Source: Methylophilus sp. TWE2
Lineage (GTDB): Bacteria > Pseudomonadota > Gammaproteobacteria > Burkholderiales > Methylophilaceae
NCBI RefSeq assembly: GCF_001183865.1
Contig: NZ_CP012020.1
Location: 2,289,839 to 2,353,838, forward strand
Length of the DNA: 64,000 nucleotides
Direction of reading: 5' to 3'
The position numbers and the translations under genes are program-made. Of the stretch, positions 1 to 64,000 are shown piece after piece. The stretch's first letter is position 1. Each line of letters starts with the position of its first letter. The notes under the pieces were generated by a model. That model ran no database searches. It had not been told where the DNA came from and saw only the letters and a program-made list of their open reading frames with translations.

Positions 1-478
1 CATAAATCGTTTCAAAAATGCCTTTGTCCGTTTCATTTTTGGGATAGGTCCAATATTCATCCGCCAGGGCCGGGCCTAACTTGCCTTCCGCCAAATGCCC
101 GTGGCATCCAGAACAGGCCGTTGAAAACAGCGTATAGCCTTTTTTGATGGCCTCTTCATTGTTGCGATATGGATTTTCGCCTGTTGCAAGAAAGTGCTTG
201 GCTTCGGGGGTGAAGGTTTCATCCTCCATCGGCGAGACATCCAGCACATCGCCGGACAGCGTGCCACGGAACTCCAGTGCGGGACCATCTTTTAAAGCGA
301 GCTGCACAGGCGCACTCTTAGCGCTCTCTTTGGCATTTGCAGACGCATCCTCTTTCGCACAGGCCACCGTTAAAAAAGCAGCCATCACCAGGCCTGATAC
401 GCCAAAAGCCACCGCCAGCTGCTGTTTTGCACGACGTGATTGCGGATGTTGACCCTGCAATTGTTGAGATTCTTTCAA
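1..478 (-). CDS. mxaG: MxaG, cytochrome cL of the methanol dehydrogenase system (C-terminus beyond window)
   Basis: Periplasmic c-type cytochrome that is the direct electron acceptor of methanol dehydrogenase. Reading the minus strand from 478 gives a charged N-terminus, a hydrophobic export segment (about residues 20-40), an Ala/Lys-rich linker, then the family's region ending in the haem-binding motif CSGCH followed by GHLAEGKLGPALADEYW, typical of MxaG. The gene runs off the left edge, so the haem methionine ligand is not seen. I chose the TTG at 478-476 because a GGAG Shine-Dalgarno lies six bases upstream; an in-frame TTG at 490 is the alternative. It follows mxaJ by about 37 bases, the usual mxaFJG order, so it is presumably co-transcribed. 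Family assignment is firm; the exact start is not. Confidence 0.9.
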   Translation of the reverse strand, partial: MKESQQLQGQHPQSRRAKQQLAVAFGVSGLVMAAFLTVACAKEDASANAKESAKSAPVQLALKDGPALEFRGTLSGDVLDVSPMEDETFTPEAKHFLATGENPYRNNEEAIKKGYTLFSTACSGCHGHLAEGKLGPALADEYWTYPKNETDKGIFETIY

Positions 479-515
479 TTCAAACTCCAAAACTTGATTA
501 ACAAAATAGGGTGAC

Positions 516-1358
516 TTAATGCAGGCTTAACAGAGGAATACCTTCATCCTTGAGGATGGCAGTGATCTCTGCGCCATGCGCATCAATGACACGATTCAAA
601 GCATCCACCAGCTCGGGGCGCTGCTTGTTGACGCCCATGACGACGTTGTAGTGCATGGGGATTTTTTCACCGTTGGTTTTTTTGGCGGTATCTTCGACGA
701 TCACCATATTCAACGGCACTTCGGAGGCACGCACATAACGTGCAGCTTCTGGCGCCCACAACATCGCCATATGCAAATGCATATTGGCCACATCATTCAC
801 CAACCGGGAAGGCTCGACGTGAATGTAACGGTTGCGGGTGGACTGAAAATTCTGGATTTCAGTAAAGTAGTCAAACATATCGTCAAAACGATTAATTTGC
901 AGCAACATGTTTTTGCCAGGACTATCCGGCATCACCCCAATACGGAAATTCTTCTCTTTAAGGTAGGGATGATCCCAGGAGGTCACATCAATTTCGCGGT
1001 CTTTGCGCGTAATAAACACATAGGCTGACCGGTAATAAGGCTTGGTAGTCAGCACACGCGGGTCATTCGGGTCAGTGCCTATCAACACATCACACTTACC
1101 TGCTTCCATGTCTTTTTGCAGGGTGAGTGGATTGGTCCACCAAAAGTAGTTGACTGGCATATTTAACGCTTTGCCAATCACGCTTGCAATCTTGTTTTCA
1201 AAGCCTTCTTGCTTGTCATTTGAAAAAGGTAACTCGGCCTTGCCAGCACAGATATTGAGTGCATTTGCAGCCATGGCAGGCAATGCCAAAAGGCTGAATG
1301 CCAGCGTGAGGCAGGTACTTACCCAGCCAGCACGGACTTTTTTTACATCAGGAAACAT
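516..1358 (-). CDS. mxaJ: MxaJ, periplasmic solute-binding-fold accessory protein of methanol dehydrogenase
   Basis: MxaJ is required for active methanol dehydrogenase in methylotrophs and has the fold of ABC solute-binding proteins; it is thought to help dehydrogenase assembly rather than transport. The product has a Sec signal peptide (hydrophobic core then LPAMA-ANA), followed by the family-typical N-terminal LNICAGKAELPFSN and the GKCDVLIGTDPNDPR region. Length (about 280 residues) is normal. An upstream GTG at 1373 is possible, but the ATG at 1358 has an AGAG sequence at the right distance and gives a cleaner signal peptide. It lies 98 bases after mxaF and before mxaG. Confidence 0.93.
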   Translation of the reverse strand: MFPDVKKVRAGWVSTCLTLAFSLLALPAMAANALNICAGKAELPFSNDKQEGFENKIASVIGKALNMPVNYFWWTNPLTLQKDMEAGKCDVLIGTDPNDPRVLTTKPYYRSAYVFITRKDREIDVTSWDHPYLKEKNFRIGVMPDSPGKNMLLQINRFDDMFDYFTEIQNFQSTRNRYIHVEPSRLVNDVANMHLHMAMLWAPEAARYVRASEVPLNMVIVEDTAKKTNGEKIPMHYNVVMGVNKQRPELVDALNRVIDAHGAEITAILKDEGIPLLSLH

Positions 1359-1456
1359 ATTTGCTCTCTTCACTCTAGGGCTGAGAACAGGGCGACCGGC
1401 CCGCCTTGCGACTGACGGCCACCCTGCACACTACATCAACAGGTTCAGGACTTGAA

Positions 1457-3253
1457 TTACAGGCTGAACACCATCAGGCCACCGCCCATTTGTGTGTGGT
1501 TTTGCAGTTCTTTGAACGCACCAACCGCACCCAAACCAGCACTTGGGTCTGTCAGGTCAAACACCAGACCAACACCTGGCCAGCCACCAACACCGTACAT
1601 GCTGCCGATATACTGTTTACCCTTGAAGGAGTAAGTCATTGGAGAACCGATACCACCGGATGGCATCTTGAAGTTCCACAGCTCTTTACCGTCTTTGTTA
1701 TCCAAGGCTTTCAGGTAACCGTCCAGCGTTGCGTACCAAACCAGGCCGCCTTTGGTGTACAAAGTACCGCCCCAAGCTGCAAATTTCTCCCACTTGGTCC
1801 ATTTAGCTTTACCAGTGGTCAAGTCAAATGCGCGGATCTGACCCATTTCTTTCTTGGTTGGGCCGTTAGGGCCAGGGTACATCGCCAAGGTCGCACCAAC
1901 GAAGAACTGACCGGCACGGTATGGCAGCATGAACGGCTCCCAGTCCATACAAATGTGGTTCAGGCCTGCGTACAAGGTACGGCTTTCAGGATCGTAAGAA
2001 TCAACACCCTGGTTGTGGAAGCCCATCGCAGATGGACAAATATTGGTACCTTTGTGGTCCATACGGGTTGCGAACTCTGGATCACGTACTGGCGTACCTG
2101 ATTTCAGATCAACCTTTTTGAACACGTTCACAGCCGGGTCCACTTTTTCAGCAACGATCAGGTTGCCGTTTTCACGGTTCAGTGTGTACAAGATACCGTT
2201 ACGGTCAATGTGGCTCAGCAGCGGCGTCATTTTGCCGTTGACTGGTTGATCAGTCAGCACCATCTGGTTCACACCAGCAAAGTCCCACTCATCATGTGGC
2301 GTCTTTTGGTAGCCCCATTTCGCCATACCCGTGTCCAGGTCACGACCCCAGATAGTCATGGTCCACTTGTTGTCGCCAGGACGCATGGTTTCGTTCCATG
2401 GTGCAGGGTTGCCTGAACCGTAGTAGAACAGGTTCAATTTAGGATCGTAAGCATACCAACCCCAGTTTGTACCGCCACCGATTTTCCAGGCATCGCCTTC
2501 CCAGGTTTTCAGGCCCAGACCGAATTGACCGTAGTGTGGATTGTCTTTGTTGAAGTCTTTAGCCAGGCGGATAGACTCGTCAGAACCGGTTGCAAATGCA
2601 CGCCATTTCAGCTCACCTGTTTTCAGGTCAAACGCGTTTACCGCACCGCGCACACCCAGCTCAGCACCCGAGCAACCCATCAACACAGTGTCTTTGGCGA
2701 CGAATGGCGCCTGTGTCAGTGTTTGACCAACTTTAGGATCACAAACTTCGACTTCCCAATTGATCTTACCGGTTTTAGCATCCAAAGCCAGCAAATGGCC
2801 GTTTGCCTGTTTTTTAACAATTTGACCAGCACCATAAGCCAGACCACGGTCTACCACGTCACAGCACATCACAGCCTTGGTGGAAGCGTCTTGCTTGGGT
2901 TTGTGTTGCCAAACAATTTTGCCTGGATCGTTCAGGTTCAGGGCATATGTATTGTTTGGAAAAGCGGAGTGAATGTACATCATATCGCCGATGACCAATG
3001 GTGCACCTTCGTGACCATTCAAGACACCAGTGGAAAATGACCACGCAGCTTTCACGTTTTTAACATTGGATTTGTTGATTTGCGCCAATGGGCTGCTGTG
3101 CTGGCTGTAATAGCCACCAGTTGCGATTGGCCAGGCACCAGGCGTGTTCACCGCCTTGTCCAGGTCTGCATCTGCCATGGCCAGGCCGGAAAAGCTTGCA
3201 AACAAGCCCCCAACCAAAGCGCCAACAACGGCACGGGATGATTTCAGTTTCAT
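1457..3253 (-). CDS. mxaF: MxaF, large subunit of PQQ-dependent calcium-type methanol dehydrogenase
   Basis: Oxidises methanol to formaldehyde in the periplasm with PQQ and passes electrons to cytochrome cL. The 599-residue product has a Sec signal peptide (cleavage near AMA-DAD), an eight-bladed quinoprotein propeller with repeated W-motifs, the vicinal disulfide CC at about 130-131, and the expected metal/PQQ residues Glu198, Asn282 and catalytic Asp324 in [10 protein letters not shown]. Position 326, two after the catalytic Asp, is Ala. Lanthanide enzymes (XoxF) have Asp there, so this is the calcium MxaF type. A longer ORF starts at 3304, but the ATG at 3253 has AGGAG nine to ten bases upstream and begins the signal peptide. 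First gene of mxaFJG; the upstream region to 3477 is shared with a divergent two-component operon. Confidence 0.97.
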
Positions 3254-3530
3254 ACTTTCTCCTAATCTCTTAAGAATGCGTTTTTTAAGTGTTGTGGCAG
3301 ACACCCCCCCGAATGCCGCACTTCACGAACCGAATTGTTAATAATTTGTAACAAAGGCAATAGATGAAAGATTCCCTATGATGGATTCAAGAATTCATTC
3401 CTACAGACTGGTCAATAAAGGGAATTTTTCACGGGGCAATGGCAATCAATGTGGTCTATAGTGCGCATGTCTGTACATGACCCTCATATTCGCGTGCAGA
3501 AGCAATTTGGAAGTATTTGGTCACCTCATC
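3254..3530. promoter_or_regulatory. Divergent mxaF / mxaY control region
   Basis: Intergenic region between mxaF (minus) and the sensor kinase (plus). The mxaF Shine-Dalgarno AGGAG lies just upstream of 3253. On the plus strand TATAGT at 3457-3462 could be a -10 element for the kinase operon. An inverted pair ATTCCC (3371-3376) and GGGAAT (3420-3425), with a further ATTCC at 3397-3401, might be operator half-sites for the response regulator. The -10 and operator assignments are inference; no good -35 was found. Confidence 0.45.
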
Positions 3531-4922
3531 ATGCATTCTTATAACCGGTCTATCCCTGTGATTACTGACATTCATAAGCTGGGCAAATTAAGCCGCTCCA
3601 GTCGCGACACGCTCATCGTGATCGCAGGCGTGGCACTGACTTTTGTCTTGTCATCACAATTTGACTTGGCCGAACGCGTCACTGCCTGGCTGCTGACCTA
3701 TGAATATGCCCAGCTGGATGAAATCCCGCTCACCCTGTTTGTGTTTGTGTTGCTGAGTGTGTGGTTCAGCCAGCGACGCATGCGCGAGATCCATGCAGAA
3801 ATTCAGCGCCGCAAACAAACTGAAATGCAGTTACGCAACAGCCAGCAACTCTATATCACGCTGTTTGATGGCGACCTGACCGGCAATGTGGTGCTGGATG
3901 TTGAAGGCAATATTGGCATGCACAATCGTGCTTTTGACCGTATCTGCCGTCCCCTTAGCACCCACCGCAACGCCAGCCGTCTGTTTTCTTTTCATTGGCC
4001 GGAGTTTGTGCTGCAGTTGCAGCACCACAAGGAAATCAACTTCAATAAACTGCAGATCCGTCGGCCGGATGGATTGCCTTGCTATGTCGGTGCGCGCTTT
4101 ATTTACGTCCCGGCTGAGGATATTCATGATGACGCCCAGATTCATGGTTACCTGGTCGATATGACCGAGCAATGCCTGGTAGAGCAAGATCTTGAGCGCA
4201 CTCTGAAAGAAAACCGGGTATTGGCGCGCCATGCCATGCAGGTGCAGGAACAAGAGCGCAAATATATTGCCAGCGAGATTCACGATGAAACCGGGCAATA
4301 CCTGACCGCCATCCGCATGGATGCCCTGGCCTTGCAGAAAAGCTCACCGGAACAGGCCAATGTGATTGCCGTCCGCATTGCCTCCAACACGCAACATGTG
4401 CAGCAGTCCATCCGCAGGCTGATCAAACATTTGCGGCCACCCGCGCTGGATTCGCTTGGCCTGATTGGCGCCGTAGAACGACTGGTCAACGACTGGAAAA
4501 AGCTGAATACGCGGATTGAGTGTCACCTTGCGCTGGATATAGGCGAACAGGCACTCAATGAAGACATCAATATCGTGGCGTTCCGCGTCGTACAGGAAGC
4601 ACTCACCAACATCTCACGTCACGCGCAAGCCAGTGAAGTCTGGATAGACATCAAGGTGATGATGCGCCAGGACAAGCCCACGCTGCAAATTGAAATCCGT
4701 GACAACGGCAAAGGCATGGATACGACACAAGCCACAGAAGGCGTTGGCCTGGTTGGCATGCGGGAACGTATCGAGTCGCTGCAAGGCAGTTTCAAGCTCA
4801 TGAGTGGCTTGCAGGCGGGCACCATGATTACCGGACTGATTCCTTTACCGGGGCTGCAGCATGCCCTGCCCCCGGAAACTTCCACTTCAAACTCAGGAGT
4901 AAACGATTATGCAACACCGTAA
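3531..4922 (+). CDS. mxaY: MxaY/MoxY-like membrane sensor histidine kinase (NarX type)
   Basis: Probable sensor for control of methanol dehydrogenase genes. The N-terminus has two predicted membrane segments (DTLIVIAGVALTFVL and IPLTLFVFVLLSVWF) and a short helix. A PAS-like region follows (about residues 100-220), then a HisKA_3 dimerisation domain with the phospho-acceptor His in ASEIHDETGQ, and an HATPase domain with VVQEALTNISRHA, DNGKGM and GLVGMRERI. It is divergent from mxaF and upstream of a NarL-type regulator, matching the known mxaYX (moxYX) arrangement of Paracoccus; the name rests on this context. An in-frame ATG at 3477 lies too close to the likely promoter, so 3531 is preferred, though its ribosome site is weak. 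The 3' end overlaps the next gene by 14 bases. Confidence 0.8.
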   Translation: MHSYNRSIPVITDIHKLGKLSRSSRDTLIVIAGVALTFVLSSQFDLAERVTAWLLTYEYAQLDEIPLTLFVFVLLSVWFSQRRMREIHAEIQRRKQTEMQLRNSQQLYITLFDGDLTGNVVLDVEGNIGMHNRAFDRICRPLSTHRNASRLFSFHWPEFVLQLQHHKEINFNKLQIRRPDGLPCYVGARFIYVPAEDIHDDAQIHGYLVDMTEQCLVEQDLERTLKENRVLARHAMQVQEQERKYIASEIHDETGQYLTAIRMDALALQKSSPEQANVIAVRIASNTQHVQQSIRRLIKHLRPPALDSLGLIGAVERLVNDWKKLNTRIECHLALDIGEQALNEDINIVAFRVVQEALTNISRHAQASEVWIDIKVMMRQDKPTLQIEIRDNGKGMDTTQATEGVGLVGMRERIESLQGSFKLMSGLQAGTMITGLIPLPGLQHALPPETSTSNSGVNDYATP

Positions 4923-5262
4923 CTGGCTGGCCCTGCTTGCTTTCCTTTTGCCACTATCCCTTTCCGCCAAAGATTTGCTGACGGAAGAACGTCCTTTTCT
5001 GGATGCCTACAGCGGTAAATCTCGCCAATATGTAGAGGAAAATCTGGGAAAACCGGTTAAAAAGGAAACGGCTATCAAGCCACACAATGCCGACCAGATC
5101 CTGCGCGAAAAAGGCCAGGCGATTGCCGGTGAAAGTGACAGCGTTGAAATGTGGTATTACCGCGGCAAAATCCAATACGCGCCAAACAAATTTTTTAATA
5201 CGGCTGAGCTCACCTTTGCCAATGACAAATGTGTGAATATCACCTTTGCCAATAAGAAATAG
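4909..5262 (+). CDS. Small secreted protein of unknown function between kinase and regulator
   Basis: 117 residues with a clear Sec signal peptide (about 1-19, ending LSLSAKD). The mature part carries YVEENLGKPVKK, then EMWYYRGK and AELTFANDKCVNITF. A conserved-looking 'LGKP ... WYY ... L.F' pattern resembles the small BamE/SmpA (BLIP-like) fold, but this is only a visual impression. There is one cysteine in the mature part. An AGGAG lies nine bases before the ATG. It overlaps the kinase gene by 14 bases and ends 13 bases before the response regulator, so it is translated with the two-component pair. It could be a periplasmic ligand-sensing partner of the kinase. Function unknown. Confidence 0.75.
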   Translation: MQHRNWLALLAFLLPLSLSAKDLLTEERPFLDAYSGKSRQYVEENLGKPVKKETAIKPHNADQILREKGQAIAGESDSVEMWYYRGKIQYAPNKFFNTAELTFANDKCVNITFANKK

Positions 5263-5275
5263 GACGTAGAAACAC

Positions 5276-5908
5276 ATGGCAAAAGTAATGATTGCAGATG
5301 ATCATGCCATGCTCAGGCAAGGGTTGCGCACATTGCTTGAGCAGGCCAATCATGAAGTGACCAGTGACGCGCTCAGTGGCGAAGAAGCCTGCGCACTGGT
5401 AGAGAAAAACCATCCAGACCTGCTCATCCTGGATTTGGATATGCCGGGGATAGGCGGACTGGAAACACTCAAACGCATTCTGCACCGCAAGCCACAGATG
5501 CGCGTGCTGATTTTCAGCATGCATGATGACTGTATTTACGCCACGCGTGCCATCCAGACCGGGGCAAGGGGCTATGTGACCAAAACCGAGCCGCCAGAAG
5601 TGGTCTTGGAAGCCGTGCAGAAAATACTCAAGGGCGGGCGTTACATCAATAATGAACTAGCGCAAAGCCTGTCGATGTACCATCTGGAAAGCCAGGAAAA
5701 CCCGATACAGAAACTTTCTCCAAGAGAGTTCGAGGTATTCCGCCGGATTGCCCATGGCGAAGCCCTGGCGGCCATCGCCAAGGCCATGCATATCGGCTAC
5801 AAGACCGTTGCTAATATCCAGACCAGTGTGCGGCAGAAACTCGGCGTGGAAACCACCGGCCAACTGGTACATATTGCGGTCCGTTTTGGCATTATCAAAG
5901 GGCTTTAG
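5276..5908 (+). CDS. mxaX: MxaX/MoxX-like response regulator, NarL/FixJ family
   Basis: 210-residue two-domain regulator. The receiver domain (1-120) has acidic pocket Asp8/Asp9, phospho-acceptor Asp53 in LLILDLDMPG, and Lys103 in YVTKTE. The C-terminal LuxR-type helix-turn-helix (about 145-205) begins KLSPREFEVF and contains HIGYKTVANIQTSVRQKL. It follows the kinase in the same operon and faces mxaF, so it probably activates methanol dehydrogenase genes, as MoxX does in Paracoccus. The gene name is by context and family, not by sequence comparison. Confidence 0.85.
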   Translation: MAKVMIADDHAMLRQGLRTLLEQANHEVTSDALSGEEACALVEKNHPDLLILDLDMPGIGGLETLKRILHRKPQMRVLIFSMHDDCIYATRAIQTGARGYVTKTEPPEVVLEAVQKILKGGRYINNELAQSLSMYHLESQENPIQKLSPREFEVFRRIAHGEALAAIAKAMHIGYKTVANIQTSVRQKLGVETTGQLVHIAVRFGIIKGL

Positions 5909-5920
5909 GCAGGCAGCATC

Positions 5921-6667
5921 ATGATTCTGGTCATTGCCCGCAAAGAACTGCGCAGCCTGTTTGCCACGCCAATGGGCTGGCTGGTGCTGGCTGTTTTCCA
6001 GGCCATTGTCGGCACCTATTACAGCCTGAGTTTCAACCAGTACTTTGAAATCATGCACAGTGCACACTGGCAGGTTCAGCGCATAGGCATCACACAATTT
6101 ATGGCCGAAGGTGTGTTTGGCGTGGCAGCCGTGCTGATGCTGTTTGTGGTCCCGCTGGTGAGTATGAAGTTGATTAGTGAAGAGCGCAAGAACCAGACCA
6201 TGGCCTTGTTGATGAGTGCCCCACTGAGCATGAGTGAGCTGATTTTGGGTAAGTTACTGGGGATTGTCAGCTACTTGAGCCTGCTAATCGTCAGTATGGT
6301 GGTGATGATTGCCCTACTGTTACCCTGGGCAGAAATCGATCTGCCCTACCTGATCACGCATGCTTTTGGCCTGTGGTTGCTGATGGTCGCTAGCAGTGCG
6401 CTTGGTCTCTACGTTTCCTGCCTGACCGCCAACCCGATACTGGCGGCCTTTTGCAGCCTCACTGCCCTGTCTTTCTGGCTGTTATTGGATAAATTTTTCA
6501 GTGATCACTCCCAGGCCTTATTTCATGATTTTTCCCTGATGCAACATTACCGCCAGTTTGCCTTGGGTATACTCAATAGCTACGACGTCTTGTTTTTTGT
6601 ACTGTTTGCGCTGTTCTTTGTTTTACTTGCAATCCGCCGCTTACATGCGGACCGACTTTATGGCTGA
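5921..6667 (+). CDS. ABC-2 type transporter permease (GldF-like)
   Basis: 248-residue inner-membrane protein with six hydrophobic segments. The N-terminal MILVIARKELRSLFATPMGW and the ISEERKNQTMALLMSAP motif after the second segment are typical of ABC-2 permeases of the GldF/NosY class. It begins 12 bases after the response regulator and overlaps the next gene by eight bases (ATGGCTGA), so all five genes form one operon. No ATP-binding subunit is present in the window, which is unusual for this class. Substrate unknown; GldFG/NosFY-like transporters often serve maturation or envelope tasks. Confidence 0.82.
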   Translation: MILVIARKELRSLFATPMGWLVLAVFQAIVGTYYSLSFNQYFEIMHSAHWQVQRIGITQFMAEGVFGVAAVLMLFVVPLVSMKLISEERKNQTMALLMSAPLSMSELILGKLLGIVSYLSLLIVSMVVMIALLLPWAEIDLPYLITHAFGLWLLMVASSALGLYVSCLTANPILAAFCSLTALSFWLLLDKFFSDHSQALFHDFSLMQHYRQFALGILNSYDVLFFVLFALFFVLLAIRRLHADRLYG

Positions 6668-8069
6668 CTTAGAACCCCCATACTTCCAATCAAAAAAACA
6701 CTGGCGGGCCGTCTTGGCAGGCTGGTGGCAACACCACTTAGCAATCCCGGCATTACTGCTGATAACCATTCTCATAGGGGTGTTCTCCTGGCAATTCAAT
6801 CTCATGGCTGACACCACACATAATCACCGCAACACCCTGTCTGCGGCCAGCAATCAGGTGTTGCAGCAATTACCCAGCCGCATAGAGGTGACAGCCTTTT
6901 GCAGCAACAGCCCTTACAAGGGGCGCTACTTCAGAAAATCTATCACTGCACTGATACACCGCTACCAGTACCTGCATCCCGCAATAGATCTCCAGTTTAT
7001 AGACCCATCGAATGCCCCGGCACTGGCACGCCAGCAGCAAATACAAAAAGAGGGTGAAATGATCGTCCGTTACCGCGGCCAGGAAAAGCGCATGTACTTG
7101 CCTTACACAGAAGAAGCATTCACCAATCTGCTACTGCAACTGCAACACGGTGAACGTGCGCCGGTCCTGTTTGCCAGCGGTCATGGTGAATCTGAACTGG
7201 ACGATACCTCAGCGCAAGGTGCCAGCCAATTGGCGACGGCGCTGAATAATGCAGGCTTGCAAGTCAGACAGAGTCAAGCTTTTGAGCTTAGCCTAGGTAA
7301 CAAGCTACCCACATTAGTCCTGGCCGGGGCCATGCAACCCTATACGGCAACGCAAGTGCAAGCCATCCAGACACATATCACACAGGGTGGGAACCTGGTC
7401 TGGCTGACGGATTCAGCGTCAACACAAGGCTTGCAAACCATCGCAGACACCCTGGGCCTGCAGATCAGCCAGGGCACCGTGATAGACCCGACGAATCGCC
7501 AGTTTGATATTCCTCTGCATGCGCTCAGTACGCAGCGTTACGCCAGCCAAGGGCCAACCCAGGACTTTTCCTTACGAACATTTTTTGACCATGCACATGC
7601 CATCCATCGTCCGCGGCAGTATGGCGACCCTTGGCGTGTAATTCCTCTGGTGGCAGGGGCTGAACATGGATGGGTGAGTCATGCTTACCGTAGCGAGCAG
7701 GCTGGGACAATACCCGCTTTCAATGCGGAAACCGATATCCGTGGGCCAGCCACCATTGCGCTAGCGATGGAGAAAAAGCGGGCTTCCGGTGAATTACAAA
7801 GAGTTCTGGTGTTGGGCAGTCGTCAGTTCTTTACCAATGCGCAACTGCAGCGCGGAGGAAACCTGGCGCTCACCATGCAAAGCTTGCAATGGGTGGTCAA
7901 CAACCAGCCCAGCATCAGCCTACCGGTCACGCCATTACGTGATAGCGTGATAGCTCTGCCTCAGCAACAACTCTGGCTGATCCTGCTGTTTAACAGCTTC
8001 CAGTTTGGCTTGCCTGTGCTGTTACTGTTTGCTGGCTGGCTTAGCTGGCGCAGAAAGCATCGCCACTAA
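6660..8069 (+). CDS. GldG-like ABC-type auxiliary protein
   Basis: 469 residues. One N-terminal membrane segment (about 25-45, IPALLLITILIGVFSW), a large periplasmic domain and a C-terminal membrane anchor (about 440-463) ending in WRRKHRH. The soluble part has the GldG pattern: LPSRIEVTAFCSN, a YQYLHPAIDLQFIDPSN stretch, a VRYRGQEKR strand, LFASGHGESEL, and GGNLVWLTDS. The start at 6660 overlaps the permease stop codon and removes a long out-of-context N-terminal extension of the open frame. With the permease it forms a GldF/GldG-like pair lacking its ATPase here. Role in methylotrophy is inferred only from the mxaYX operon position. Confidence 0.78.
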   Translation: MADLEPPYFQSKKHWRAVLAGWWQHHLAIPALLLITILIGVFSWQFNLMADTTHNHRNTLSAASNQVLQQLPSRIEVTAFCSNSPYKGRYFRKSITALIHRYQYLHPAIDLQFIDPSNAPALARQQQIQKEGEMIVRYRGQEKRMYLPYTEEAFTNLLLQLQHGERAPVLFASGHGESELDDTSAQGASQLATALNNAGLQVRQSQAFELSLGNKLPTLVLAGAMQPYTATQVQAIQTHITQGGNLVWLTDSASTQGLQTIADTLGLQISQGTVIDPTNRQFDIPLHALSTQRYASQGPTQDFSLRTFFDHAHAIHRPRQYGDPWRVIPLVAGAEHGWVSHAYRSEQAGTIPAFNAETDIRGPATIALAMEKKRASGELQRVLVLGSRQFFTNAQLQRGGNLALTMQSLQWVVNNQPSISLPVTPLRDSVIALPQQQLWLILLFNSFQFGLPVLLLFAGWLSWRRKHRH

Positions 8070-8097
8070 GCCTGTTGCACCTGATAAACATGCAATA

Positions 8098-8122
8098 AAA
8101 AACCCCGGCATCGCCGGGGTTT
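8098..8122. terminator. Bidirectional terminator between convergent operons
   Basis: Perfect GC-rich hairpin AACCCCGGC-atc-GCCGGGGTT. Read on the minus strand it is followed by a run of T, and it sits between the stop codons of the plus-strand GldG-like gene and the minus-strand EpsD-like gene. Confidence 0.9.
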
Positions 8123-8139
8123 GACAATGTCTTTACCAA

Positions 8140-9114
8140 TTAGAGGCCAGACAAGCCTTTCTCAATCGCTGGATTATGCGCTGGCTGCGTGGATTCGGAC
8201 GCAGGTGCAGCCAAAGGCGCTTCAGGTTTGTCGGTATCCGGCTTGACTGCTGGCGCTGCAGGTACGGTGGCATTGCCATCCATGGTCATTTTGGAGAAGT
8301 CGCCGTAAAACTCGACTTTCGCCTCCTTGCGCAATGCCGCCACCTCATTCTTGATCAAGGTTTGCTGATTGGAATTGACCAGGAATTGCTGGATCACTGG
8401 CTTGGCTTTTTCCAGATCTACCGGCTGACGGTCAATTTTAGCCAAGAACAGCAGCACTAACGCCTGTGGGCTTTTCACCACCAGCGTATCACCGGCCTTC
8501 AGCGTATTCATTTTTTTCAGCAATTCCAGCGGCAATTGCTCAGCGGCTTTACGGCTGGCATTCACACTGAACATATGGTTATGCTCTTTCAGCCAATTGG
8601 CAATGTCATCCCCGGTTTTGGCATCATTGATCCCCGCCTCGATTTCACTCGCATGCTCGTTACCCTCCTTGATGGCAAATTCCTGGATCACATACACATT
8701 ACGTTCGCTGAATAGTTCGGGATGCGTATCGTAAAACTTCTTGATGTCATCTTCTGAGGGAGCCGCCTGTTTCGAGGCCACTTTCTGCATATAGGCTTGC
8801 GCCAGCACTTGCTGCTTGGTCGCTTCGAGGACTTGCAACACATTAGGGTCACGGTCCAGCTTTTCATCGACAGACTTTTGCTTAAGCAACTCCATGTCCA
8901 CCATTTGCTGCAATACTTTTTCAGATGCTGCTTTGACCTGGGATTGATCCAGCTTGCCCATTTTGGACAAGGCAAAATTCAGCTGATGCACAGTGATTTC
9001 ACTGCCATTCACTTTGGCAACCACTTGTGAGCCACCTTTGGCAGCGCCTTCGTGTTTACTACACCCGGCCATGACCAGCAACAGTGCTGGCACGATTAAT
9101 GCGATTTTCTTCAT
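8140..9114 (-). CDS. epsD: EpsD-family peptidyl-prolyl cis-trans isomerase-like lipoprotein
   Basis: About 324 residues. Lipoprotein signal with lipobox LVMAGC, followed by a SurA/PpiD-type N-terminal helical region (VVAKVNGSEITVHQLNFALSKM) and a degenerate parvulin-like domain (ERNVYVIQEFAIK onward). The C-terminal 50 residues are Pro/Ala-rich. This architecture is that of the EpsD family first named in the Methylobacillus exopolysaccharide cluster and associated with PEP-CTERM/exosortase systems. Probably a periplasmic chaperone for secreted or outer-membrane components. Three start codons cluster at 9120-9114; 9114 has the best spacing from AAGGG. A 128-base gap separates it from the upstream operon. 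Confidence 0.8.
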   Translation of the reverse strand: MKKIALIVPALLLVMAGCSKHEGAAKGGSQVVAKVNGSEITVHQLNFALSKMGKLDQSQVKAASEKVLQQMVDMELLKQKSVDEKLDRDPNVLQVLEATKQQVLAQAYMQKVASKQAAPSEDDIKKFYDTHPELFSERNVYVIQEFAIKEGNEHASEIEAGINDAKTGDDIANWLKEHNHMFSVNASRKAAEQLPLELLKKMNTLKAGDTLVVKSPQALVLLFLAKIDRQPVDLEKAKPVIQQFLVNSNQQTLIKNEVAALRKEAKVEFYGDFSKMTMDGNATVPAAPAVKPDTDKPEAPLAAPASESTQPAHNPAIEKGLSGL

Positions 9115-9242
9115 CATCACCCTTCAATATTTGGTATTTTGTGTTTCCTGCCACGAAAGTCACCAACTGATGACGGCCCTGCCACAGGCCCGTCTTTAAC
9201 GATGCTCATCGTCACTGAAAATCACATGCTATCACACCCTGT

Positions 9243-9929
9243 TTACCAGTACTGCCAGTGACCACCACATACCACCCAGAGTCCTAGGACGGCATTGGTT
9301 GTTACGTGAGCCAGGATTGATACCCAGAGCACTTGGAATTGACGGTATAACCAGGCATATACCAGCCCTGCCAACAGCCCGGCTAACCAGAGCTGATGTT
9401 CCACCGCGAATAATACGCTACTTACAACAATTGCATAAGTCGTCACAACGGCAGGTGAAACCGACATAAAATCTGCATCGTCTAGCCTGCGCATTAAATA
9501 AGACCGCCAGAACAGCTCTTCGATCACCGGCACGATCAGGGCAGAGCCGCTCCAGCGGCAAATCAACCAGAAGATATCTGCATGACTTTGCATAGGCATG
9601 GCCGGCGCAATAGTTGCAGCATGCCCACCCAACCAGGCAGGATAAGGGATGACCCATAGCAAAAACACAACCCCGCCCGCCAACAAGGCAATCAGTGCCT
9701 GATTAAAACTAGGCGCCACACGCAATTCGACATAATCACGGCAGAAGGTCAGCAGCAGGCACAAAGCCAGGACACTACGCAATAAGTAGGTAGGTTCTGT
9801 GCCTATCCCCAACCTTGTCAGCACACCCGCCAGCCAGGGCTCTATCGCCAGTAATAATATAAATCCGGCAAATGGGTAAATACGAGCACGTTCATGCCGG
9901 GTGAACCAGGAATTCAAGAGTGCAGTCAT
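9243..9929 (-). CDS. CAAX prenyl protease-related (CPBP-type) membrane protein of PEP-CTERM systems
   Basis: About 228 residues, mostly hydrophobic with seven to eight membrane segments. It contains the CPBP/Abi motifs: EELFWR (motif 1, EExxxR), FAVEHQ (motif 2, His) and ILAHVTTN (motif 3, HxxxN). The length and the SYLMRR... arrangement fit the 'CAAX prenyl protease-related' family repeatedly found near exosortase/EPS genes. It could process PEP-CTERM proteins or act in envelope biogenesis. Start chosen at ATG 9929, one codon after a TTG. It follows the coiled-coil gene by 40 bases in the same orientation. Confidence 0.75.
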   Translation of the reverse strand: MTALLNSWFTRHERARIYPFAGFILLLAIEPWLAGVLTRLGIGTEPTYLLRSVLALCLLLTFCRDYVELRVAPSFNQALIALLAGGVVFLLWVIPYPAWLGGHAATIAPAMPMQSHADIFWLICRWSGSALIVPVIEELFWRSYLMRRLDDADFMSVSPAVVTTYAIVVSSVLFAVEHQLWLAGLLAGLVYAWLYRQFQVLWVSILAHVTTNAVLGLWVVCGGHWQYW

Positions 9930-9969
9930 CAAGTCAGCCGATCAATAAAAACACAGCCCCTGAAAGTTT

Positions 9970-10644
9970 TCAGGGCGTGGCTATTGTATCAACTTTATTT
10001 TCCAGTAACTGTGCCTGTTTATCCTGCAGGAGATTTTCCAGCTCGACACGTTTGAGTTGAAAGAATGGCTCTGAACGCATGATTTTCTGATAAACGCTCG
10101 CATCGTCATACAGACTGATCAACTCATGCCCATAGTTGTACAAGCGACTGTTCTTTTCCTCACATGACACCAGCTGCTGATGCGACGCACCGACTTTTGC
10201 CACCAGGGCTTTACGCTGCCTGTCATTGGTGTCCAGGTCAGTTTTCGCTGCTTTCAATGCTTCCTGGGTGGTCTCAAGCTGCTGGCCCTGCTCGGCCAAT
10301 TGCGTTTGCAATTGCTTTAACTGGGCCGACAACGCCTCATTTTCCCGGGTCAATTTCTGGTTATCTGACTGTAATTGCTGGTTGCGTTTTACTTGCCCTT
10401 GCAGTTTGGCCGAATGTGAGCGTTGCGCTGACTGAGCCTGATCAAGCGCCTCTGACAAGCCTTTCTTCTCCTGCTCAAATTGCGTTTGCAAGGCGGATTT
10501 CTCAGCCTCCAGATCCTGCTTCATCTTTTGCATCAGAATCGCTGCCCGCTTGGCGGCCTTGTCCTGCTTTTCGGCAGCCATCAGCGAGGTTGAATGCAAC
10601 CCAAGCAGGCTCAGACTTAGCAGAAGTGAGAAAATGGTCTTCAT
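9970..10644 (-). CDS. Periplasmic coiled-coil protein
   Basis: 224 residues. Sec signal peptide (1-23, ending SLMAAEK), then an almost continuous predicted coiled coil from about 25 to 155 (heptad-like KMKQDLEAEKSALQTQF, then many Gln/Leu/Lys), and a short globular C-terminus with CEEKNSRLYNYGHELI and ending DTIATP. Not a recognised family. It starts nine bases after the porin gene and belongs to the ExbB-ExbD-TonB operon, so it could bridge inner and outer membrane parts of that system. Confidence 0.75.
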   Translation of the reverse strand: MKTIFSLLLSLSLLGLHSTSLMAAEKQDKAAKRAAILMQKMKQDLEAEKSALQTQFEQEKKGLSEALDQAQSAQRSHSAKLQGQVKRNQQLQSDNQKLTRENEALSAQLKQLQTQLAEQGQQLETTQEALKAAKTDLDTNDRQRKALVAKVGASHQQLVSCEEKNSRLYNYGHELISLYDDASVYQKIMRSEPFFQLKRVELENLLQDKQAQLLENKVDTIATP

Positions 10645-10653
10645 ACAATTCCT

Positions 10654-12282
10654 TTAAAACCGCCCGGTGAAGTCAACCAACAATGTGTCCACTGAGAATG
10701 GTAATCCGGAAATCTCATCGGTACTGATGTAACGTGAAGTCAAGAAGGCATTTTTACCCAAGCCATAATGGGCGCCAATAAAGTAACCCTTGGCATCCGT
10801 GCCACCTAACCTGAAGTTGGAATCAGTGAAGCCGTCCAGCATTGCATCTGCTTCAAGACGGCGGTAACCACCAAACACCTGCCAGTCATGCAGCTTTTTC
10901 ATCGCAGGGTGCCCAACCATCAGCGCAAACTCATAGCCCTCATTCTCTTCATCATACAAAGTATTTGTTCTACGCAAAATTTCCTGTTGGTCAAAACCAA
11001 TATTTTTCACATACTGGCCATGCAAGATCACATGGACAGGATCAAATAGCGCAAGATCTACCTCACCAAGTACATTCACTAATTGGAACTGAGAAGCCAG
11101 GCCACAAAGCGAAGGATTAGTCGCACTGCCACAACTGTTACCAAACGGATTTAACCTGAAGGTACTGTTTCCCTTTTGCCGCCAGAGCGGTACAGTTGCA
11201 TCATAGCGAGTGTCACCAACAAACTCCCTGGGCTGGCCTTCCACATTTTTAAAGTCATAATAAGCCACACCAAGTTTCACCTTGCTGTTGTTATTAGATG
11301 TCCACTCCACACCACCCTGCGCTGCATACAGCCACTTGTCACGGCCCTTGTTGGTATCTGAGCTTTCAATCTCTTCGATTGGGAAGGCGCCGACAGTGGA
11401 GAACAGTTGCCAATGCTGGTTAATTTTGGGGTTTGCCCTGGCCGCCAAACCATCAAATGCCAAGTCCGGATCCCAGATCAGGTCTGTACCAAAGGTTCGA
11501 TTACCCGTAAAGAATGGATTGGCAAAGCGGCCACCGGTCAAAGTTAACCAGTCGTAAGGCTTTGCTTCAAGAAATGCCCGGTCCAGGCCAAACACAAATT
11601 TTCCTTGTGAAAAGCCTTCGGTCTGGTTGGGCGTCACCGGAGTCTGCAATAAGCCGGTGGTAAAGCGGATACCACCGTTCAACCAATCGTTAATATGCAG
11701 ATTGGCACCAAACAAGGCACGGATACGCTGACGCTCCCTGTCTTCGGAGGTATTGTTTACCTGCATAAACTGTCTCTCACGCGAAGCCAGATCTGCAGGC
11801 GTTACATTATTATCACTAAACATATCCTCCTGATAACGCAAACGTAACTCTCCCGTCCACTCTATGCGATCTATCCACTCAGGAATCCCCAGCCGCTCGC
11901 CCGCTTTGTAATTGAGCTTTTTCATCACCTCTTGCTCAATTTCAGCGCGCATTTCATTTTTCACGTGTTCAGGCACATATTGCACGCGGATAGACTTTGG
12001 CTGACCTTCAGCCGTTTTTTCTGCCGCGGGCGCTTCTTGTGCTGCAAGGGCTTCAGCCTCTTCTTTCGCTTTTTCCCTCGCCTGTTGCGCCTGCTTCAGC
12101 AAGGCATCGGCCTTATCTTTTGACAGCACACCTTCCTGTACCAGCAATTCGATCAAGCTCATGGTGGTTGCACGTACTTCCTCCAATGACTCACGCTCTC
12201 CCGCGACTACTCCTGCAGACTGTGAGCCAAATATGGCTGTCACCATCAATGGAATCACCCAATTTTTTGCTTTAATGTTCAT
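10654..12282 (-). CDS. Putative outer-membrane porin with N-terminal coiled coil
   Basis: 542 residues. Signal peptide (1-28), a helical region with EGVLSKDKADALLKQAQQA and repeated Ala/Glu/Lys (30-95), then a beta-barrel-like part with many alternating aromatic strands from about 140 and a C-terminal strand ending in Phe (LLVDFTGRF), the usual outer-membrane assembly signal. The build matches the 'putative porin' family of Gram-negative bacteria. It lies 47 bases after tonB, so it may be the outer-membrane channel served by, or co-regulated with, the TonB system. Substrate unknown. Confidence 0.82.
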   Translation of the reverse strand: MNIKAKNWVIPLMVTAIFGSQSAGVVAGERESLEEVRATTMSLIELLVQEGVLSKDKADALLKQAQQAREKAKEEAEALAAQEAPAAEKTAEGQPKSIRVQYVPEHVKNEMRAEIEQEVMKKLNYKAGERLGIPEWIDRIEWTGELRLRYQEDMFSDNNVTPADLASRERQFMQVNNTSEDRERQRIRALFGANLHINDWLNGGIRFTTGLLQTPVTPNQTEGFSQGKFVFGLDRAFLEAKPYDWLTLTGGRFANPFFTGNRTFGTDLIWDPDLAFDGLAARANPKINQHWQLFSTVGAFPIEEIESSDTNKGRDKWLYAAQGGVEWTSNNNSKVKLGVAYYDFKNVEGQPREFVGDTRYDATVPLWRQKGNSTFRLNPFGNSCGSATNPSLCGLASQFQLVNVLGEVDLALFDPVHVILHGQYVKNIGFDQQEILRRTNTLYDEENEGYEFALMVGHPAMKKLHDWQVFGGYRRLEADAMLDGFTDSNFRLGGTDAKGYFIGAHYGLGKNAFLTSRYISTDEISGLPFSVDTLLVDFTGRF

Positions 12283-12329
12283 TCGTTTTCCCTAAATTAC
12301 TTAGCGCTTTACTGCGTTGCCTGCATTAC

Positions 12330-13046
12330 TTAAGACATATTCTTTGAAGCCATCCTGACCACGACTTTTCTTGGCATATCTTCTGGTGCTGTTTCACTCA
12401 GTGGTGGAATTCTGGCCAGTACCTTACGAATCAAGGCATCCACCTCCGCATCCCCACTGGAGTCAATTAACTCAGCATGATCAATGGCGCCCTGTGCATT
12501 CAAAAATACCCGGACATCCACCTGATACTTGACCTTGTTCAAGCCACTTTCGGCATCCAGCGCTTTTTTAATCTGGCCATCAATCTTGTTTGTAAACCAG
12601 GCAAAGGCAGCCATGTTTTTCTTGCCACCGATTTTTGGGCCGGTAGTCACATCCCCACCCTTGTATTCGTTATTCACCGCACCGGCCTGGAACGCGCTAG
12701 GACCGTCACCGGCAGGGCCCTCCATTTTCAGGTTCTCCGCGGGCGGTGCCTCAACTGGTTTCGGCTCTGGCTCCTTTGGCGCCTCTTTAGGCTGTTCCTT
12801 TGGTGTTTCCTTGGGCGGCTCTTTAGGCGGCGGTGGCGGCGGAGGTGGGGGCGTATCCGGCAACAGTTTCACGGTTGTGATTTGTTTTTTTTGTGGGGCG
12901 CCCCCAGAAAACAGTTTTTTTATGCCATAGCCAATCCCCGCCAGTACCGCCAATACCAACAAGGCAATTAACACGCGTGTTGTCCATAAGCGTGTGGCAG
13001 ACACAGGAGTTTCTTCTGCCATTGCATCTGTCTCATGCAATACCAT
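12330..13046 (-). CDS. tonB: TonB-family energy-transducing protein
   Basis: 238 residues. Cytoplasmic N-terminus, single membrane helix (about 24-45), then a long Pro/Lys/Glu-rich spacer (nine prolines followed by repeated KEPPKE/KEAPKE) and a C-terminal TonB domain (about 150-238) with VDVRVFLNAQGAIDHAELIDSSG and KVLARIPPL. It couples proton-motive force from ExbB/ExbD to an outer-membrane receptor. It begins two bases after the second exbD. No TonB-dependent receptor lies in the window; the downstream putative porin is the nearest outer-membrane partner. Confidence 0.88.
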   Translation of the reverse strand: MVLHETDAMAEETPVSATRLWTTRVLIALLVLAVLAGIGYGIKKLFSGGAPQKKQITTVKLLPDTPPPPPPPPPKEPPKETPKEQPKEAPKEPEPKPVEAPPAENLKMEGPAGDGPSAFQAGAVNNEYKGGDVTTGPKIGGKKNMAAFAWFTNKIDGQIKKALDAESGLNKVKYQVDVRVFLNAQGAIDHAELIDSSGDAEVDALIRKVLARIPPLSETAPEDMPRKVVVRMASKNMS

Positions 13047-13048
13047 GC

Positions 13049-13453
13049 TTATGTTCCGATCTTGCCGGTGACCAGGCCGACGTTTTCAATTTGCAGGCGG
13101 TTGACCAGGTCAATCACGCCAATCACACCTGCATAAGGCGCCTGTGGCTGACCCTTGATCATGACGTTGAATTTCGGGTCCATAGCCTTGGCCTGGTTGA
13201 GCTGGGTTTCCAGCTCGGCCATGCTCACGCCAACCCCATTGATGGTGAGCGTGCCACCCTGCTGCACCTGCACGATTTTGATATCGTGTTTTTCAGTGCT
13301 CGGCTTGTTGGACGGCTTGGGCAAGTTCATAGTCAGCCCCTGCACGCCAGCGGTGGTCATCAGGATAAAAATCACCAGCAGTACATAGGCCAGGTCGAGC
13401 ATGGGCGTAATGTTGATGGTGTCGTAAGGTTGTGCGTCGTTTTGTACCTGCAT
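13049..13453 (-). CDS. exbD: ExbD/TolR-family protein (second copy)
   Basis: 134 residues. Short cytoplasmic N-terminus, one membrane segment carrying INITPMLDLAYVLLVIF with the conserved Asp expected for proton conduction, and a periplasmic domain. It is a paralogue of the adjacent 13457-13867 gene, which shares the same membrane motif. Gap of three bases upstream and two bases downstream, so translation is probably coupled. Two ExbD copies in one operon may form a hetero-dimeric stator unit. Confidence 0.9.
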   Translation of the reverse strand: MQVQNDAQPYDTINITPMLDLAYVLLVIFILMTTAGVQGLTMNLPKPSNKPSTEKHDIKIVQVQQGGTLTINGVGVSMAELETQLNQAKAMDPKFNVMIKGQPQAPYAGVIGVIDLVNRLQIENVGLVTGKIGT

Positions 13454-13456
13454 GGC

Positions 13457-13867
13457 TTACTCCACCACTTTCTTGGTCACCAGGCCGACTTCGGTGATGT
13501 CCAGCCGTTTACAGATTTCGAGCACTTCTGACACCTTTTCATAATGGGCAGCGGCATCGCCTTTCAGTACCACGGGCAGCTCGGGGTTACTGCTTTTGTA
13601 TTCAGCCAACCGTTGCTCCAGTTGCGCCATGTCCACTGGAAACGCATCCAGGTAAACACTGCCATCGCTGGTCACGGTAATTGCGCGCATTTGTGGCTTG
13701 GCCAGCGCGGCCGAGTTGACTGTATGGGGCATGTCGACTTTGACGCCTTGCACAGAGGCAGTCGTCATGATGATAAAAATCACCAGCAATACGTACGCCA
13801 GATCCAGCATGGGCGTAATGTTGATCTCGTCGTAGAGCTGGTTCTCTTCTTTGACGCCTTCTGACAT
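13457..13867 (-). CDS. exbD: ExbD/TolR-family protein (first copy)
   Basis: 136 residues with an N-terminal YDEINITPMLDLAYVLL segment containing the conserved membrane Asp, and a periplasmic domain ending EVGLVTKKVVE. It follows the ExbB-like gene by nine bases. Works with ExbB and TonB in energising the outer membrane. Confidence 0.9.
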   Translation of the reverse strand: MSEGVKEENQLYDEINITPMLDLAYVLLVIFIIMTTASVQGVKVDMPHTVNSAALAKPQMRAITVTSDGSVYLDAFPVDMAQLEQRLAEYKSSNPELPVVLKGDAAAHYEKVSEVLEICKRLDITEVGLVTKKVVE

Positions 13868-13876
13868 CTCTCGGCC

Positions 13877-15553
13877 TTATTCCTTACCGTACAGTTCGGC
13901 GGTACGGGTAATGAATTCATCGACAAAAATTTGCATGGCGATGGTGATGTTTTTGACGCGGCTGGCCAGGTAGTTGTAGCCAAACAGGGCAGGAATCGCC
14001 ACGCCCAGACCAGCCACAGTCGCCAGCAAGGCTGCCGCAATACCAGGCGCAATCGCATTGACGTTGACGTCACCCGCAGCGGCAATCGCGGCAAAGGTGA
14101 TCATCACACCCACCACCGTCCCCAGCAGGCCAAGGAAAGGACCACCGGAAATTGCAATGGTGAGTAGCACCATCATGCTGTTCATGCGCTGGGTTTCACG
14201 CACCAGGTCAGCATCGACAGCCGCCTTGATCGCATCGATAGACGCGCCGCCAAGCGCCACTTTGCCGTCAACTTCGCGCTTTTTGATTTCGCGCAGGCCA
14301 GCTTTGTATAAACCAAACAGGCTGGAATGCGTGTAGCTACCGGTTTTATCCAGCGACAGCAAATCATTGGCATTGGATTGTTGGAAGCGCTTGAGAAACA
14401 AGGCATTGTCTTTGTCAGTGCGGGTGACCAGACGTGCCTTGCTCACCATGACCCAGACACTGATGGCGAACATCACCGCCAGGATGGCAATCACCACTTT
14501 GGCGTCGACTGTCAGGCTGTCAATGAGGATGCCCATATAATTGGCTTCACCACCCTCACCTTCTTCTTCAGCATCGGACGGAATCACTTTCACCAAACTG
14601 GCATCCGCACCCTGTGATTGCGCGACCAGCGCCAGCCAGGAAGCACTGCGGGCCGTTGAAGCAAGTTGCAGCTCATCAACTTCGGCATTTAAGTTCTGGC
14701 CTAAAGTAAGATCTGTAGCAGCCTGTGCATCGCTCGCTTTCACTTGACCTGTCACTTGCCCATTCACATAAATGATGGCCTGGTCACCCTGGAATACCAG
14801 CGCAATATGCTGCCATTGGCCAGGCTTCAGTTCACCACCTTGCGTGCTGGCGGTACCGGCTTGCAACGCCAGCGTAGTGCCTTCCAGCTTCAACGTCACG
14901 TTGCCGCTTTTAAAAATTTCTGCTGTTTGTGGCAGGTTGGCAGGTTTTAACCATACAGACCAGGTGCTGCCATTGGCCAGGACCGGCGCAGCAGATAAAG
15001 TAATCGTTACCGGGCTATTGGTTAGTATTGCGCTTTCAGCGATCAGGCCGGCTTTTTGCACGGTAGCATTACCCGCGGCGATCAATTGATTGGGGCCGCT
15101 ATCTTTTAACAAGGCATTGTCAGAGAAAGCAAATCTTGCAAGCAGGGCAGGATCATTGAGCGCTTGCGCATCACTGGCAGACGTAGCTGATTCATTGCCA
15201 GTGGCAAGACTGATCGCAAGGTCTTTATTCGCGGAAGAAACTTGCGGCAAAACCACCCAGGCCACCGCCAATTCATTCACTGCATCATATTTTTCCAGTG
15301 AAAACTTCAGCTCCGTCTTGTCATCTGCCGCAATAAAACGCAGGTCAGCACCGTCCACATTTGCCCCGGTAAAATCAAAATTACCGGAATGCAGACGCAC
15401 CAAAACAGGCGCCTGGTTGACGGCTTCCTTAATATTGGCAGTGTCTATGCTAATTTTCTGCTGGGTCGCCCAGTCCTTGTTCCAGGCGGCAAATACAGAA
15501 GTGCTGAGGCTAAGCCCCAGCAATCCAACCAATAAACCTAATGTTTTCTTCAT
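13877..15553 (-). CDS. exbB: ExbB/MotA/TolQ proton channel with N-terminal DUF2341 and LamG-like domains
   Basis: 558 residues, more than twice a usual ExbB. A Sec signal peptide (1-22) leads into a periplasmic DUF2341 domain (about 25-120: WNKDWATQQKISID, PVLVRLHSGNFDF), then a LamG/concanavalin-like domain (about 145-315: STWSVWLKP, GQWQHIALVF). After an acidic linker come three membrane segments: one near 345-370, and the pair ISGGPFLGLLGTVVGVMITF and AALLATVAGLGVAIPALFGY of the proton channel, ending with the cytoplasmic tail. First gene of an operon with two exbD, tonB, a porin and two envelope genes. The periplasmic carbohydrate-binding-type fold may contact peptidoglycan or receptor. 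A tandem GGACTAGT motif lies 67 bases upstream. Confidence 0.88.
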   Translation of the reverse strand: MKKTLGLLVGLLGLSLSTSVFAAWNKDWATQQKISIDTANIKEAVNQAPVLVRLHSGNFDFTGANVDGADLRFIAADDKTELKFSLEKYDAVNELAVAWVVLPQVSSANKDLAISLATGNESATSASDAQALNDPALLARFAFSDNALLKDSGPNQLIAAGNATVQKAGLIAESAILTNSPVTITLSAAPVLANGSTWSVWLKPANLPQTAEIFKSGNVTLKLEGTTLALQAGTASTQGGELKPGQWQHIALVFQGDQAIIYVNGQVTGQVKASDAQAATDLTLGQNLNAEVDELQLASTARSASWLALVAQSQGADASLVKVIPSDAEEEGEGGEANYMGILIDSLTVDAKVVIAILAVMFAISVWVMVSKARLVTRTDKDNALFLKRFQQSNANDLLSLDKTGSYTHSSLFGLYKAGLREIKKREVDGKVALGGASIDAIKAAVDADLVRETQRMNSMMVLLTIAISGGPFLGLLGTVVGVMITFAAIAAAGDVNVNAIAPGIAAALLATVAGLGVAIPALFGYNYLASRVKNITIAMQIFVDEFITRTAELYGKE

Positions 15554-15619
15554 AGCTTCGCTGACAAGTTAATTTGAGCGGTGAGTCTATAGAGTGAATG
15601 TTGCAGACACATGAAAAAC

Positions 15620-15636
15620 GGACTAGTCGGACTAGT
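15620..15636. promoter_or_regulatory. Tandem GGACTAGT motif in the exbB/phoX divergent promoter region
   Basis: GGACTAGTCGGACTAGT: two GGACTAGT units nine bases apart, between the divergent exbB-like and PhoX-like genes. The GGACTA half-site recurs upstream of the other operons of the island. Probable operator of the EpsA-like LuxR-family regulator at 43019-43852 (inference). Its arrangement differs from the 16-bp palindrome at three of the other sites. Confidence 0.55.
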
Positions 15637-15828
15637 TTTTTTATCCGCTTTTTTCGTGATTCAATGACTTCAAAATGAACCTTTGGTGAAACGGGACCAT
15701 AAGCTAATCCATCACGCAAGAAATCTTCATATTCACCGGTATCTTCAAAGATAGAATCTTTTGCATACTGAAATTTCAGCTTATTCAGTAGATAAAAGAA
15801 TTTTTTCAACTTACCAGGAGAATACACA

Positions 15829-18042
15829 ATGAAGGGTATTAAGCATCCTAACAACGATGTTGCACTGAATGACTCTGGCAATACTTCCATCTCAGAAGTG
15901 ATGAACCAGGTGGATGTCAACCGTCGTAAGTTTTTGATGACTGGCATTAGCTCAACAGCCTTGGTTGCCGCTGGCGGTTTGACACTCTCTGGTTTTGCCA
16001 ATGCAGTCACACCAGCTGGTGCAGCTGCGGCCAAAACCGGGTTGCTCGGAAGCGCATCTGCCTCTGCTGGGATGCCTAGCGCCCCCATCTCTTTTACACC
16101 AATCCCACCTAACCTGGCAGCCAGCGCTGTCGATGCCGTCTCTGTGCCACCTGGCTATACCGCAGAATTATTTGTCGCCTGGGGTGACCCCATCGTGCGT
16201 GGCGGTATGCCATTTAGCGGTACAGCCACTGAAACAGCTGCACAGCAGCGTCTGGCTTATGGCGGTCACACGGATGGCATGCATTTCTTCCCCTTTGCCG
16301 AAAGAAATGGCGAGTTGAGCAGTGATCGCGGCTTGCTTGTCTCCAACAGTGAATATACCCACGAAGAAATTTTATTCCCTGACTTCCATGCCAATTACAA
16401 CATTGCTAAGGCTCGCAAATCGCAGGCAGCACATGGCGTGAATGTCCTTGAGGCAAGACGCGTGAGAGGCGCATGGGGCGTGCAACGCAATTCCATCTAT
16501 GGCAGACGAATAGATGCCAATACGAGAATGCGCATCAGTGGCCCAGCTGCGGGTCATGCACTGCTGAAAACGGTGGACTACAAGATTGATGATAACGGCA
16601 GCACTCCTATCGGCATGACAGACGGGACTTACTGCTACGGGACAGTCAACAACTGTGCAAATGGTTATACACCTTGGGGTACCTACCTGACTTGCGAAGA
16701 AAATTTTAATGGTTACTTTGGCCGCGCCGCCGGGACGTTAGATACCACTGCAACAGGTTCAGAGAACAGCAAGCTTTATCGTCGTTATGGCTTAAGCACC
16801 ACTGGGGCAGGCTACAGATGGCATACCGTTGACCCGCGCTGGGAGCTGGATGCTAACCCTAATGGGCCAAATACCTTTGGCTGGATTGTTGAAATTGATC
16901 CATTTAATCCCAAAAGCGTACCTGTAAAACGCACCGCGCTTGGTCGTTTTAAACATGAGAGCGTGCAATATGTGGTAGATACTGCCAACGATCTTGGCAT
17001 GTATATGGGCGATGATGAGCGTAACGACTACATCTACAAATTTGTCGCCAATGCCAAGTTCAATCCAAGCAACCGTGCAGCCAACCGCGACATTCTCGAT
17101 GAAGGCACACTCTATGTGGCGCGTTTTGACGCCAACCTGACGGGTGTTTGGTTGCCATTAACGCCGGACAGTATCGGCGTCAATGGACAGGCCTTGCGCA
17201 ACAACCCGAACTTTGCTGGCGCTAACGATGCTGAAGTTCTGGCCAAAATCCTGATCAAAACCCGCATGGCGGCTGATGCAGTGGGTGCAACCATGATGGA
17301 CCGCCCAGAGTGGGTAGGCGCTCGCCCACGTATAAATGGGTTCCAGGAGGTTGAGCTTTATTGCACATTAACAAACAACAACCGCCGTGGTACATCACCA
17401 GCCAGCGTAAATGCAGCAGACGGATCCACCTCTGCTGGCGGCGCCCGCCCACCAGTGGATGCTGCTAATTCCCGCGAAAATAACATTTATGGTGGTGTGA
17501 TCCGCTGGCGTGAAGATGGTCGCAGCGTGCGCGCAACGACCTTTACATGGGATATGTTTGTGCAAGCAGGTGACACCCTCACTGCGCGCACGCCATTAGC
17601 CACCAATGACTTTAAAGGCAATATTGTAGATACGCCAAATGGCAGTGCAGATTTTGGTGCGCCAGACGGTTTATGGTTTGACGACTTCGGCCGCATGTGG
17701 GTACAAACCGACTCCGGCGCAGGCACGGGAGACTTTGTCAACCTGGGTATGGATCAAATGGTGTGCATAGACCCAAGCACCAAAGAGGCCAAACGCTTCC
17801 TGACCGCTTGCCCACAAGCTGAAGTCACCGGTATCGCGATGACTCCAGATGGGAAAACCCTGTGGGTAGGGATTCAGCATCCAGGTGATGCAGGCACTGA
17901 GGCTGCCCCTGAGCAATACTCTGCATGGCCACAAAGCCAATGGAATTTTGCCAGTGATGGCGTTACCCCGCTGAACCCAGGCCGTCCTCGCTCAGGTGTA
18001 GTGGTGATTACCAAAAATGATGGTGGCATTATCGGCACTTAA
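15829..18042 (+). CDS. phoX: PhoX-like (DUF839) secreted alkaline phosphatase, Tat-exported
   Basis: 737 residues. A Tat signal lies at about 32-58 (NRRKFLMTGISSTALVAAGG), consistent with export of a folded, metal-loaded enzyme. The rest is the DUF839/PhoX beta-propeller, with landmarks LLVSNSEYTHEE, PWGTYLTCEENFNGYFG, GRFKHESVQYV, DDERNDYIYKFV and GLWFDDFGRMWVQTD. PhoX enzymes release phosphate from phosphomonoesters using calcium and iron and are usually phosphate-regulated. The ATG has AGGAG eight to nine bases upstream. It is divergent from the ExbB-like operon and is followed 54 bases later by a PEP-CTERM gene, probably co-transcribed. The whole family may include non-phosphatase members, so activity is inferred. 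Confidence 0.85.
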   Translation: MKGIKHPNNDVALNDSGNTSISEVMNQVDVNRRKFLMTGISSTALVAAGGLTLSGFANAVTPAGAAAAKTGLLGSASASAGMPSAPISFTPIPPNLAASAVDAVSVPPGYTAELFVAWGDPIVRGGMPFSGTATETAAQQRLAYGGHTDGMHFFPFAERNGELSSDRGLLVSNSEYTHEEILFPDFHANYNIAKARKSQAAHGVNVLEARRVRGAWGVQRNSIYGRRIDANTRMRISGPAAGHALLKTVDYKIDDNGSTPIGMTDGTYCYGTVNNCANGYTPWGTYLTCEENFNGYFGRAAGTLDTTATGSENSKLYRRYGLSTTGAGYRWHTVDPRWELDANPNGPNTFGWIVEIDPFNPKSVPVKRTALGRFKHESVQYVVDTANDLGMYMGDDERNDYIYKFVANAKFNPSNRAANRDILDEGTLYVARFDANLTGVWLPLTPDSIGVNGQALRNNPNFAGANDAEVLAKILIKTRMAADAVGATMMDRPEWVGARPRINGFQEVELYCTLTNNNRRGTSPASVNAADGSTSAGGARPPVDAANSRENNIYGGVIRWREDGRSVRATTFTWDMFVQAGDTLTARTPLATNDFKGNIVDTPNGSADFGAPDGLWFDDFGRMWVQTDSGAGTGDFVNLGMDQMVCIDPSTKEAKRFLTACPQAEVTGIAMTPDGKTLWVGIQHPGDAGTEAAPEQYSAWPQSQWNFASDGVTPLNPGRPRSGVVVITKNDGGIIGT

Positions 18043-18098
18043 TATCACCGGGCAGCGTGATTGCGCTGCCCCCCCTTTTATATTGACAGGAGCTTATG

Positions 18099-18755
18099 AT
18101 GAAATTTACAACCCTTAGCATCGTCGCTTTAATGGCAGCTTCCTCGGCAGCCAATGCAGCCTCATTTTCTTCACCGTCCGCCACGTTTACGGGTGATGTG
18201 ATTGACTTTAATGCCTTTGATGGCTATCTGTTGCCTCAAGGTGGTAGCAACAGCCTGAGTTTAGACTATGGTGTGACATTAACCACCGATGGCCTCGCGA
18301 CCGTTGGTCAAAATGCATTCGACCTGAATGATAACGGACTGTGGAGTGTCGTGGGCAATGCAAACCGCGATGGCACATTTTTATCTGCTGAATTTAACAA
18401 TGCTAATGACAGCATCCATTTTAGCTTTGCCTCTGGCATGCAAAAGGTCGGCATCTTTATCAACCAATATCAAGACATCGGTGAAAGTAACAGCCTGAAT
18501 TTTTTTGCATATGACATTAACGGCAACGTGCTTGAAACACGCACCATCAACGTTGATACCGCTTGGGACAGCTATGATGAAGGTATGTTTGTCGGTTTTG
18601 AGCGTGCGTCCGCAGATGTTTACCGCTTTGGAGTCTCAGGCGGTACCTTTGTCATGGACAACCTGACCATCTCCGCAGTCCCTGAACCGGAAACAGTTGC
18701 AATGTTGCTGGCCGGATTGGGATTACTGTCTTTCGCCGCCCGTCGTCGCGCTTGA
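18099..18755 (+). CDS. PEP-CTERM sorting-domain protein
   Basis: 219 residues or so. Signal peptide (ending AANAAS), a beta-rich secreted domain of about 165 residues with VIDFNAFDGYLLPQGG and VGIFINQYQDIGESN, and a C-terminal exosortase signal: VPEPE, hydrophobic helix MLLAGLGLLSFA and a basic tail ARRRA. Such proteins are processed by an exosortase and exported to the cell surface. The ATG at 18099 is preferred over 18096 for spacing from AGGAG. It follows the PhoX gene and ends before a strong terminator, so both share an operon. Confidence 0.88.
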   Translation: MKFTTLSIVALMAASSAANAASFSSPSATFTGDVIDFNAFDGYLLPQGGSNSLSLDYGVTLTTDGLATVGQNAFDLNDNGLWSVVGNANRDGTFLSAEFNNANDSIHFSFASGMQKVGIFINQYQDIGESNSLNFFAYDINGNVLETRTINVDTAWDSYDEGMFVGFERASADVYRFGVSGGTFVMDNLTISAVPEPETVAMLLAGLGLLSFAARRRA

Positions 18756-18772
18756 CAGACCGCTGTTAATCG

Positions 18773-18801
18773 AAAAGAGCCGCCTCCTGCGGCTCTTTTT
18801 T
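18773..18801 (+). terminator. Rho-independent terminator of the PhoX operon
   Basis: Eleven-base perfect stem AAAAGAGCCGC / GCGGCTCTTTT with a CTCCT loop followed by TT, 18 bases after the PEP-CTERM stop codon. Confidence 0.9.
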
Positions 18802-19484
18802 ATCATCCGAATTACTTATCTGGCGCTGCTATCAATTTAAATTGCTCATCCACAAAAGAGGCGAAAAAAATTTGCGAGCATACAGTAAGCATATTGCCTG
18901 CTTAGCCACCATAGGAGCAACGCCATATAGTGACAGAAGTTGTTCTGATGGAAGTGCTATATCACTTGATCAATTGTCATCATTCAAGGTTTTCCTAAAA
19001 CAATACCTGCGAAACGCAACGTCGCTGCCCCCCCGCCTAATCAACGTATACAGCCTCACAAAAAACAAATGGAGTGACCGTTGACGCTGCCACATGGGGC
19101 AAATACCGGGGGCTAATCTGCTTAAACAAGGCCCTCAGGCAACCGTATCAACGCATCACTCACACGACAGACTATCTGGTAGACGATTTGGGTTGAATTT
19201 GAACACATCAATTCGGAACTGGTCGGCAGTCAGCACGCATGGCTTCCACGTTGCATGTATTTTGCACTTCAGGCGATGTTATCTCTACCACAGACTTTCC
19301 ATTAGGAATGGAAATGACAACGCTGAACTGCTTGATGGATTTTTCGGGTAAATTTGAGGGTAATCATCGATTTTTGTTTAACCAACGATGCAAAATGGAC
19401 AAAGTTCACTTTCGAGTAGATTGAAAATCACCTCATGCAAAATCTGGGATTACTTAACCGTTTTTAAGCAGCCATTCGTCATGC
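18802..19484. other. Gene-poor interval, nothing recognised
   Basis: About 680 bases between two convergent terminators. Three short overlapping plus-strand open frames (18842-19084, 19094-19351, 19239-19424) have no recognisable product, no good ribosome site and unconvincing composition. No inverted ends or target duplications of an insertion sequence were seen. It could be a decayed gene or insertion remnant. Confidence 0.4.
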
Positions 19485-19510
19485 GAAAAAAAGCCCGGCG
19501 AACCGGGCTG
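19485..19510 (-). terminator. Rho-independent terminator of the nuclease/nucleotidase operon
   Basis: Minus-strand stem AGCCCGG / CCGGGCT with TTCG tetraloop followed by seven T, downstream of the PEP-CTERM gene ending at 19546. Confidence 0.92.
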
Positions 19511-19545
19511 GTGCGTTCATTGCAAACGCGTTGATGCAGAGAGAA

Positions 19546-20058
19546 TCAGGATTGGCGGCGGGCAGCAATCCAGCCCATCAAGCCCAGACCAATCAGCATC
19601 AGGCCGGATTGTGTCGGCTCTGGTACCGCAGCGGCATAGGCCAGACTACCAGTACCGGACAAGCCCAGAGATGTGTCATAGGCCAAGAAAGCATCGGAGG
19701 CATCGGCGCTTCCTGCAATAAAGCTAAACCCGATCGCCGGGCTGTTGGAATCTACAGACCACTCCAGGCCAGTAAACACGCCATCCTGGAATACGGCCGT
19801 GGCATCGGCCAGAGCAGGCGTTGCCAGGTTGAACAGGTTGCCACCAAAAGTGAAGTTCAGGCTGCTCAGGTTGATCAATTCAGTGCCTGATGCCAGCAGG
19901 CCGGCATCATCAAAGCTGAACTGGCCCTGATAACTTGACCCGTTGTAGTAACCGGATTCAACTTGACCATTAAACTGCCAGGATTGAATCGCTGCCTGGG
20001 CTGGGATGACGACTGTCAACAAGGCAGCCAACGTGATTTTTTTCATGAATGTGTTCAT
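19546..20058 (-). CDS. PEP-CTERM sorting-domain protein
   Basis: 170 residues. Signal peptide ending PAQAAI, a beta-rich domain (IQSWQFNGQVESGYYNG, then LINLSSLNFTFGG), and a C-terminal PEP-CTERM segment: AVPEPT, helix LMLIGLGLMGWIA, tail ARRQS. Last gene of the minus-strand operon ExeM-like nuclease, PEP-CTERM, nucleotidase, PEP-CTERM. An AAGGAA ribosome site precedes the ATG. Role unknown; surface protein. Confidence 0.87.
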   Translation of the reverse strand: MNTFMKKITLAALLTVVIPAQAAIQSWQFNGQVESGYYNGSSYQGQFSFDDAGLLASGTELINLSSLNFTFGGNLFNLATPALADATAVFQDGVFTGLEWSVDSNSPAIGFSFIAGSADASDAFLAYDTSLGLSGTGSLAYAAAVPEPTQSGLMLIGLGLMGWIAARRQS

Positions 20059-20080
20059 TGCAAAATTCCTTTAGTAAACA

Positions 20081-22372
20081 TTAAAGTATGAAGTCTCTGG
20101 CTGGCGACACTTGTTTGGCGGTCAAGCCTTTCAAGGTCACTAATGGTTTAGCTACGGCAGGACCTGTCGCACCATCGGTATCGACCATCAGCTGTACACC
20201 ACCAGTCACGTCCATCAAGCGCAGGTAGCCACCTGTGAGCGCACTATTGGCAGACACGCCCAGCGAAGTCAGCAAGGCCGTCAGCTGTAATTTGTCGGCA
20301 TAAGGCGTAAAGTCAGTAATGGTGTCGCCCGCTTCACGCATGCTGTTATAAACAAATACATCGTTACCTGCGCCACCGGTCAGCGTATCCACACCCAGGC
20401 CACCGTTGATCATGTCATCCCCGGCTGTGCCCACCAGTGCATCACGGCCAGCGCTGCCTGTTCGCGTGACACCAGCGGTTGAATTAGCAATCGCCAGGTC
20501 AATCAAACGGCCACCTTTGTCATACTGGTTTTCCAGGCCATACATATTCACAGTAATTTCATCACCATCACTATTATTCAAGCGACCCAGGCCACCCTCT
20601 GATTTTGGCGTTTGAATGAAGTTAGCCAGGGCTTCCTGATAGGTAATCGTGAACGGGCTGTTTTCAAACTCCACAGCATTGGCCGCAAACGGATAACCGT
20701 CGCCACCCGCTGCCGTGAAGTCTATGGTGGTGAATGAGAAAGTACGGTTATTGACCACCACACCGTTATCAATCAGCACGGTGCCGTCATCCAGCACTAC
20801 ACGCTGAATGCGGCTACCAGTCCCTTGCGTGGTTCTGGCAGGGTTACGGCTGTCATACACCACTTGCATGCCAGAGATTTGTGGGTAGCGGCCATTGGCA
20901 CGACCAGTTGGGCTGGTATCGCCATAGCCATGCTCAAGCAAATCTTTAAGCTGAGTCGCATTCATGGCAGGCGCACGCTTGACCAGGTTGGTAAATGGCA
21001 GGATATTGAAAGTATCGCCAACAGAAACATTGCCGGCAGCCGCAATATTGGTACGGATACCGCCGCCATTCTGGATCGCAACATCGGTTTTACCGGCAAA
21101 ACGCATGGCATCAGCGACCAGATTACCCAAGCCGGTTTCAGCGTTACGCACACCAGCGACAAATGTGCATGGCAGTGCAGCGCAGGTCGTATGGGTGGGG
21201 CCGTTCAACTTCACCGCAGTGGTGCCTATGATTTGCGCATTCAAGGCAGAAATATAGTTGAGGATTGGCGTCACTACTTGCGCCTGGATAGTGGCATCGC
21301 CACTCACGCGGTCTGCATCTGCGGCGGCACCCGAAACGCGCATCATTTTGCTGGAGTCAATCCCGACAAAGGTGCCATTGCTATCATCAATCGTGAAGTT
21401 GAGCTCCCCAACGTAACGGTTACCAAAGTGGCTGGTCAGCACAGGCACGGTATGGCCATTGGCATCTATTGCATTCACTGGATGTGAGTTGTAGGTCGCA
21501 GCCACGCCTCCGTTGATCAGCGCATCGTCAGGATCGACCATTAACTCATGACCTCCGCCGGACAATACCAGATCAACACCGGTCAAGGCAGGAATCACCA
21601 CATTGATCTCATTGGCGGCATTTTGCAGATGGCTGATCAGGATGACGGTTGTCACGCCTTGCTCGTTACGCAGGCGATTCACTTCCGCCTGAATCAGCGG
21701 AATTAGCGCCTGCAGGTTTTGTGCCTCGGTATTGTTGGCATCAAAGCCAATCAAATTGACTGCCCCTGGAGAGGAAATACTAGGCAACAATGGTGTCGTT
21801 GCACCTATCAGGCCAATCTTGTGGCCCGCACTGGTCGTAATGATTTTTGATGGAGCCACTTTGCCTGCAGCCTTGAGACTGGCAAAGGGGTTTGTGGCAT
21901 CAAAATTAAGGTTCACAGACAGGTAGGTGCTACCTGACACTTCAGCGAAACGGGCAGCCACATCGGCACCAAGGTCAAACTCATGATTACCAAACACAAT
22001 CGCATCAAAACCAATCTGACGCAAAGCGATGGTGTCATAGAAGTCCTGACCACCCATGTAAGCGCTGCCCAGATTTTGAAAACTGGCATTGAAACGAGGA
22101 CCTGGTAAAAAGGCATCGCCCGCATTCAGCTTGAGCACATGACGGCCGGCAGCTTGCGCGGCTGTTTCAGCATTCTTCATCACGGTTGCCAGGCGGTCCA
22201 CGCCACCATAAAAAGAAATGGCCTGACCACTGCTATCACGCAAGTTACCTTGCGCAGACAGCAACCAGCTTTCTTGGTCACCCACATGTAATACAGTCAC
22301 ACCCTCCGCCCAAGCCACACTGGCAGTCAAGGTCAGTGCGACATAAGCAGTTAATTGTTTCAGTTTAAACAT
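20081..22372 (-). CDS. Secreted 5'-nucleotidase / metallophosphatase with C-terminal RTX-type export module
   Basis: 763 residues. Sec signal peptide ending AWAEG, then the metallophosphatase domain (about 25-330) with VLHVGDQES, NAGDAFLPG, FGNHEFDLGAD, SHLQNAA and GGGHE, and the 5'-nucleotidase C-terminal domain (about 370-570) with NGGGIRTNIAAAG and FNILPFTNLV. From about 640 there is a single RTX-like block (TAGDDMINGGLG, LTGGAGNDVFVY) and a type-I-secretion target-like end, near-homologous to the end of the nuclease at 23235. The first metal motif is GDQE rather than the NDxH of UshA, a known variant in this superfamily. The ATG at 22372 has GGAG six bases upstream; the longer frame starts with GTG at 22384. 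Releases phosphate from nucleotides in the second step of DNA scavenging. Confidence 0.88.
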   Translation of the reverse strand: MFKLKQLTAYVALTLTASVAWAEGVTVLHVGDQESWLLSAQGNLRDSSGQAISFYGGVDRLATVMKNAETAAQAAGRHVLKLNAGDAFLPGPRFNASFQNLGSAYMGGQDFYDTIALRQIGFDAIVFGNHEFDLGADVAARFAEVSGSTYLSVNLNFDATNPFASLKAAGKVAPSKIITTSAGHKIGLIGATTPLLPSISSPGAVNLIGFDANNTEAQNLQALIPLIQAEVNRLRNEQGVTTVILISHLQNAANEINVVIPALTGVDLVLSGGGHELMVDPDDALINGGVAATYNSHPVNAIDANGHTVPVLTSHFGNRYVGELNFTIDDSNGTFVGIDSSKMMRVSGAAADADRVSGDATIQAQVVTPILNYISALNAQIIGTTAVKLNGPTHTTCAALPCTFVAGVRNAETGLGNLVADAMRFAGKTDVAIQNGGGIRTNIAAAGNVSVGDTFNILPFTNLVKRAPAMNATQLKDLLEHGYGDTSPTGRANGRYPQISGMQVVYDSRNPARTTQGTGSRIQRVVLDDGTVLIDNGVVVNNRTFSFTTIDFTAAGGDGYPFAANAVEFENSPFTITYQEALANFIQTPKSEGGLGRLNNSDGDEITVNMYGLENQYDKGGRLIDLAIANSTAGVTRTGSAGRDALVGTAGDDMINGGLGVDTLTGGAGNDVFVYNSMREAGDTITDFTPYADKLQLTALLTSLGVSANSALTGGYLRLMDVTGGVQLMVDTDGATGPAVAKPLVTLKGLTAKQVSPARDFIL

Positions 22373-22419
22373 TGCATTCTCCACACAGTGCCGTGACGCA
22401 TCACGGCACTCATTGATAA

Positions 22420-23178
22420 TTAACGTGATTGACGGCGACGTACCAGGGCCAATACGCCAAAACCAGCCAGCAACATGGCAGCGCTATCTGCTTCGGGCAC
22501 GGCACTGACACTAAAAGCAGCGGTATTTGGAATTAATGCAGCGGAAGTACTGTTATTCAGGGTGTCCACGCTCCAGTTATTCACATTCGCCACTTGTGCT
22601 TTGTAATCAGAAAAGTTGCTGAGGCCGTCACGCACACCGTTGTACTCGGCGTAGTCTGGTTCACTGGAAGCACCAGCTTTGGCAGTCAATTCGATCGCAT
22701 TCACGCCTTTGGTCAGACCTGTGTTGGTTAGCGAGCCATCATTGGCAAATTTGCCATTGGTGATGGCTGTCAGGAAGGTGGTTGGTGCTGAGGCAGCAGT
22801 GCCTAAGTATGCATAGACCGTTTCTTTATCGTTACCAATGCCCCAGTTGCTGCTACCGCTCACTGTCACGCGTGACAACACCCCGGTAGATGCAGACAGG
22901 CTGGTTTTGTCATAAGCAGAAAAGCGTACGACGGTACCCGCGGCGACCAAGTCGCTGGACACCCACTGGTTGTAACTTTCACCGGTATTGAATGCACTAC
23001 CAGTCCATTCGTTATCGCTGAAGTAAATTTTGGTATTTGCAGCAATATCAACAAACGTCACGAAGGACAAACCATCTTCGTCAGCGTTGAAGGCAGTGAA
23101 CATAATGTCACCGGCATTCAGTGCCGCGTTAGCTTGGCTGGACAGCAACAAGGCTGCGATTAAACTGATTTTTTTCAT
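22420..23178 (-). CDS. PEP-CTERM protein (PEAD variant)
   Basis: 252 residues. Signal peptide ending ANAALN, a single beta-rich domain with DEDGLSFVTFVDIAANTKIYFSD and NEWTGSAFN, and a C-terminal sorting segment AVPEAD, MLLAGFGVLALV, RRRQSR. The N-terminal pattern also occurs in secreted proteins linked to lamin-tail/nuclease genes. It lies between the nuclease (56-base gap) and the nucleotidase, so it probably acts with them at the cell surface. Confidence 0.86.
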   Translation of the reverse strand: MKKISLIAALLLSSQANAALNAGDIMFTAFNADEDGLSFVTFVDIAANTKIYFSDNEWTGSAFNTGESYNQWVSSDLVAAGTVVRFSAYDKTSLSASTGVLSRVTVSGSSNWGIGNDKETVYAYLGTAASAPTTFLTAITNGKFANDGSLTNTGLTKGVNAIELTAKAGASSEPDYAEYNGVRDGLSNFSDYKAQVANVNNWSVDTLNNSTSAALIPNTAAFSVSAVPEADSAAMLLAGFGVLALVRRRQSR

Positions 23179-23234
23179 CTTAAATATCCTCTCACTCGGT
23201 TTTTAAAAACAACTCACTGATTTGTTATGGTTGA

Positions 23235-26200
23235 TTACCAGCGCACATCTCGTTGTGCGTCCAGTTGATTCATGGCTAATCCTTTTAAGGTCACCAATGC
23301 TTTGGCTGTTGCAGCCCCGGCGATGCCGTCGGTGTCGATTTGCAGTTGCGTACCGCCAGCCACACTGACCCAGCGCGCCACGCCATCAGCAAATGGCTGA
23401 CCTCCTGTATATCCAATGCTTTGCAGCAAGGCACCGATGTCCAGCTGGTCTTCACCCGGCGTAAAGTCAGTGATAGTGTCTGTGGCATCACGCATGCTCT
23501 GGTAAACAAAGGTGTCGCGACCAGCCAGCCCAGTGAGGGTGTCTGCCCCCAGACTACCCGTCAGCACGTCGTCACCTGCAGTGCCGATCAAGGTGTCGCG
23601 CTGGGCACTGCCGTTGACCGTTTTTACCAATTGCACGCCGACAATGACCGGGTCATGGTCAGAAGAACGGTAAGGGCTATCGGTGTAGAGGTCTTGTGGT
23701 TTGAACTCGGTGTTGTAATCAATCACAAACGGTTCATCGGCGTTGATGTGCCAGTGCGTGGTGCCGGTCAGTTGCGCGGCCATACTGCTGCTGGCCAGGG
23801 CATGGTCCAGGTAACCGGATTCACCATCAAACACGTAGGAGTAGTCACTCTCGCCATTAAAGCGGGCAATCTGGTCTTGCAAACCACCAGCTTCCAGAGA
23901 CAGGATAGGATCTTCCTTGCCGTAAGCATTGAGGTCACCAATGACCATCACATCGCTATCACCAGACTGCGCTTGCACCGTATTGATAAATTGCAACAAG
24001 CGGCTGGCCTGGGCGAGTCGTTGCGAGTTATAGCAACCCTGGCCATCACCTTGGTCCTGGTTAGCACCAGCGACATCCGAGCAGCTCTTGGATTTAAAAT
24101 GGTTGACCAGTACGGAGAACTTCTCACCATTGGCTGCACGGAAGGTTTGTGCCAGCGTTGGACGGTTGTTGATACTGTCGTTATCGGACAAGGCCGCGGC
24201 GGTTGGCGTCAATTTTGCCGGTTTGTAGATCATGGCCACTTTAATCGCATCAGTACCAGTCCCCGTCACCGGGTCAGCGATCACGGCATAGGTGTTGGCG
24301 CCCAATACCGCATTCAAACCATCGACCAGATTTTGTGCCGCAGTGAGTCCGTTGTTCTGGATTTCCATCAAACCCACCACATCGGCATTCATCGCAGTCA
24401 ATGCGCGGATAATCTTGTCACGCTGACGATTGAACTCTGTCAGGTTATTGGCACCCCGGCAGTTGGAGGCAGATACACTGTTACCCAAACGGCAGCCTTG
24501 ACCGGTCTGGCCACTGGCAGTGGCGCCATTGGTAAAGGTCGTGAAGTAGTTGAGTACGTTAAAGCTAGCGATTTTAAGGTTACCTGCCACGCTGGCGGGT
24601 GACGCTGTCCGCACATTGACGCGGCTAAACTGTACTGGCTCGGTCGGGTGCAGCTTGTAGTCACGCGGACCTGTACCTGAGGCTGTAATCAAGCCATGGT
24701 CGATCACCCCGGTCAGGTTTTCCACCACATCGCCGGCACGCAAGGTATTGTCTTCGCCAATAAACGGAATCGGGTTGGGGTTTTGTGCACTGCTACCGTC
24801 ATCCAGCACCAGGCGACGGCGCGCATTTTCATCGGCCAGTTGTGCCGCAGCGGTCGAGTTGGCAGGATAAATATTGCTAGGCTTGATCATGCGACCTTCG
24901 GCAGACAAGGTCACCTGACCATAACGTCCCTGGAAGTAATTCTGCGAAGCGGTCATCGGTGTGGTGATACGCACCAGCATGCCTTCATAAGCTTCCAGAT
25001 CACCTTCTGTCACTTCTGGCAAGGTAATGTCTGTTGGCAGAATGTTGCCACTGCCAATCACCTGCAAGCCGCTCACGTTGACCAGCTCGGTAATGGTATT
25101 GAACTCTGTCACATTGGCTGTCAGGCGAATTTTTTGCCCTTTGCTCACCGTAGGGTTCACGCCTGAGCCTAGATAGACAAATACACCATCCGAAGTCTGT
25201 GGATTGCCATCACCGGTGGCATCTTGCAGGTAAAAGCCATTCAGGCCAGGGAACACAGCAGTGACCACACCCTCTGTCGTGACAGTTTGGCCATTGAGCG
25301 GGCTTACAGAGGCTGTGCCCAATTCGCTGCCCTGAATCTCGTAAATGCGGGTGATATTGCTGTTTTTAATCGTGATATTGACGGTACAAGTTGCCGTCTG
25401 CGCTTCATCATTGGCAAACTGGATATCGGCCGTGTATTGCCCTGCTGGCAGGCTGCCATCCAATTGAAACGTCGCGCTGGCAGACTGACCATCACTGCTG
25501 GCCGCGGCAAAATTGGCCAGACTCACGCCGCTCGGCGCATTAGAAGCCAAGGTCGCGGCATTCACCACACTGTCAACATCTGACGCCTGCACCTGACCGG
25601 CACCAACCTCGCCCACTTGCAGCGTTATCGCCGGACAAGAAGTAACAATCGGTTGATTTCCTGTCCCACCTCCCGTATTGCCGCCACCGCAGACATTCAC
25701 TGCGCTGCTGCTATTGCGTGGTGCGGGTGCACCGGTCACAAAGTCGCTGCCGTTCTGGTTAGTATCCTGACAGCCATTATTCTTACGTAGCAATGCCGTG
25801 CTGCTTGAACTCGCCGGTGCTGCCGAGCCTTCGGCAAAGTTGGCCGTGCCATAACCTACCAAATCGGCAATCTGCGCCAACTGACTGCTGCTACACACAT
25901 TAGAGCCACCGTTACAAGTCAGACCGATGCTGCTCTTGACCAACACCACCTTGCCGTTGGTCCCGCTCATGTCAGTGCCATTATTGCTGGTATCCGGCGT
26001 AGGCAAAGCTGAACCGTTGGCCGCGCTACGCAAACCCACCAGGTAATATTGGCCAGGTTGCAACAAGCCAGACAATGTTGTCACGCCATTGGCAGAAAAA
26101 TTACCGTTCCCCGTGGCGCTGGCATACTGCACAGACCAGCCATTGATATCTACTGCCACGCTACCGTTGTTGAACAACTCAACGTAATCCTGGTTATAAA

Positions 26201-26312
26201 TATTGCCCTGGCCGCCATAGATCTGGCTAATTACCACCTCGGCATAGACAGGGATACTTAAGGAGGACAGACCCAACCAGGCCAGTGCCCAATGCATTTT
26301 TTTAAATTTCAT
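23235..26312 (-). CDS. exeM: ExeM/NucH-type extracellular endonuclease with lamin-tail domain and RTX-type C-terminus
   Basis: 1,025 residues. Signal peptide ending VYAEVV; N-terminal lamin-tail domain (about 25-170: VVISQIYGGQGN, DYVELFNNGS, DINGWSVQY); a beta domain; an OB-like nuclease-associated region (about 325-560: GQTVTTEGVVTAVFPGLNGFY); an endonuclease/exonuclease/phosphatase domain (about 575-905) with SFNVLNYF, VVGLMEIQN, VIGDLNAYG and SSDHDPVIVG; and a C-terminal RTX block (TAGDDVLTGSLGAD). ExeM-type nucleases degrade extracellular DNA. First gene of a four-gene operon with a nucleotidase. It has both a Sec signal and a type-I-secretion-like end, unusual together. An operator-like palindrome lies about 90 bases upstream. 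Confidence 0.9.
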   Translation of the reverse strand: MKFKKMHWALAWLGLSSLSIPVYAEVVISQIYGGQGNIYNQDYVELFNNGSVAVDINGWSVQYASATGNGNFSANGVTTLSGLLQPGQYYLVGLRSAANGSALPTPDTSNNGTDMSGTNGKVVLVKSSIGLTCNGGSNVCSSSQLAQIADLVGYGTANFAEGSAAPASSSSTALLRKNNGCQDTNQNGSDFVTGAPAPRNSSSAVNVCGGGNTGGGTGNQPIVTSCPAITLQVGEVGAGQVQASDVDSVVNAATLASNAPSGVSLANFAAASSDGQSASATFQLDGSLPAGQYTADIQFANDEAQTATCTVNITIKNSNITRIYEIQGSELGTASVSPLNGQTVTTEGVVTAVFPGLNGFYLQDATGDGNPQTSDGVFVYLGSGVNPTVSKGQKIRLTANVTEFNTITELVNVSGLQVIGSGNILPTDITLPEVTEGDLEAYEGMLVRITTPMTASQNYFQGRYGQVTLSAEGRMIKPSNIYPANSTAAAQLADENARRRLVLDDGSSAQNPNPIPFIGEDNTLRAGDVVENLTGVIDHGLITASGTGPRDYKLHPTEPVQFSRVNVRTASPASVAGNLKIASFNVLNYFTTFTNGATASGQTGQGCRLGNSVSASNCRGANNLTEFNRQRDKIIRALTAMNADVVGLMEIQNNGLTAAQNLVDGLNAVLGANTYAVIADPVTGTGTDAIKVAMIYKPAKLTPTAAALSDNDSINNRPTLAQTFRAANGEKFSVLVNHFKSKSCSDVAGANQDQGDGQGCYNSQRLAQASRLLQFINTVQAQSGDSDVMVIGDLNAYGKEDPILSLEAGGLQDQIARFNGESDYSYVFDGESGYLDHALASSSMAAQLTGTTHWHINADEPFVIDYNTEFKPQDLYTDSPYRSSDHDPVIVGVQLVKTVNGSAQRDTLIGTAGDDVLTGSLGADTLTGLAGRDTFVYQSMRDATDTITDFTPGEDQLDIGALLQSIGYTGGQPFADGVARWVSVAGGTQLQIDTDGIAGAATAKALVTLKGLAMNQLDAQRDVRW

Positions 26313-26401
26313 TCAGGACTCCGCAGCTTTTCGCTCGATTAAAATCCTGAATACTTTAACAACTTGAATTGCCGCCAATATTAAGTTTGGCACCGGCTAA
26401 C

Positions 26402-26417
26402 TAGTCAGGTTGGACTA
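26402..26417. promoter_or_regulatory. 16-bp operator-like palindrome upstream of the exeM operon
   Basis: TAGTCA-GGTT-GGACTA fits the TAGTCC-N4-GGACTA pattern with one mismatch in the left arm. It is 90 bases upstream of the nuclease start. Confidence 0.6.
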
Positions 26418-26455
26418 TGAAAACACGACCAAATAAAACACTTCTTGCATACGAG

Positions 26456-26465
26456 TAGTCTAGTC
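26456..26465. promoter_or_regulatory. Tandem TAGTC pair upstream of exeM
   Basis: TAGTCTAGTC, two directly repeated five-base half-sites, 54 bases from the GGACTA palindrome and between it and the terminator of the exoprotein gene. A weaker candidate accessory site. Confidence 0.35.
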
Positions 26466-26537
26466 TGTGTAGGAATGCGTTCGCCTGCCTTCACCAGACA
26501 ACGCTTGTATTGGATAGCACAACAAAACACCAGCGTC

Positions 26538-26566
26538 ACAAAAAAATACCCGCCAAAGGCGGGCAT
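26538..26566 (-). terminator. Rho-independent terminator of the two-partner secretion operon
   Basis: Minus-strand stem CCCGCC / GGCGGG with a three-base TTT loop, followed after GTA by a T-run, 22 bases after the exoprotein stop codon. Confidence 0.9.
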
Positions 26567-26587
26567 ATAGACTGCATGAATTAATGA

Positions 26588-29500
26588 TTAATCTTCTAAA
26601 CGGATCGTTTTGACAGTCACGATAGGTGGCAGCTCTTTAGGTGCTACATTCTGGTTGTTCATCTGATTGGCGATATTTTCAGTCAACGCATTGCTGGCTC
26701 CCGCTGAAGTATTGGTTGCACTTAAAGCTGCACCAGCCAAGCCCCCGGTATCAGAAACTGGCACCCCTGCGGAGCTGCCTGCAGCACTGATATTGGTGGC
26801 ATTGTTAATCACCTGTGCACCGACAAACAAATCTGCGCCAGAGGAAACACCCGCTTCACCTGCATCGAGTACACCATTCGGAGCAGCCAAAAACACGACA
26901 CCAGCCTTCACTTCTTTTTGGTTGCCTATTGGACCATCCGGATCATAAGTTGAGGTGCTGATACCACTACCGGCAGCAACGCCTTTGAGCTCGACAATCC
27001 GATTACCAAAATCATCCAACTTACCCAAACGCTCAGGTACGGCCAGCGCAGTCTTGGAGCCACGTCCTGCATCAATATCACCATTATTGACCCAAGCACT
27101 TAAATCACTGCCCTTACCCCTGACGCCAAGCAAGTTTCCATCGGCATCCTGATCGCTGCCACCGCCCTTAACACCAAATAACGTGGAGACTTTGGACTGA
27201 TTGATTTCGAAGCCTTTATCCGCATAGACCCTTAATGCACCGCCTTTTTCGGTCACAATACCGATTTCTTTACCAGCATCAGCGCCAGCAGCAGCCGGGA
27301 CACCAGCATTAATCAGCCCACCAGGTGTGAGCAGATTGATGTCAGCAAAACGCAAGGTTTTAACCTGGCTCTGATACATCAACATATCGCCCTCATATAT
27401 ACGCGTTTTCGGGAACATGGCTGCAATCAGTTCTTCACCACGGTTAGCTTTACCTGTCTGCACATAATCGACAATCGCATTGGTCATTTCTATACCATAC
27501 AGTGCATAAGCAAGTGGCTTCTGCTCATCCACAGCGAGCGCCAAAAATAAAGCCATCGCTTGCTCTTTGCTAAGGGATGAGCCAGTTTTGTTTTGCATAT
27601 AGCCTTGAACACTGTCAGCTACCACAGTGCGGTATGCACTTAATTTTTCCGCGTCTCCAGCAATGGATTGAGGACCAACACCATTGGGGTTAATATAAGT
27701 GTTCACAAACTCGCTGACTGAAGCTCCATCTTTGCCCAAACCGGCCAGCATGGTGATATTGGCACCATTTTCAGGCAAGTTAGCGTTGACAGTATTAGCG
27801 ACAGACAATACCCCGTTGGTTTTGCCTAAATTAATATTACGTGAAGCCTCTATCAACAAATCGCCAGGCCCATTTACCACGAACTCAGCATCCGGATTTG
27901 GCAGGTCCATCACAAAGTCATTGCCCGCTTTGACAATAGAGATATCGCCCTGATTATTATGTTGTATTGAAGCGTGCATGGTCACATCCTTACCGGCGCT
28001 AATATAAACAGGCATGGATGACTTCAAACCATAAACATTGGCACTATCGCTTGAGGACGGTGCGCCTTTAAAAGAGACGCTACCTTCTTTTGCAATAATC
28101 ACAGATTGATTGTTGTTGTTTTTATGTACAGGTACCGCAGAGTTACCTGTTTTAAAGCTTGCAAGCTGCTGATTTAATGCACTCAGTCTTACATCCCCAA
28201 CAAAAGGGTTATCAATGGTGAACTGACTGAGCACATCGGCATCGGAAATGATGACCGTACCAGTTGGCGACTGACTCCCAGTAGAATTTGAGTTAACCGC
28301 TGTTATATTGTTTGAGGCCATCAGTTGCAACTGACCATCGCTTGCTGGGGACAAAATCATTTTATAGCTAGTAATGTCCCCATTAAACGCTGTTACACTG
28401 ACTTTTCCGGGATGAATAGCTCCATAGTCGTGCTGTTTGAGCGTTGTAGTTGCTGTACTTAGGCCAGTAGAAGAAATATTATCTCTATGCTGTAAACCAA
28501 TTTGTACATTTCCAACCAACCCTGACACATCAAAGCTTGAGTCACTGGAGTAAGTATTGAAGTAATTATGATTATCGGCAACGAGTGAATTTGTTGAGCC
28601 CTGAGCCCATAAAGTCGGATTAAACACCGTATCTACTTTAACATCACCAATCGCACTGACTTTAGCGCTTGCATCTTGCAAGGCAATTAGTAAACCTTGT
28701 GAGTTTGCAGAGCCTGATTTGCCTATATTGCCATTGGCGCCGATATTCAGTTCACCTCGCCCGACATAATAGACTCCGTTGGTAATGTTTCCGCCTGCGT
28801 TCACAGTCACATCGCCGCCGCCATTGATAACGCTATTGTTGGTGTGTTTCTCGCCTTTATTATCAAACTGTGCATTAGTCGCGGAAGAAGCTGACACATT
28901 GGTAATATTACCGCCCGCACTCACTTTGACATCGCCACCCCCTAGTGCAGCAACGCCTTGCTGGAATAAATCAGGGCGCACCCACCAGCTAGTATCTGTT
29001 TCGCTAGATTCATTACCTGCTTGACGTAACAACCACTGATTGACACTTTGCGTGGTGGCAGTGCCAGAAATATTGCCTTGTGCGATGATATTGATATCTC
29101 CGCCATTATTCACATAACTGGCAGCAGTAGCCGCGGATGGCTTGCTAAAACCCACCGCATCGGGCGATGCTTTACCAGCGGTATAAATTACCCCAGTACC
29201 TAGCGTAATATCATTACCAGCGGCAACTGTAATATCCCCTTCGCCAGTTCTGATAATCTTGCCATTCGACAATGTTAAATTTCCAGTGTCTTGAACCGTT
29301 TTATTGACATTCGCCGAACTGTAGTCAGCACCGGCAATCAAGCTGATATCAAAAGTTTGGGCATTACTCTCCAACAAGCCTGCTGCGGTCGGGGTGCTAA
29401 ATCCATCACTGATAGTACCCACTCTTAAGTCACCACTTGAACGCAGTGAAAGGACACCTCCTCGACCAGCAATTAGCGTATTTACACCAGATCCAAATGC

Positions 29501-32500
29501 ACGCAAGTTATGATCTGCGCTTGAAGTCATATTAGTCGTGGTGTTTCCCGAGGTGCTTCGCACTTCAATGTAAGGTAATATCAGGGCAGCCACACCATCC
29601 TGGGTATTCGCATAACTGCCCGCAGTTTGATTGGCATTGTAAAAATTGTTGGTATCAGTCACAAGACCTGCGATCGTGCTTGCAAATGTAGTTGCCGTAT
29701 AGGTCCGTACACCCTCCACTCGCACCTCACTAGCACCCTTGATAGCACTCGTCGTATTAAATGCAACGTTTACTGTATTTGCTGTTCCCGTCGTGCCACG
29801 GCGTCCTCGTAGGGTCACGGAGCCATCCGCACCATCTACGCCTGCATTATTGTTAGCCTTTTTATCATAGCCACTCACGTCAATGAGTGCGCCTGCTTCT
29901 GCAAAGACTGCATTCGTTGTGCTCAGGCTGTTGGAGGAGAGCAAAACGTCGCCGCCAGAACCTGTTTGTAAGTCACCGTTAGATTGATTCGCTTGTGTGC
30001 CTTTGGCGGTGATTCTGGCGGTATTTTTAAGGGTGACGGTACCACTGGCGTACATGGCAACATCGCCGCCTTTATCGCCATCCGCGTTCACCGTACCAGC
30101 GACCTGGATATTGCCATTGTCAACCCCCAGGGTAAACTGCTTGGCTGTCACTGTATCGGTTGACTGAATATCCACATTGCCGCTTCTGACGCGTAAATCG
30201 CGTGCCTCATTAAATTGGCCCGTCTCTAGCGCCTGGTTAACCTCACTAAAGTTGCCCAACTGATCGACATCCAGATTAAACTGCCCCCGTTTTTGCTTGC
30301 CTGCTGCGCTGGCTTTTAGCGTACCATCGGCCACTGTAAACTGTCCGCGCTTGGCATCCACATTCAAAGTGCCTGCATCACCAGACTGCTCACCGCCGGA
30401 AATATCAATCAAGGCCTTGTCCGCCACCACCACGTTGCCGGTATTCGAGATGAGTGACACACTCCCTGCATCTGTCGTTTTGCTGTGCGTTTGATCAAAC
30501 TTGACGGTAGTCGCTTTTGTAATCACTTGTCCATTAGCCGCTACTGTTAAGTCAGCATTAGTTGAAGTGGCTTTAAATTGCCCGGCCAGCATTTCTACCC
30601 GATTGGCAATGGTGGTTGCATGTGAGGACAAATTAACATTGGCACCTAGACCTGTAGTCGCTACAGCGGCATTGCCGTTACTAAGCAGATTTAAAGTGCC
30701 AGTGGTACTCAGGTCATATTTTGCGCCAGTGTCTGCGGTCACCACAGCAGAGCGTAAATTGGTTTCTGCCGCACTAATATTCACTTTACCAGTATCGGCA
30801 AACTTGATTTGCTGATCAGCATTGACATTCACCTGTTCAAATCCGGCAATATTCAATTGATTGCCTGTACCAAACACAGTGTTTTCCGTATTCATAGTCA
30901 GCTGAGAGGTGCCTACATCCTGAGGAGCCACAAAACTATTCCCCAGCGTATTAGTCAAGCTAAGCGTTTTGGCATTGATGACCACATTTCCATCGCCATG
31001 ATGCGCCATACCACTGGAATTTAACCTTAGATTTAAATCCTGGGAACCAAAATTCAGAGCACCATAGATATCAATTTGTTTGTAACTATTTAGCGTGACT
31101 GCAGATAACTGACCATAACTTTGCAAAGTGGCCGCATCAATTTTAGTGGCAGCATTAGGGTTACTGTCACCAAGTGCAAATTGCTGCGAGCCCAGCGTTA
31201 AACTACCGCCATTGGCAATACTCACTTCACCAGACTTGTCGAAGCGTTTTGTCGCGTCTAGTACTGCAGAGCGAGTCACCTCTACCCTTGCGCCTTGTTC
31301 AACTTCAAGCTCGCCTCCGCTCGCACTTGCACCTGTACGGGTGAGACTCAAATCGTTGTTGGAAGACACTGCCAGCAAAGCACCATCCCCCGTCGTAGTT
31401 AATGTCACGCTTCCAGGCTGAGTTGCAGCAGGACCTGTTTTAATGACTGCACCAGCTTTAACACTAAGCTTGTCTTTTGCACTGACAATCAACTCTGCAC
31501 TTTCTACGACATGGTTTGCGTCATTCGCAAAAGTCACTTCAGATGCTTGCGTAGTAATGGTCTGTGTATTTCCTGAAACGGTACGTGTCCCGCCCAATAA
31601 TACGCTGTCTGCCTGAATATTAGATAACTGACTGGCACTGAGCTGCAATACACCGTCTTGTATTGCACCCACATTTGATACCACCTGAATTTTATTGGAT
31701 GAAATATCAACCAGTCCGCCTTTGCTACCCGCCGACTTTTGCGCCACAATCTGACCGTCCAGATTCAGTTGCGATGTTGCACTTATAGACAGCTGTCCAG
31801 CATCCGCAGACAATTGGGGAGTCACCATTGCATCTTGTCTGGATTTATTGATAAAGAATTGGTTACCTAACGTGACCAGATACTCTGCAGGCCCCTTATA
31901 GTCTTTAGTACCCACATTGTTATAAAAGACCTGCCCACTCAGCACATTAAAACTGACAAACTGGCCGCGACTCGTTCCGTCAACGCGGGTGAAATAACCC
32001 GACATATTGGTCGAGCCATCTAACTGGGCCAGCGACGTATTAATAGGCATAATTTCATTACTGACCTTTACCAGATAGGCGCCGGGAACCAAGGCATACC
32101 GCGCTGGCAACAGGGTATACGTCCCGGCCGCCAGTCCGTTTCCACCGTTCAGGTAAATGGACTGCCCAACATTCAGATCTGAAGGTTGAGCGCTGCCATA
32201 CATCAAATAATCATAGGGGGCATATTGCTGGCCGAGCTTAGGCAAGACAGCATAGTAACCCTGCTTGGACAAAACATTCTCCGAGCCACCAATACCAGGC
32301 AACCACTCATAAGAGAGGGTATCTCCCCCGCCTGAAATATCTACCTTGGCACCGCCCTGCATATCAATATTGCTGGCATTCAGCGTAATTTTCTTTTCAT
32401 TCAGCTTACTTTTCCCAATCGCGTCTTCATTCCCCTCTTGCTCAACCATGTTATTCCCCCCTAACACCGTCGTGAGGTAGGGAATCACACTACCCTCTGC

Positions 32501-35500
32501 AGAAACAGAGGTTAAGCTGTTTTTAGCTAAGACTAGGCTTTGTTTCGCATTTAAATTGATTTCACCCAAAGGGGCGCGCAAATTACCCGCTTGTATAATT
32601 TGATCGGCATTGATATTCAATTTGCCCTGTGCAGACATTGGCACATCTGGCTTAGTCCCCTGCGAATTTGTTATTACGACAAGGCTCTGGTCACCCTTGG
32701 CATTAATATTAAAGGTGGCCGCACTGACTGGATAAATCTGCGCCGCATCCATCGCCAGCTTGTCAGCGACGGTCAGTGAACCAATACTCTGCAAGCCATT
32801 CGCTACACCACGACCGCGAATATCTGTACGGCTGTTCAACTTGACAGATGACACCTGATCCAGTGCCACATTTCCAATCAAGTCAATGAAATTAGCATCA
32901 ACGACCATCTCACCTGCCCCTTGTGCTGGTGTCGTCAATTGCTGACTGCCCGTATTTTTCAAGCTAACCGCTGACGCCTGTATGCGCGCAGCGCCAGCAA
33001 TAGCAGTCGCATCGAGCGTCACACTTGCAGGCGCTGCCAACACACTGCCTGCTTCAAGCACAATCTTGCTGTCTGGTTTATTTTCGACGTTTTTCACATG
33101 TAATTGCACATGATCAAAGCCCCCTTCCGCGATTTGTGCTTGCGAAACCTGGCCCTTACCCACTGCATTGGTCAATGGCATATCAGGATCGTTAGTCTGA
33201 ATGAGATTACCAACACTGCTCCCAGGCTGATTTAAATCAGCCATGACCTGTTTAGCTTGTGTCACAGTCAGCAAGCGCTTACCGTTGGGTAAAAATAGTG
33301 GGTTATTGTCATCCTTTTCAACTGCAGACCAAGTATCTCCACCAAGGACTACTTTCAAGGTCCCCGCCTCGCCCTGACCAGCACTTTTGCCAATTAAGGT
33401 GCCATCAAGCGCCATGCCGTCACGCGCCTCGATTTCAATGGTTCCTGCTTTACCATCCACTTGTTGACGCACAAAATTGTTCGAAGTGGGCAAGTCAACC
33501 AGGCCTGATGCAGCAGACACGTCAAGCTGACTTCCTTCTTTAAGGACGACCACACCGTTACCAGACTTGACTGTAATATGGCCCGCATCCAACACCTTGG
33601 CATTTCTTAGCGTACCATCAACTGTTGGGGGACTAATATATTGGCCTCTGGCCGAAAGCACTGACTTCTCTCCTACAAATAGACTCAAGGTCGGATCAAA
33701 CTGCCTGTTAGGGGCAATCGGATCCATTCCTTCCGGTCTTTGAATCGTCAAAGTGATATCAGCCGCCGGCGCGGTGATGTCCCCCAAAATGGTCATCTGC
33801 CCATTGGAAGTTAAACTCACACTTCCCTTGGCGTCAGTCTTGCTATTGGGCGCCTGTGTCACAATGGTTGCACCTTCGTGTAGCGTAAGGTCATCCCCTG
33901 CTTGCATGCTTAATGATACCGGGCTTCGGCCAATCGCAGGGGGCGTGGTCAATGTCGCAACCTGGTTGATTCTGTTACCGCTGCTGGTTGTCTGCGCACT
34001 TCCGTCAAGAACCAGAGCCCGTTGTTGTGGCTGTATAAGGGTCGTTACGCCCTCCTGGCCAATCACCATGTCACCATCCTGGCGACTCTCATTACTTAAG
34101 GTGTAATGCGAAAAACCACCTCGCCCAAAAAAGCCTTCATCCAGCCATAAAGTATCCGCTTTTTCAGGGTTAACGCCGCCAATCTGAATATCCTTAACCG
34201 GGCTAGTACCGGCATCTCCTTGTAAATTAATCGTCAGCTTGCCACCTTGACTGGTTTTACCTGAGTCATAAATGCCATAGGCCGAAAAAGCATCATTATC
34301 AAGCTTGGCTTGTGCGAGGGTCACGTTAATATCGCCACCATGTCCGGTTTCAGTGGTTTTGTCTTGCTTGATCCACGCGCCGGCATTAGCTTCCATTCGC
34401 GCTCCCTCTTGCATGACAAGCCCGTCCGTGACCGTAATATTCCCTGCATCCTTAACGACCAAGCCAGTCATGGCACCAGCAATGCCAGGTTTGTCATTGG
34501 TTAACAAGCCGGAAGTGCTGATATTGACTCCTTTAGCTAAAACCACATTCGTTCGCTCGCTTGCGCCCAAAATGACATTACCACCTGCCGCCGTGATATT
34601 GGAGTTAATATTTAAACCGCCATTGGCATCCAGTTGAATACTGCCATTAGGATTGGTTTGTAGTTGCGTGTTGACATTGATTTTGCCATTGGCATTTACT
34701 ACTAACCGGTTAACCCCTTGACGCAATACCTTGGTATCAATTTCTGCAACTGCCTTTTGCTGATCGCTTAGTTCACTATTGGCATTAAAAGCATTGTTCA
34801 GCGGATCACTCAGTTGATTGACAAAGTTCAGGTTGCTGTTACTGGTTAAGTTAATATTAAGCGCACCTCCTTGGGGTGTTGGACTATTCGCGTTATCTCC
34901 ACGTTGATATGTACCGACTGTTGTGTTGGCAACCACGTCACCTTGTAATGCCAGTTGACTGGACTGGACTGTAAAAGTCCCGGCATTCCCACCTTTTACA
35001 TAGCCCGCTTGATATGAACCATCTGGTGAGGAAGAAAGATCCCAAGTGCGCGTCACGCCCCAGCGGGGGTCTTTGATGGTCAGTTTTGAACCCGTCGATT
35101 CGTAAGCAACCCCTGCTTGTGCATCAGAAGCATCTACCCAGTTGCCATTAAACAACAGCTTACTTTCTTTAATATCTCCAGCCGCATAGTTGGTCTTGCC
35201 CCCGGAGGTATTTACCACCGAGCCCGCTTTTGTCACCACGCTATCGGCTGTGAATTTGACACTGCCGCCGTTGGTCATCGCTTCAGCAATGGTTTCTTTT
35301 TGCGCTAGTTTGGCCTGTTCAATCACCGCCTGACTGATGATAGGTGTCCCCTCTCTGGAATCCAGATAAAGGAACTCACCAAACAATGGACCACCCCGCA
35401 ACACAGGGGAGTCTTTCAACTGCTCAGAGTAAAGCTGTATGATAAGCTGATTGCGTGACATGGGTGCATTGGCATCCACGCCAGAGACGTCAATCAATGC

Positions 35501-36787
35501 ATTGTCACCCAAAAAAATTCTGGACTCCCCAATACCATTTGAGTTTGCCGTCACATTCACCTGCCCGGCATTGGCCGTCACGCGGCCCTGAATATCAATG
35601 GTTTTCCCCAGAATTTCAACGATGGACTGATTTTTCTCCCCAAGCTTTTGACCAAGCACAGCCTCTTCAGTGCTCTGGGTATCTACCAGCACCTGTGTGG
35701 TGCTATTTTTTGCCAGCGTGACGGTGCCTAAACGGTTATTTGCAGGGGTTCCTTTAGATTGAATCTCTTCAGCCTTTAAAAGAATTTTTCCGTTATTTCT
35801 TACAGAAGTCGTGGCAGTGATTCTGCCTTCCTGATTGACTGCTAAACCAACCAGACTGGCATTGCCGTTACCGACGACAATCTCACCAATATTTTTTACA
35901 GTACCTCCAGAAGAAACCTCTACCAGAATATTTTCATTTTGCTTGGCCATGTAAATAGTTTTACCTGCCGCCAGCAACGTTTGCCCATCCGGGGTAGTAA
36001 TCACACCACTGTTTTTAACATCTGGCGCCAACAACATGACGCGCCCATTGGCAGCTGTTCTGATATCAGCGGCTTTTGTGACCAACTCGCCTTTTTCGTT
36101 ATAAACGGCGCCAGCCACCTCAATAATGCCTACTGCATCAGCAAATGAGAATACGGGCTCATTTTCATTAGACAAAATACCTCGGTTGTAAACATCTTCA
36201 ATTCTGTTATCAAAAATATTATCCAGCGTGGTCGCCGTTAACGAACCGACGTTGACTTGAGAGCCAGCACCAAAATAAATCCCGTTCTGGTTGACGAGAT
36301 ACACATGTCCACCATTAGGTGTATTCAGTGCACCGTTAATATAGCTAGCACCATCGCCCATCACGCGATTCAATACACTGGATGATGCATTTGGCATATA
36401 AAAATTGACAGTGGCTTTTGAACCAATATTAAAGCTATCCCAGCGAATAATTGCATTTTGGGTCGTTGTCGTCACATCCAGCACGTTTCCGACAGGATTA
36501 GTTGGTATATTGCCAGCGCCAGAAACGATATTGCCACCTGTTGGTAGGGTATTGGCATCCATTGCAAGTACTGGCGATGAAAACCAACTCAGATAGCCCG
36601 CTAATAACAGGGCAACACTTGCACTAGAGATGCGCCAAAAAGGGAATTCAATCGTGGAAGCATTGTTCACGGTTCGAGAGGCACTGGCAGAACTCACAGT
36701 TTTCTGATGCGTACGTGCAATTTCTGCAATCGGCACCAGCATGCCCAGACGTTTGCTAAATACCAATTTGAATCGTAACTTGTTCAT
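26588..36787 (-). CDS. Giant filamentous haemagglutinin-family exoprotein (TpsA) with DUF3739 C-terminus
   Basis: 3,399 residues. An extended signal peptide (MNKLRFKLVFSKRLGM, a basic ESPR-like leader before the hydrophobic core ending PVLAMDA) leads into a TPS domain (about 80-330) with NAIIRWDSFNIGS, LNRVMGDGASYING and NQNGIYFGAGS. A very long beta-helix of repeated 'G.. ... ANG.I' strands follows, and near the end a DUF3739-like region with INLLTPGGLINAG, NNGDIDAGRGSKTA, VVFLAAPNGVLDAGEAG and a terminal TIRLED. Secreted through its partner 36842-38593, in the same operon 54 bases upstream; probably an adhesin or surface filament. The ATG at 36787 has a GAGG site and follows a GTG that would give one more residue. 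Confidence 0.93.
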   Translation of the reverse strand: MNKLRFKLVFSKRLGMLVPIAEIARTHQKTVSSASASRTVNNASTIEFPFWRISSASVALLLAGYLSWFSSPVLAMDANTLPTGGNIVSGAGNIPTNPVGNVLDVTTTTQNAIIRWDSFNIGSKATVNFYMPNASSSVLNRVMGDGASYINGALNTPNGGHVYLVNQNGIYFGAGSQVNVGSLTATTLDNIFDNRIEDVYNRGILSNENEPVFSFADAVGIIEVAGAVYNEKGELVTKAADIRTAANGRVMLLAPDVKNSGVITTPDGQTLLAAGKTIYMAKQNENILVEVSSGGTVKNIGEIVVGNGNASLVGLAVNQEGRITATTSVRNNGKILLKAEEIQSKGTPANNRLGTVTLAKNSTTQVLVDTQSTEEAVLGQKLGEKNQSIVEILGKTIDIQGRVTANAGQVNVTANSNGIGESRIFLGDNALIDVSGVDANAPMSRNQLIIQLYSEQLKDSPVLRGGPLFGEFLYLDSREGTPIISQAVIEQAKLAQKETIAEAMTNGGSVKFTADSVVTKAGSVVNTSGGKTNYAAGDIKESKLLFNGNWVDASDAQAGVAYESTGSKLTIKDPRWGVTRTWDLSSSPDGSYQAGYVKGGNAGTFTVQSSQLALQGDVVANTTVGTYQRGDNANSPTPQGGALNINLTSNSNLNFVNQLSDPLNNAFNANSELSDQQKAVAEIDTKVLRQGVNRLVVNANGKINVNTQLQTNPNGSIQLDANGGLNINSNITAAGGNVILGASERTNVVLAKGVNISTSGLLTNDKPGIAGAMTGLVVKDAGNITVTDGLVMQEGARMEANAGAWIKQDKTTETGHGGDINVTLAQAKLDNDAFSAYGIYDSGKTSQGGKLTINLQGDAGTSPVKDIQIGGVNPEKADTLWLDEGFFGRGGFSHYTLSNESRQDGDMVIGQEGVTTLIQPQQRALVLDGSAQTTSSGNRINQVATLTTPPAIGRSPVSLSMQAGDDLTLHEGATIVTQAPNSKTDAKGSVSLTSNGQMTILGDITAPAADITLTIQRPEGMDPIAPNRQFDPTLSLFVGEKSVLSARGQYISPPTVDGTLRNAKVLDAGHITVKSGNGVVVLKEGSQLDVSAASGLVDLPTSNNFVRQQVDGKAGTIEIEARDGMALDGTLIGKSAGQGEAGTLKVVLGGDTWSAVEKDDNNPLFLPNGKRLLTVTQAKQVMADLNQPGSSVGNLIQTNDPDMPLTNAVGKGQVSQAQIAEGGFDHVQLHVKNVENKPDSKIVLEAGSVLAAPASVTLDATAIAGAARIQASAVSLKNTGSQQLTTPAQGAGEMVVDANFIDLIGNVALDQVSSVKLNSRTDIRGRGVANGLQSIGSLTVADKLAMDAAQIYPVSAATFNINAKGDQSLVVITNSQGTKPDVPMSAQGKLNINADQIIQAGNLRAPLGEINLNAKQSLVLAKNSLTSVSAEGSVIPYLTTVLGGNNMVEQEGNEDAIGKSKLNEKKITLNASNIDMQGGAKVDISGGGDTLSYEWLPGIGGSENVLSKQGYYAVLPKLGQQYAPYDYLMYGSAQPSDLNVGQSIYLNGGNGLAAGTYTLLPARYALVPGAYLVKVSNEIMPINTSLAQLDGSTNMSGYFTRVDGTSRGQFVSFNVLSGQVFYNNVGTKDYKGPAEYLVTLGNQFFINKSRQDAMVTPQLSADAGQLSISATSQLNLDGQIVAQKSAGSKGGLVDISSNKIQVVSNVGAIQDGVLQLSASQLSNIQADSVLLGGTRTVSGNTQTITTQASEVTFANDANHVVESAELIVSAKDKLSVKAGAVIKTGPAATQPGSVTLTTTGDGALLAVSSNNDLSLTRTGASASGGELEVEQGARVEVTRSAVLDATKRFDKSGEVSIANGGSLTLGSQQFALGDSNPNAATKIDAATLQSYGQLSAVTLNSYKQIDIYGALNFGSQDLNLRLNSSGMAHHGDGNVVINAKTLSLTNTLGNSFVAPQDVGTSQLTMNTENTVFGTGNQLNIAGFEQVNVNADQQIKFADTGKVNISAAETNLRSAVVTADTGAKYDLSTTGTLNLLSNGNAAVATTGLGANVNLSSHATTIANRVEMLAGQFKATSTNADLTVAANGQVITKATTVKFDQTHSKTTDAGSVSLISNTGNVVVADKALIDISGGEQSGDAGTLNVDAKRGQFTVADGTLKASAAGKQKRGQFNLDVDQLGNFSEVNQALETGQFNEARDLRVRSGNVDIQSTDTVTAKQFTLGVDNGNIQVAGTVNADGDKGGDVAMYASGTVTLKNTARITAKGTQANQSNGDLQTGSGGDVLLSSNSLSTTNAVFAEAGALIDVSGYDKKANNNAGVDGADGSVTLRGRRGTTGTANTVNVAFNTTSAIKGASEVRVEGVRTYTATTFASTIAGLVTDTNNFYNANQTAGSYANTQDGVAALILPYIEVRSTSGNTTTNMTSSADHNLRAFGSGVNTLIAGRGGVLSLRSSGDLRVGTISDGFSTPTAAGLLESNAQTFDISLIAGADYSSANVNKTVQDTGNLTLSNGKIIRTGEGDITVAAGNDITLGTGVIYTAGKASPDAVGFSKPSAATAASYVNNGGDINIIAQGNISGTATTQSVNQWLLRQAGNESSETDTSWWVRPDLFQQGVAALGGGDVKVSAGGNITNVSASSATNAQFDNKGEKHTNNSVINGGGDVTVNAGGNITNGVYYVGRGELNIGANGNIGKSGSANSQGLLIALQDASAKVSAIGDVKVDTVFNPTLWAQGSTNSLVADNHNYFNTYSSDSSFDVSGLVGNVQIGLQHRDNISSTGLSTATTTLKQHDYGAIHPGKVSVTAFNGDITSYKMILSPASDGQLQLMASNNITAVNSNSTGSQSPTGTVIISDADVLSQFTIDNPFVGDVRLSALNQQLASFKTGNSAVPVHKNNNNQSVIIAKEGSVSFKGAPSSSDSANVYGLKSSMPVYISAGKDVTMHASIQHNNQGDISIVKAGNDFVMDLPNPDAEFVVNGPGDLLIEASRNINLGKTNGVLSVANTVNANLPENGANITMLAGLGKDGASVSEFVNTYINPNGVGPQSIAGDAEKLSAYRTVVADSVQGYMQNKTGSSLSKEQAMALFLALAVDEQKPLAYALYGIEMTNAIVDYVQTGKANRGEELIAAMFPKTRIYEGDMLMYQSQVKTLRFADINLLTPGGLINAGVPAAAGADAGKEIGIVTEKGGALRVYADKGFEINQSKVSTLFGVKGGGSDQDADGNLLGVRGKGSDLSAWVNNGDIDAGRGSKTALAVPERLGKLDDFGNRIVELKGVAAGSGISTSTYDPDGPIGNQKEVKAGVVFLAAPNGVLDAGEAGVSSGADLFVGAQVINNATNISAAGSSAGVPVSDTGGLAGAALSATNTSAGASNALTENIANQMNNQNVAPKELPPIVTVKTIRLED

Positions 36788-36841
36788 CACATCACCTCGT
36801 ATACTTCAGAAACTTACTGCCTGACCGGTGTCAACCTTGTA

Positions 36842-38593
36842 CTACCAGTCGAAGCCGACTTTAAAATGCAATCGCGTATCGCCTGTTTCATTCATGCCTG
36901 CAGGCTTGGTCGGTGTTCTCCGCCCATTTTCAAGCTCCCAGCTTGACTGCAACACGCGAGCAAAATCTAGTCGCATAAACAAACCTCGCGCACCTTTCAC
37001 ATCTACGCCAAAACCATACGATGACAAGATGTAGCGCTCAATTTGTGAAATCCTGTCGTCGGCAAATGTCAGTGGATCCCGTGTTTTAGCCAACCCATAG
37101 TCATAAAAGCCTAGCAAGCGCAACTCTTTCACCCAGCTGCCGACATATTTTTGTAAGGGCGGTGTCCGTAACTCCATGGTGAAGTTCGCACCGTTATCTC
37201 CCAGTGCACTGGCCTCAAGAAAACCGCGTACAGTGTCTAAGCCACCCAAAAAAAACTGTTCATTGGAAACTAAAGAGTCTCCCGTGATCTGCCCCCCTAT
37301 CGAGCCGTAGGCTTGCCATTGGTAGGGTAAGGTTTGCGTATGCTCAAGCTGGCCGCGCAGGTAAGAAAAATTGGGGCGAGCCAAAAAACGCCTGAGTGCG
37401 AACTCTCTTTCGTCATTCACCAGTGCTTTGGTGGAAAATACAAAATTCAAGTCGAGTTTGGATGTGCTTTCGGAGGTGACCAAGTTACCGTTGTAGCCAA
37501 TCAAAAATGGCAAGTAGGTAATCGGATTGCTGCCTAGGTCAGCCCCCAATCGTCGGGTATTCTCCTGAAAGTCCTTATAATCGACACCCAGCGTTATATT
37601 GTGATTAAATCCGGCGGACGGGCTAGGCATAGGGTGGATATATCGTGCTCCATAAACATTACCCCGACCCACCACATTCAGGTCACCCACTGCACTGATA
37701 TCACTTTCGTTAACAGCACCATACATGGCATAGTAATCCCCTGCATAAGGGATAACATAGGTGCCAGAAAACACCTTCACTTCATTCGTATCCTCTGGGG
37801 TGACTTGAAAACCCAAACCTAAACTGTGATCACGTTGCCACAGGTTGTCGTATCGCAAGTTGCCAGACAAACGTGTTTTGGTCGTATTTGGCGTGTAACG
37901 GTTGTTGTATTCCATGCTGGCGTGCAGTGGAAACTTGTCGTCCACTTTCAAATCCACCTCAACCATGCCGGGGGTTTTTCCAGGACGTAATACCGGGGCA
38001 ACAACGCGGTCCTGGTTAATATTCACCGAGGCAATTTGTTTTTGAACCGTCGGGAAATGAGGCACCTGACCTTCTTTGAATTCAGTCACATTCTGCTTGA
38101 TTTTGCCCAACGAATAATAACGTGAGCCAACCACATTGAGCCGCTCAACCTTGCCTTCCAGCACATCCAGCTTGACCACCCCGGCATTGACCTCCTGCTC
38201 GGGAATGTTCACAAACACCGTGAGATAACCTGACTCATGAAATGCTTTTTCCAGCGCACTGCGTGCCTTTTCAACATCCGCAATGGTGCGCTTCTCGCCC
38301 AGGTAGGGGTAAACCGCTTTTTCAACCTCAGTCACACCAAGAACAGTATTGCCGTCGACGACATATTCAAAAATATCGAACTGGTCTTTGGTTTCTGTTT
38401 GTACAGAGGGCTCAGCTTCTGCTCCAGACACATCAGTGGTTGCGTCCCAAGAATTGCCAGTTTTTGATGCCGATGGCTCGACCTCTTCTGCACCCACGGC
38501 AAAAGACCAAAGAACACAAGCCAAACACATTAAACGCAGCAACAATTGCAAACCCTTTCCATATCCGTTAAGGCACTTCTCAAGGCTTGCCAT
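36842..38593 (-). CDS. FhaC/ShlB-type outer-membrane transporter of two-partner secretion (TpsB)
   Basis: About 583 residues. Signal peptide, then two POTRA domains (about 75-245: YVVDGNTVLGVTEVEKAVYPYLG, LDVLEGKVERLNVVGSRYYSL), and a 16-stranded-type barrel containing the family's VRGF motif in GGLDTVRGFLEASALGDNG and a C-terminal FKVGFDW ending in an aromatic residue. It exports the exoprotein encoded 54 bases downstream. The start is uncertain: a GTG at 38614 and the ATG at 38593 are both in frame and neither has a strong ribosome site. A perfect palindrome lies about 34 bases before 38593. Confidence 0.92.
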   Translation of the reverse strand: MASLEKCLNGYGKGLQLLLRLMCLACVLWSFAVGAEEVEPSASKTGNSWDATTDVSGAEAEPSVQTETKDQFDIFEYVVDGNTVLGVTEVEKAVYPYLGEKRTIADVEKARSALEKAFHESGYLTVFVNIPEQEVNAGVVKLDVLEGKVERLNVVGSRYYSLGKIKQNVTEFKEGQVPHFPTVQKQIASVNINQDRVVAPVLRPGKTPGMVEVDLKVDDKFPLHASMEYNNRYTPNTTKTRLSGNLRYDNLWQRDHSLGLGFQVTPEDTNEVKVFSGTYVIPYAGDYYAMYGAVNESDISAVGDLNVVGRGNVYGARYIHPMPSPSAGFNHNITLGVDYKDFQENTRRLGADLGSNPITYLPFLIGYNGNLVTSESTSKLDLNFVFSTKALVNDEREFALRRFLARPNFSYLRGQLEHTQTLPYQWQAYGSIGGQITGDSLVSNEQFFLGGLDTVRGFLEASALGDNGANFTMELRTPPLQKYVGSWVKELRLLGFYDYGLAKTRDPLTFADDRISQIERYILSSYGFGVDVKGARGLFMRLDFARVLQSSWELENGRRTPTKPAGMNETGDTRLHFKVGFDW

Positions 38594-38626
38594 TTTGAAA
38601 GCACTGCGTGTCACAAAGATGAAATA

Positions 38627-38638
38627 CGGACTAGTCCG
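38627..38638. promoter_or_regulatory. CGGACTAGTCCG palindrome upstream of the two-partner secretion operon
   Basis: A perfect 12-bp palindrome with overlapping GGACTA half-sites, just upstream of the transporter gene. Shares the half-site of the other island promoters, but in a more compact arrangement. Confidence 0.6.
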
Positions 38639-38791
38639 CTGCCTGTTTTAAGTAGCCCTAGTGGGCCATTGCAGCTAACAGGTGAGCACGCCTCCCAAAT
38701 TCGAGGAGTTCGAGCAAAAGATCATTAAAAAGAGTACTGACTGAGGTTCAACAACAAACTTCTGGAATCAACAAGCTGTGTACAAACGAGC

Positions 38792-38817
38792 AAAGCACAC
38801 CCGTTAAGATGTGCTTT
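38792..38817 (-). terminator. Hairpin after the first PstS-like gene
   Basis: Eight-base stem AAAGCACA / TGTGCTTT with a ten-base loop. On the minus strand it follows the 38863-40272 gene. The T tract after it is weak, so it may be a partial terminator. Confidence 0.6.
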
Positions 38818-38862
38818 AAAGAGAGACGAATATAGCTTTTGGCTATACACTCTTCGATTTGC

Positions 38863-40272
38863 TTAGAACTTCCAAGTTAATGGCCGGCAGCTGTTAGCTT
38901 GGCGCGTTGTTTGGGTAATGTGCACGCCTTTGTTTAATATCGGACAAGCGCTTGAGGCAGAATTCAAAATCAAACCACGTGGCACAGAGGTACAAGACAC
39001 TAAAGAAAGACTGCCGACGATGTTTTTGATCACCGTCTCGCCAAATGTGCCTTTTGCTTCATGGCTGATAAAGCCTTTGAGTGGAAACTGGAAAGGATAC
39101 TGACCTTGCGCAGAAGTGTAACGGGCGAAGCTGTCAATGGTGTTGTAAGGCCCTGCTTCTGGATGCACACCATCCACTTTCAGGTAGCGTCTGCCAGCAG
39201 CAGGTGTACTTTCCAATGAAACGACACCAATTGCAAACTCACCTGCAGACGATGCATTGCTTATTCTAGTGCGCACTACAGAGGTTTCACCATCTTCAAA
39301 GATTTGATAATAATCAGGATCGCTATCCGCCTCTTTAGTGGGAAACAATGAGCCACCAATAGATGGGTTTTGCAAACATGGGTTACCTAAAAAAAATGTA
39401 TTTGACGCAGTTTGCGTGCCTGATGTGTTCACGCGACGAGCGATAATCACCACCTTAGTTTCATCAACCCCTAATGGTGCCCATGTTGCCAATGGGTCAG
39501 ACACCAAAGAAGCATATTGTTGCTTGTTGATGGAAGGTGCATTTTGTGGCAAGAAACCAGGATCAGCCGCGTTAGCAGCCGCAACAGAAGCATAAATGCC
39601 TTGCGCCACTTGCATGGCACGATATAACGGCTCCGTGGCCATGACACCAAACACTTGTGTGACACCGGCGTCAATCTCGGTACCATAAGAAGTTGCATTT
39701 ACACCAAACAATGCCGCTTCAACATCTGAAAAACCACCCGCTGGTTTTTTGGGAGTGTTATCAGTTGCTGCAAAACCGTTGATCGTTGTTGCACATCTGT
39801 AAACTGGCGTTGCACCCTGACTTGTAACGGTGATAGTACCCACGTTAGTGCAACTATTTGTAGCCACGTTAGCCAAACGGTTTAGGTTAGTTGTTACGCC
39901 AAAGCCTGTACCAGCGACATCGTTAGGTACGTGCGGGGCAAAAGCATTAAATGAACCGCCCTGGTTAGTGTGGTATAACACAGAAACGACACCACCACGC
40001 ACGCACGCATATGCAAATGTATTGCCAGTACGCCAATCACCTGGGAAAGATGCCTCTGCAGTTCCACCATGGAATACTGACAATGTGTTAGTTTGACAAC
40101 CAGATACAAAACTTAAAAAAACACCCCTTGTTGTCGAGGATGAGCCACTGATCCAAGCCTGATTCAACGGTTGTGCATTCTGTATGTCTGTTTGAGTCAC
40201 TGCTGCCGCAAATGCACCGGTCGCATACAATACCGCTGCCATTAGAATGACGAAATTATAAATCCTTTTCAT
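38863..40272 (-). CDS. PstS-like secreted substrate-binding-fold protein, copy 1
   Basis: 469 residues with a Sec signal peptide (ending AFAAAVT). It is a paralogue of the next upstream gene (40462-41880): both share AWISG near the N-terminus, RGGVVSVLYHT, GGFSDVEA, RVNTSGTQ, PSIGG and VPRGL. The 'RVNTSGTQ.SN.FFL' segment resembles the phosphate-contacting 'RSDGSGTT' loop of PstS, so a periplasmic or secreted phosphate-binding-type fold is likely, but this is by motif shape only. Six or more cysteines may form disulfides. It has its own control region with one GGACTA half-site about 104 bases upstream. No ABC transporter for it is present in the window. Confidence 0.72.
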   Translation of the reverse strand: MKRIYNFVILMAAVLYATGAFAAAVTQTDIQNAQPLNQAWISGSSSTTRGVFLSFVSGCQTNTLSVFHGGTAEASFPGDWRTGNTFAYACVRGGVVSVLYHTNQGGSFNAFAPHVPNDVAGTGFGVTTNLNRLANVATNSCTNVGTITVTSQGATPVYRCATTINGFAATDNTPKKPAGGFSDVEAALFGVNATSYGTEIDAGVTQVFGVMATEPLYRAMQVAQGIYASVAAANAADPGFLPQNAPSINKQQYASLVSDPLATWAPLGVDETKVVIIARRVNTSGTQTASNTFFLGNPCLQNPSIGGSLFPTKEADSDPDYYQIFEDGETSVVRTRISNASSAGEFAIGVVSLESTPAAGRRYLKVDGVHPEAGPYNTIDSFARYTSAQGQYPFQFPLKGFISHEAKGTFGETVIKNIVGSLSLVSCTSVPRGLILNSASSACPILNKGVHITQTTRQANSCRPLTWKF

Positions 40273-40375
40273 ACCCCATCTCCCTTATTGACAACTTAAT
40301 TTATAGTCAACTGTAAATTCACATTACTAACACTTTCTTATATTAAGAGCCCAATTTGTCGTAAAGATGACAGGT

Positions 40376-40381
40376 GGACTA
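40376..40381. promoter_or_regulatory. GGACTA half-site upstream of the first PstS-like gene
   Basis: A single GGACTA about 104 bases upstream of the 40272 start, overlapping in part a region with ATGACAG (40367-40373), which is the reverse of a CTGTCAT Pho half-site. Confidence 0.45.
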
Positions 40382-40387
40382 ACTGAA

Positions 40388-40419
40388 ATGAAAAAAGCAC
40401 ACCCGGTAGGGTGTGCTTT
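40388..40419 (-). terminator. Rho-independent terminator of the PEP-CTERM/PstS-like operon
   Basis: Eleven-base perfect stem AAAGCACACCC / GGGTGTGCTTT with a four-base loop, ending on the minus strand in six T, 42 bases after the 40462 stop. Confidence 0.93.
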
Positions 40420-40461
40420 CAATCAGCTAACTACAATTTTTGATCGTAGTGATTTATTTAA

Positions 40462-41880
40462 TTAGAACAACATCTGGTTAGCTTGACAGTTGTTACCACC
40501 ACGTGTCATCTTAGCCACTTCTTCACCCGCAACACATGCAGAACCTGCCTCAGGATTCAAAGTCAAGCCGCGTGGCACGTCAGCACAAGATAAGGTACTA
40601 AATGCACCGACAATTTCACCAATCACAGTCTCACCAAAAGTACCTGCTGCAGAGTTAGCCACGAAAGAAACCATCTCCATGTGGAAACCATAATCACCAT
40701 TTACAGCTTTGTTACGTGCCTTGACATCTTTAGTTGCACCGGAACCAGCAACGGGTGTTTCAGGATGAACACCATCAAGCTTGATGAAACGATAGCCGTT
40801 TCTGTCTGTTCTTGTCTCGGCGTCCCAATCATTTTCAAGAGACATCACACCAATAACATAGTTTGTTGGGTGAGTGAACTTGGTTTTCAGGGAGGATGTG
40901 GAAGAGTCTTCAGTCACGATGTAAGTAGAAACACCCAAACCAGCTGCTGAAGCTGCGGTTTGTGGAATTAGAGCACCACCAATGGAAGGATCACCATTAC
41001 ATGGGTTTTTCAGGAAAAAGGCATTTGATGAGGCTTGTGTGCCTGAAGTGTTAACACGTCGACCAATACGCACAGGGGTGGTGGTATTGTTTGGGATCAA
41101 TTTGCTCCAGTTTGTGTATGAGCCTGTGATAAGTGCTGTGTATTGCGCACTGCTAATGTTAGGGGCATAGGCTGGGTCAAAGGTTGGATCCAGAGCATCG
41201 GTATTTCTTGAAATGCCTTGGGCAGTTTGCAATGCACGATACAGAGATTTTGAAACTGCAACACCAAACACTTGGCCCACGTAAGCTGGACTTTGTGTAC
41301 CAAACTCACTCACATCTTTACCAAACAGCTGTGCTTCAACATCGGAAAAACCACCAGCTGGCAGTGCTGGGGCGTTATCATTTAGCGCTGCAGCAGTACC
41401 TGAAGCACAAGTGCGATATACCGCCGTAGCAGACTGGTTATCGTTCACATTGATTGTAGCACCAGAATTGACGCAGCCATTGCCTGCTGTTGAATCCAGG
41501 CTTTTAACGCGAGTCAAACTGACACCATCAACATGAGGCGCAAAAGCATTGTATGAACCGCCTGCAATCGTATGATACAACACAGACACCACACCACCAC
41601 GTGTACAAGCGTAAGCTAAGTTATCGCCTGCAGAACCTGGTCTCACAGCACCTGCTGTAGTCGTGTCATGGAAGAATGACAAAGTATCTGCATCACAACC
41701 TGCAGCAAAACCCTGAAATACATTATATGTTGGAGCAGATGCGCCAGAAATCCAAGCTTCTTGCAAATTGCCAGTTCCACGTGCAGCAGTAATATCTGCC
41801 GGGGTCACTGGTGCAGCCAACACTTGACCTGCGATCAAAGTGCCAGCCACTGCCAGCAACAGTTTATTTAATTTAAACAT
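40462..41880 (-). CDS. PstS-like secreted substrate-binding-fold protein, copy 2
   Basis: 472 residues; Sec signal ending VLAAPVT. Shares the same landmark motifs and length as copy 1: EAWISGASAPTYNVFQGF, YACTRGGVVSVLYHTI, GGFSDVEAQLFG, GRRVNTSGTQASSNAFFL, AGTFGETVI and DVPRGLTLN, so the two are a tandem duplication. The fold looks like PstS/PBP2 proteins. It lies 75 bases after the PEP-CTERM gene in the same orientation and ends at a strong terminator, so the pair is one transcript. It may bind a phosphorus compound outside the inner membrane; the family is not firmly assigned. Confidence 0.74.
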   Translation of the reverse strand: MFKLNKLLLAVAGTLIAGQVLAAPVTPADITAARGTGNLQEAWISGASAPTYNVFQGFAAGCDADTLSFFHDTTTAGAVRPGSAGDNLAYACTRGGVVSVLYHTIAGGSYNAFAPHVDGVSLTRVKSLDSTAGNGCVNSGATINVNDNQSATAVYRTCASGTAAALNDNAPALPAGGFSDVEAQLFGKDVSEFGTQSPAYVGQVFGVAVSKSLYRALQTAQGISRNTDALDPTFDPAYAPNISSAQYTALITGSYTNWSKLIPNNTTTPVRIGRRVNTSGTQASSNAFFLKNPCNGDPSIGGALIPQTAASAAGLGVSTYIVTEDSSTSSLKTKFTHPTNYVIGVMSLENDWDAETRTDRNGYRFIKLDGVHPETPVAGSGATKDVKARNKAVNGDYGFHMEMVSFVANSAAGTFGETVIGEIVGAFSTLSCADVPRGLTLNPEAGSACVAGEEVAKMTRGGNNCQANQMLF

Positions 41881-41955
41881 TTTTCGTTTCCTTCAGTAAA
41901 AGTTTGATTGGCGGCCAGTTTTTGACTGACCGTTATTCATGGCTTGCCTTATTAA

Positions 41956-42753
41956 TTAAGCTTTGCGACGACGGGCAACCAGACCAATGACGCCCAAACC
42001 TGCCAACAACATGGCGTAGCTGTCTGCTTCAGGGACTGGAGCTGCAAAGGTCAATACACCGGCACTATTGAGGCTAAATGTGTAGTTTCCATTAGTATTA
42101 CCCAGAGTAGTTTCTGTTAACGCAGTAGTGTTAGTTGCGCCATTCACCAGTTGACGGATGGTCATCGTGCCGCCCAAAACAGTCGTCGTGTCGAAACCTT
42201 GCTGATTAATACGACCTGAGGTACCGTATGCTTTTGCGTTTTCTGCGAAAGCAGCGCCTGAAATTGCTGAACTTGCACCATTTGCAACTGACGCGTGATT
42301 ACCCAAGTTCTGGTTTGCTGCCAGATACTCGTCAAAGGCAGACAGTGTATTATTGAATTGTGAGCCAACCATTTTTGTACCTTTTTCATAGGTTGCAATC
42401 AGGTTTCTACTACCAGCACCACCGCCAAAATTGTCAGCAGACATTACACCCCATTGTAATGAAGCGCTGTTACTTGCAGTACCCCAGAATGTGTTCCAGG
42501 CATCAGCATAGTCACCTTTAGACAAATCCCAGCTTAATGCACCACCGCTTGAGGCTGCTTGCGCAACCATTGTGCTAAATTCACTGTTGCTGTATCCCAG
42601 ATCAAAAAGAGCAGAAATGTTATTAGTGTTGTCGACAACAGTCAGAAAAAAGCTGGAGTCGCCACTACCGCTAAGTGTAAATGCCGCCTGTGCTGGAACA
42701 GTTGCTGCAGACAACGCCAACGCTGCTACCAATGCTTTATATTGAAATTTCAT
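41956..42753 (-). CDS. PEP-CTERM protein (PEAD variant)
   Basis: 265 residues. Signal peptide ending PAQAAFT, a beta-rich domain (LSGSGDSSFFLTVVDNTNN, DLGYSNSEF, SWDLSKGDYADAW), and a C-terminal sorting segment VPEADSYAMLLAGLGVIG with a basic tail ARRRKA. It starts a transcript with the PstS-like gene downstream. The ATG has AGGAG upstream. Two full TAGTCC-N4-GGACTA palindromes lie about 116 and 210 bases upstream, making it the best candidate target of the EpsA-like regulator. Confidence 0.88.
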   Translation of the reverse strand: MKFQYKALVAALALSAATVPAQAAFTLSGSGDSSFFLTVVDNTNNISALFDLGYSNSEFSTMVAQAASSGGALSWDLSKGDYADAWNTFWGTASNSASLQWGVMSADNFGGGAGSRNLIATYEKGTKMVGSQFNNTLSAFDEYLAANQNLGNHASVANGASSAISGAAFAENAKAYGTSGRINQQGFDTTTVLGGTMTIRQLVNGATNTTALTETTLGNTNGNYTFSLNSAGVLTFAAPVPEADSYAMLLAGLGVIGLVARRRKA

Positions 42754-42868
42754 AAACCTCTCCTAAAAATTATTTAAAACTACTGAAAGAGCAAACCATC
42801 GAGATGGCGATTTAAAACACAACACACGAATATTGTCAGGCCAGCATGTCATACATGTGATTTGCAGT

Positions 42869-42884
42869 TAGTCCACATGGACTA
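42869..42884. promoter_or_regulatory. 16-bp operator palindrome TAGTCCACATGGACTA
   Basis: Seven-base arms TAGTCCA / TGGACTA around a CA centre; fits TAGTCC-N4-GGACTA exactly. About 116 bases upstream of the PEP-CTERM start at 42753. Confidence 0.7.
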
Positions 42885-42963
42885 GCTGAAAAACACCGCA
42901 CTTGCCAGTCGATCAAACCTGAAAGAGTTTAAGGAGGAGAGATGACATTCTTTAAAACATGCC

Positions 42964-42979
42964 TAGTCCTATCGGACTA
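42964..42979. promoter_or_regulatory. 16-bp operator palindrome TAGTCCTATCGGACTA
   Basis: Exact TAGTCC-N4-GGACTA. Centre lies 95 bases from that of the neighbouring palindrome (nine helical turns), between the regulator's stop codon and the PEP-CTERM gene, so both are suited to cooperative binding. Confidence 0.7.
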
Positions 42980-43018
42980 TGTCTGCATGAAATTCTTGTG
43001 AATTTCATGCTTGAAGAT

Positions 43019-43852
43019 TTACTGGCTTCTATGAATCAGGCCTAGTTTCAAGGCCTTGCTAGCAGCTTGGCTACGGTTTTCTACATCGAGTTTACGCAAG
43101 ATGTTTTGTACGTGGTTTTTAATCGTCAATGGGCTGACCTGCATGATGCCGCCAATCTCCCAATTGGTTTTACCGGCTTGCAACCATTCAAGGACTTCGA
43201 GCTCTCGTTTGCTTAAGGGTTTGATACGGCCATTACGCGATGGGGTAGAGAGGACAGAAGGACTTTTATTTGCAGTCACTTTGACGATGGCACAGTGCAG
43301 ATGTGGCATCAACAACTCCAACAGATGGGCCGTTTGAGCATTTGCAGGTGAATTCAAGCGGCCGAACATGACCATAGTTGCAATACGGCTATGCTCGTTG
43401 CCAAAGCCATGTACCACAAAGCGCTTGAGCTCTGAAGCCAGCATGCGATCTGCCTCTACATGCTCTACGGCATAATGATTGTATTGTTGTGATTGCGGGT
43501 CCGTATGGTAGAAGACCGGCATACCCAGCTGGCTCCAGCGCGTGAAGGCTTCATGAACAAGGCCATCTTCTTCATTCAGTACCTGGTCAAACTGAGTATC
43601 ACCAAAGTAGCGGCTTGAGGTCAGATATTCATAATCGTAGCTGGCACGCTCCAAACCACGCACGCCGATGACGACAACCTCGTGAGCAAGCAAACACTGA
43701 AACCCGCGTTGTAACCAGTTAAAGAAGTGAGAGCGATGCTGCAAGCGAAGCGACTCTTCAATCACTTCCATAAATACTGTGCGCTGCTCTTCATTCAGCG
43801 CCAGCGCCCACTGGTCGCTGACCTGATCTATCCCTGTCATTGTGGTATCCAT
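43019..43852 (-). CDS. epsA: EpsA-like LuxR-family transcriptional regulator
   Basis: About 277 residues. A non-receiver N-terminal domain (DQWALALNEEQRTVFMEVIEES, then a globular part), and a C-terminal LuxR-type helix-turn-helix beginning PLSKRELEVLEWLQ with SPLTIKNHVQNILRKLDVENRSQA. The lack of a phospho-acceptor domain and the DNA-binding consensus resemble EpsA, the exopolysaccharide regulator of Methylobacillus. A longer frame reaches 43972, but its first 40 codons look non-coding; the ATG at 43852 is favoured. It lies between a PEP-CTERM operon and a transglycosylase, surrounded by GGACTA sites; probably the regulator of the island. A Pho-box candidate lies about 180 bases upstream. 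Confidence 0.78.
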   Translation of the reverse strand: MDTTMTGIDQVSDQWALALNEEQRTVFMEVIEESLRLQHRSHFFNWLQRGFQCLLAHEVVVIGVRGLERASYDYEYLTSSRYFGDTQFDQVLNEEDGLVHEAFTRWSQLGMPVFYHTDPQSQQYNHYAVEHVEADRMLASELKRFVVHGFGNEHSRIATMVMFGRLNSPANAQTAHLLELLMPHLHCAIVKVTANKSPSVLSTPSRNGRIKPLSKRELEVLEWLQAGKTNWEIGGIMQVSPLTIKNHVQNILRKLDVENRSQAASKALKLGLIHRSQ

Positions 43853-43953
43853 GTGTACGACACATTTATCATTTAATGTGCAGCAAGTTTGCGCATGATT
43901 TGTGACAGAAAAATGATTGCGGCATGTCAGTTCGTTGATGAATTCATGACATC

Positions 43954-43959
43954 GGACTA
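43954..43959. promoter_or_regulatory. GGACTA half-site upstream of the EpsA-like gene
   Basis: Single GGACTA about 105 bases upstream of the favoured start at 43852; it lies inside the longer open frame to 43972. Could be autoregulation. Lower confidence because only one half-site is present. Confidence 0.4.
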
Positions 43960-44028
43960 AAAAGAGAACCATGCTGGCAAGATGTTGTTTTATAATGATT
44001 TTTCTTTACATCAGCTTACGTTTTGAGC

Positions 44029-44046
44029 ATGACAATGCTGTGACAG
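44029..44046 (-). promoter_or_regulatory. Candidate PhoB box between epsA-like and transglycosylase genes
   Basis: On the minus strand CTGTCAC-AGCA-TTGTCAT. Compared with the Pho-box pattern CTGTCAT-N4-CTGTCAT, 12 of 14 fixed positions match, and the second-half T/C alternative is allowed. Sits about 177 bases upstream of the EpsA-like gene. No ideal -10 at the usual distance was seen. Confidence 0.5.
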
Positions 44047-44124
44047 ACTGACAAAAAGAGGGTGAACTCCGTCAGTCCGGCTGTCTTTGCATTGTCACAT
44101 GCGCATGCCAGAATCCTCCCCATC

Positions 44125-44790
44125 ATGTTTTCAACTTGCCCTGGACTTTACCAAAGCCTATTCGCTGCTTGCTGGCTTAGCCTGATCCTGCTTAGCCAGC
44201 ACAATATTGCTTATGCCGAGGGGGCTCATACACAAGAGATACTTGCCGGAAACATCGTGCTAGATAATACAGACGCGTCTGAAATTGTGATTAGCAATAC
44301 AGACTCAGAGGCCATTCCCACAGAGGAATTAACGACAGCAAGCCACACCAAGCCAGTTCGCTGGCAGTCTGGCAAGCTGCCTTACCAGTCAGAGGTGCAG
44401 GCCGCAGCAGAGGTGACGCAGTTGGAGCCGGCGCTGATTCATGCCGTGATTGCGACCGAATCCGGCTACAACCCCAGAGCCGTTTCAAGTAGGGGCGCTT
44501 TTGGTCTGATGCAGGTACTGCCAGCCACTGCCAAGACGATGACGACAGTGCCTGTGAAACAATGGTCAGTCCCTCAACAGATATTATGGGGCTCGCGTTA
44601 TTTAAAACGTATGCTGGACATGTTTGAAGGCGATGTGCCGCTGGCGCTGGCAGCCTATAATGCTGGCCCGGCAGCAGTGAAAGCGCATCAACACAGGATT
44701 CCCCCTTTTACCGAAACCCGGCAATATGTACCCAGGGTGCTGGGGTATTATCAACACTTTAAAACTCGTGCAACCCAAGTCAACCACTAA
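44125..44790 (+). CDS. Lytic murein transglycosylase (SLT domain)
   Basis: About 221 residues from the ATG at 44125; a GTG at 44062 gives a longer form with a poor leader. Signal peptide ending NIAYAEG, a linker of about 60 residues, then the SLT domain (about 105-220) with catalytic Glu in VIATESGYNPRAVSSRG, FGLMQVLPATAK, and ALAAYNAGPAAV. It cuts peptidoglycan, often to make room for envelope-spanning machines. It is convergent with, and ends six bases before, the last type II secretion gene, so a role in assembling that system is plausible. Confidence 0.88.
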   Translation: MFSTCPGLYQSLFAACWLSLILLSQHNIAYAEGAHTQEILAGNIVLDNTDASEIVISNTDSEAIPTEELTTASHTKPVRWQSGKLPYQSEVQAAAEVTQLEPALIHAVIATESGYNPRAVSSRGAFGLMQVLPATAKTMTTVPVKQWSVPQQILWGSRYLKRMLDMFEGDVPLALAAYNAGPAAVKAHQHRIPPFTETRQYVPRVLGYYQHFKTRATQVNH

Positions 44791-44796
44791 CAGGCC

Positions 44797-45285
44797 TTAG
44801 CGATTCACCCAAGCCTGCTCGAGATCTGCCAGCGTATTCGGCTCATAGATAAACTGCCACTCACTATAGCGCTTGGCTTTTTGAAACCCCTCCTGAAATG
44901 CTTGATAGCTGACGTTACGGATCGGCGCCAATAAGGACTGGCTACGCACACCGATAATGCGGCCGTCTTTTATGATCAATACCATGCCTTGTTTCGCAAA
45001 AAATGGATCAGGGTAAAGTTTGCGCATATGGCGTTTTAATACTGGGAAGCGCTTGTCTTCAAGCAGTTCCTCCAGCCGCACCGGATATTGTTTGACTGGC
45101 TGCGGGGTAGACTCATAATATCGGCCAATGGCCAAGCGGTAGGCTTCACCCGTTTCCAACAACATTGCTTCATTATGACGCTGGGTTTGCTGCTGCCACA
45201 TGACGGCCGCGCCCTGCATGCCAATCGCGGCAATCACCAGCGTCACCATGACACCTATATAAGAAAACCCCATTTGTTTAGACAT
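44797..45285 (-). CDS. Type II secretion pseudopilin-like protein
   Basis: About 162 residues. N-terminus MSKQMGFSYIGVMVTLVIAAIG has a hydrophobic segment after a Gly-Phe, like a pseudopilin, though the residue five after the cleavage site is Val rather than the usual Glu. The rest has RYYESTPQPVKQYPVRLEELL and KLYPDPFF, as in minor pseudopilins. A longer frame to 45684 is an extension over the previous gene; the start at 45285, or the ATG at 45273, is favoured. Last gene of the 11-gene type II operon. Confidence 0.78.
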   Translation of the reverse strand: MSKQMGFSYIGVMVTLVIAAIGMQGAAVMWQQQTQRHNEAMLLETGEAYRLAIGRYYESTPQPVKQYPVRLEELLEDKRFPVLKRHMRKLYPDPFFAKQGMVLIIKDGRIIGVRSQSLLAPIRNVSYQAFQEGFQKAKRYSEWQFIYEPNTLADLEQAWVNR

Positions 45286-45298
45286 GTCGCCCAAAGCC

Positions 45299-45703
45299 CT
45301 ACCAGTCAGCATATGCCGAACCGTCGGTGGCCTGTCCTTCTGCATTGCTGTGCAGGGTATACACGCCCCCAACCAGCGGTAATTCTGGGGGCGTGATGAC
45401 CCAGGCATCATTACGTTCGGCAATCGGGTCCCACGGCAATTTATCCAGATAATGCTTGTCGACCAGCTCTTGCAAGGTGTCGGGGTACTGGCCCTGATCT
45501 GCATAAAACTCATCCAAGGCCTTGCGCGTGGTCGTGAGCTGTTGCTTGAGTGCCTGCTCCTTGGCGCGCTGCACGCCCGAGAAATAGCGTGGGACAGCCA
45601 AAGAAAGCAGCAATGCCAGGATGGATAGCACCACCAGCAGTTCCACCAAGGTAAAACCGGCAGCGGTCTTTTGCTGTCTACCACTGCGCATAAGGCACTC
45701 CAT
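45299..45703 (-). CDS. Type II secretion pseudopilin (GspG/GspH-like)
   Basis: 134 residues. Prepilin leader and cleavage site AAG-FTLVELLVVLSI with the +5 Glu, hydrophobic helix, then a short globular domain: DEFYADQGQYPDTLQELV and LPWDPIAE, as in GspG-like proteins. The ATG at 45703 has AGGA upstream; a second ATG at 45691 is also possible. It overlaps the preceding pseudopilin gene by 26 bases. Confidence 0.87.
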   Translation of the reverse strand: MECLMRSGRQQKTAAGFTLVELLVVLSILALLLSLAVPRYFSGVQRAKEQALKQQLTTTRKALDEFYADQGQYPDTLQELVDKHYLDKLPWDPIAERNDAWVITPPELPLVGGVYTLHSNAEGQATDGSAYADW

Positions 45704-46190
45704 TGATTCCTGTTCTGGGACTCAGCGAATAAACGTCGTAGACATCCTGTGTGTAGCGCGGTTGATCTGGCGGACTGTCATAGCTACGCAAACCCCAGCC
45801 CGTAACCTGTCCCAAGCCGTTATTGGACTGCGCATTTAACATGGGATCCTGAGGAATACGCCGTAAAAAGCGTATACGGGCGTGTTTGGCATCCTTGGCG
45901 TCTTCCACCCCGTCCACTAATATTTGCAGATTTGGAGGATAGCCACTGGCATCGGCATTTTTCTTTACGCGTCCGTCATCAGCCGCTTTTTTATAAGCAT
46001 CTATCGCACGTCGTATTTCCCGCAATTGCTCTCGTAGCTGCTGCTCTTTTTGACGCTGTAGTGTCAGCTGTACCATGGGAGTTGCCACACTGGCCATGAT
46101 CGCCACAATCACTAGTGACACCATAAGCTCGATGAGGGTGAAGCCAGAGTAAAGACGCGTATGAGATAACCATTGCGCGCATCTGCCCAT
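45678..46190 (-). CDS. Type II secretion pseudopilin (GspG-like)
   Basis: 170 residues. Cleavage site SG-FTLIELMVSLVIVAIMA with +5 Glu; then a helical spine (QRQKEQQLREQLREIRRAIDAYK) and a globular part with YPPNLQILVDGVE and RFLRRIPQDPM. The 'YPP.L..L ... IP.DP' pattern is typical of GspG-type proteins. Its start codon overlaps the stop region of the secretin gene, so translation is coupled. Confidence 0.87.
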   Translation of the reverse strand: MGRCAQWLSHTRLYSGFTLIELMVSLVIVAIMASVATPMVQLTLQRQKEQQLREQLREIRRAIDAYKKAADDGRVKKNADASGYPPNLQILVDGVEDAKDAKHARIRFLRRIPQDPMLNAQSNNGLGQVTGWGLRSYDSPPDQPRYTQDVYDVYSLSPRTGINGVPYAQW

Positions 46191-48265
46191 TAAGGAATCT
46201 CCTTGGGCGATGGCAAGCTTGTGGTGCCTTGTTCCGGCAAGTCACTGATATTATTGGTCAAGCCCCCCGACGGATTGGCTGGTGCCGTTGAGGCACCGGA
46301 ATTAATAGTTCCCGTTGAGGCACCCGAATTGGCAGGCGCCGCATCAGGGGGGGGGATTGCCGTGGGCTCGTTAGCAGGGGCTGTCTCAGCGGGGAGAGAC
46401 TCGGATGTTTCACCGCCCTGAGCATTGTCGCCATCATTCAACTCACGTTGACGCTGTAACTGCAACTCGCGAATTTGCTGATTGCGGCCAGTGTTTTGGG
46501 TCGCAGGCTGATTGTTTAATAATGGTTTGTCTGAAATAACCGTGTCCGTTCCACTCCAGTACTCAGAGAAGGTGGCTTCCGGCAAGGTGACATTACTGAG
46601 GATTTTGGGGGTAATGGCTAATACAATTTCAGTTTTGTTTTTTTCATCGGAATTGTTGGAGAACAGGCGGCCCAACAGGGGGATTTCACCCAACCCTGGG
46701 ACTTTGTTGGCGTTTTTACGTTCAGAATCCTGAATCAGGCCTGCCAGAATTTGTGTTTCCCCATGTTTGAGGCGAAGTACCGTGCTGGCATTTCGTGTAC
46801 CGATATTGAATACCTTGGAGTTATTGCTAAGGGTGACCGCCTCACCCAGTGAACTGACCTCCAGTCCGACCTTGATACTGATAAAGTCATCCAGCATCAC
46901 CTTGGGCTCGACATCCAGCTTCAACCCTACATCCACGTAAGAGACGCTTTCTGAAGTAACTCCGCCCTGAATGGCATTGGTCGTAATCACGGGTACTTTG
47001 TTACCCACCACTACTTTGGCTTTTTCATTGTTTTTAACGCGGATCCGAGGATTCGAGAGTAAATTAAGGTCACTGTCAGTGGTTCTAAACTGCACATTAG
47101 GCGCGGGGCTCACACCGATGGTACTCGATTTGATCTGCTTGATAGTTTCAAGTGTCAGCGGATTATTGAGTACGGTCAGACTGGTGGGATACCCAATGCC
47201 CAATTGTTGCAGTTTGTTGCGGGTAATCTCAATCACCTCAATTTCCAGCATGACCTCCGGATCAGCGATATCCTGGGCCTTAATCATTTTTTCTGCCAGC
47301 GCCATCACTTCCGGCTTGTCGCGCAACACTAACATATTAAGGCGCTCATCCACATACACATCGCGTATCTTCAGGATGGTCCGTAACATATCGGCGCACT
47401 GCTTGGCACTGGTATTGGCAAAATAAAAGTTGCGGATCAGCAGGTCCTGGTAATCTTTGTTTTTTTGCTGGGTGGCCGGGTATACCAGCACACTGGTGGG
47501 CGACAACACCTTTTTCTGCAAACCATTGCTCGAAAGTACCATATCAATGGCATCTTCAATCGGCATTTTTTTCACAAACACCGAGGCCTTGGTTTCAGGC
47601 TTGATGTCTTTATCCAGCACAAAGTTGATGCCAGTAGCACGCGACAACGCCTCGAACACTACTTTGACATTGGCATCACGCAATTCTAGGGTCACGGGTT
47701 TATTCGAGTTGCTTTGCAATTGTGGCAAGGCAACACGCGCTTTGGGCTCCTGTGCAACCAGCTGCTTTTCCAACGCACGCGCCTCAACATTGGCGGGCTG
47801 CTCCAGCAAGATATCCTGCACTTCTTTTAAAGCCTGCTTTGGTTTATCCAGATGCAGCTTGGCCTGTTCAAGCTGCTTACGCAAGACAATGTCACGCTCA
47901 CTGGCGCGTTCGTAATCCAGCGCTTTGACATGATGCGGATCCAGGGTGAGGATACGGGCATACACCTGTTTGGCGGTAGCAATATCGCCTTTGGCATCCG
48001 CTGCCTCCGCCTCTGCCGATAAGGCATTAATCGCCAGTTCACGTTCGCGGAACCAGCGGTTTCGCAATACCACATCTGTCGGGTGTTCGGCGACTTGCTG
48101 CGCCAACTCATGTACCTTACCCTCGGGGGTGGTCGCATTTAGTCTGGGTGGAAACAAGCCGCAAGACGATAGCATCAATACTGACAAACCCATTACAATC
48201 ATGGTTGGCACATACTGGGCTCTTCTCCCTGGAATAGCGTTTGAACTCAAATTTAAAGCGCTCAT
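46190..48265 (-). CDS. gspD: Type II secretion secretin (GspD-like, lipoprotein type with TPR-like N-terminus)
   Basis: 691 residues. Lipoprotein signal with SSC lipobox (LSVLMLSSCG); an N-terminal TPR-like helical region (about 45-170, DIATAKQVYARILTLDPHHVKAL); an N0/N1-type domain (VTLELRDANVKVVFEALSRATGINFVLD); and the secretin domain (about 330-560: LEIEVIEITRNKLQQLGIGY, VGNKVPVITTNA, LRLKHGETQILAGLIQD, VPGLGEIPLLGRLF). A Pro/Ala-rich C-terminal tail (about 590-691) is unusual. It forms the outer-membrane gate. The TPR-like front resembles MshL/PilQ-type secretins more than GspD. Confidence 0.92.
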   Translation of the reverse strand: MSALNLSSNAIPGRRAQYVPTMIVMGLSVLMLSSCGLFPPRLNATTPEGKVHELAQQVAEHPTDVVLRNRWFRERELAINALSAEAEAADAKGDIATAKQVYARILTLDPHHVKALDYERASERDIVLRKQLEQAKLHLDKPKQALKEVQDILLEQPANVEARALEKQLVAQEPKARVALPQLQSNSNKPVTLELRDANVKVVFEALSRATGINFVLDKDIKPETKASVFVKKMPIEDAIDMVLSSNGLQKKVLSPTSVLVYPATQQKNKDYQDLLIRNFYFANTSAKQCADMLRTILKIRDVYVDERLNMLVLRDKPEVMALAEKMIKAQDIADPEVMLEIEVIEITRNKLQQLGIGYPTSLTVLNNPLTLETIKQIKSSTIGVSPAPNVQFRTTDSDLNLLSNPRIRVKNNEKAKVVVGNKVPVITTNAIQGGVTSESVSYVDVGLKLDVEPKVMLDDFISIKVGLEVSSLGEAVTLSNNSKVFNIGTRNASTVLRLKHGETQILAGLIQDSERKNANKVPGLGEIPLLGRLFSNNSDEKNKTEIVLAITPKILSNVTLPEATFSEYWSGTDTVISDKPLLNNQPATQNTGRNQQIRELQLQRQRELNDGDNAQGGETSESLPAETAPANEPTAIPPPDAAPANSGASTGTINSGASTAPANPSGGLTNNISDLPEQGTTSLPSPKEIP

Positions 48266-48894
48266 TGGTTAAACATTTCTTCTGAATAATTGTTTTCAGC
48301 GTTGGCAGGGGCCTGGCGCTGGCTGGCTGTGACTGTTTTTGTTTTACTTAACATCACTACTTTATTTAGCGGCAAATAAGTGAAATACACCGCTTGGGCA
48401 TCTTCACGGTCCAGCCGCCACTGTGGACTGACCTGGCTACCAATTTTGGGTAACAATAATTTTTTCTGTTGCAAGAGAATGACGATGTCACCCTCTGCGA
48501 CATCCTGCATGCTGCCAACATAGGCATAAGGTAACGGTGGTGCCTGGGGTGGCGGTGGCGGCTGTGGCTTAGGCGGCGGTGGCAACCATTCATGCGCGGC
48601 AAATAAAGCATGCCTGGCTTTTTTGGCAGGCAACTCACGCGTAAAGTAAGTGGCTACTTCGGATGATGTGTCAGACCTGTTGGCAACAGAAACAGACTCC
48701 TCAGCCCTGACTAATGGGGCATTGGTTACAGACTTGGCAGCGTGTGAGCGTGATGGCGAGGCTGGTTTGGCCAACATGTCTTCAGATGGCCCAGTATTGT
48801 CTTCTTGCGACCATTGCCAGTACACCAGTGCCAGCGTCACCAGTAATGCTATCCAGATCAAGAATTGCGACGAAGTTTTACGATCAGGAGGCAT
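48262..48894 (-). CDS. GspC/PilP-like component of the type II secretion system
   Basis: 210 residues. One N-terminal membrane segment (about 10-28, FLIWIALLVTLALVYW), a disordered and Pro-rich spacer (seven prolines after PPKPQ), and a small C-terminal HR/PilP-like domain (YAYVGSMQDVAEGDIVILLQ, LLPKIGSQVS). It should connect the inner platform to the secretin. Four-base overlap with gspD downstream and an 11-base overlap upstream. Confidence 0.78.
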   Translation of the reverse strand: MPPDRKTSSQFLIWIALLVTLALVYWQWSQEDNTGPSEDMLAKPASPSRSHAAKSVTNAPLVRAEESVSVANRSDTSSEVATYFTRELPAKKARHALFAAHEWLPPPPKPQPPPPPQAPPLPYAYVGSMQDVAEGDIVILLQQKKLLLPKIGSQVSPQWRLDREDAQAVYFTYLPLNKVVMLSKTKTVTASQRQAPANAENNYSEEMFNQ

Positions 48895-49501
48895 GTGATT
48901 GCCCTCCGCGGATAAACACCGAAAATGTCAGTGTGGCGTCTATGGTAGGCTGCACTGTTTCGTTTTTACGCAGCTCTAATCCTGTCAATGCCATTGAAGG
49001 ATATTTCCGCAATACATCCAGGATAAACTGTCTGCAGGTGATGTAATCAGCCTGGATAGTGAAACGCATATCAAACTGCTGAATGTCATGGCTGGCATCT
49101 TTGACCTGGTGCGCCTGCCATTGGTAATCCCCCACGTTAAGCAGTATTTGCCGTTTTTGCGCCAGATTGGCGATCTGTATCATGCGGGGAGATAAATCAC
49201 TGAAAGCAGGCAGCTGTTGCCATAGCATAGATAGTTGGACGGGTTCAGGCGTCACGGTCTGCTCTTTTTCGATCACAACAGTTTCCTGGGGTGCCTGTTC
49301 CACTGGTTTGATGGCCAATTGGCGGATGTCGCTTTGCAGCATATTGATTTGTGTTTCTTGGGCTGCTTGCTGCTGCAGTAATCCTGCCCATATGAGTAGC
49401 AACATGCCGGAAATCAGCATCGGTATCCAGCCCAGAGTCCAGGCACAGCGGCGCAGCACCCAAAGTAAGGTCATGGGCGTTGGCAAACGTAATTGACTCA
49501 T
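48884..49501 (-). CDS. PilO/GspM-like inner-membrane platform protein
   Basis: 205 residues. Membrane segment about 25-45, a coiled part and a ferredoxin-like periplasmic domain (FDMRFTIQADYITCRQFILDVLRKYPSMALTGLELRK). The last part contains the 'Y...F....L....P.M....L' pattern of PilO. The ATG at 49501 has GGGAGGG eight bases upstream; the longer frame starts with GTG at 49510. Overlaps its neighbours. Confidence 0.78.
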   Translation of the reverse strand: MSQLRLPTPMTLLWVLRRCAWTLGWIPMLISGMLLLIWAGLLQQQAAQETQINMLQSDIRQLAIKPVEQAPQETVVIEKEQTVTPEPVQLSMLWQQLPAFSDLSPRMIQIANLAQKRQILLNVGDYQWQAHQVKDASHDIQQFDMRFTIQADYITCRQFILDVLRKYPSMALTGLELRKNETVQPTIDATLTFSVFIRGGQSHAS

Positions 49502-50064
49502 GGCTGCCACCCTCCCTGGATTTCAAAACTGACCGGGCGTTGTGGATGGCTTTCGTTGACCTGGTGTTTCTGCAAATGCACCTGGTCAAGTGCTTCCACT
49601 GTTTGCAATTGGCTGACGTACTTGAGCAAGGCCTGGTAGTTCTTTGCTTCTCCAGAGAGCACAAATTGCCCCCGGCTGGCATCCGGCAATAGCTGCAACA
49701 AGGCAATCTCCGGGACCTGTTGCGATTCCAGCGCCTGCAGCAAATCAAACCAACGCACATTTAGCTGCTGCACAATTTTTTCTGCTGCTTTTTGTTGAGG
49801 CTGGCTCAGTTTGATCTCACCCTGCTTGGCGGCTACCTGTAGTGGTGCGGGCGCGGATTTGACCTGATTGGCACTCAAAGCAACAAGTTGTTGCTGCCGT
49901 TCTACCAATATTTGCAATTGCGACTGCTGATCAACCGCCCGGTTATATTCCACTGCAACCAATACTGCAAGGCCCAGCATCACCAGCCCTCCTGGCCAAC
50001 GCAACCTGCGCCAGGCAAATGCTGGCCGGGAAAACTCCAGTTGGTAATCAGGATCAGGCCACAT
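49498..50064 (-). CDS. PilN/GspL-C-like inner-membrane protein
   Basis: 188 residues. Short cytoplasmic N-terminus with WRRLRWPG, membrane segment (about 25-42), a coiled coil (VDQQSQLQILVERQQQL), then a periplasmic fold with NVRWFDLLQALESQQVPEIALLQLLPD and FVLSGEAKNYQALLKYVSQLQ, the PilN pattern. Overlaps the preceding PilM-like gene by 11 bases. With the upstream gene it corresponds to a split GspL. Confidence 0.78.
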   Translation of the reverse strand: MWPDPDYQLEFSRPAFAWRRLRWPGGLVMLGLAVLVAVEYNRAVDQQSQLQILVERQQQLVALSANQVKSAPAPLQVAAKQGEIKLSQPQQKAAEKIVQQLNVRWFDLLQALESQQVPEIALLQLLPDASRGQFVLSGEAKNYQALLKYVSQLQTVEALDQVHLQKHQVNESHPQRPVSFEIQGGWQP

Positions 50065-50902
50065 GCATCACCTCCTGCCACAAGGTGGTCACTGCATGCG
50101 CAGCATATAAAGTTTGCAGGGGAAGATGTGCAGACAATGCCTGTTTTATATGGCCGCCTGTCATGGCCATGACACTGCAACCTGGCTCGATAAGCCAGTA
50201 ACATGAGGAGGCTTGGACACTCAGCAAGGTACGTTCACGCATCAGCCAGGCTGTGATTGACGCCAGGTCAGACAGGTCAACAGCCAGGCTGGACACATGC
50301 ACAATACGGCCTTGCTTTAACTGTATCAGGCGCAACATCTGGGATTCTGCCATGAGCACACTCCCACTTTCAGGCAAGCGTGTGTGTGCCCACAACGCCG
50401 AAGCATAAGGCTGCACACTCCATTGCACGGCATTCCCTTTGAACAATACTTGCAAATCCGCTGATTGCAGTGCAGGGATTGCCGCTAACAGGCAATCTTG
50501 TGGCTGGCGGATATCCTGCAAACGAAATGGCCATGTACGCGCGGTTTCACCATACGTTTGCATCAGCACAGCTCGCGCATAAGCCAATTGCTCTTCACCA
50601 GACCAGCTAAATACTTGCAATGACTGCGCCATGGCGGGTAATAGCAGCAAATGCACATGCCTGTCTGCCAGATACACTTCTATGTGTTGCCAATGTGTCG
50701 CGGGGAGTTGCGCCAAGACGGCCTGCAAGGCCGCTGAAAGAGGCTGCTCTTCTGGGCCGGGCCAGGTGGCCTGCGCTACTACCCGTCGCGAACGCAAACC
50801 CGCGGACCAATGCTCAGCCCACAACTGATCAGACAACACCAGAATGCGGGTTAACCCGCACCACCGAATATCAATCGGTAGCTCAGGCAATAAACGTGAC
50901 AC
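50054..50902 (-). CDS. PilM/GspL-N-like cytoplasmic protein
   Basis: 282 residues, starting at GTG 50902 with GGAG about eight bases upstream. No membrane segment. The protein has an actin-like fold pattern (VLSDQLWAEHWSAGLRSRRV near the N-terminus, LLLLPAMAQSLQVFSWSGEEQLAYARAVL), as in PilM or the cytoplasmic domain of GspL. It should link the ATPase to the membrane parts. Overlaps gspE by 20 bases. Confidence 0.7.
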   Translation of the reverse strand: MSRLLPELPIDIRWCGLTRILVLSDQLWAEHWSAGLRSRRVVAQATWPGPEEQPLSAALQAVLAQLPATHWQHIEVYLADRHVHLLLLPAMAQSLQVFSWSGEEQLAYARAVLMQTYGETARTWPFRLQDIRQPQDCLLAAIPALQSADLQVLFKGNAVQWSVQPYASALWAHTRLPESGSVLMAESQMLRLIQLKQGRIVHVSSLAVDLSDLASITAWLMRERTLLSVQASSCYWLIEPGCSVMAMTGGHIKQALSAHLPLQTLYAAHAVTTLWQEVMHVA

Positions 50903-52565
50903 GGTTGATCTCCTGCAAACTGGTCATGCCTTCTGCCACTGCACTTACCGCCGCTTCGCGGATGGTGCGCATGCCATTCCTGGCGGCGGCCTCTTTTAAT
51001 TGTCGTATCGGTTGCCTGGCAATAATCATCTCGCGCAACTCGTCATTCAGCACCAGTATTTCTGCGACGGCTTTGCGTCCCTTGTAACCGGTGCCGCGGC
51101 AATGACCACAGCCTTTGGCATGCATAAACTGCATGGTCGATGCCTGTTCCATGGTTAATCCAGAGGCAGCAATCATTTCCGCATCCGGCGCAAACGGTTC
51201 TGCGCATTGCGGACACAAGGCGCGCACCAGGCGCTGAGCGATAATGCCATTCACGGCAGACACAAAATGATAAGGATCGACCCCCATATGCATAAAACGG
51301 CCGATCACATCCAGCACGCTATTGGCATGCACGGTAGAAAACACCAGGTGGCCCGTGAGTGCAGCCTGCACGGCAATTTGGGCTGTTTCGGCATCGCGTA
51401 TTTCACCAACCATGATTTTGTCAGGGTCATGCCGCAGAATGGAGCGTAACCCCCGCGCAAAGGTCAGGCCTTTTTTTTCATTGACCGGGATTTGCAGCAC
51501 GCCAGGTAATTGATATTCCACCGGGTCTTCAATGGTGATGATTTTGTCGAAACCCGTATTCACTTCTGAAATCGCGGCATAGAGTGACGTGGTTTTGCCG
51601 CTACCGGTGGGCCCAGTGACCAGTACCATGCCATAGGGTTCACTGGCCAGTTTCCTGAAGCGTGCGATGACATCTGCATCAAACCCCAGCGCTTTCAAGC
51701 TCAGCCCTTGCGCCTGCTCAGTTAATGCCTTTCTATCCAGCACCCGTAATACGGCATCCTCACCAAAGGCACTCGGCATGATGGAAACACGAAAGTCAAT
51801 CAAGCGCCCCATGGCATGTACCTTAAAGCGACCGTCTTGCGGAATGCGGCGCTCGGCAATATCGAGTTGCGCCATGACCTTGATACGTGAAATGGCCTGT
51901 TCGGCACTGTCCAAGCCAGGGCTATTGGCAATACTGGCCATGACGCCATCAATCCGGTATTTAACAGCCAGACCACCGGGATGCGTTTCCAGGTGGATAT
52001 CACTCGCCCCGGTTTTAAGGGCATCGTACAACGTCGAGTTAATCAACTTGACGATAGGGTTGGCGTCTTCGTGGATAGATTTGAGCGACAGCTGCATGAC
52101 CACTTCTTCGTCGCCCTCTTGCCCCTGCTCGGCAGGCAGCCCAACACCATCCATGGCGCGCATGGTTTCTTCTTCACCCGCAAGGTAGGCGCTGATCTCT
52201 AAGCGATGTGCTAGGCGCCACTCAACCTCCTGCGGCACTGCATGCTGTGCCCACAATGGCAATTGGCGGTTAAATGGATCGGCAAACACCAGAATCAGAC
52301 TTTGCTGTGCATCATAAAATGCCAGGCATTCCTTTTGCTGCGCATCGTTATAGCTGACCACCTCAAAGGCGACTTGCCACTCACGCATCTCACGCATGGT
52401 CGCCACCGGGTAATGCAGCAAATGGGCCAACTGGCTGACCAAGGTTTCATTGTCTACTGGCACCAAGTCTTCCAGCAGCTCAATCACGCGGCGTTGCTGC
52501 TGGAGCGCCTGCGTTTGCGCCAGGGACAATAGGTCGGCGGATAGCACAGGTAAGGGCTGATTCAT
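50883..52565 (-). CDS. gspE: GspE-type secretion ATPase
   Basis: 560 residues. N-terminal domain (1-165), then the ATPase with DIHLETHPGGLAVKYRIDG, Walker A GPTGSGKT at about 318-325, Asp box VTGPTGSGKTTSLYAAISE followed by TIEDPVEYQLPG, Walker B region DPDKIMVGEIRDAETA and the His box TGHLVFSTVHANS. A tetracysteine zinc site lies at about 460-500 (CPQC ... CGHC). Powers the pseudopilus. Overlaps gspF by four bases (ATGA). Confidence 0.95.
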   Translation of the reverse strand: MNQPLPVLSADLLSLAQTQALQQQRRVIELLEDLVPVDNETLVSQLAHLLHYPVATMREMREWQVAFEVVSYNDAQQKECLAFYDAQQSLILVFADPFNRQLPLWAQHAVPQEVEWRLAHRLEISAYLAGEEETMRAMDGVGLPAEQGQEGDEEVVMQLSLKSIHEDANPIVKLINSTLYDALKTGASDIHLETHPGGLAVKYRIDGVMASIANSPGLDSAEQAISRIKVMAQLDIAERRIPQDGRFKVHAMGRLIDFRVSIMPSAFGEDAVLRVLDRKALTEQAQGLSLKALGFDADVIARFRKLASEPYGMVLVTGPTGSGKTTSLYAAISEVNTGFDKIITIEDPVEYQLPGVLQIPVNEKKGLTFARGLRSILRHDPDKIMVGEIRDAETAQIAVQAALTGHLVFSTVHANSVLDVIGRFMHMGVDPYHFVSAVNGIIAQRLVRALCPQCAEPFAPDAEMIAASGLTMEQASTMQFMHAKGCGHCRGTGYKGRKAVAEILVLNDELREMIIARQPIRQLKEAAARNGMRTIREAAVSAVAEGMTSLQEINRVTFIA

Positions 52566-53734
52566 TGGATTTGTCCTGCCAGTTCAAAGATTGGCATATA
52601 CAGCAGGAGCACGACCACACCAATGACCAGGCCGATAAACAGCATTAATAAAGGCTCAAACAATTTGGTAAACCAGTCGATCCAGCGCGCTAGTTCTTCG
52701 TCGTAAAAACTGGCAATTCTATCCATCATCTGCGCAACGTTGCCGCCACGTTCACCGACCAGCAGCATGCGCTCTCCAATCGGGGTGGTCATGCCTACTG
52801 CTTGAAACGCGTGAGAGAGAGGCTGACCTTGGCTGATCATGGTTTTCGCCTGTTGCAGACTACGGGCCATGCTGCTATCCAACAAGCCACCAAGCGAATC
52901 TAGCGCTGTCATGATGGGTGTGCCGCCCGCCAACAACATGCCTAATGTGCGGTAGAAACGGGCAAGCTGGTAAAGATGCAGTTTTTCACCAATCGCAGGG
53001 ATACGCCAGATCACTTTGAGCAGAGACTGGCGCGTGGCAGGTGTTTTGAACAGCAACACCAGACCTACGAGCATGCCTGCCAAGATTGCCAGCATGGTTC
53101 CGCCATGCTGTGCAATCAATGAGCCCCATCTAAGCATCATGAGTGACATCCAAGGCAAATCAGCGCCTGTCCCCTCATATACACTGCTGAATTTAGGAAC
53201 GACAAATCCCATTAAAAAAGCAATGACCAATCCACCCACCACGATCAGCAACATCGGATAAATCGAGGCACTGATGATTTTCTTTTTGAGCAAGGAAACC
53301 TGGTTGTCATAAGCGATATACCGTGACAGGGCATTACCCAGATCACCAGTGCGTTCAGCCGCCTTGACAGTGGCGATATAAAGAGGAGGAAAGACCGTTG
53401 GCTGGCGCTCCAGCGAGGCAGAAAAAGATTTGCCCTGCTGTAGCGATTGCAGGATGCTTTGCAAAACTGCCCGCGTATGGTCCTGACGCAAAGAGAGTGC
53501 ATCAATCGCCTCTACCAAATTCAGGCCAGAATCAAGCAATGCCAGTAACTCTTGGCTGAACAATGCCAATGGAAAAGCCTCTCGTCGGGAAATTTTTGCT
53601 GCTTTTTGCGCATGCAGCGATACTGGCATCAAGCCTTTGGACTTTAGCTGCGCATAGGCATCCTGCTCATCGTCTGCTTGCAGCTCGACCATAGTCAGGG
53701 TGGAGCCATTAAGAACTTTTGCCTGATAGTTCAT
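52562..53734 (-). CDS. gspF: GspF-type inner-membrane platform protein
   Basis: 390 residues with the family's two repeats and three membrane segments: MLLIVVGGLVIAFLMGFVVP near 165-185, a second near 210-230, and PLLMLFIGLVIGVVVLLLYMP near the C-terminus. Repeat motifs include FSQELLALLDSGLNLVEAID and FYRTLGMLLAGGTPIMTALD, and ERTGDLGNALSRYI / GERGGNVAQMMDRIA. Standard length. Six bases after gspG and four-base overlap with gspE. Confidence 0.94.
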   Translation of the reverse strand: MNYQAKVLNGSTLTMVELQADDEQDAYAQLKSKGLMPVSLHAQKAAKISRREAFPLALFSQELLALLDSGLNLVEAIDALSLRQDHTRAVLQSILQSLQQGKSFSASLERQPTVFPPLYIATVKAAERTGDLGNALSRYIAYDNQVSLLKKKIISASIYPMLLIVVGGLVIAFLMGFVVPKFSSVYEGTGADLPWMSLMMLRWGSLIAQHGGTMLAILAGMLVGLVLLFKTPATRQSLLKVIWRIPAIGEKLHLYQLARFYRTLGMLLAGGTPIMTALDSLGGLLDSSMARSLQQAKTMISQGQPLSHAFQAVGMTTPIGERMLLVGERGGNVAQMMDRIASFYDEELARWIDWFTKLFEPLLMLFIGLVIGVVVLLLYMPIFELAGQIQ

Positions 53735-53740
53735 GGCAAT

Positions 53741-54163
53741 TTACCAATTGGTAATATCCTGCGCTTCGTCACTACCACCCACCTGCCCATCCTTACCGAG
53801 GCTGAACAAGTCATATTCGCCATGCTGGCCTGGTGCACGGTACTGGTAAGGTTTGCCCCAAGGGTCGTTCGGTACTTCTTTTTTCAGGTAAGGGCCACTC
53901 CAGTGCGCATTGTTATCCGCATTTGTCATGAGCGCCTGCAAACCTTGTTCAGTCGCAGGATAGTGCCCGACATCGAGTCGGTACTGGTCCAGCGCCTGCT
54001 CCAATGCCGCAATTTGTGCTTTGGCTGTCTTCACCTCGGATTTACCAATCTGCTGGAAGTATTTAGGCCCAACATAGCCCGCCAGCAAACCGATAATGAC
54101 CATCACGACCAATAGCTCAAGCAAGGTAAAGCCGTGATTGTTACGGACAGAACGACCAAACAT
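53741..54163 (-). CDS. gspG: GspG, major pseudopilin
   Basis: 140 residues. Leader ending NNHG-FTLLELLVVMVIIGLLAG with the +5 Glu, the spine (EQALDQYRLDVGHYPATEQGLQAL), and the family's C-terminal part (GPYLKKEVPNDPWGKPYQY, DLFSLGKDGQVGG) with the calcium-binding loop region. Start 54163 (ATG) has GGAG eight bases upstream; the open frame reaches back to a TTG at 54193. First gene of the type II operon. A perfect 19-bp palindrome lies about 66 bases upstream. Confidence 0.95.
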   Translation of the reverse strand: MFGRSVRNNHGFTLLELLVVMVIIGLLAGYVGPKYFQQIGKSEVKTAKAQIAALEQALDQYRLDVGHYPATEQGLQALMTNADNNAHWSGPYLKKEVPNDPWGKPYQYRAPGQHGEYDLFSLGKDGQVGGSDEAQDITNW

Positions 54164-54228
54164 CGTAAACACTCCATGAAAATTTGATGACAATACTAAG
54201 CAGATTAGATTGCAGAAAAGTGGCGGTA

Positions 54229-54247
54229 ATATGACAGTCTGTCATAT
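54229..54247. promoter_or_regulatory. Perfect 19-bp palindrome upstream of the type II secretion operon
   Basis: ATATGACAG-T-CTGTCATAT with nine-base arms. Read on the minus strand, CTGTCAT (54237-54231) is followed after four bases by CCGCCAC (54226-54220), giving 12 of 14 matches to a Pho-box pattern. The palindrome itself is exact; the Pho-box reading is weaker. Confidence 0.45.
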
Positions 54248-54291
54248 TTGTAATATTTGGTTGGCGCCTGAAGCGGGCAATCGCACAAGAA

Positions 54292-54318
54292 AAAACCAGT
54301 GCTGTTTGGCACTGGTTT
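54292..54318 (-). terminator. Rho-independent terminator of the ispDF-ABC operon
   Basis: Stem AAACCAGTGC / GCACTGGTTT with a five-base loop, then T-rich on the minus strand, 38 bases after the ABC exporter stop. Confidence 0.88.
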
Positions 54319-54355
54319 CAATTTAAAACATGAGGTGAATCTTTTCTAGCGAGTA

Positions 54356-56185
54356 TTACTCACCAAGGAAACCACCGCTTTGATGAGTCCACAATTTAGC
54401 GTAAATACCATCCTGAGCCAGCAATTCATGGTGTGTTCCGGTTTCAACAACACGGCCGTGATCCAATACAATGAGTCTATCCATCGCGGCAATGGTCGAT
54501 AGTCGGTGGGCAATCGCAATCACGGTTTTGCCTTCCATCAATTGTGAAAGGTGATGCTGGATTGCCAACTCGACTTCAGAGTCCAAGGCACTGGTCGCCT
54601 CATCCAGCACCAGGATAGGGGCGTTCTTAAGCATGACACGCGCAATCGCAATCCGCTGGCGTTGGCCGCCAGATAACTTCACGCCACGCTCCCCGACATG
54701 GGCATCATAGCCCGTGCGACCGTTGGCATCGCGCAGAGTGAGGATAAAGTCATGCGCTTCGGCACGCTTGGCCGCCATGATCATTTCTTCATCACTGGCA
54801 TCTGGGCGGCCATATAAAATATTTTCCCTCACTGAACGGTGCAACAACGAGGTATCTTGAGTCACCATGCCAATTTGCTGGCGTAATGAATCTTGTTTTA
54901 CGCTGTCAATCGCTTGCCCATCTATGCGGATATGCCCGGCCTGGATATCATAAAAACGCATTAGCAAATTGACGATGGTCGACTTGCCGGCGCCTGATCG
55001 TCCCACCAGGCCGACACGCTCTCCCGGCCGAATATGCAGGTCAAAATCTTGCAGCAAGGGGGCTTGTTTTTCATAAGAAAAATTCACCTGCTGGAACACC
55101 ACTTCACCTTTCGGCACATCTAATGCCAAGGCATCCGGCACATCCACCACGCGGTTTTCGATGGACAGCGTATTCATGCCATCCTGCACGGTCCCAATTT
55201 GCTCGTACAATGAGGTCAGCTCCCACATCACCCAATGCGAGATCCCATTCAGGCGCAAACTCATCGCCATCACCGCCGCCACGGCACCTGCCGCCACCAG
55301 GCTTTGCGACCACAGCCACAACACCATGCTGCCGCTGGCAATAATCAGGCACATATTTAAAAAGTGATTGATACTCTCGACACAACTCACCATGCGCATT
55401 TGCCCATGCACGGTATCGAGAAATTCCTGCATGGCCGATTGTGCATAGTCTGCCTCACGGCCTGCATGCGAAAATAACTTCACGGTTGAAATATTGGTAT
55501 AGGCATCCGTAATTCGCCCTGTCATCAAGGCGCGCGCATCCGCTTGACGTTGTGAAACCTTAGCCAGACGTGGAATAAAATAGAACAGCGCACAGGCATA
55601 AAGTGACAGCCAGCCTAAGAAAGGCAACACCATCCAGGGATGGAAACTGCCAACAACAGTGACAATGGTCGCGAAATACAGCAACACATAGACCATAATA
55701 TCGGCCAGGATAAACCATACCTCGCGCACGGCCAGTGCCGTTTGCATGACCTTGGCCGACACTCTACCGGCGAACTCATCTTGGTAAAAACCCATGCTTT
55801 GATTCAGCATGTGTTGATGGAATTGCCAGCGCAAACGCATTGGAAAGTTACCTGCCAACGTCTGGTGTTTAAGCAGTGTTTGCAGGACGATGATCAAGGT
55901 ACTGCCCATCAGGATCGCGCCTACCAACCATAGGGTTGAATGGTGTGTAGTCCATAACTGGGAAGGTGAGATTGCTGTCAGCTTATCAACCACCTTACCC
56001 ATCAATGCAAACAAAAGTGCCTCGAACGAACCAATACAGGCCGTGAGCACGGTCATGACGAGGATATAACGGCGCATGCCATAAGAGCATGCCCACATAA
56101 AAGGCCAAAAACGGGTAGGAAGGTGCGTGAGGATTTCCCGTGGAAACGGAGAAACCAATGACTCAAAACGGCTAAACAATCGCAT
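54356..56185 (-). CDS. ABC exporter, fused membrane and ATP-binding domains
   Basis: 609 residues. Six membrane segments in the first 330 residues, then an ATPase with Walker A GRSGAGKST (about 400), Q-loop MVTQDTSLLHRSVRENILYG, signature LSGGQRQR, Walker B ILVLDEATSALD and H-loop AIAHRLST. Half-transporter of the MsbA/multidrug exporter class, acting as a homodimer; substrate cannot be told. Six bases after ispF, so it belongs to that operon. Confidence 0.9.
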   Translation of the reverse strand: MRLFSRFESLVSPFPREILTHLPTRFWPFMWACSYGMRRYILVMTVLTACIGSFEALLFALMGKVVDKLTAISPSQLWTTHHSTLWLVGAILMGSTLIIVLQTLLKHQTLAGNFPMRLRWQFHQHMLNQSMGFYQDEFAGRVSAKVMQTALAVREVWFILADIMVYVLLYFATIVTVVGSFHPWMVLPFLGWLSLYACALFYFIPRLAKVSQRQADARALMTGRITDAYTNISTVKLFSHAGREADYAQSAMQEFLDTVHGQMRMVSCVESINHFLNMCLIIASGSMVLWLWSQSLVAAGAVAAVMAMSLRLNGISHWVMWELTSLYEQIGTVQDGMNTLSIENRVVDVPDALALDVPKGEVVFQQVNFSYEKQAPLLQDFDLHIRPGERVGLVGRSGAGKSTIVNLLMRFYDIQAGHIRIDGQAIDSVKQDSLRQQIGMVTQDTSLLHRSVRENILYGRPDASDEEMIMAAKRAEAHDFILTLRDANGRTGYDAHVGERGVKLSGGQRQRIAIARVMLKNAPILVLDEATSALDSEVELAIQHHLSQLMEGKTVIAIAHRLSTIAAMDRLIVLDHGRVVETGTHHELLAQDGIYAKLWTHQSGGFLGE

Positions 56186-56191
56186 AACAAA

Positions 56192-56674
56192 CTACTTGGA
56201 ATAAATGATACAAACGGCTTCTGCAGCAATGCCTTCGCTACGCCCGGTAAAGCCCAGTTTTTCTGTGGTGGTCGCCTTCACATTTACCTGCTTGCTCTCT
56301 ATCTTGCAATCCGCCGCAATATTGGCGCACATCTGTGTCGTATATTTGTTCAATCTTGGCGCTTCACACATCACAGTGGCGTCAATGTTGCCAACTTGAT
56401 AGTCTTTTTCATTCAGTAGCTCGACGACATGTCGCAGCAATTCACGCGAATCAATGCCTTTAAAGCGAATATCGGTAGGCGGGAAGTGCTTACCAATATC
56501 TCCTAAAGCAGCTGCCCCAAGCAGAGCATCGCAGATCGCATGTAGCAAAACATCTGCGTCCGAGTGGCCATCCAGGCCATGACTATGAGGAATATTCACG
56601 CCACCGATAATACAGTCACGTCCGGTGACCAGTACGTGCACATCAAAACCATGACCAATCCTAAACGGAATCAT
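56192..56674 (-). CDS. ispF: IspF, 2-C-methyl-D-erythritol 2,4-cyclodiphosphate synthase
   Basis: 160 residues. Fifth step of the non-mevalonate isoprenoid pathway. Contains the metal and substrate motifs GHGFDVH near the start, [24 protein letters not shown], and [19 protein letters not shown] at the end. Length is standard. Start overlaps ispD by four bases. Confidence 0.97.
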
Positions 56675-57378
56675 TCTGTATCCTGTTCGCTCTGCGTAGC
56701 CTGCATCAATGCCGAAACAACGGCAATATCATGAGGATACGTAACTTTCAAATTTTTTAAATCGCCGAGTACTAGTTTTGGCGTATGTCCTGCCCACTCC
56801 ATGGCCTGTGCTTCATCCGTAGGTTGGCGATTCAGTACTTGGGCCAAGGCTTGCTGTAACATGCCAATTTTGAACATTTGCGGTGTTTGTGCCTGCCATA
56901 GCAATTCGCGTGAAACAGTGGCAGATACATGCTGTGTCTCATCTGCTCGCTTCAAGGTATCAGCCAATGGCAATGCCAGCAGCCCCCCAATATCCGTTGG
57001 CTGCATCGCATCGATTAAACGCTGCACCATATGTGCATCAATCCCAGGACGAGCAGCATCGTGTACCAGGACCCAGTCTTCACTATCGACATGCGAGCCA
57101 AGCGCTTGCAACCCCTGATAAACACTTGCCGCCCGGGTATCGCCACCACAATACAATACCTGTGTTTTATGACATCCCTGCAGGAGCGTGTCTGACCAAT
57201 AGGCATCCTCAGCAGCGATCACAATAAATATCTGACTAATGATAGGCATCGCCTCAAAGATATCGATGGGGTGACGCAGGATTGGTTTCCCGTGCATGGG
57301 CAAATATTGCTTGGGTGACGCACTTTGCATGCGTGAGCCATGACCGGCACAAGGAATCAAAACATGATATTGAGTCAT
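56671..57378 (-). CDS. ispD: IspD, 2-C-methyl-D-erythritol 4-phosphate cytidylyltransferase
   Basis: 235 residues. Transfers CMP to methylerythritol phosphate. Motifs: [22 protein letters not shown] (nucleotide-binding loop), [10 protein letters not shown] and QTPQMFK; all typical of IspD. First gene of ispD-ispF-ABC exporter. Upstream to 57500 is the presumed promoter region, with no strong element recognised. Confidence 0.96.
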
Positions 57379-57517
57379 CCAGACATTTTATCATGCAGTA
57401 ACTCCGTTGCTTTGTTCGCACTGATAAACGCGAAAGAATGTGACTTATGACATAAGCTAGCTTAGAACTATTGATGTCTAACTACATACTAGCTTTGGTG
57501 ATAATGCCGAGCAATAA

Positions 57518-57547
57518 AAAACCCAGCACAGTAGTGCTGGGTTTTTG
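57518..57547 (-). terminator. rrn operon terminator
   Basis: Minus-strand stem AAAACCCAGCAC / GTGCTGGGTTTT with a TACT loop and a T tract, ten bases after the 5S gene. Confidence 0.93.
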
Positions 57548-57556
57548 AGTAAGGAG

Positions 57557-57670
57557 CTTGGGGATGACCTACTTTCGCATACGAAGAGTACACTATCATT
57601 GGCGCAAGTTCGTTTCACGGCCCTGTTCGAGATGGGAAGGGGTGGTTCCAAACCGCTATTGTCCCCAAAC
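57557..57670 (-). rRNA. rrf: 5S ribosomal RNA
   Basis: About 114 bases; ends pair as GTTTGGGGAC / ATCCCCAAGC. Internal hallmarks CCCATCTCGAACAG and CGCCAATGATAGT are the conserved 5S loops. Ends approximate to a few bases. Confidence 0.95.
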
Positions 57671-57895
57671 ATAACTGGTAATGTTATGCCTGACATATCC
57701 CTTGGGATATGTGACATGCAGAGTGCTGACATGAGTCAGCCTGCTTTAACAAATTGGAAGAAGTAAAGGAGTTTTCTTTTTCAAGCTTCAATGGGCAGGG
57801 TATGAAACACTGTGTGTTTCTTGTATCTTGATGATTGCCAAATCATTTGCTTTGAACTACACCTTTAGACTTAGGTTTAAGTTTTAAGGTTATAG

Positions 57896-60778
<2,883 letters not shown>

Positions 60779-61017
60779 ATAACGTTAAAACCTAAACCCT
60801 TTTAAATCTAGATTTCGTCGTGCATGAGACACGCGTTACAGGTAATTCTAAAGCACTATCAAACCTCGTTAGATTCGCTACATCGCTGCAGCTTCTCAAC
60901 TTGCGTTTAATATTTCTGATTTTGCAATCAATCGATATTACTTCCGGTTAAAAAGTAATATCGCCCATTGAATATAAGTTGTCATCACACAACTCATATT
61001 CCTTTACTTCTTCCATT

Positions 61018-61030
61018 TTGTTAAAGAGCA
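61018..61030 (-). promoter_or_regulatory. boxA antitermination element in the 16S-23S spacer
   Basis: TGCTCTTTAACAA, identical to the E. coli rrn boxA core, between tRNA-Ala and 23S. A related sequence TGTTCTTTAAAAA lies in the rrn leader at 63123-63135. Confidence 0.75.
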
Positions 61031-61130
61031 GTCTTTAGTTTTTTAAACTATCGTTTAAAAACCAGAAGCAAACATTATTCATACAACACTTGCTTCTAAT
61101 CTCTAAACTGCAACAAAGATACCAAGTCAT

Positions 61131-61206
61131 TGGTGGAGGATGACGGGATCGAACCGACGACCCCCTGCTTGCAAAGCAGGTGCTCTCCCAGCTGAGCTAA
61201 TCCCCC
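61131..61206 (-). tRNA. alaT: tRNA-Ala(TGC)
   Basis: 76 bases including encoded CCA; GGGGGAT acceptor arm, anticodon TGC in loop TTTGCAA, T-loop GGTTCGATCCC. In the 16S-23S spacer. Confidence 0.97.
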
Positions 61207-61215
61207 AATATTCGG

Positions 61216-61292
61216 TGGTGGGTCTGGTTGGGCTCGAACCAACGACCCCCGCCTTATCAAGACGGTGCTCTAACCAGCTGAGCTACAGACCC
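61216..61292 (-). tRNA. ileT: tRNA-Ile(GAT)
   Basis: 77 bases including encoded CCA; acceptor GGGTCTG, anticodon GAT in loop TTGATAA, T-loop GGTTCGAGCCC. Upstream of tRNA-Ala in the spacer. Confidence 0.97.
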
Positions 61293-61376
61293 TAAGGCGG
61301 TTTGCCTAAATCTTTGTTGCTGCTTAAATTCAAGATGACTGATAAGCGTGAATGCTTGAAGCCGAGTGATCTTCTC

Positions 61377-62918
<1,542 letters not shown>

Positions 62919-63182
62919 AATTCCTAACTATTACTTTTTACCTCTTTACAGAGGCGGTATTCGTTTCGCTTATATCTCAAATTCATTTCAAGGTATGTGT
63001 GTAAACTACACTGTACATACTTGTCATAAATCTAAGTGTAAAGCATTTGTATTTTCTGAGTTTCTACGCATTAAATGCGCTTCACTCAACTACAAACACC
63101 CACACTTATCAGTCATCCTAATTTTTAAAGAACAGGGCCTCGAAGGCCTTTCGCTTAACGTTTCGTTTCAAGCGAAGCGCGC

Positions 63183-63210
63183 ATTATACAGAGGTTTTTC
63201 GTTCGGTCAA
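63183..63210 (-). promoter_or_regulatory. rrn operon promoter
   Basis: -35 TTGACC (63205-63210), 16-base spacer, -10 TATAAT (63183-63188) and GC-rich discriminator GCGCGC, a stringently controlled-type rRNA promoter about 265 bases upstream of the 16S start. Confidence 0.85.
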
Positions 63211-63247
63211 GCATCAAATTCATTTAATTTTCAAACGCATTTTTGCT

Positions 63248-63324
63248 TGGTTGCGGGAACAGGATTTGAACCTGTGACCTTCGGGTTATGAGCCCGACGA
63301 GCTGCCAGACTGCTCCATCCCGCG
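63248..63324 (-). tRNA. Initiator tRNA-fMet(CAT)
   Basis: 77 bases with encoded CCA; acceptor CGCGGGA with the unpaired first base of initiator tRNAs, GGGCTCATAACCC anticodon arm with three G-C pairs and anticodon CAT, T-loop GGTTCAAATCC. Lies between its own promoter and the rrn promoter. Confidence 0.97.
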
Positions 63325-63366
63325 TCCGAATCGACTTCTAAAACATGTGTTGCGTCGAGAGGTGAG

Positions 63367-63396
63367 ACTATAGCAAAGAATGAAAAGCGCTGTCAA
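63367..63396 (-). promoter_or_regulatory. tRNA-fMet promoter
   Basis: -35 TTGACA (63391-63396), 18-base spacer and -10 TATAGT (63367-63372), about 43 bases upstream of tRNA-fMet. Confidence 0.82.
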
Positions 63397-63439
63397 CACC
63401 AATTGCGAAATTATTAAAGAGCCTCACAATCCTCTAAAA

Positions 63440-63466
63440 ACAAAAGCCGCGTTAATCGCGGCGTCT
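63440..63466 (-). terminator. Terminator of the DUF4197 gene
   Basis: Minus-strand hairpin GCCGCG / CGCGGC with a five-base loop, followed by TTTTG and T-rich sequence, 21 bases after the stop codon at 63487. Confidence 0.85.
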
Positions 63467-63486
63467 ATAGACTCAGTTAAAGATGA

Positions 63487-64000
63487 TTATTTGACAGCGC
63501 CAAATACTTTCTTGAGCAGACTACTGGCCTGCCCCATGGGATCCTGGCGAATCGCGACCTCTTCCTTGGCGATCATCAGGTAGACGCCATCAAGTGCTTT
63601 TTGTGTGACATATTGATTGATATTAGCGTCTTCTTTTTTAATCACACCAAACTTACTGCCCATTTCGGCATATTTGTTATAAGTATCGGCCAACTGCACG
63701 TTGGCTGTCGCCTTTTGCACAATCGGCAGAAACTTGGCTGCCATGTCCGTCGAAGTAGTCTTCTTGAAATATTGCGTGGCGGCATCTTGCGGGCCGGTGA
63801 GAATGTTCTTGGCATCGGTCAAACTCATTTGCTTCACTGAATTGACTAGCAGAGTTTTGGCTTCAGGCACGGCCTGTTCGGCAGCGCGGTTCATTTTAAG
63901 CACCAGTTCATCGGCCTGCTTACCCATGCCTATCATGCGCATGCCTTTTTCTATTTTTTTCAATGACTCTGGCAGCGGGATTTTAACTTCACTGTTGCCC
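63487..64000 (-). CDS. DUF4197 family protein, 5' end beyond the window
   Basis: Minus-strand frame open to the right edge, so only the last 171 codons are seen. The visible part has IPLPESLKKIEKGMRMIG, then AEQAVPEAKTLLVNSVKQM, LTGPQDAATQYFKK and YNKYAEMGSKFGVIK, matching the DUF4197 family of periplasmic or surface proteins of unknown role. The first visible codon is not a start; a TTG at 63963 is internal. The N-terminal signal peptide expected for the family is outside. Confidence 0.85.
   Translation of the reverse strand, partial: GNSEVKIPLPESLKKIEKGMRMIGMGKQADELVLKMNRAAEQAVPEAKTLLVNSVKQMSLTDAKNILTGPQDAATQYFKKTTSTDMAAKFLPIVQKATANVQLADTYNKYAEMGSKFGVIKKEDANINQYVTQKALDGVYLMIAKEEVAIRQDPMGQASSLLKKVFGAVK

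Follow-up and report, generated by a model that had tools for sequence, protein, structure and literature searches.

The lux, tra and las boxes are dyads of about 16–20 bp that are read by regulators with a LuxR-type HTH and lie near −42, where they replace the −35 element. For biofilm regulators of the CsgD/VpsT type, the targets are matrix genes. No binding site has been described for the EpsA proteins, which are annotated in many genomes, in the literature searched, where the only scheme described for the control of PEP-CTERM promoters is that of sigma54 and PrsR. The PEP-CTERM box is read by PrsK/PrsR together with sigma54, and motif 1 of this PrsR box is 17 nt long, ends in TTTACA and averages 63 nt before the sigma54 −24/−12 motif (Haft et al., 2006, PMC1569441).

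The 64,000 nucleotides of Methylophilus sp. TWE2 DNA analysed here (the window) contain the palindrome TAGTCC-N4-GGACTA, in all probability a genuine cis-regulatory element. The palindrome had been predicted to be an undescribed operator, and no description of it was found in the literature searched. Our main reading, to which we assign a probability of roughly 0.77, is that the EpsA family (TIGR03020) of the Methylophilaceae has TAGTCC-RWWY-GGACTA as its operator, from which an EpsA dimer would activate sigma70 promoters of PEP-CTERM genes. The putative operator is like the lux, tra and las boxes in being a 16-bp dyad, in having a candidate reader with a LuxR-type HTH and, if the predicted promoters are right, in a position near −42; its length, within the 16–20 bp range of such boxes, suits a LuxR-type dimer as originally proposed, and its TAGTCC half-site presumably differs from theirs. 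It is like the PrsR box in being a common cis element at scattered PEP-CTERM genes that co-occurs with one regulator family (PMC1569441), and unlike it in being a 16-bp dyad with a −10-like hexamer roughly 23 or 32 bp downstream.

The EpsA protein of the window belongs to its family by the curated cut-off of TIGR03020 (209 bits, scored on the longer listed ORF, which extends to 43972, against 170). GerE is matched by all 15 EpsA members scanned against Pfam, and the autoinducer-binding domain is not among their families at E ≤ 1; this distinguishes EpsA from the quorum-sensing LuxR activators, and its structural model resembles CviR, QscR and the CepR2 domain (TM 0.65, by target length, to the CepR2 domain; pLDDT 76.9, the other four models 38–57). 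EpsA shares the LuxR-type HTH with CsgD/VpsT, and over the HTH both EpsA proteins of this genome match CsgD below the cut-off. A difference from CsgD/VpsT is that, over its full length, the EpsA model is matched best by the structures of autoinducer-type LuxR proteins. The EpsA of the window had been named as the single candidate reader; because a second EpsA is encoded elsewhere in the genome, either paralogue may be the one that binds.

The gap between epsA and the PEP-CTERM gene

Only two exact copies of the palindrome occur in the 3,079,044 bp of genome scanned, and both fall within the 265 bp that separate epsA from a gene for a PEP-CTERM protein:

41956–42753, minus strand: PEP-CTERM protein gene, predicted target (PF07589, 33 bits)
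42869–42884, minus strand: candidate operator, exact, proximal copy TAGTCCATGTGGACTA, 116 bp upstream of the PEP-CTERM gene, 135 bp beyond the end of epsA
42964–42979, minus strand: candidate operator, exact, distal copy TAGTCCGATAGGACTA, 211 bp upstream of the PEP-CTERM gene, 40 bp beyond the end of epsA
43019–43852, minus strand: epsA, LuxR-type regulator (TIGR03020), 277 aa from the chosen start, which was taken from an alignment

Both palindromes lie beyond the 3′ end of epsA, past its stop codon and in front of the PEP-CTERM gene, which the paired sites would drive, rather than upstream of epsA. Their starts are 95 bp apart, and paired sites in the genus are mostly spaced by 90–96 bp, with 78, 79 and 108 also occurring. 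A −10-like TAAACT, itself preceded by TGTCAT, is found 32 bp downstream of the distal copy.

With no more than one mismatch, five sites are present in the genome. The proposal of a self-contained regulon is unsupported because two of these lie outside the island, one before a GGDEF-EAL gene (genome position 798567) and one before a PEP-CTERM gene (1583447). A match with two mismatches near the second epsA (1239110) falls inside a 721-aa ORF and was rejected as a site. The genome has 24 PEP-CTERM matches over the cut-off, and 2 of the 25 PEP-CTERM upstream regions inspected carry a site with 0–1 mismatch (25 of 26 genes were located by script, one with only 96 bp of upstream sequence).

Downstream genes and promoter spacing

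The Methylophilaceae hold 112 exact sites, not all of which were retrieved; the analysed set comprises 81 distinct and 75 non-redundant sites. These are intergenic, with only 2/75 inside ORFs of more than 150 aa. PEP-CTERM genes follow 45 of the 75 at a distance of 20–320 bp, and make up 22 of 263 other genes in the same loci and 0 of 125 genes in control loci. Site-neighbouring genes also include those for EpsD, GGDEF-EAL proteins and a CAAX-protease-related PEP-CTERM protein. Outside the family, 20 sites were inspected that comprise 19 of the 21 exact sites of EpsA-free genomes and one from the EpsA-bearing G289; eight are inside ORFs of more than 150 aa and one precedes a PEP-CTERM gene. 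From EpsA-bearing genomes outside the family, where ORF calling was poor, 21 of 39 exact sites were retrieved: two fall inside ORFs of more than 150 aa, three precede genes that pass the PEP-CTERM test, and three further sites belong to genes with sorting-signal-like ends, as judged by eye.

Promoter spacing was analysed in 63 sites with a gene start at 20–320 bp (81 of 91 listed, opposite-strand duplicates included) that were left after removal of similar flanks. A −10-like hexamer stands at an offset of 22–24 or 32–34 in 43/63 on the gene side vs 8/63 on the other side; the highest count at any one offset is 14, and none of 500 shuffles exceeds 9. The peaks at offsets 23 and 32, the latter class mostly from the genus Methylophilus, would centre the dyad near −43.5 and −52.5 of the predicted promoters. 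The preference is weak for targets other than PEP-CTERM genes (9/22 vs 4/22), and no spacing rule is visible in the 21 sites from EpsA genomes outside the Methylophilaceae.

A dyad centred upstream of the −10 element near these positions is usual for activators, and the spacing fits what would be expected of one of the LuxR type. We strongly infer from the sequence comparisons that EpsA is the binding protein. Its dimer would occupy the 16-bp dyad, the centre of which would lie some 43 or 52 bp upstream of the transcription start, substitute for a good −35 element and recruit sigma70 RNA polymerase, and the targets would be PEP-CTERM surface proteins together with some exopolysaccharide and cyclic-di-GMP genes. 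The N-terminal domain, the model of which resembles autoinducer-binding domains, may sense a signal. It is unlikely, if worth serious consideration, that EpsA instead represses PEP-CTERM genes through the site. LuxR-type repressors such as QscR do exist, and a compact variant site in the window lies near the start codon of a transporter gene, but the dyad is positioned upstream of the predicted −10 element and not over it or over the start, which argues for activation.

Association of the palindrome with EpsA

Exact copies of the palindrome are present in 45 of 150 Methylophilaceae genomes, and EpsA (TIGR03020) is found in 43/45 of these vs 30/105 of the others (p = 3e-15), whereas the backward control word has no such association (p = 0.49). 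EpsA occurs in 25/27 site-bearing genomes vs 26/101 others when the genus Methylophilus is left out (p = 2e-10), and in 18/36 vs 57/350 outside the family (p = 1e-5), although all these p-values are too small because related genomes are not independent. Beyond the Methylophilaceae, several families have sites close to epsA, in genomes such as G309, G356, G229 and G362. Among EpsA loci gathered by protein similarity alone, 16/16 have a site with 0–1 mismatch on the 3′ side of epsA, no further off than about 1.03 kb, and in 14/16 this is at most 170 bp away; 125 kb of control loci around response-regulator genes of the same family contain none. When all exact 6-bp inverted repeats with spacers of 0–10 bp were counted in the 400 bp past 17 epsA genes, TAGTCC-N4 was found in 14/17 and the best non-shifted alternative in four. 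These observations support a link between palindrome and epsA across genera.

The site could be read by a different regulator that accompanies PEP-CTERM genes, with EpsA being no more than a frequent neighbour. Such an arrangement would suit G005, which has three exact sites, all beside PEP-CTERM genes, and a best match to the EpsA model of 51 bits. It would also suit the many EpsA-bearing genomes that lack the exact site (30 within the Methylophilaceae and 57/75 outside). The 27 EpsA loci retrieved from outside the family, none of which has a site with 0–1 mismatch within about 1.5 kb, also speak against the main reading. However, the sites adjoin epsA in loci chosen regardless of the motif, and G101, the other Methylophilaceae genome with a site but no EpsA hit, has an N-terminal piece of EpsA truncated by the contig edge. 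The described regulator is a poor candidate: PrsR exceeds its profile cut-off of 503 bits in only 2/150 genomes, its best match in the TWE2 genome reaches 414 bits, and its box, which ends in TTTACA, differs from the palindrome. PrsR was rejected as the reader on these grounds, and we consider a reader other than EpsA to be improbable. Within the 12-bp flanks of 89 sites, no consensus like the 17-nt PrsR motif is apparent.

It is very doubtful that the palindromes are RNA hairpins, terminators or dispersed repeats rather than operators. An inverted repeat 29–65 bp past the epsA stop in 14/16 loci would be in keeping with a terminator, but neither a T-run nor any other constant sequence is seen in the 12-bp flanks, the central four bases are RWWY in 41/75 sites (1 in 16 expected at equal base use), and the −10-like hexamers stand at preferred spacings.

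Variant sites and half-sites in the window

The notion that the motif is a coincidence noticed by eye draws on the near-chance counts in the window of the palindrome at three mismatches (14 vs 13.3 expected) and of bare GGACTA (22 vs 14.3), but is refuted for the exact palindrome, which is conserved at epsA and EpsA-linked across genera where the backward control is null. The 6-mer does not bear out the claim that GGACTA marks nearly every promoter, because 4/100 shuffles reach 22 matches, and not every GGACTA word can be taken as a site. The coordinates originally given are all correct; the other elements of the window are listed with their neighbours:

15620–15634, no strand assigned: tandem GGACTAGTCGGACTA, 9-bp repeat, before an exbB-like operon
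23235–26312, minus strand: possible target gene, for an extracellular nuclease of the ExeM/NucH family with an RTX C-terminus (NF033681, 634 bits)
26402–26417, minus strand: degenerate candidate operator TAGTCCAACCTGACTA (gene strand), one mismatch, 90 bp before exeM
38627–38638, no strand assigned: compact variant palindrome CGGACTAGTCCG, directly upstream of the TPS transporter gene, with different half-site spacing
38653–38668, no strand assigned: second, degenerate palindrome TAGCCC-N4-GGGCCA beside the compact site, three mismatches, weak
40376–40381, plus strand: single half-site GGACTA, probably chance
43954–43959, plus strand: single half-site GGACTA upstream of epsA, probably chance

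Conservation was assessed in distinct Methylophilus genomes with an alignment covering each site. At exeM, the GGACTA half, which is the gene-distal one, is kept in 9/9 covering relatives, and the full one-mismatch form in 1/9. The compact palindrome CGGACTAGTCCG occurs at one place in the whole genome, and GGACTAGTCC at the TPS transporter gene is kept in 8/9 covering relatives (the closest relative, G075, not among them). The neighbouring TAGCCC-N4-GGGCCA stretch is partly conserved in seven aligned relatives, its support being weak because of its three mismatches. The exbB tandem GGACTAGTCGGACTA is kept in 8/9 covering relatives; GGACTAGTCGG of the tandem has one place in the genome, and GGACTAGTCNG has three, namely the compact site, the tandem site and 497494. 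The −10 rule was rejected for variant sites, since TAATAT lies at 18 at exeM and TAGACT at 20 or 29 at the exbB tandem.

The half-sites fared less well. That at 40376 is covered by 0/13 alignment rows, and that at 43954 is kept in 1/10 relatives, eight having GGATTA, so that epsA autoregulation is unsupported. Both were rejected as operators for want of conservation, and for both the chance reading stands. The original motif observation is confirmed in part: the exact palindrome holds up, the 6-mer is near chance, two half-sites are unconserved and three sites are variants. Compact, tandem and single half-sites had been grouped as one operator, and are not treated as such because their geometries differ.

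We hold it an even bet that PEP-CTERM genes of the Burkholderiales are served by at least two unrelated schemes, one being the sigma54/PrsR box already known and the other a sigma70/EpsA box. Through the latter, an orphan receptor of the LuxR type, its fold that of an autoinducer domain, would be connected with surface proteins, with exopolysaccharide genes and with the turnover of cyclic-di-GMP; the dyad could occupy a class-II position or one lying roughly a helical turn upstream of it. A defined operator would permit a direct assay of EpsA binding and would make the EpsA regulon readable from sequence; it would thereby offer a route to the signal that the receptor-like domain of EpsA may sense.

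The probable operator beside epsA

The exact palindrome TAGTCC-N4-GGACTA occurs twice in the entire 3,079,044-bp genome that holds the window (G000:C1:2289839-2353838), and the copies lie 95 bp apart in the gap separating epsA from a PEP-CTERM gene. Their distances beyond the epsA stop are 40 and 135 bp, and those to the start of the PEP-CTERM gene 211 and 116 bp, respectively. All motif coordinates of the original prediction proved right on a re-scan of the window. The recurrence of GGACTA that it described is borne out in part: the bare word is slightly over-represented in the window (22 vs 14.3; 4 of 100 shuffles reach 22), and the palindrome with up to three mismatches stands at chance level (14 vs 13.3 expected).

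Genes of the window (window positions)
43019-43972: epsA, LuxR-type regulator (TIGR03020, 209 bits)
41956-42753: PEP-CTERM gene, with the PEP-CTERM signal at its end
36842-38614: ShlB-type transporter
26588-36790: large two-partner secretion (TPS) partner of the ShlB-type transporter
23235-26312: ExeM/NucH-type nuclease
20081-22384: 5'-nucleotidase
15829-18042: PhoX

The EpsA of the window and its counterpart in Methylophilus methylotrophus DSM 46235 share 97% identity. An in-frame stop falls within the matched stretch in eight of 18 close EpsA matches of the genus, whose open frames are 278-320 aa; this argues for a later epsA start, taken here as 43852, which would give a protein of 277 aa.

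The original prediction had proposed a comparison beside epsA in other Methylophilaceae, and the link is upheld there. Among sixteen epsA loci chosen on EpsA protein similarity alone, a site carrying no more than one mismatch lies 3' of epsA within about 1.03 kb in all sixteen and within 170 bp in 14. When every exact 6-bp inverted repeat with a spacer of 0-10 was counted in the 400 bp beyond epsA at 17 loci, TAGTCC-N4-GGACTA was found in 14, and the runner-up in four (shifted readings of the same dyad set aside). The positional link is also seen outside the family, as in genome G309, where a site lies between the EpsA match, ~210 bp away, and a PEP-CTERM gene; the 27 EpsA loci fetched from beyond the family all lack a site of one mismatch or fewer.

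Other marks in the island

The variant marks ahead of exeM, the TPS operon and exbB are conserved, yet their spacings differ from that of the operator and they do not follow its -10 rule. One half of the exeM site is kept in 9/9 relatives, the other half having become TAGG[CT]A in eight; the compact TPS palindrome GGACTAGTCC, which a weak second dyad adjoins, and the exbB tandem GGACTAGTCGGACTA are each kept in 8/9. These marks may be bound by EpsA, its paralogue or another protein, and the single half-sites at 40376 and 43954 are probably due to chance.

The genes at 40462-41880 and 38863-40272, for which neither NCBIfam nor Pfam gave a family match at E≤0.001, are probably those called PstS-like in the original prediction; the two genes of 38863-41880 are alike in size (469 and 472 aa). 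PhoX, an RTX 5'-nucleotidase, an RTX ExeM nuclease, PEP-CTERM genes and ExbB/ExbD/TonB-like genes lie together at 12330-26312, in what looks like an island for acquiring phosphate from extracellular DNA.

Predicted target genes and promoter geometry

Of 75 non-redundant exact sites in the fetched Methylophilaceae loci, two lie inside ORFs over 150 aa, 66 have a gene start at 20-320 bp and 45 have a PEP-CTERM gene at that distance. PEP-CTERM genes make up 22/263 of the remaining genes of these loci and 0/125 of those in control loci (response-regulator genes of the family). Further site-adjoining genes encode EpsD, a GGDEF-EAL protein, a CAAX-protease-related PEP-CTERM protein, a glycosyltransferase and a TolC-type protein. 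Genome G026 has 17 exact sites, six on the epsA contig, with epsD and a GGDEF-EAL gene among those that the sites precede. Its locus L135 (G026:C190) holds four identical TAGTCCGTTCGGACTA sites at 11911-12356, in steps of 158, 135 and 137 bp, with a PEP-CTERM gene on one side and a GGDEF-EAL gene on the other; in L042, L132 and L136, exact operators stand in pairs 33 bp apart ahead of three different PEP-CTERM genes.

In the genome that holds the window, a PEP-CTERM gene follows the one-mismatch site at 1583447. A second such site, at 798567, has TATAAT downstream (offset 23), then a short ORF 211 bp away and a GGDEF-EAL gene after it; the 16 letters of this second site, compared by themselves, recur in three other genomes (G075, G087, G099). 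Upstream of the genome's 26 PEP-CTERM genes, TAGTCC/GGACTA occurs nine times, which ties the highest of 180 permutations (mean 3.0), and 7/9 half-words read TAGTCC on the gene strand. Since four of the nine belong to the two exact sites, the count is only a hint of degenerate operators. Five PEP-CTERM matches cluster on one strand at G000:C1:1658790-1661097, none with a 0-3-mismatch operator upstream.

Promoters were predicted at 63 non-redundant sites, each oriented to its gene. The -10-like hexamer peaks at offsets 23 and 32 (14 sites each), the remaining gene-side offsets having at most seven sites, mostly 0-3, and the upstream side at most five at any offset; the per-offset maximum across 500 shuffles was nine. 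A hexamer at 22-24 or 32-34 is present on the gene side of 43/63 sites vs 8/63 on the other side (34/41 vs four for PEP-CTERM targets; 9/22 vs four for other targets). Offset 32 dominates in the own genus, and this class conserves TGTCAT ten bases ahead of the -10; offset 23 dominates elsewhere, and here the usual -35 place falls at the dyad edge. With transcription assumed to start seven bases beyond the predicted -10, the dyad centre would lie near -43.5 or -52.5, the placement that a LuxR-type activator would need.

EpsA and the operator across genomes

The exact word is present in 45 of 150 Methylophilaceae genomes and EpsA, at E≤1e-20, in 73 (70 above cut-off). EpsA accompanies 43/45 word-bearing vs 30/105 other genomes (p=3e-15, which, like the p-values that follow, is too small because the genomes are related), 25/27 vs 26/101 with the own genus removed (p=2e-10) and, in the 386 genomes taken from elsewhere in the order, 18/36 vs 57/350 (p=1e-5). 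For the backward control word in Methylophilaceae, EpsA is found in 27/51 genomes with and 46/99 without it (p=0.49). Within the own genus, an EpsA close to that of the window is present in 18/22 genomes, and exact sites occur in 16/18 of these vs 2/4 of the others. As to the two word-bearing family genomes lacking an EpsA match, G101 has an N-terminal piece of EpsA cut by a contig end; in G005, which is 99% complete, the best EpsA-model match reaches 51 bits. G005 has three exact sites (L129, L130), each adjoining a PEP-CTERM gene.

EpsA proteins sort into helix-turn-helix types. Type I (SPLT-KNHVQNILRKL) is the window's kind, with sites mostly beyond its stop. Type II (FTVKNHLQRIFKKL) is the kind to which the single G026 match at E≤1e-20 belongs. 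In 9/20 type II-like family loci examined, three of the nine being from one genus, a site with one mismatch lies 148-436 bp ahead of the gene; outside the family the count is 0/5. Type II genes with an upstream one-mismatch operator such as TAGGCCGTTCGGACTA are found at L069-L071, L077, L080, L082, L088, L089 and L091. A model of EpsA suggests, with moderate confidence, an N-terminal domain of the autoinducer type (CviR and QscR match best; TM 0.65 to the CepR2 domain); Pfam recognised no autoinducer domain in EpsA. A second EpsA of the genome, at G000:C1:1240495-1241214 (L149:13463-14242; 259 aa, TIGR03020 206 bits), has a changed recognition helix, SANTVKNHLKRIF; its fetched stretch contains no 0-1-mismatch palindrome and includes an alkaline phosphatase-like gene.

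PrsR, the known sigma54 PEP-CTERM regulator, is above cut-off in 2/150 genomes, and its motif as published ends in TTTACA, ahead of a sigma54 promoter (PMC1569441). RpoN-dependent PEP-CTERM expression is treated in PMC9850573. No description of this operator was found in the literature on EpsA, PEP-CTERM regulons, methanolan and XrtB, covered mostly through papers outside subscription. The operator is classed as a new one of a known kind, the LuxR-type dyad, and would form a second scheme of PEP-CTERM control beside PrsR.
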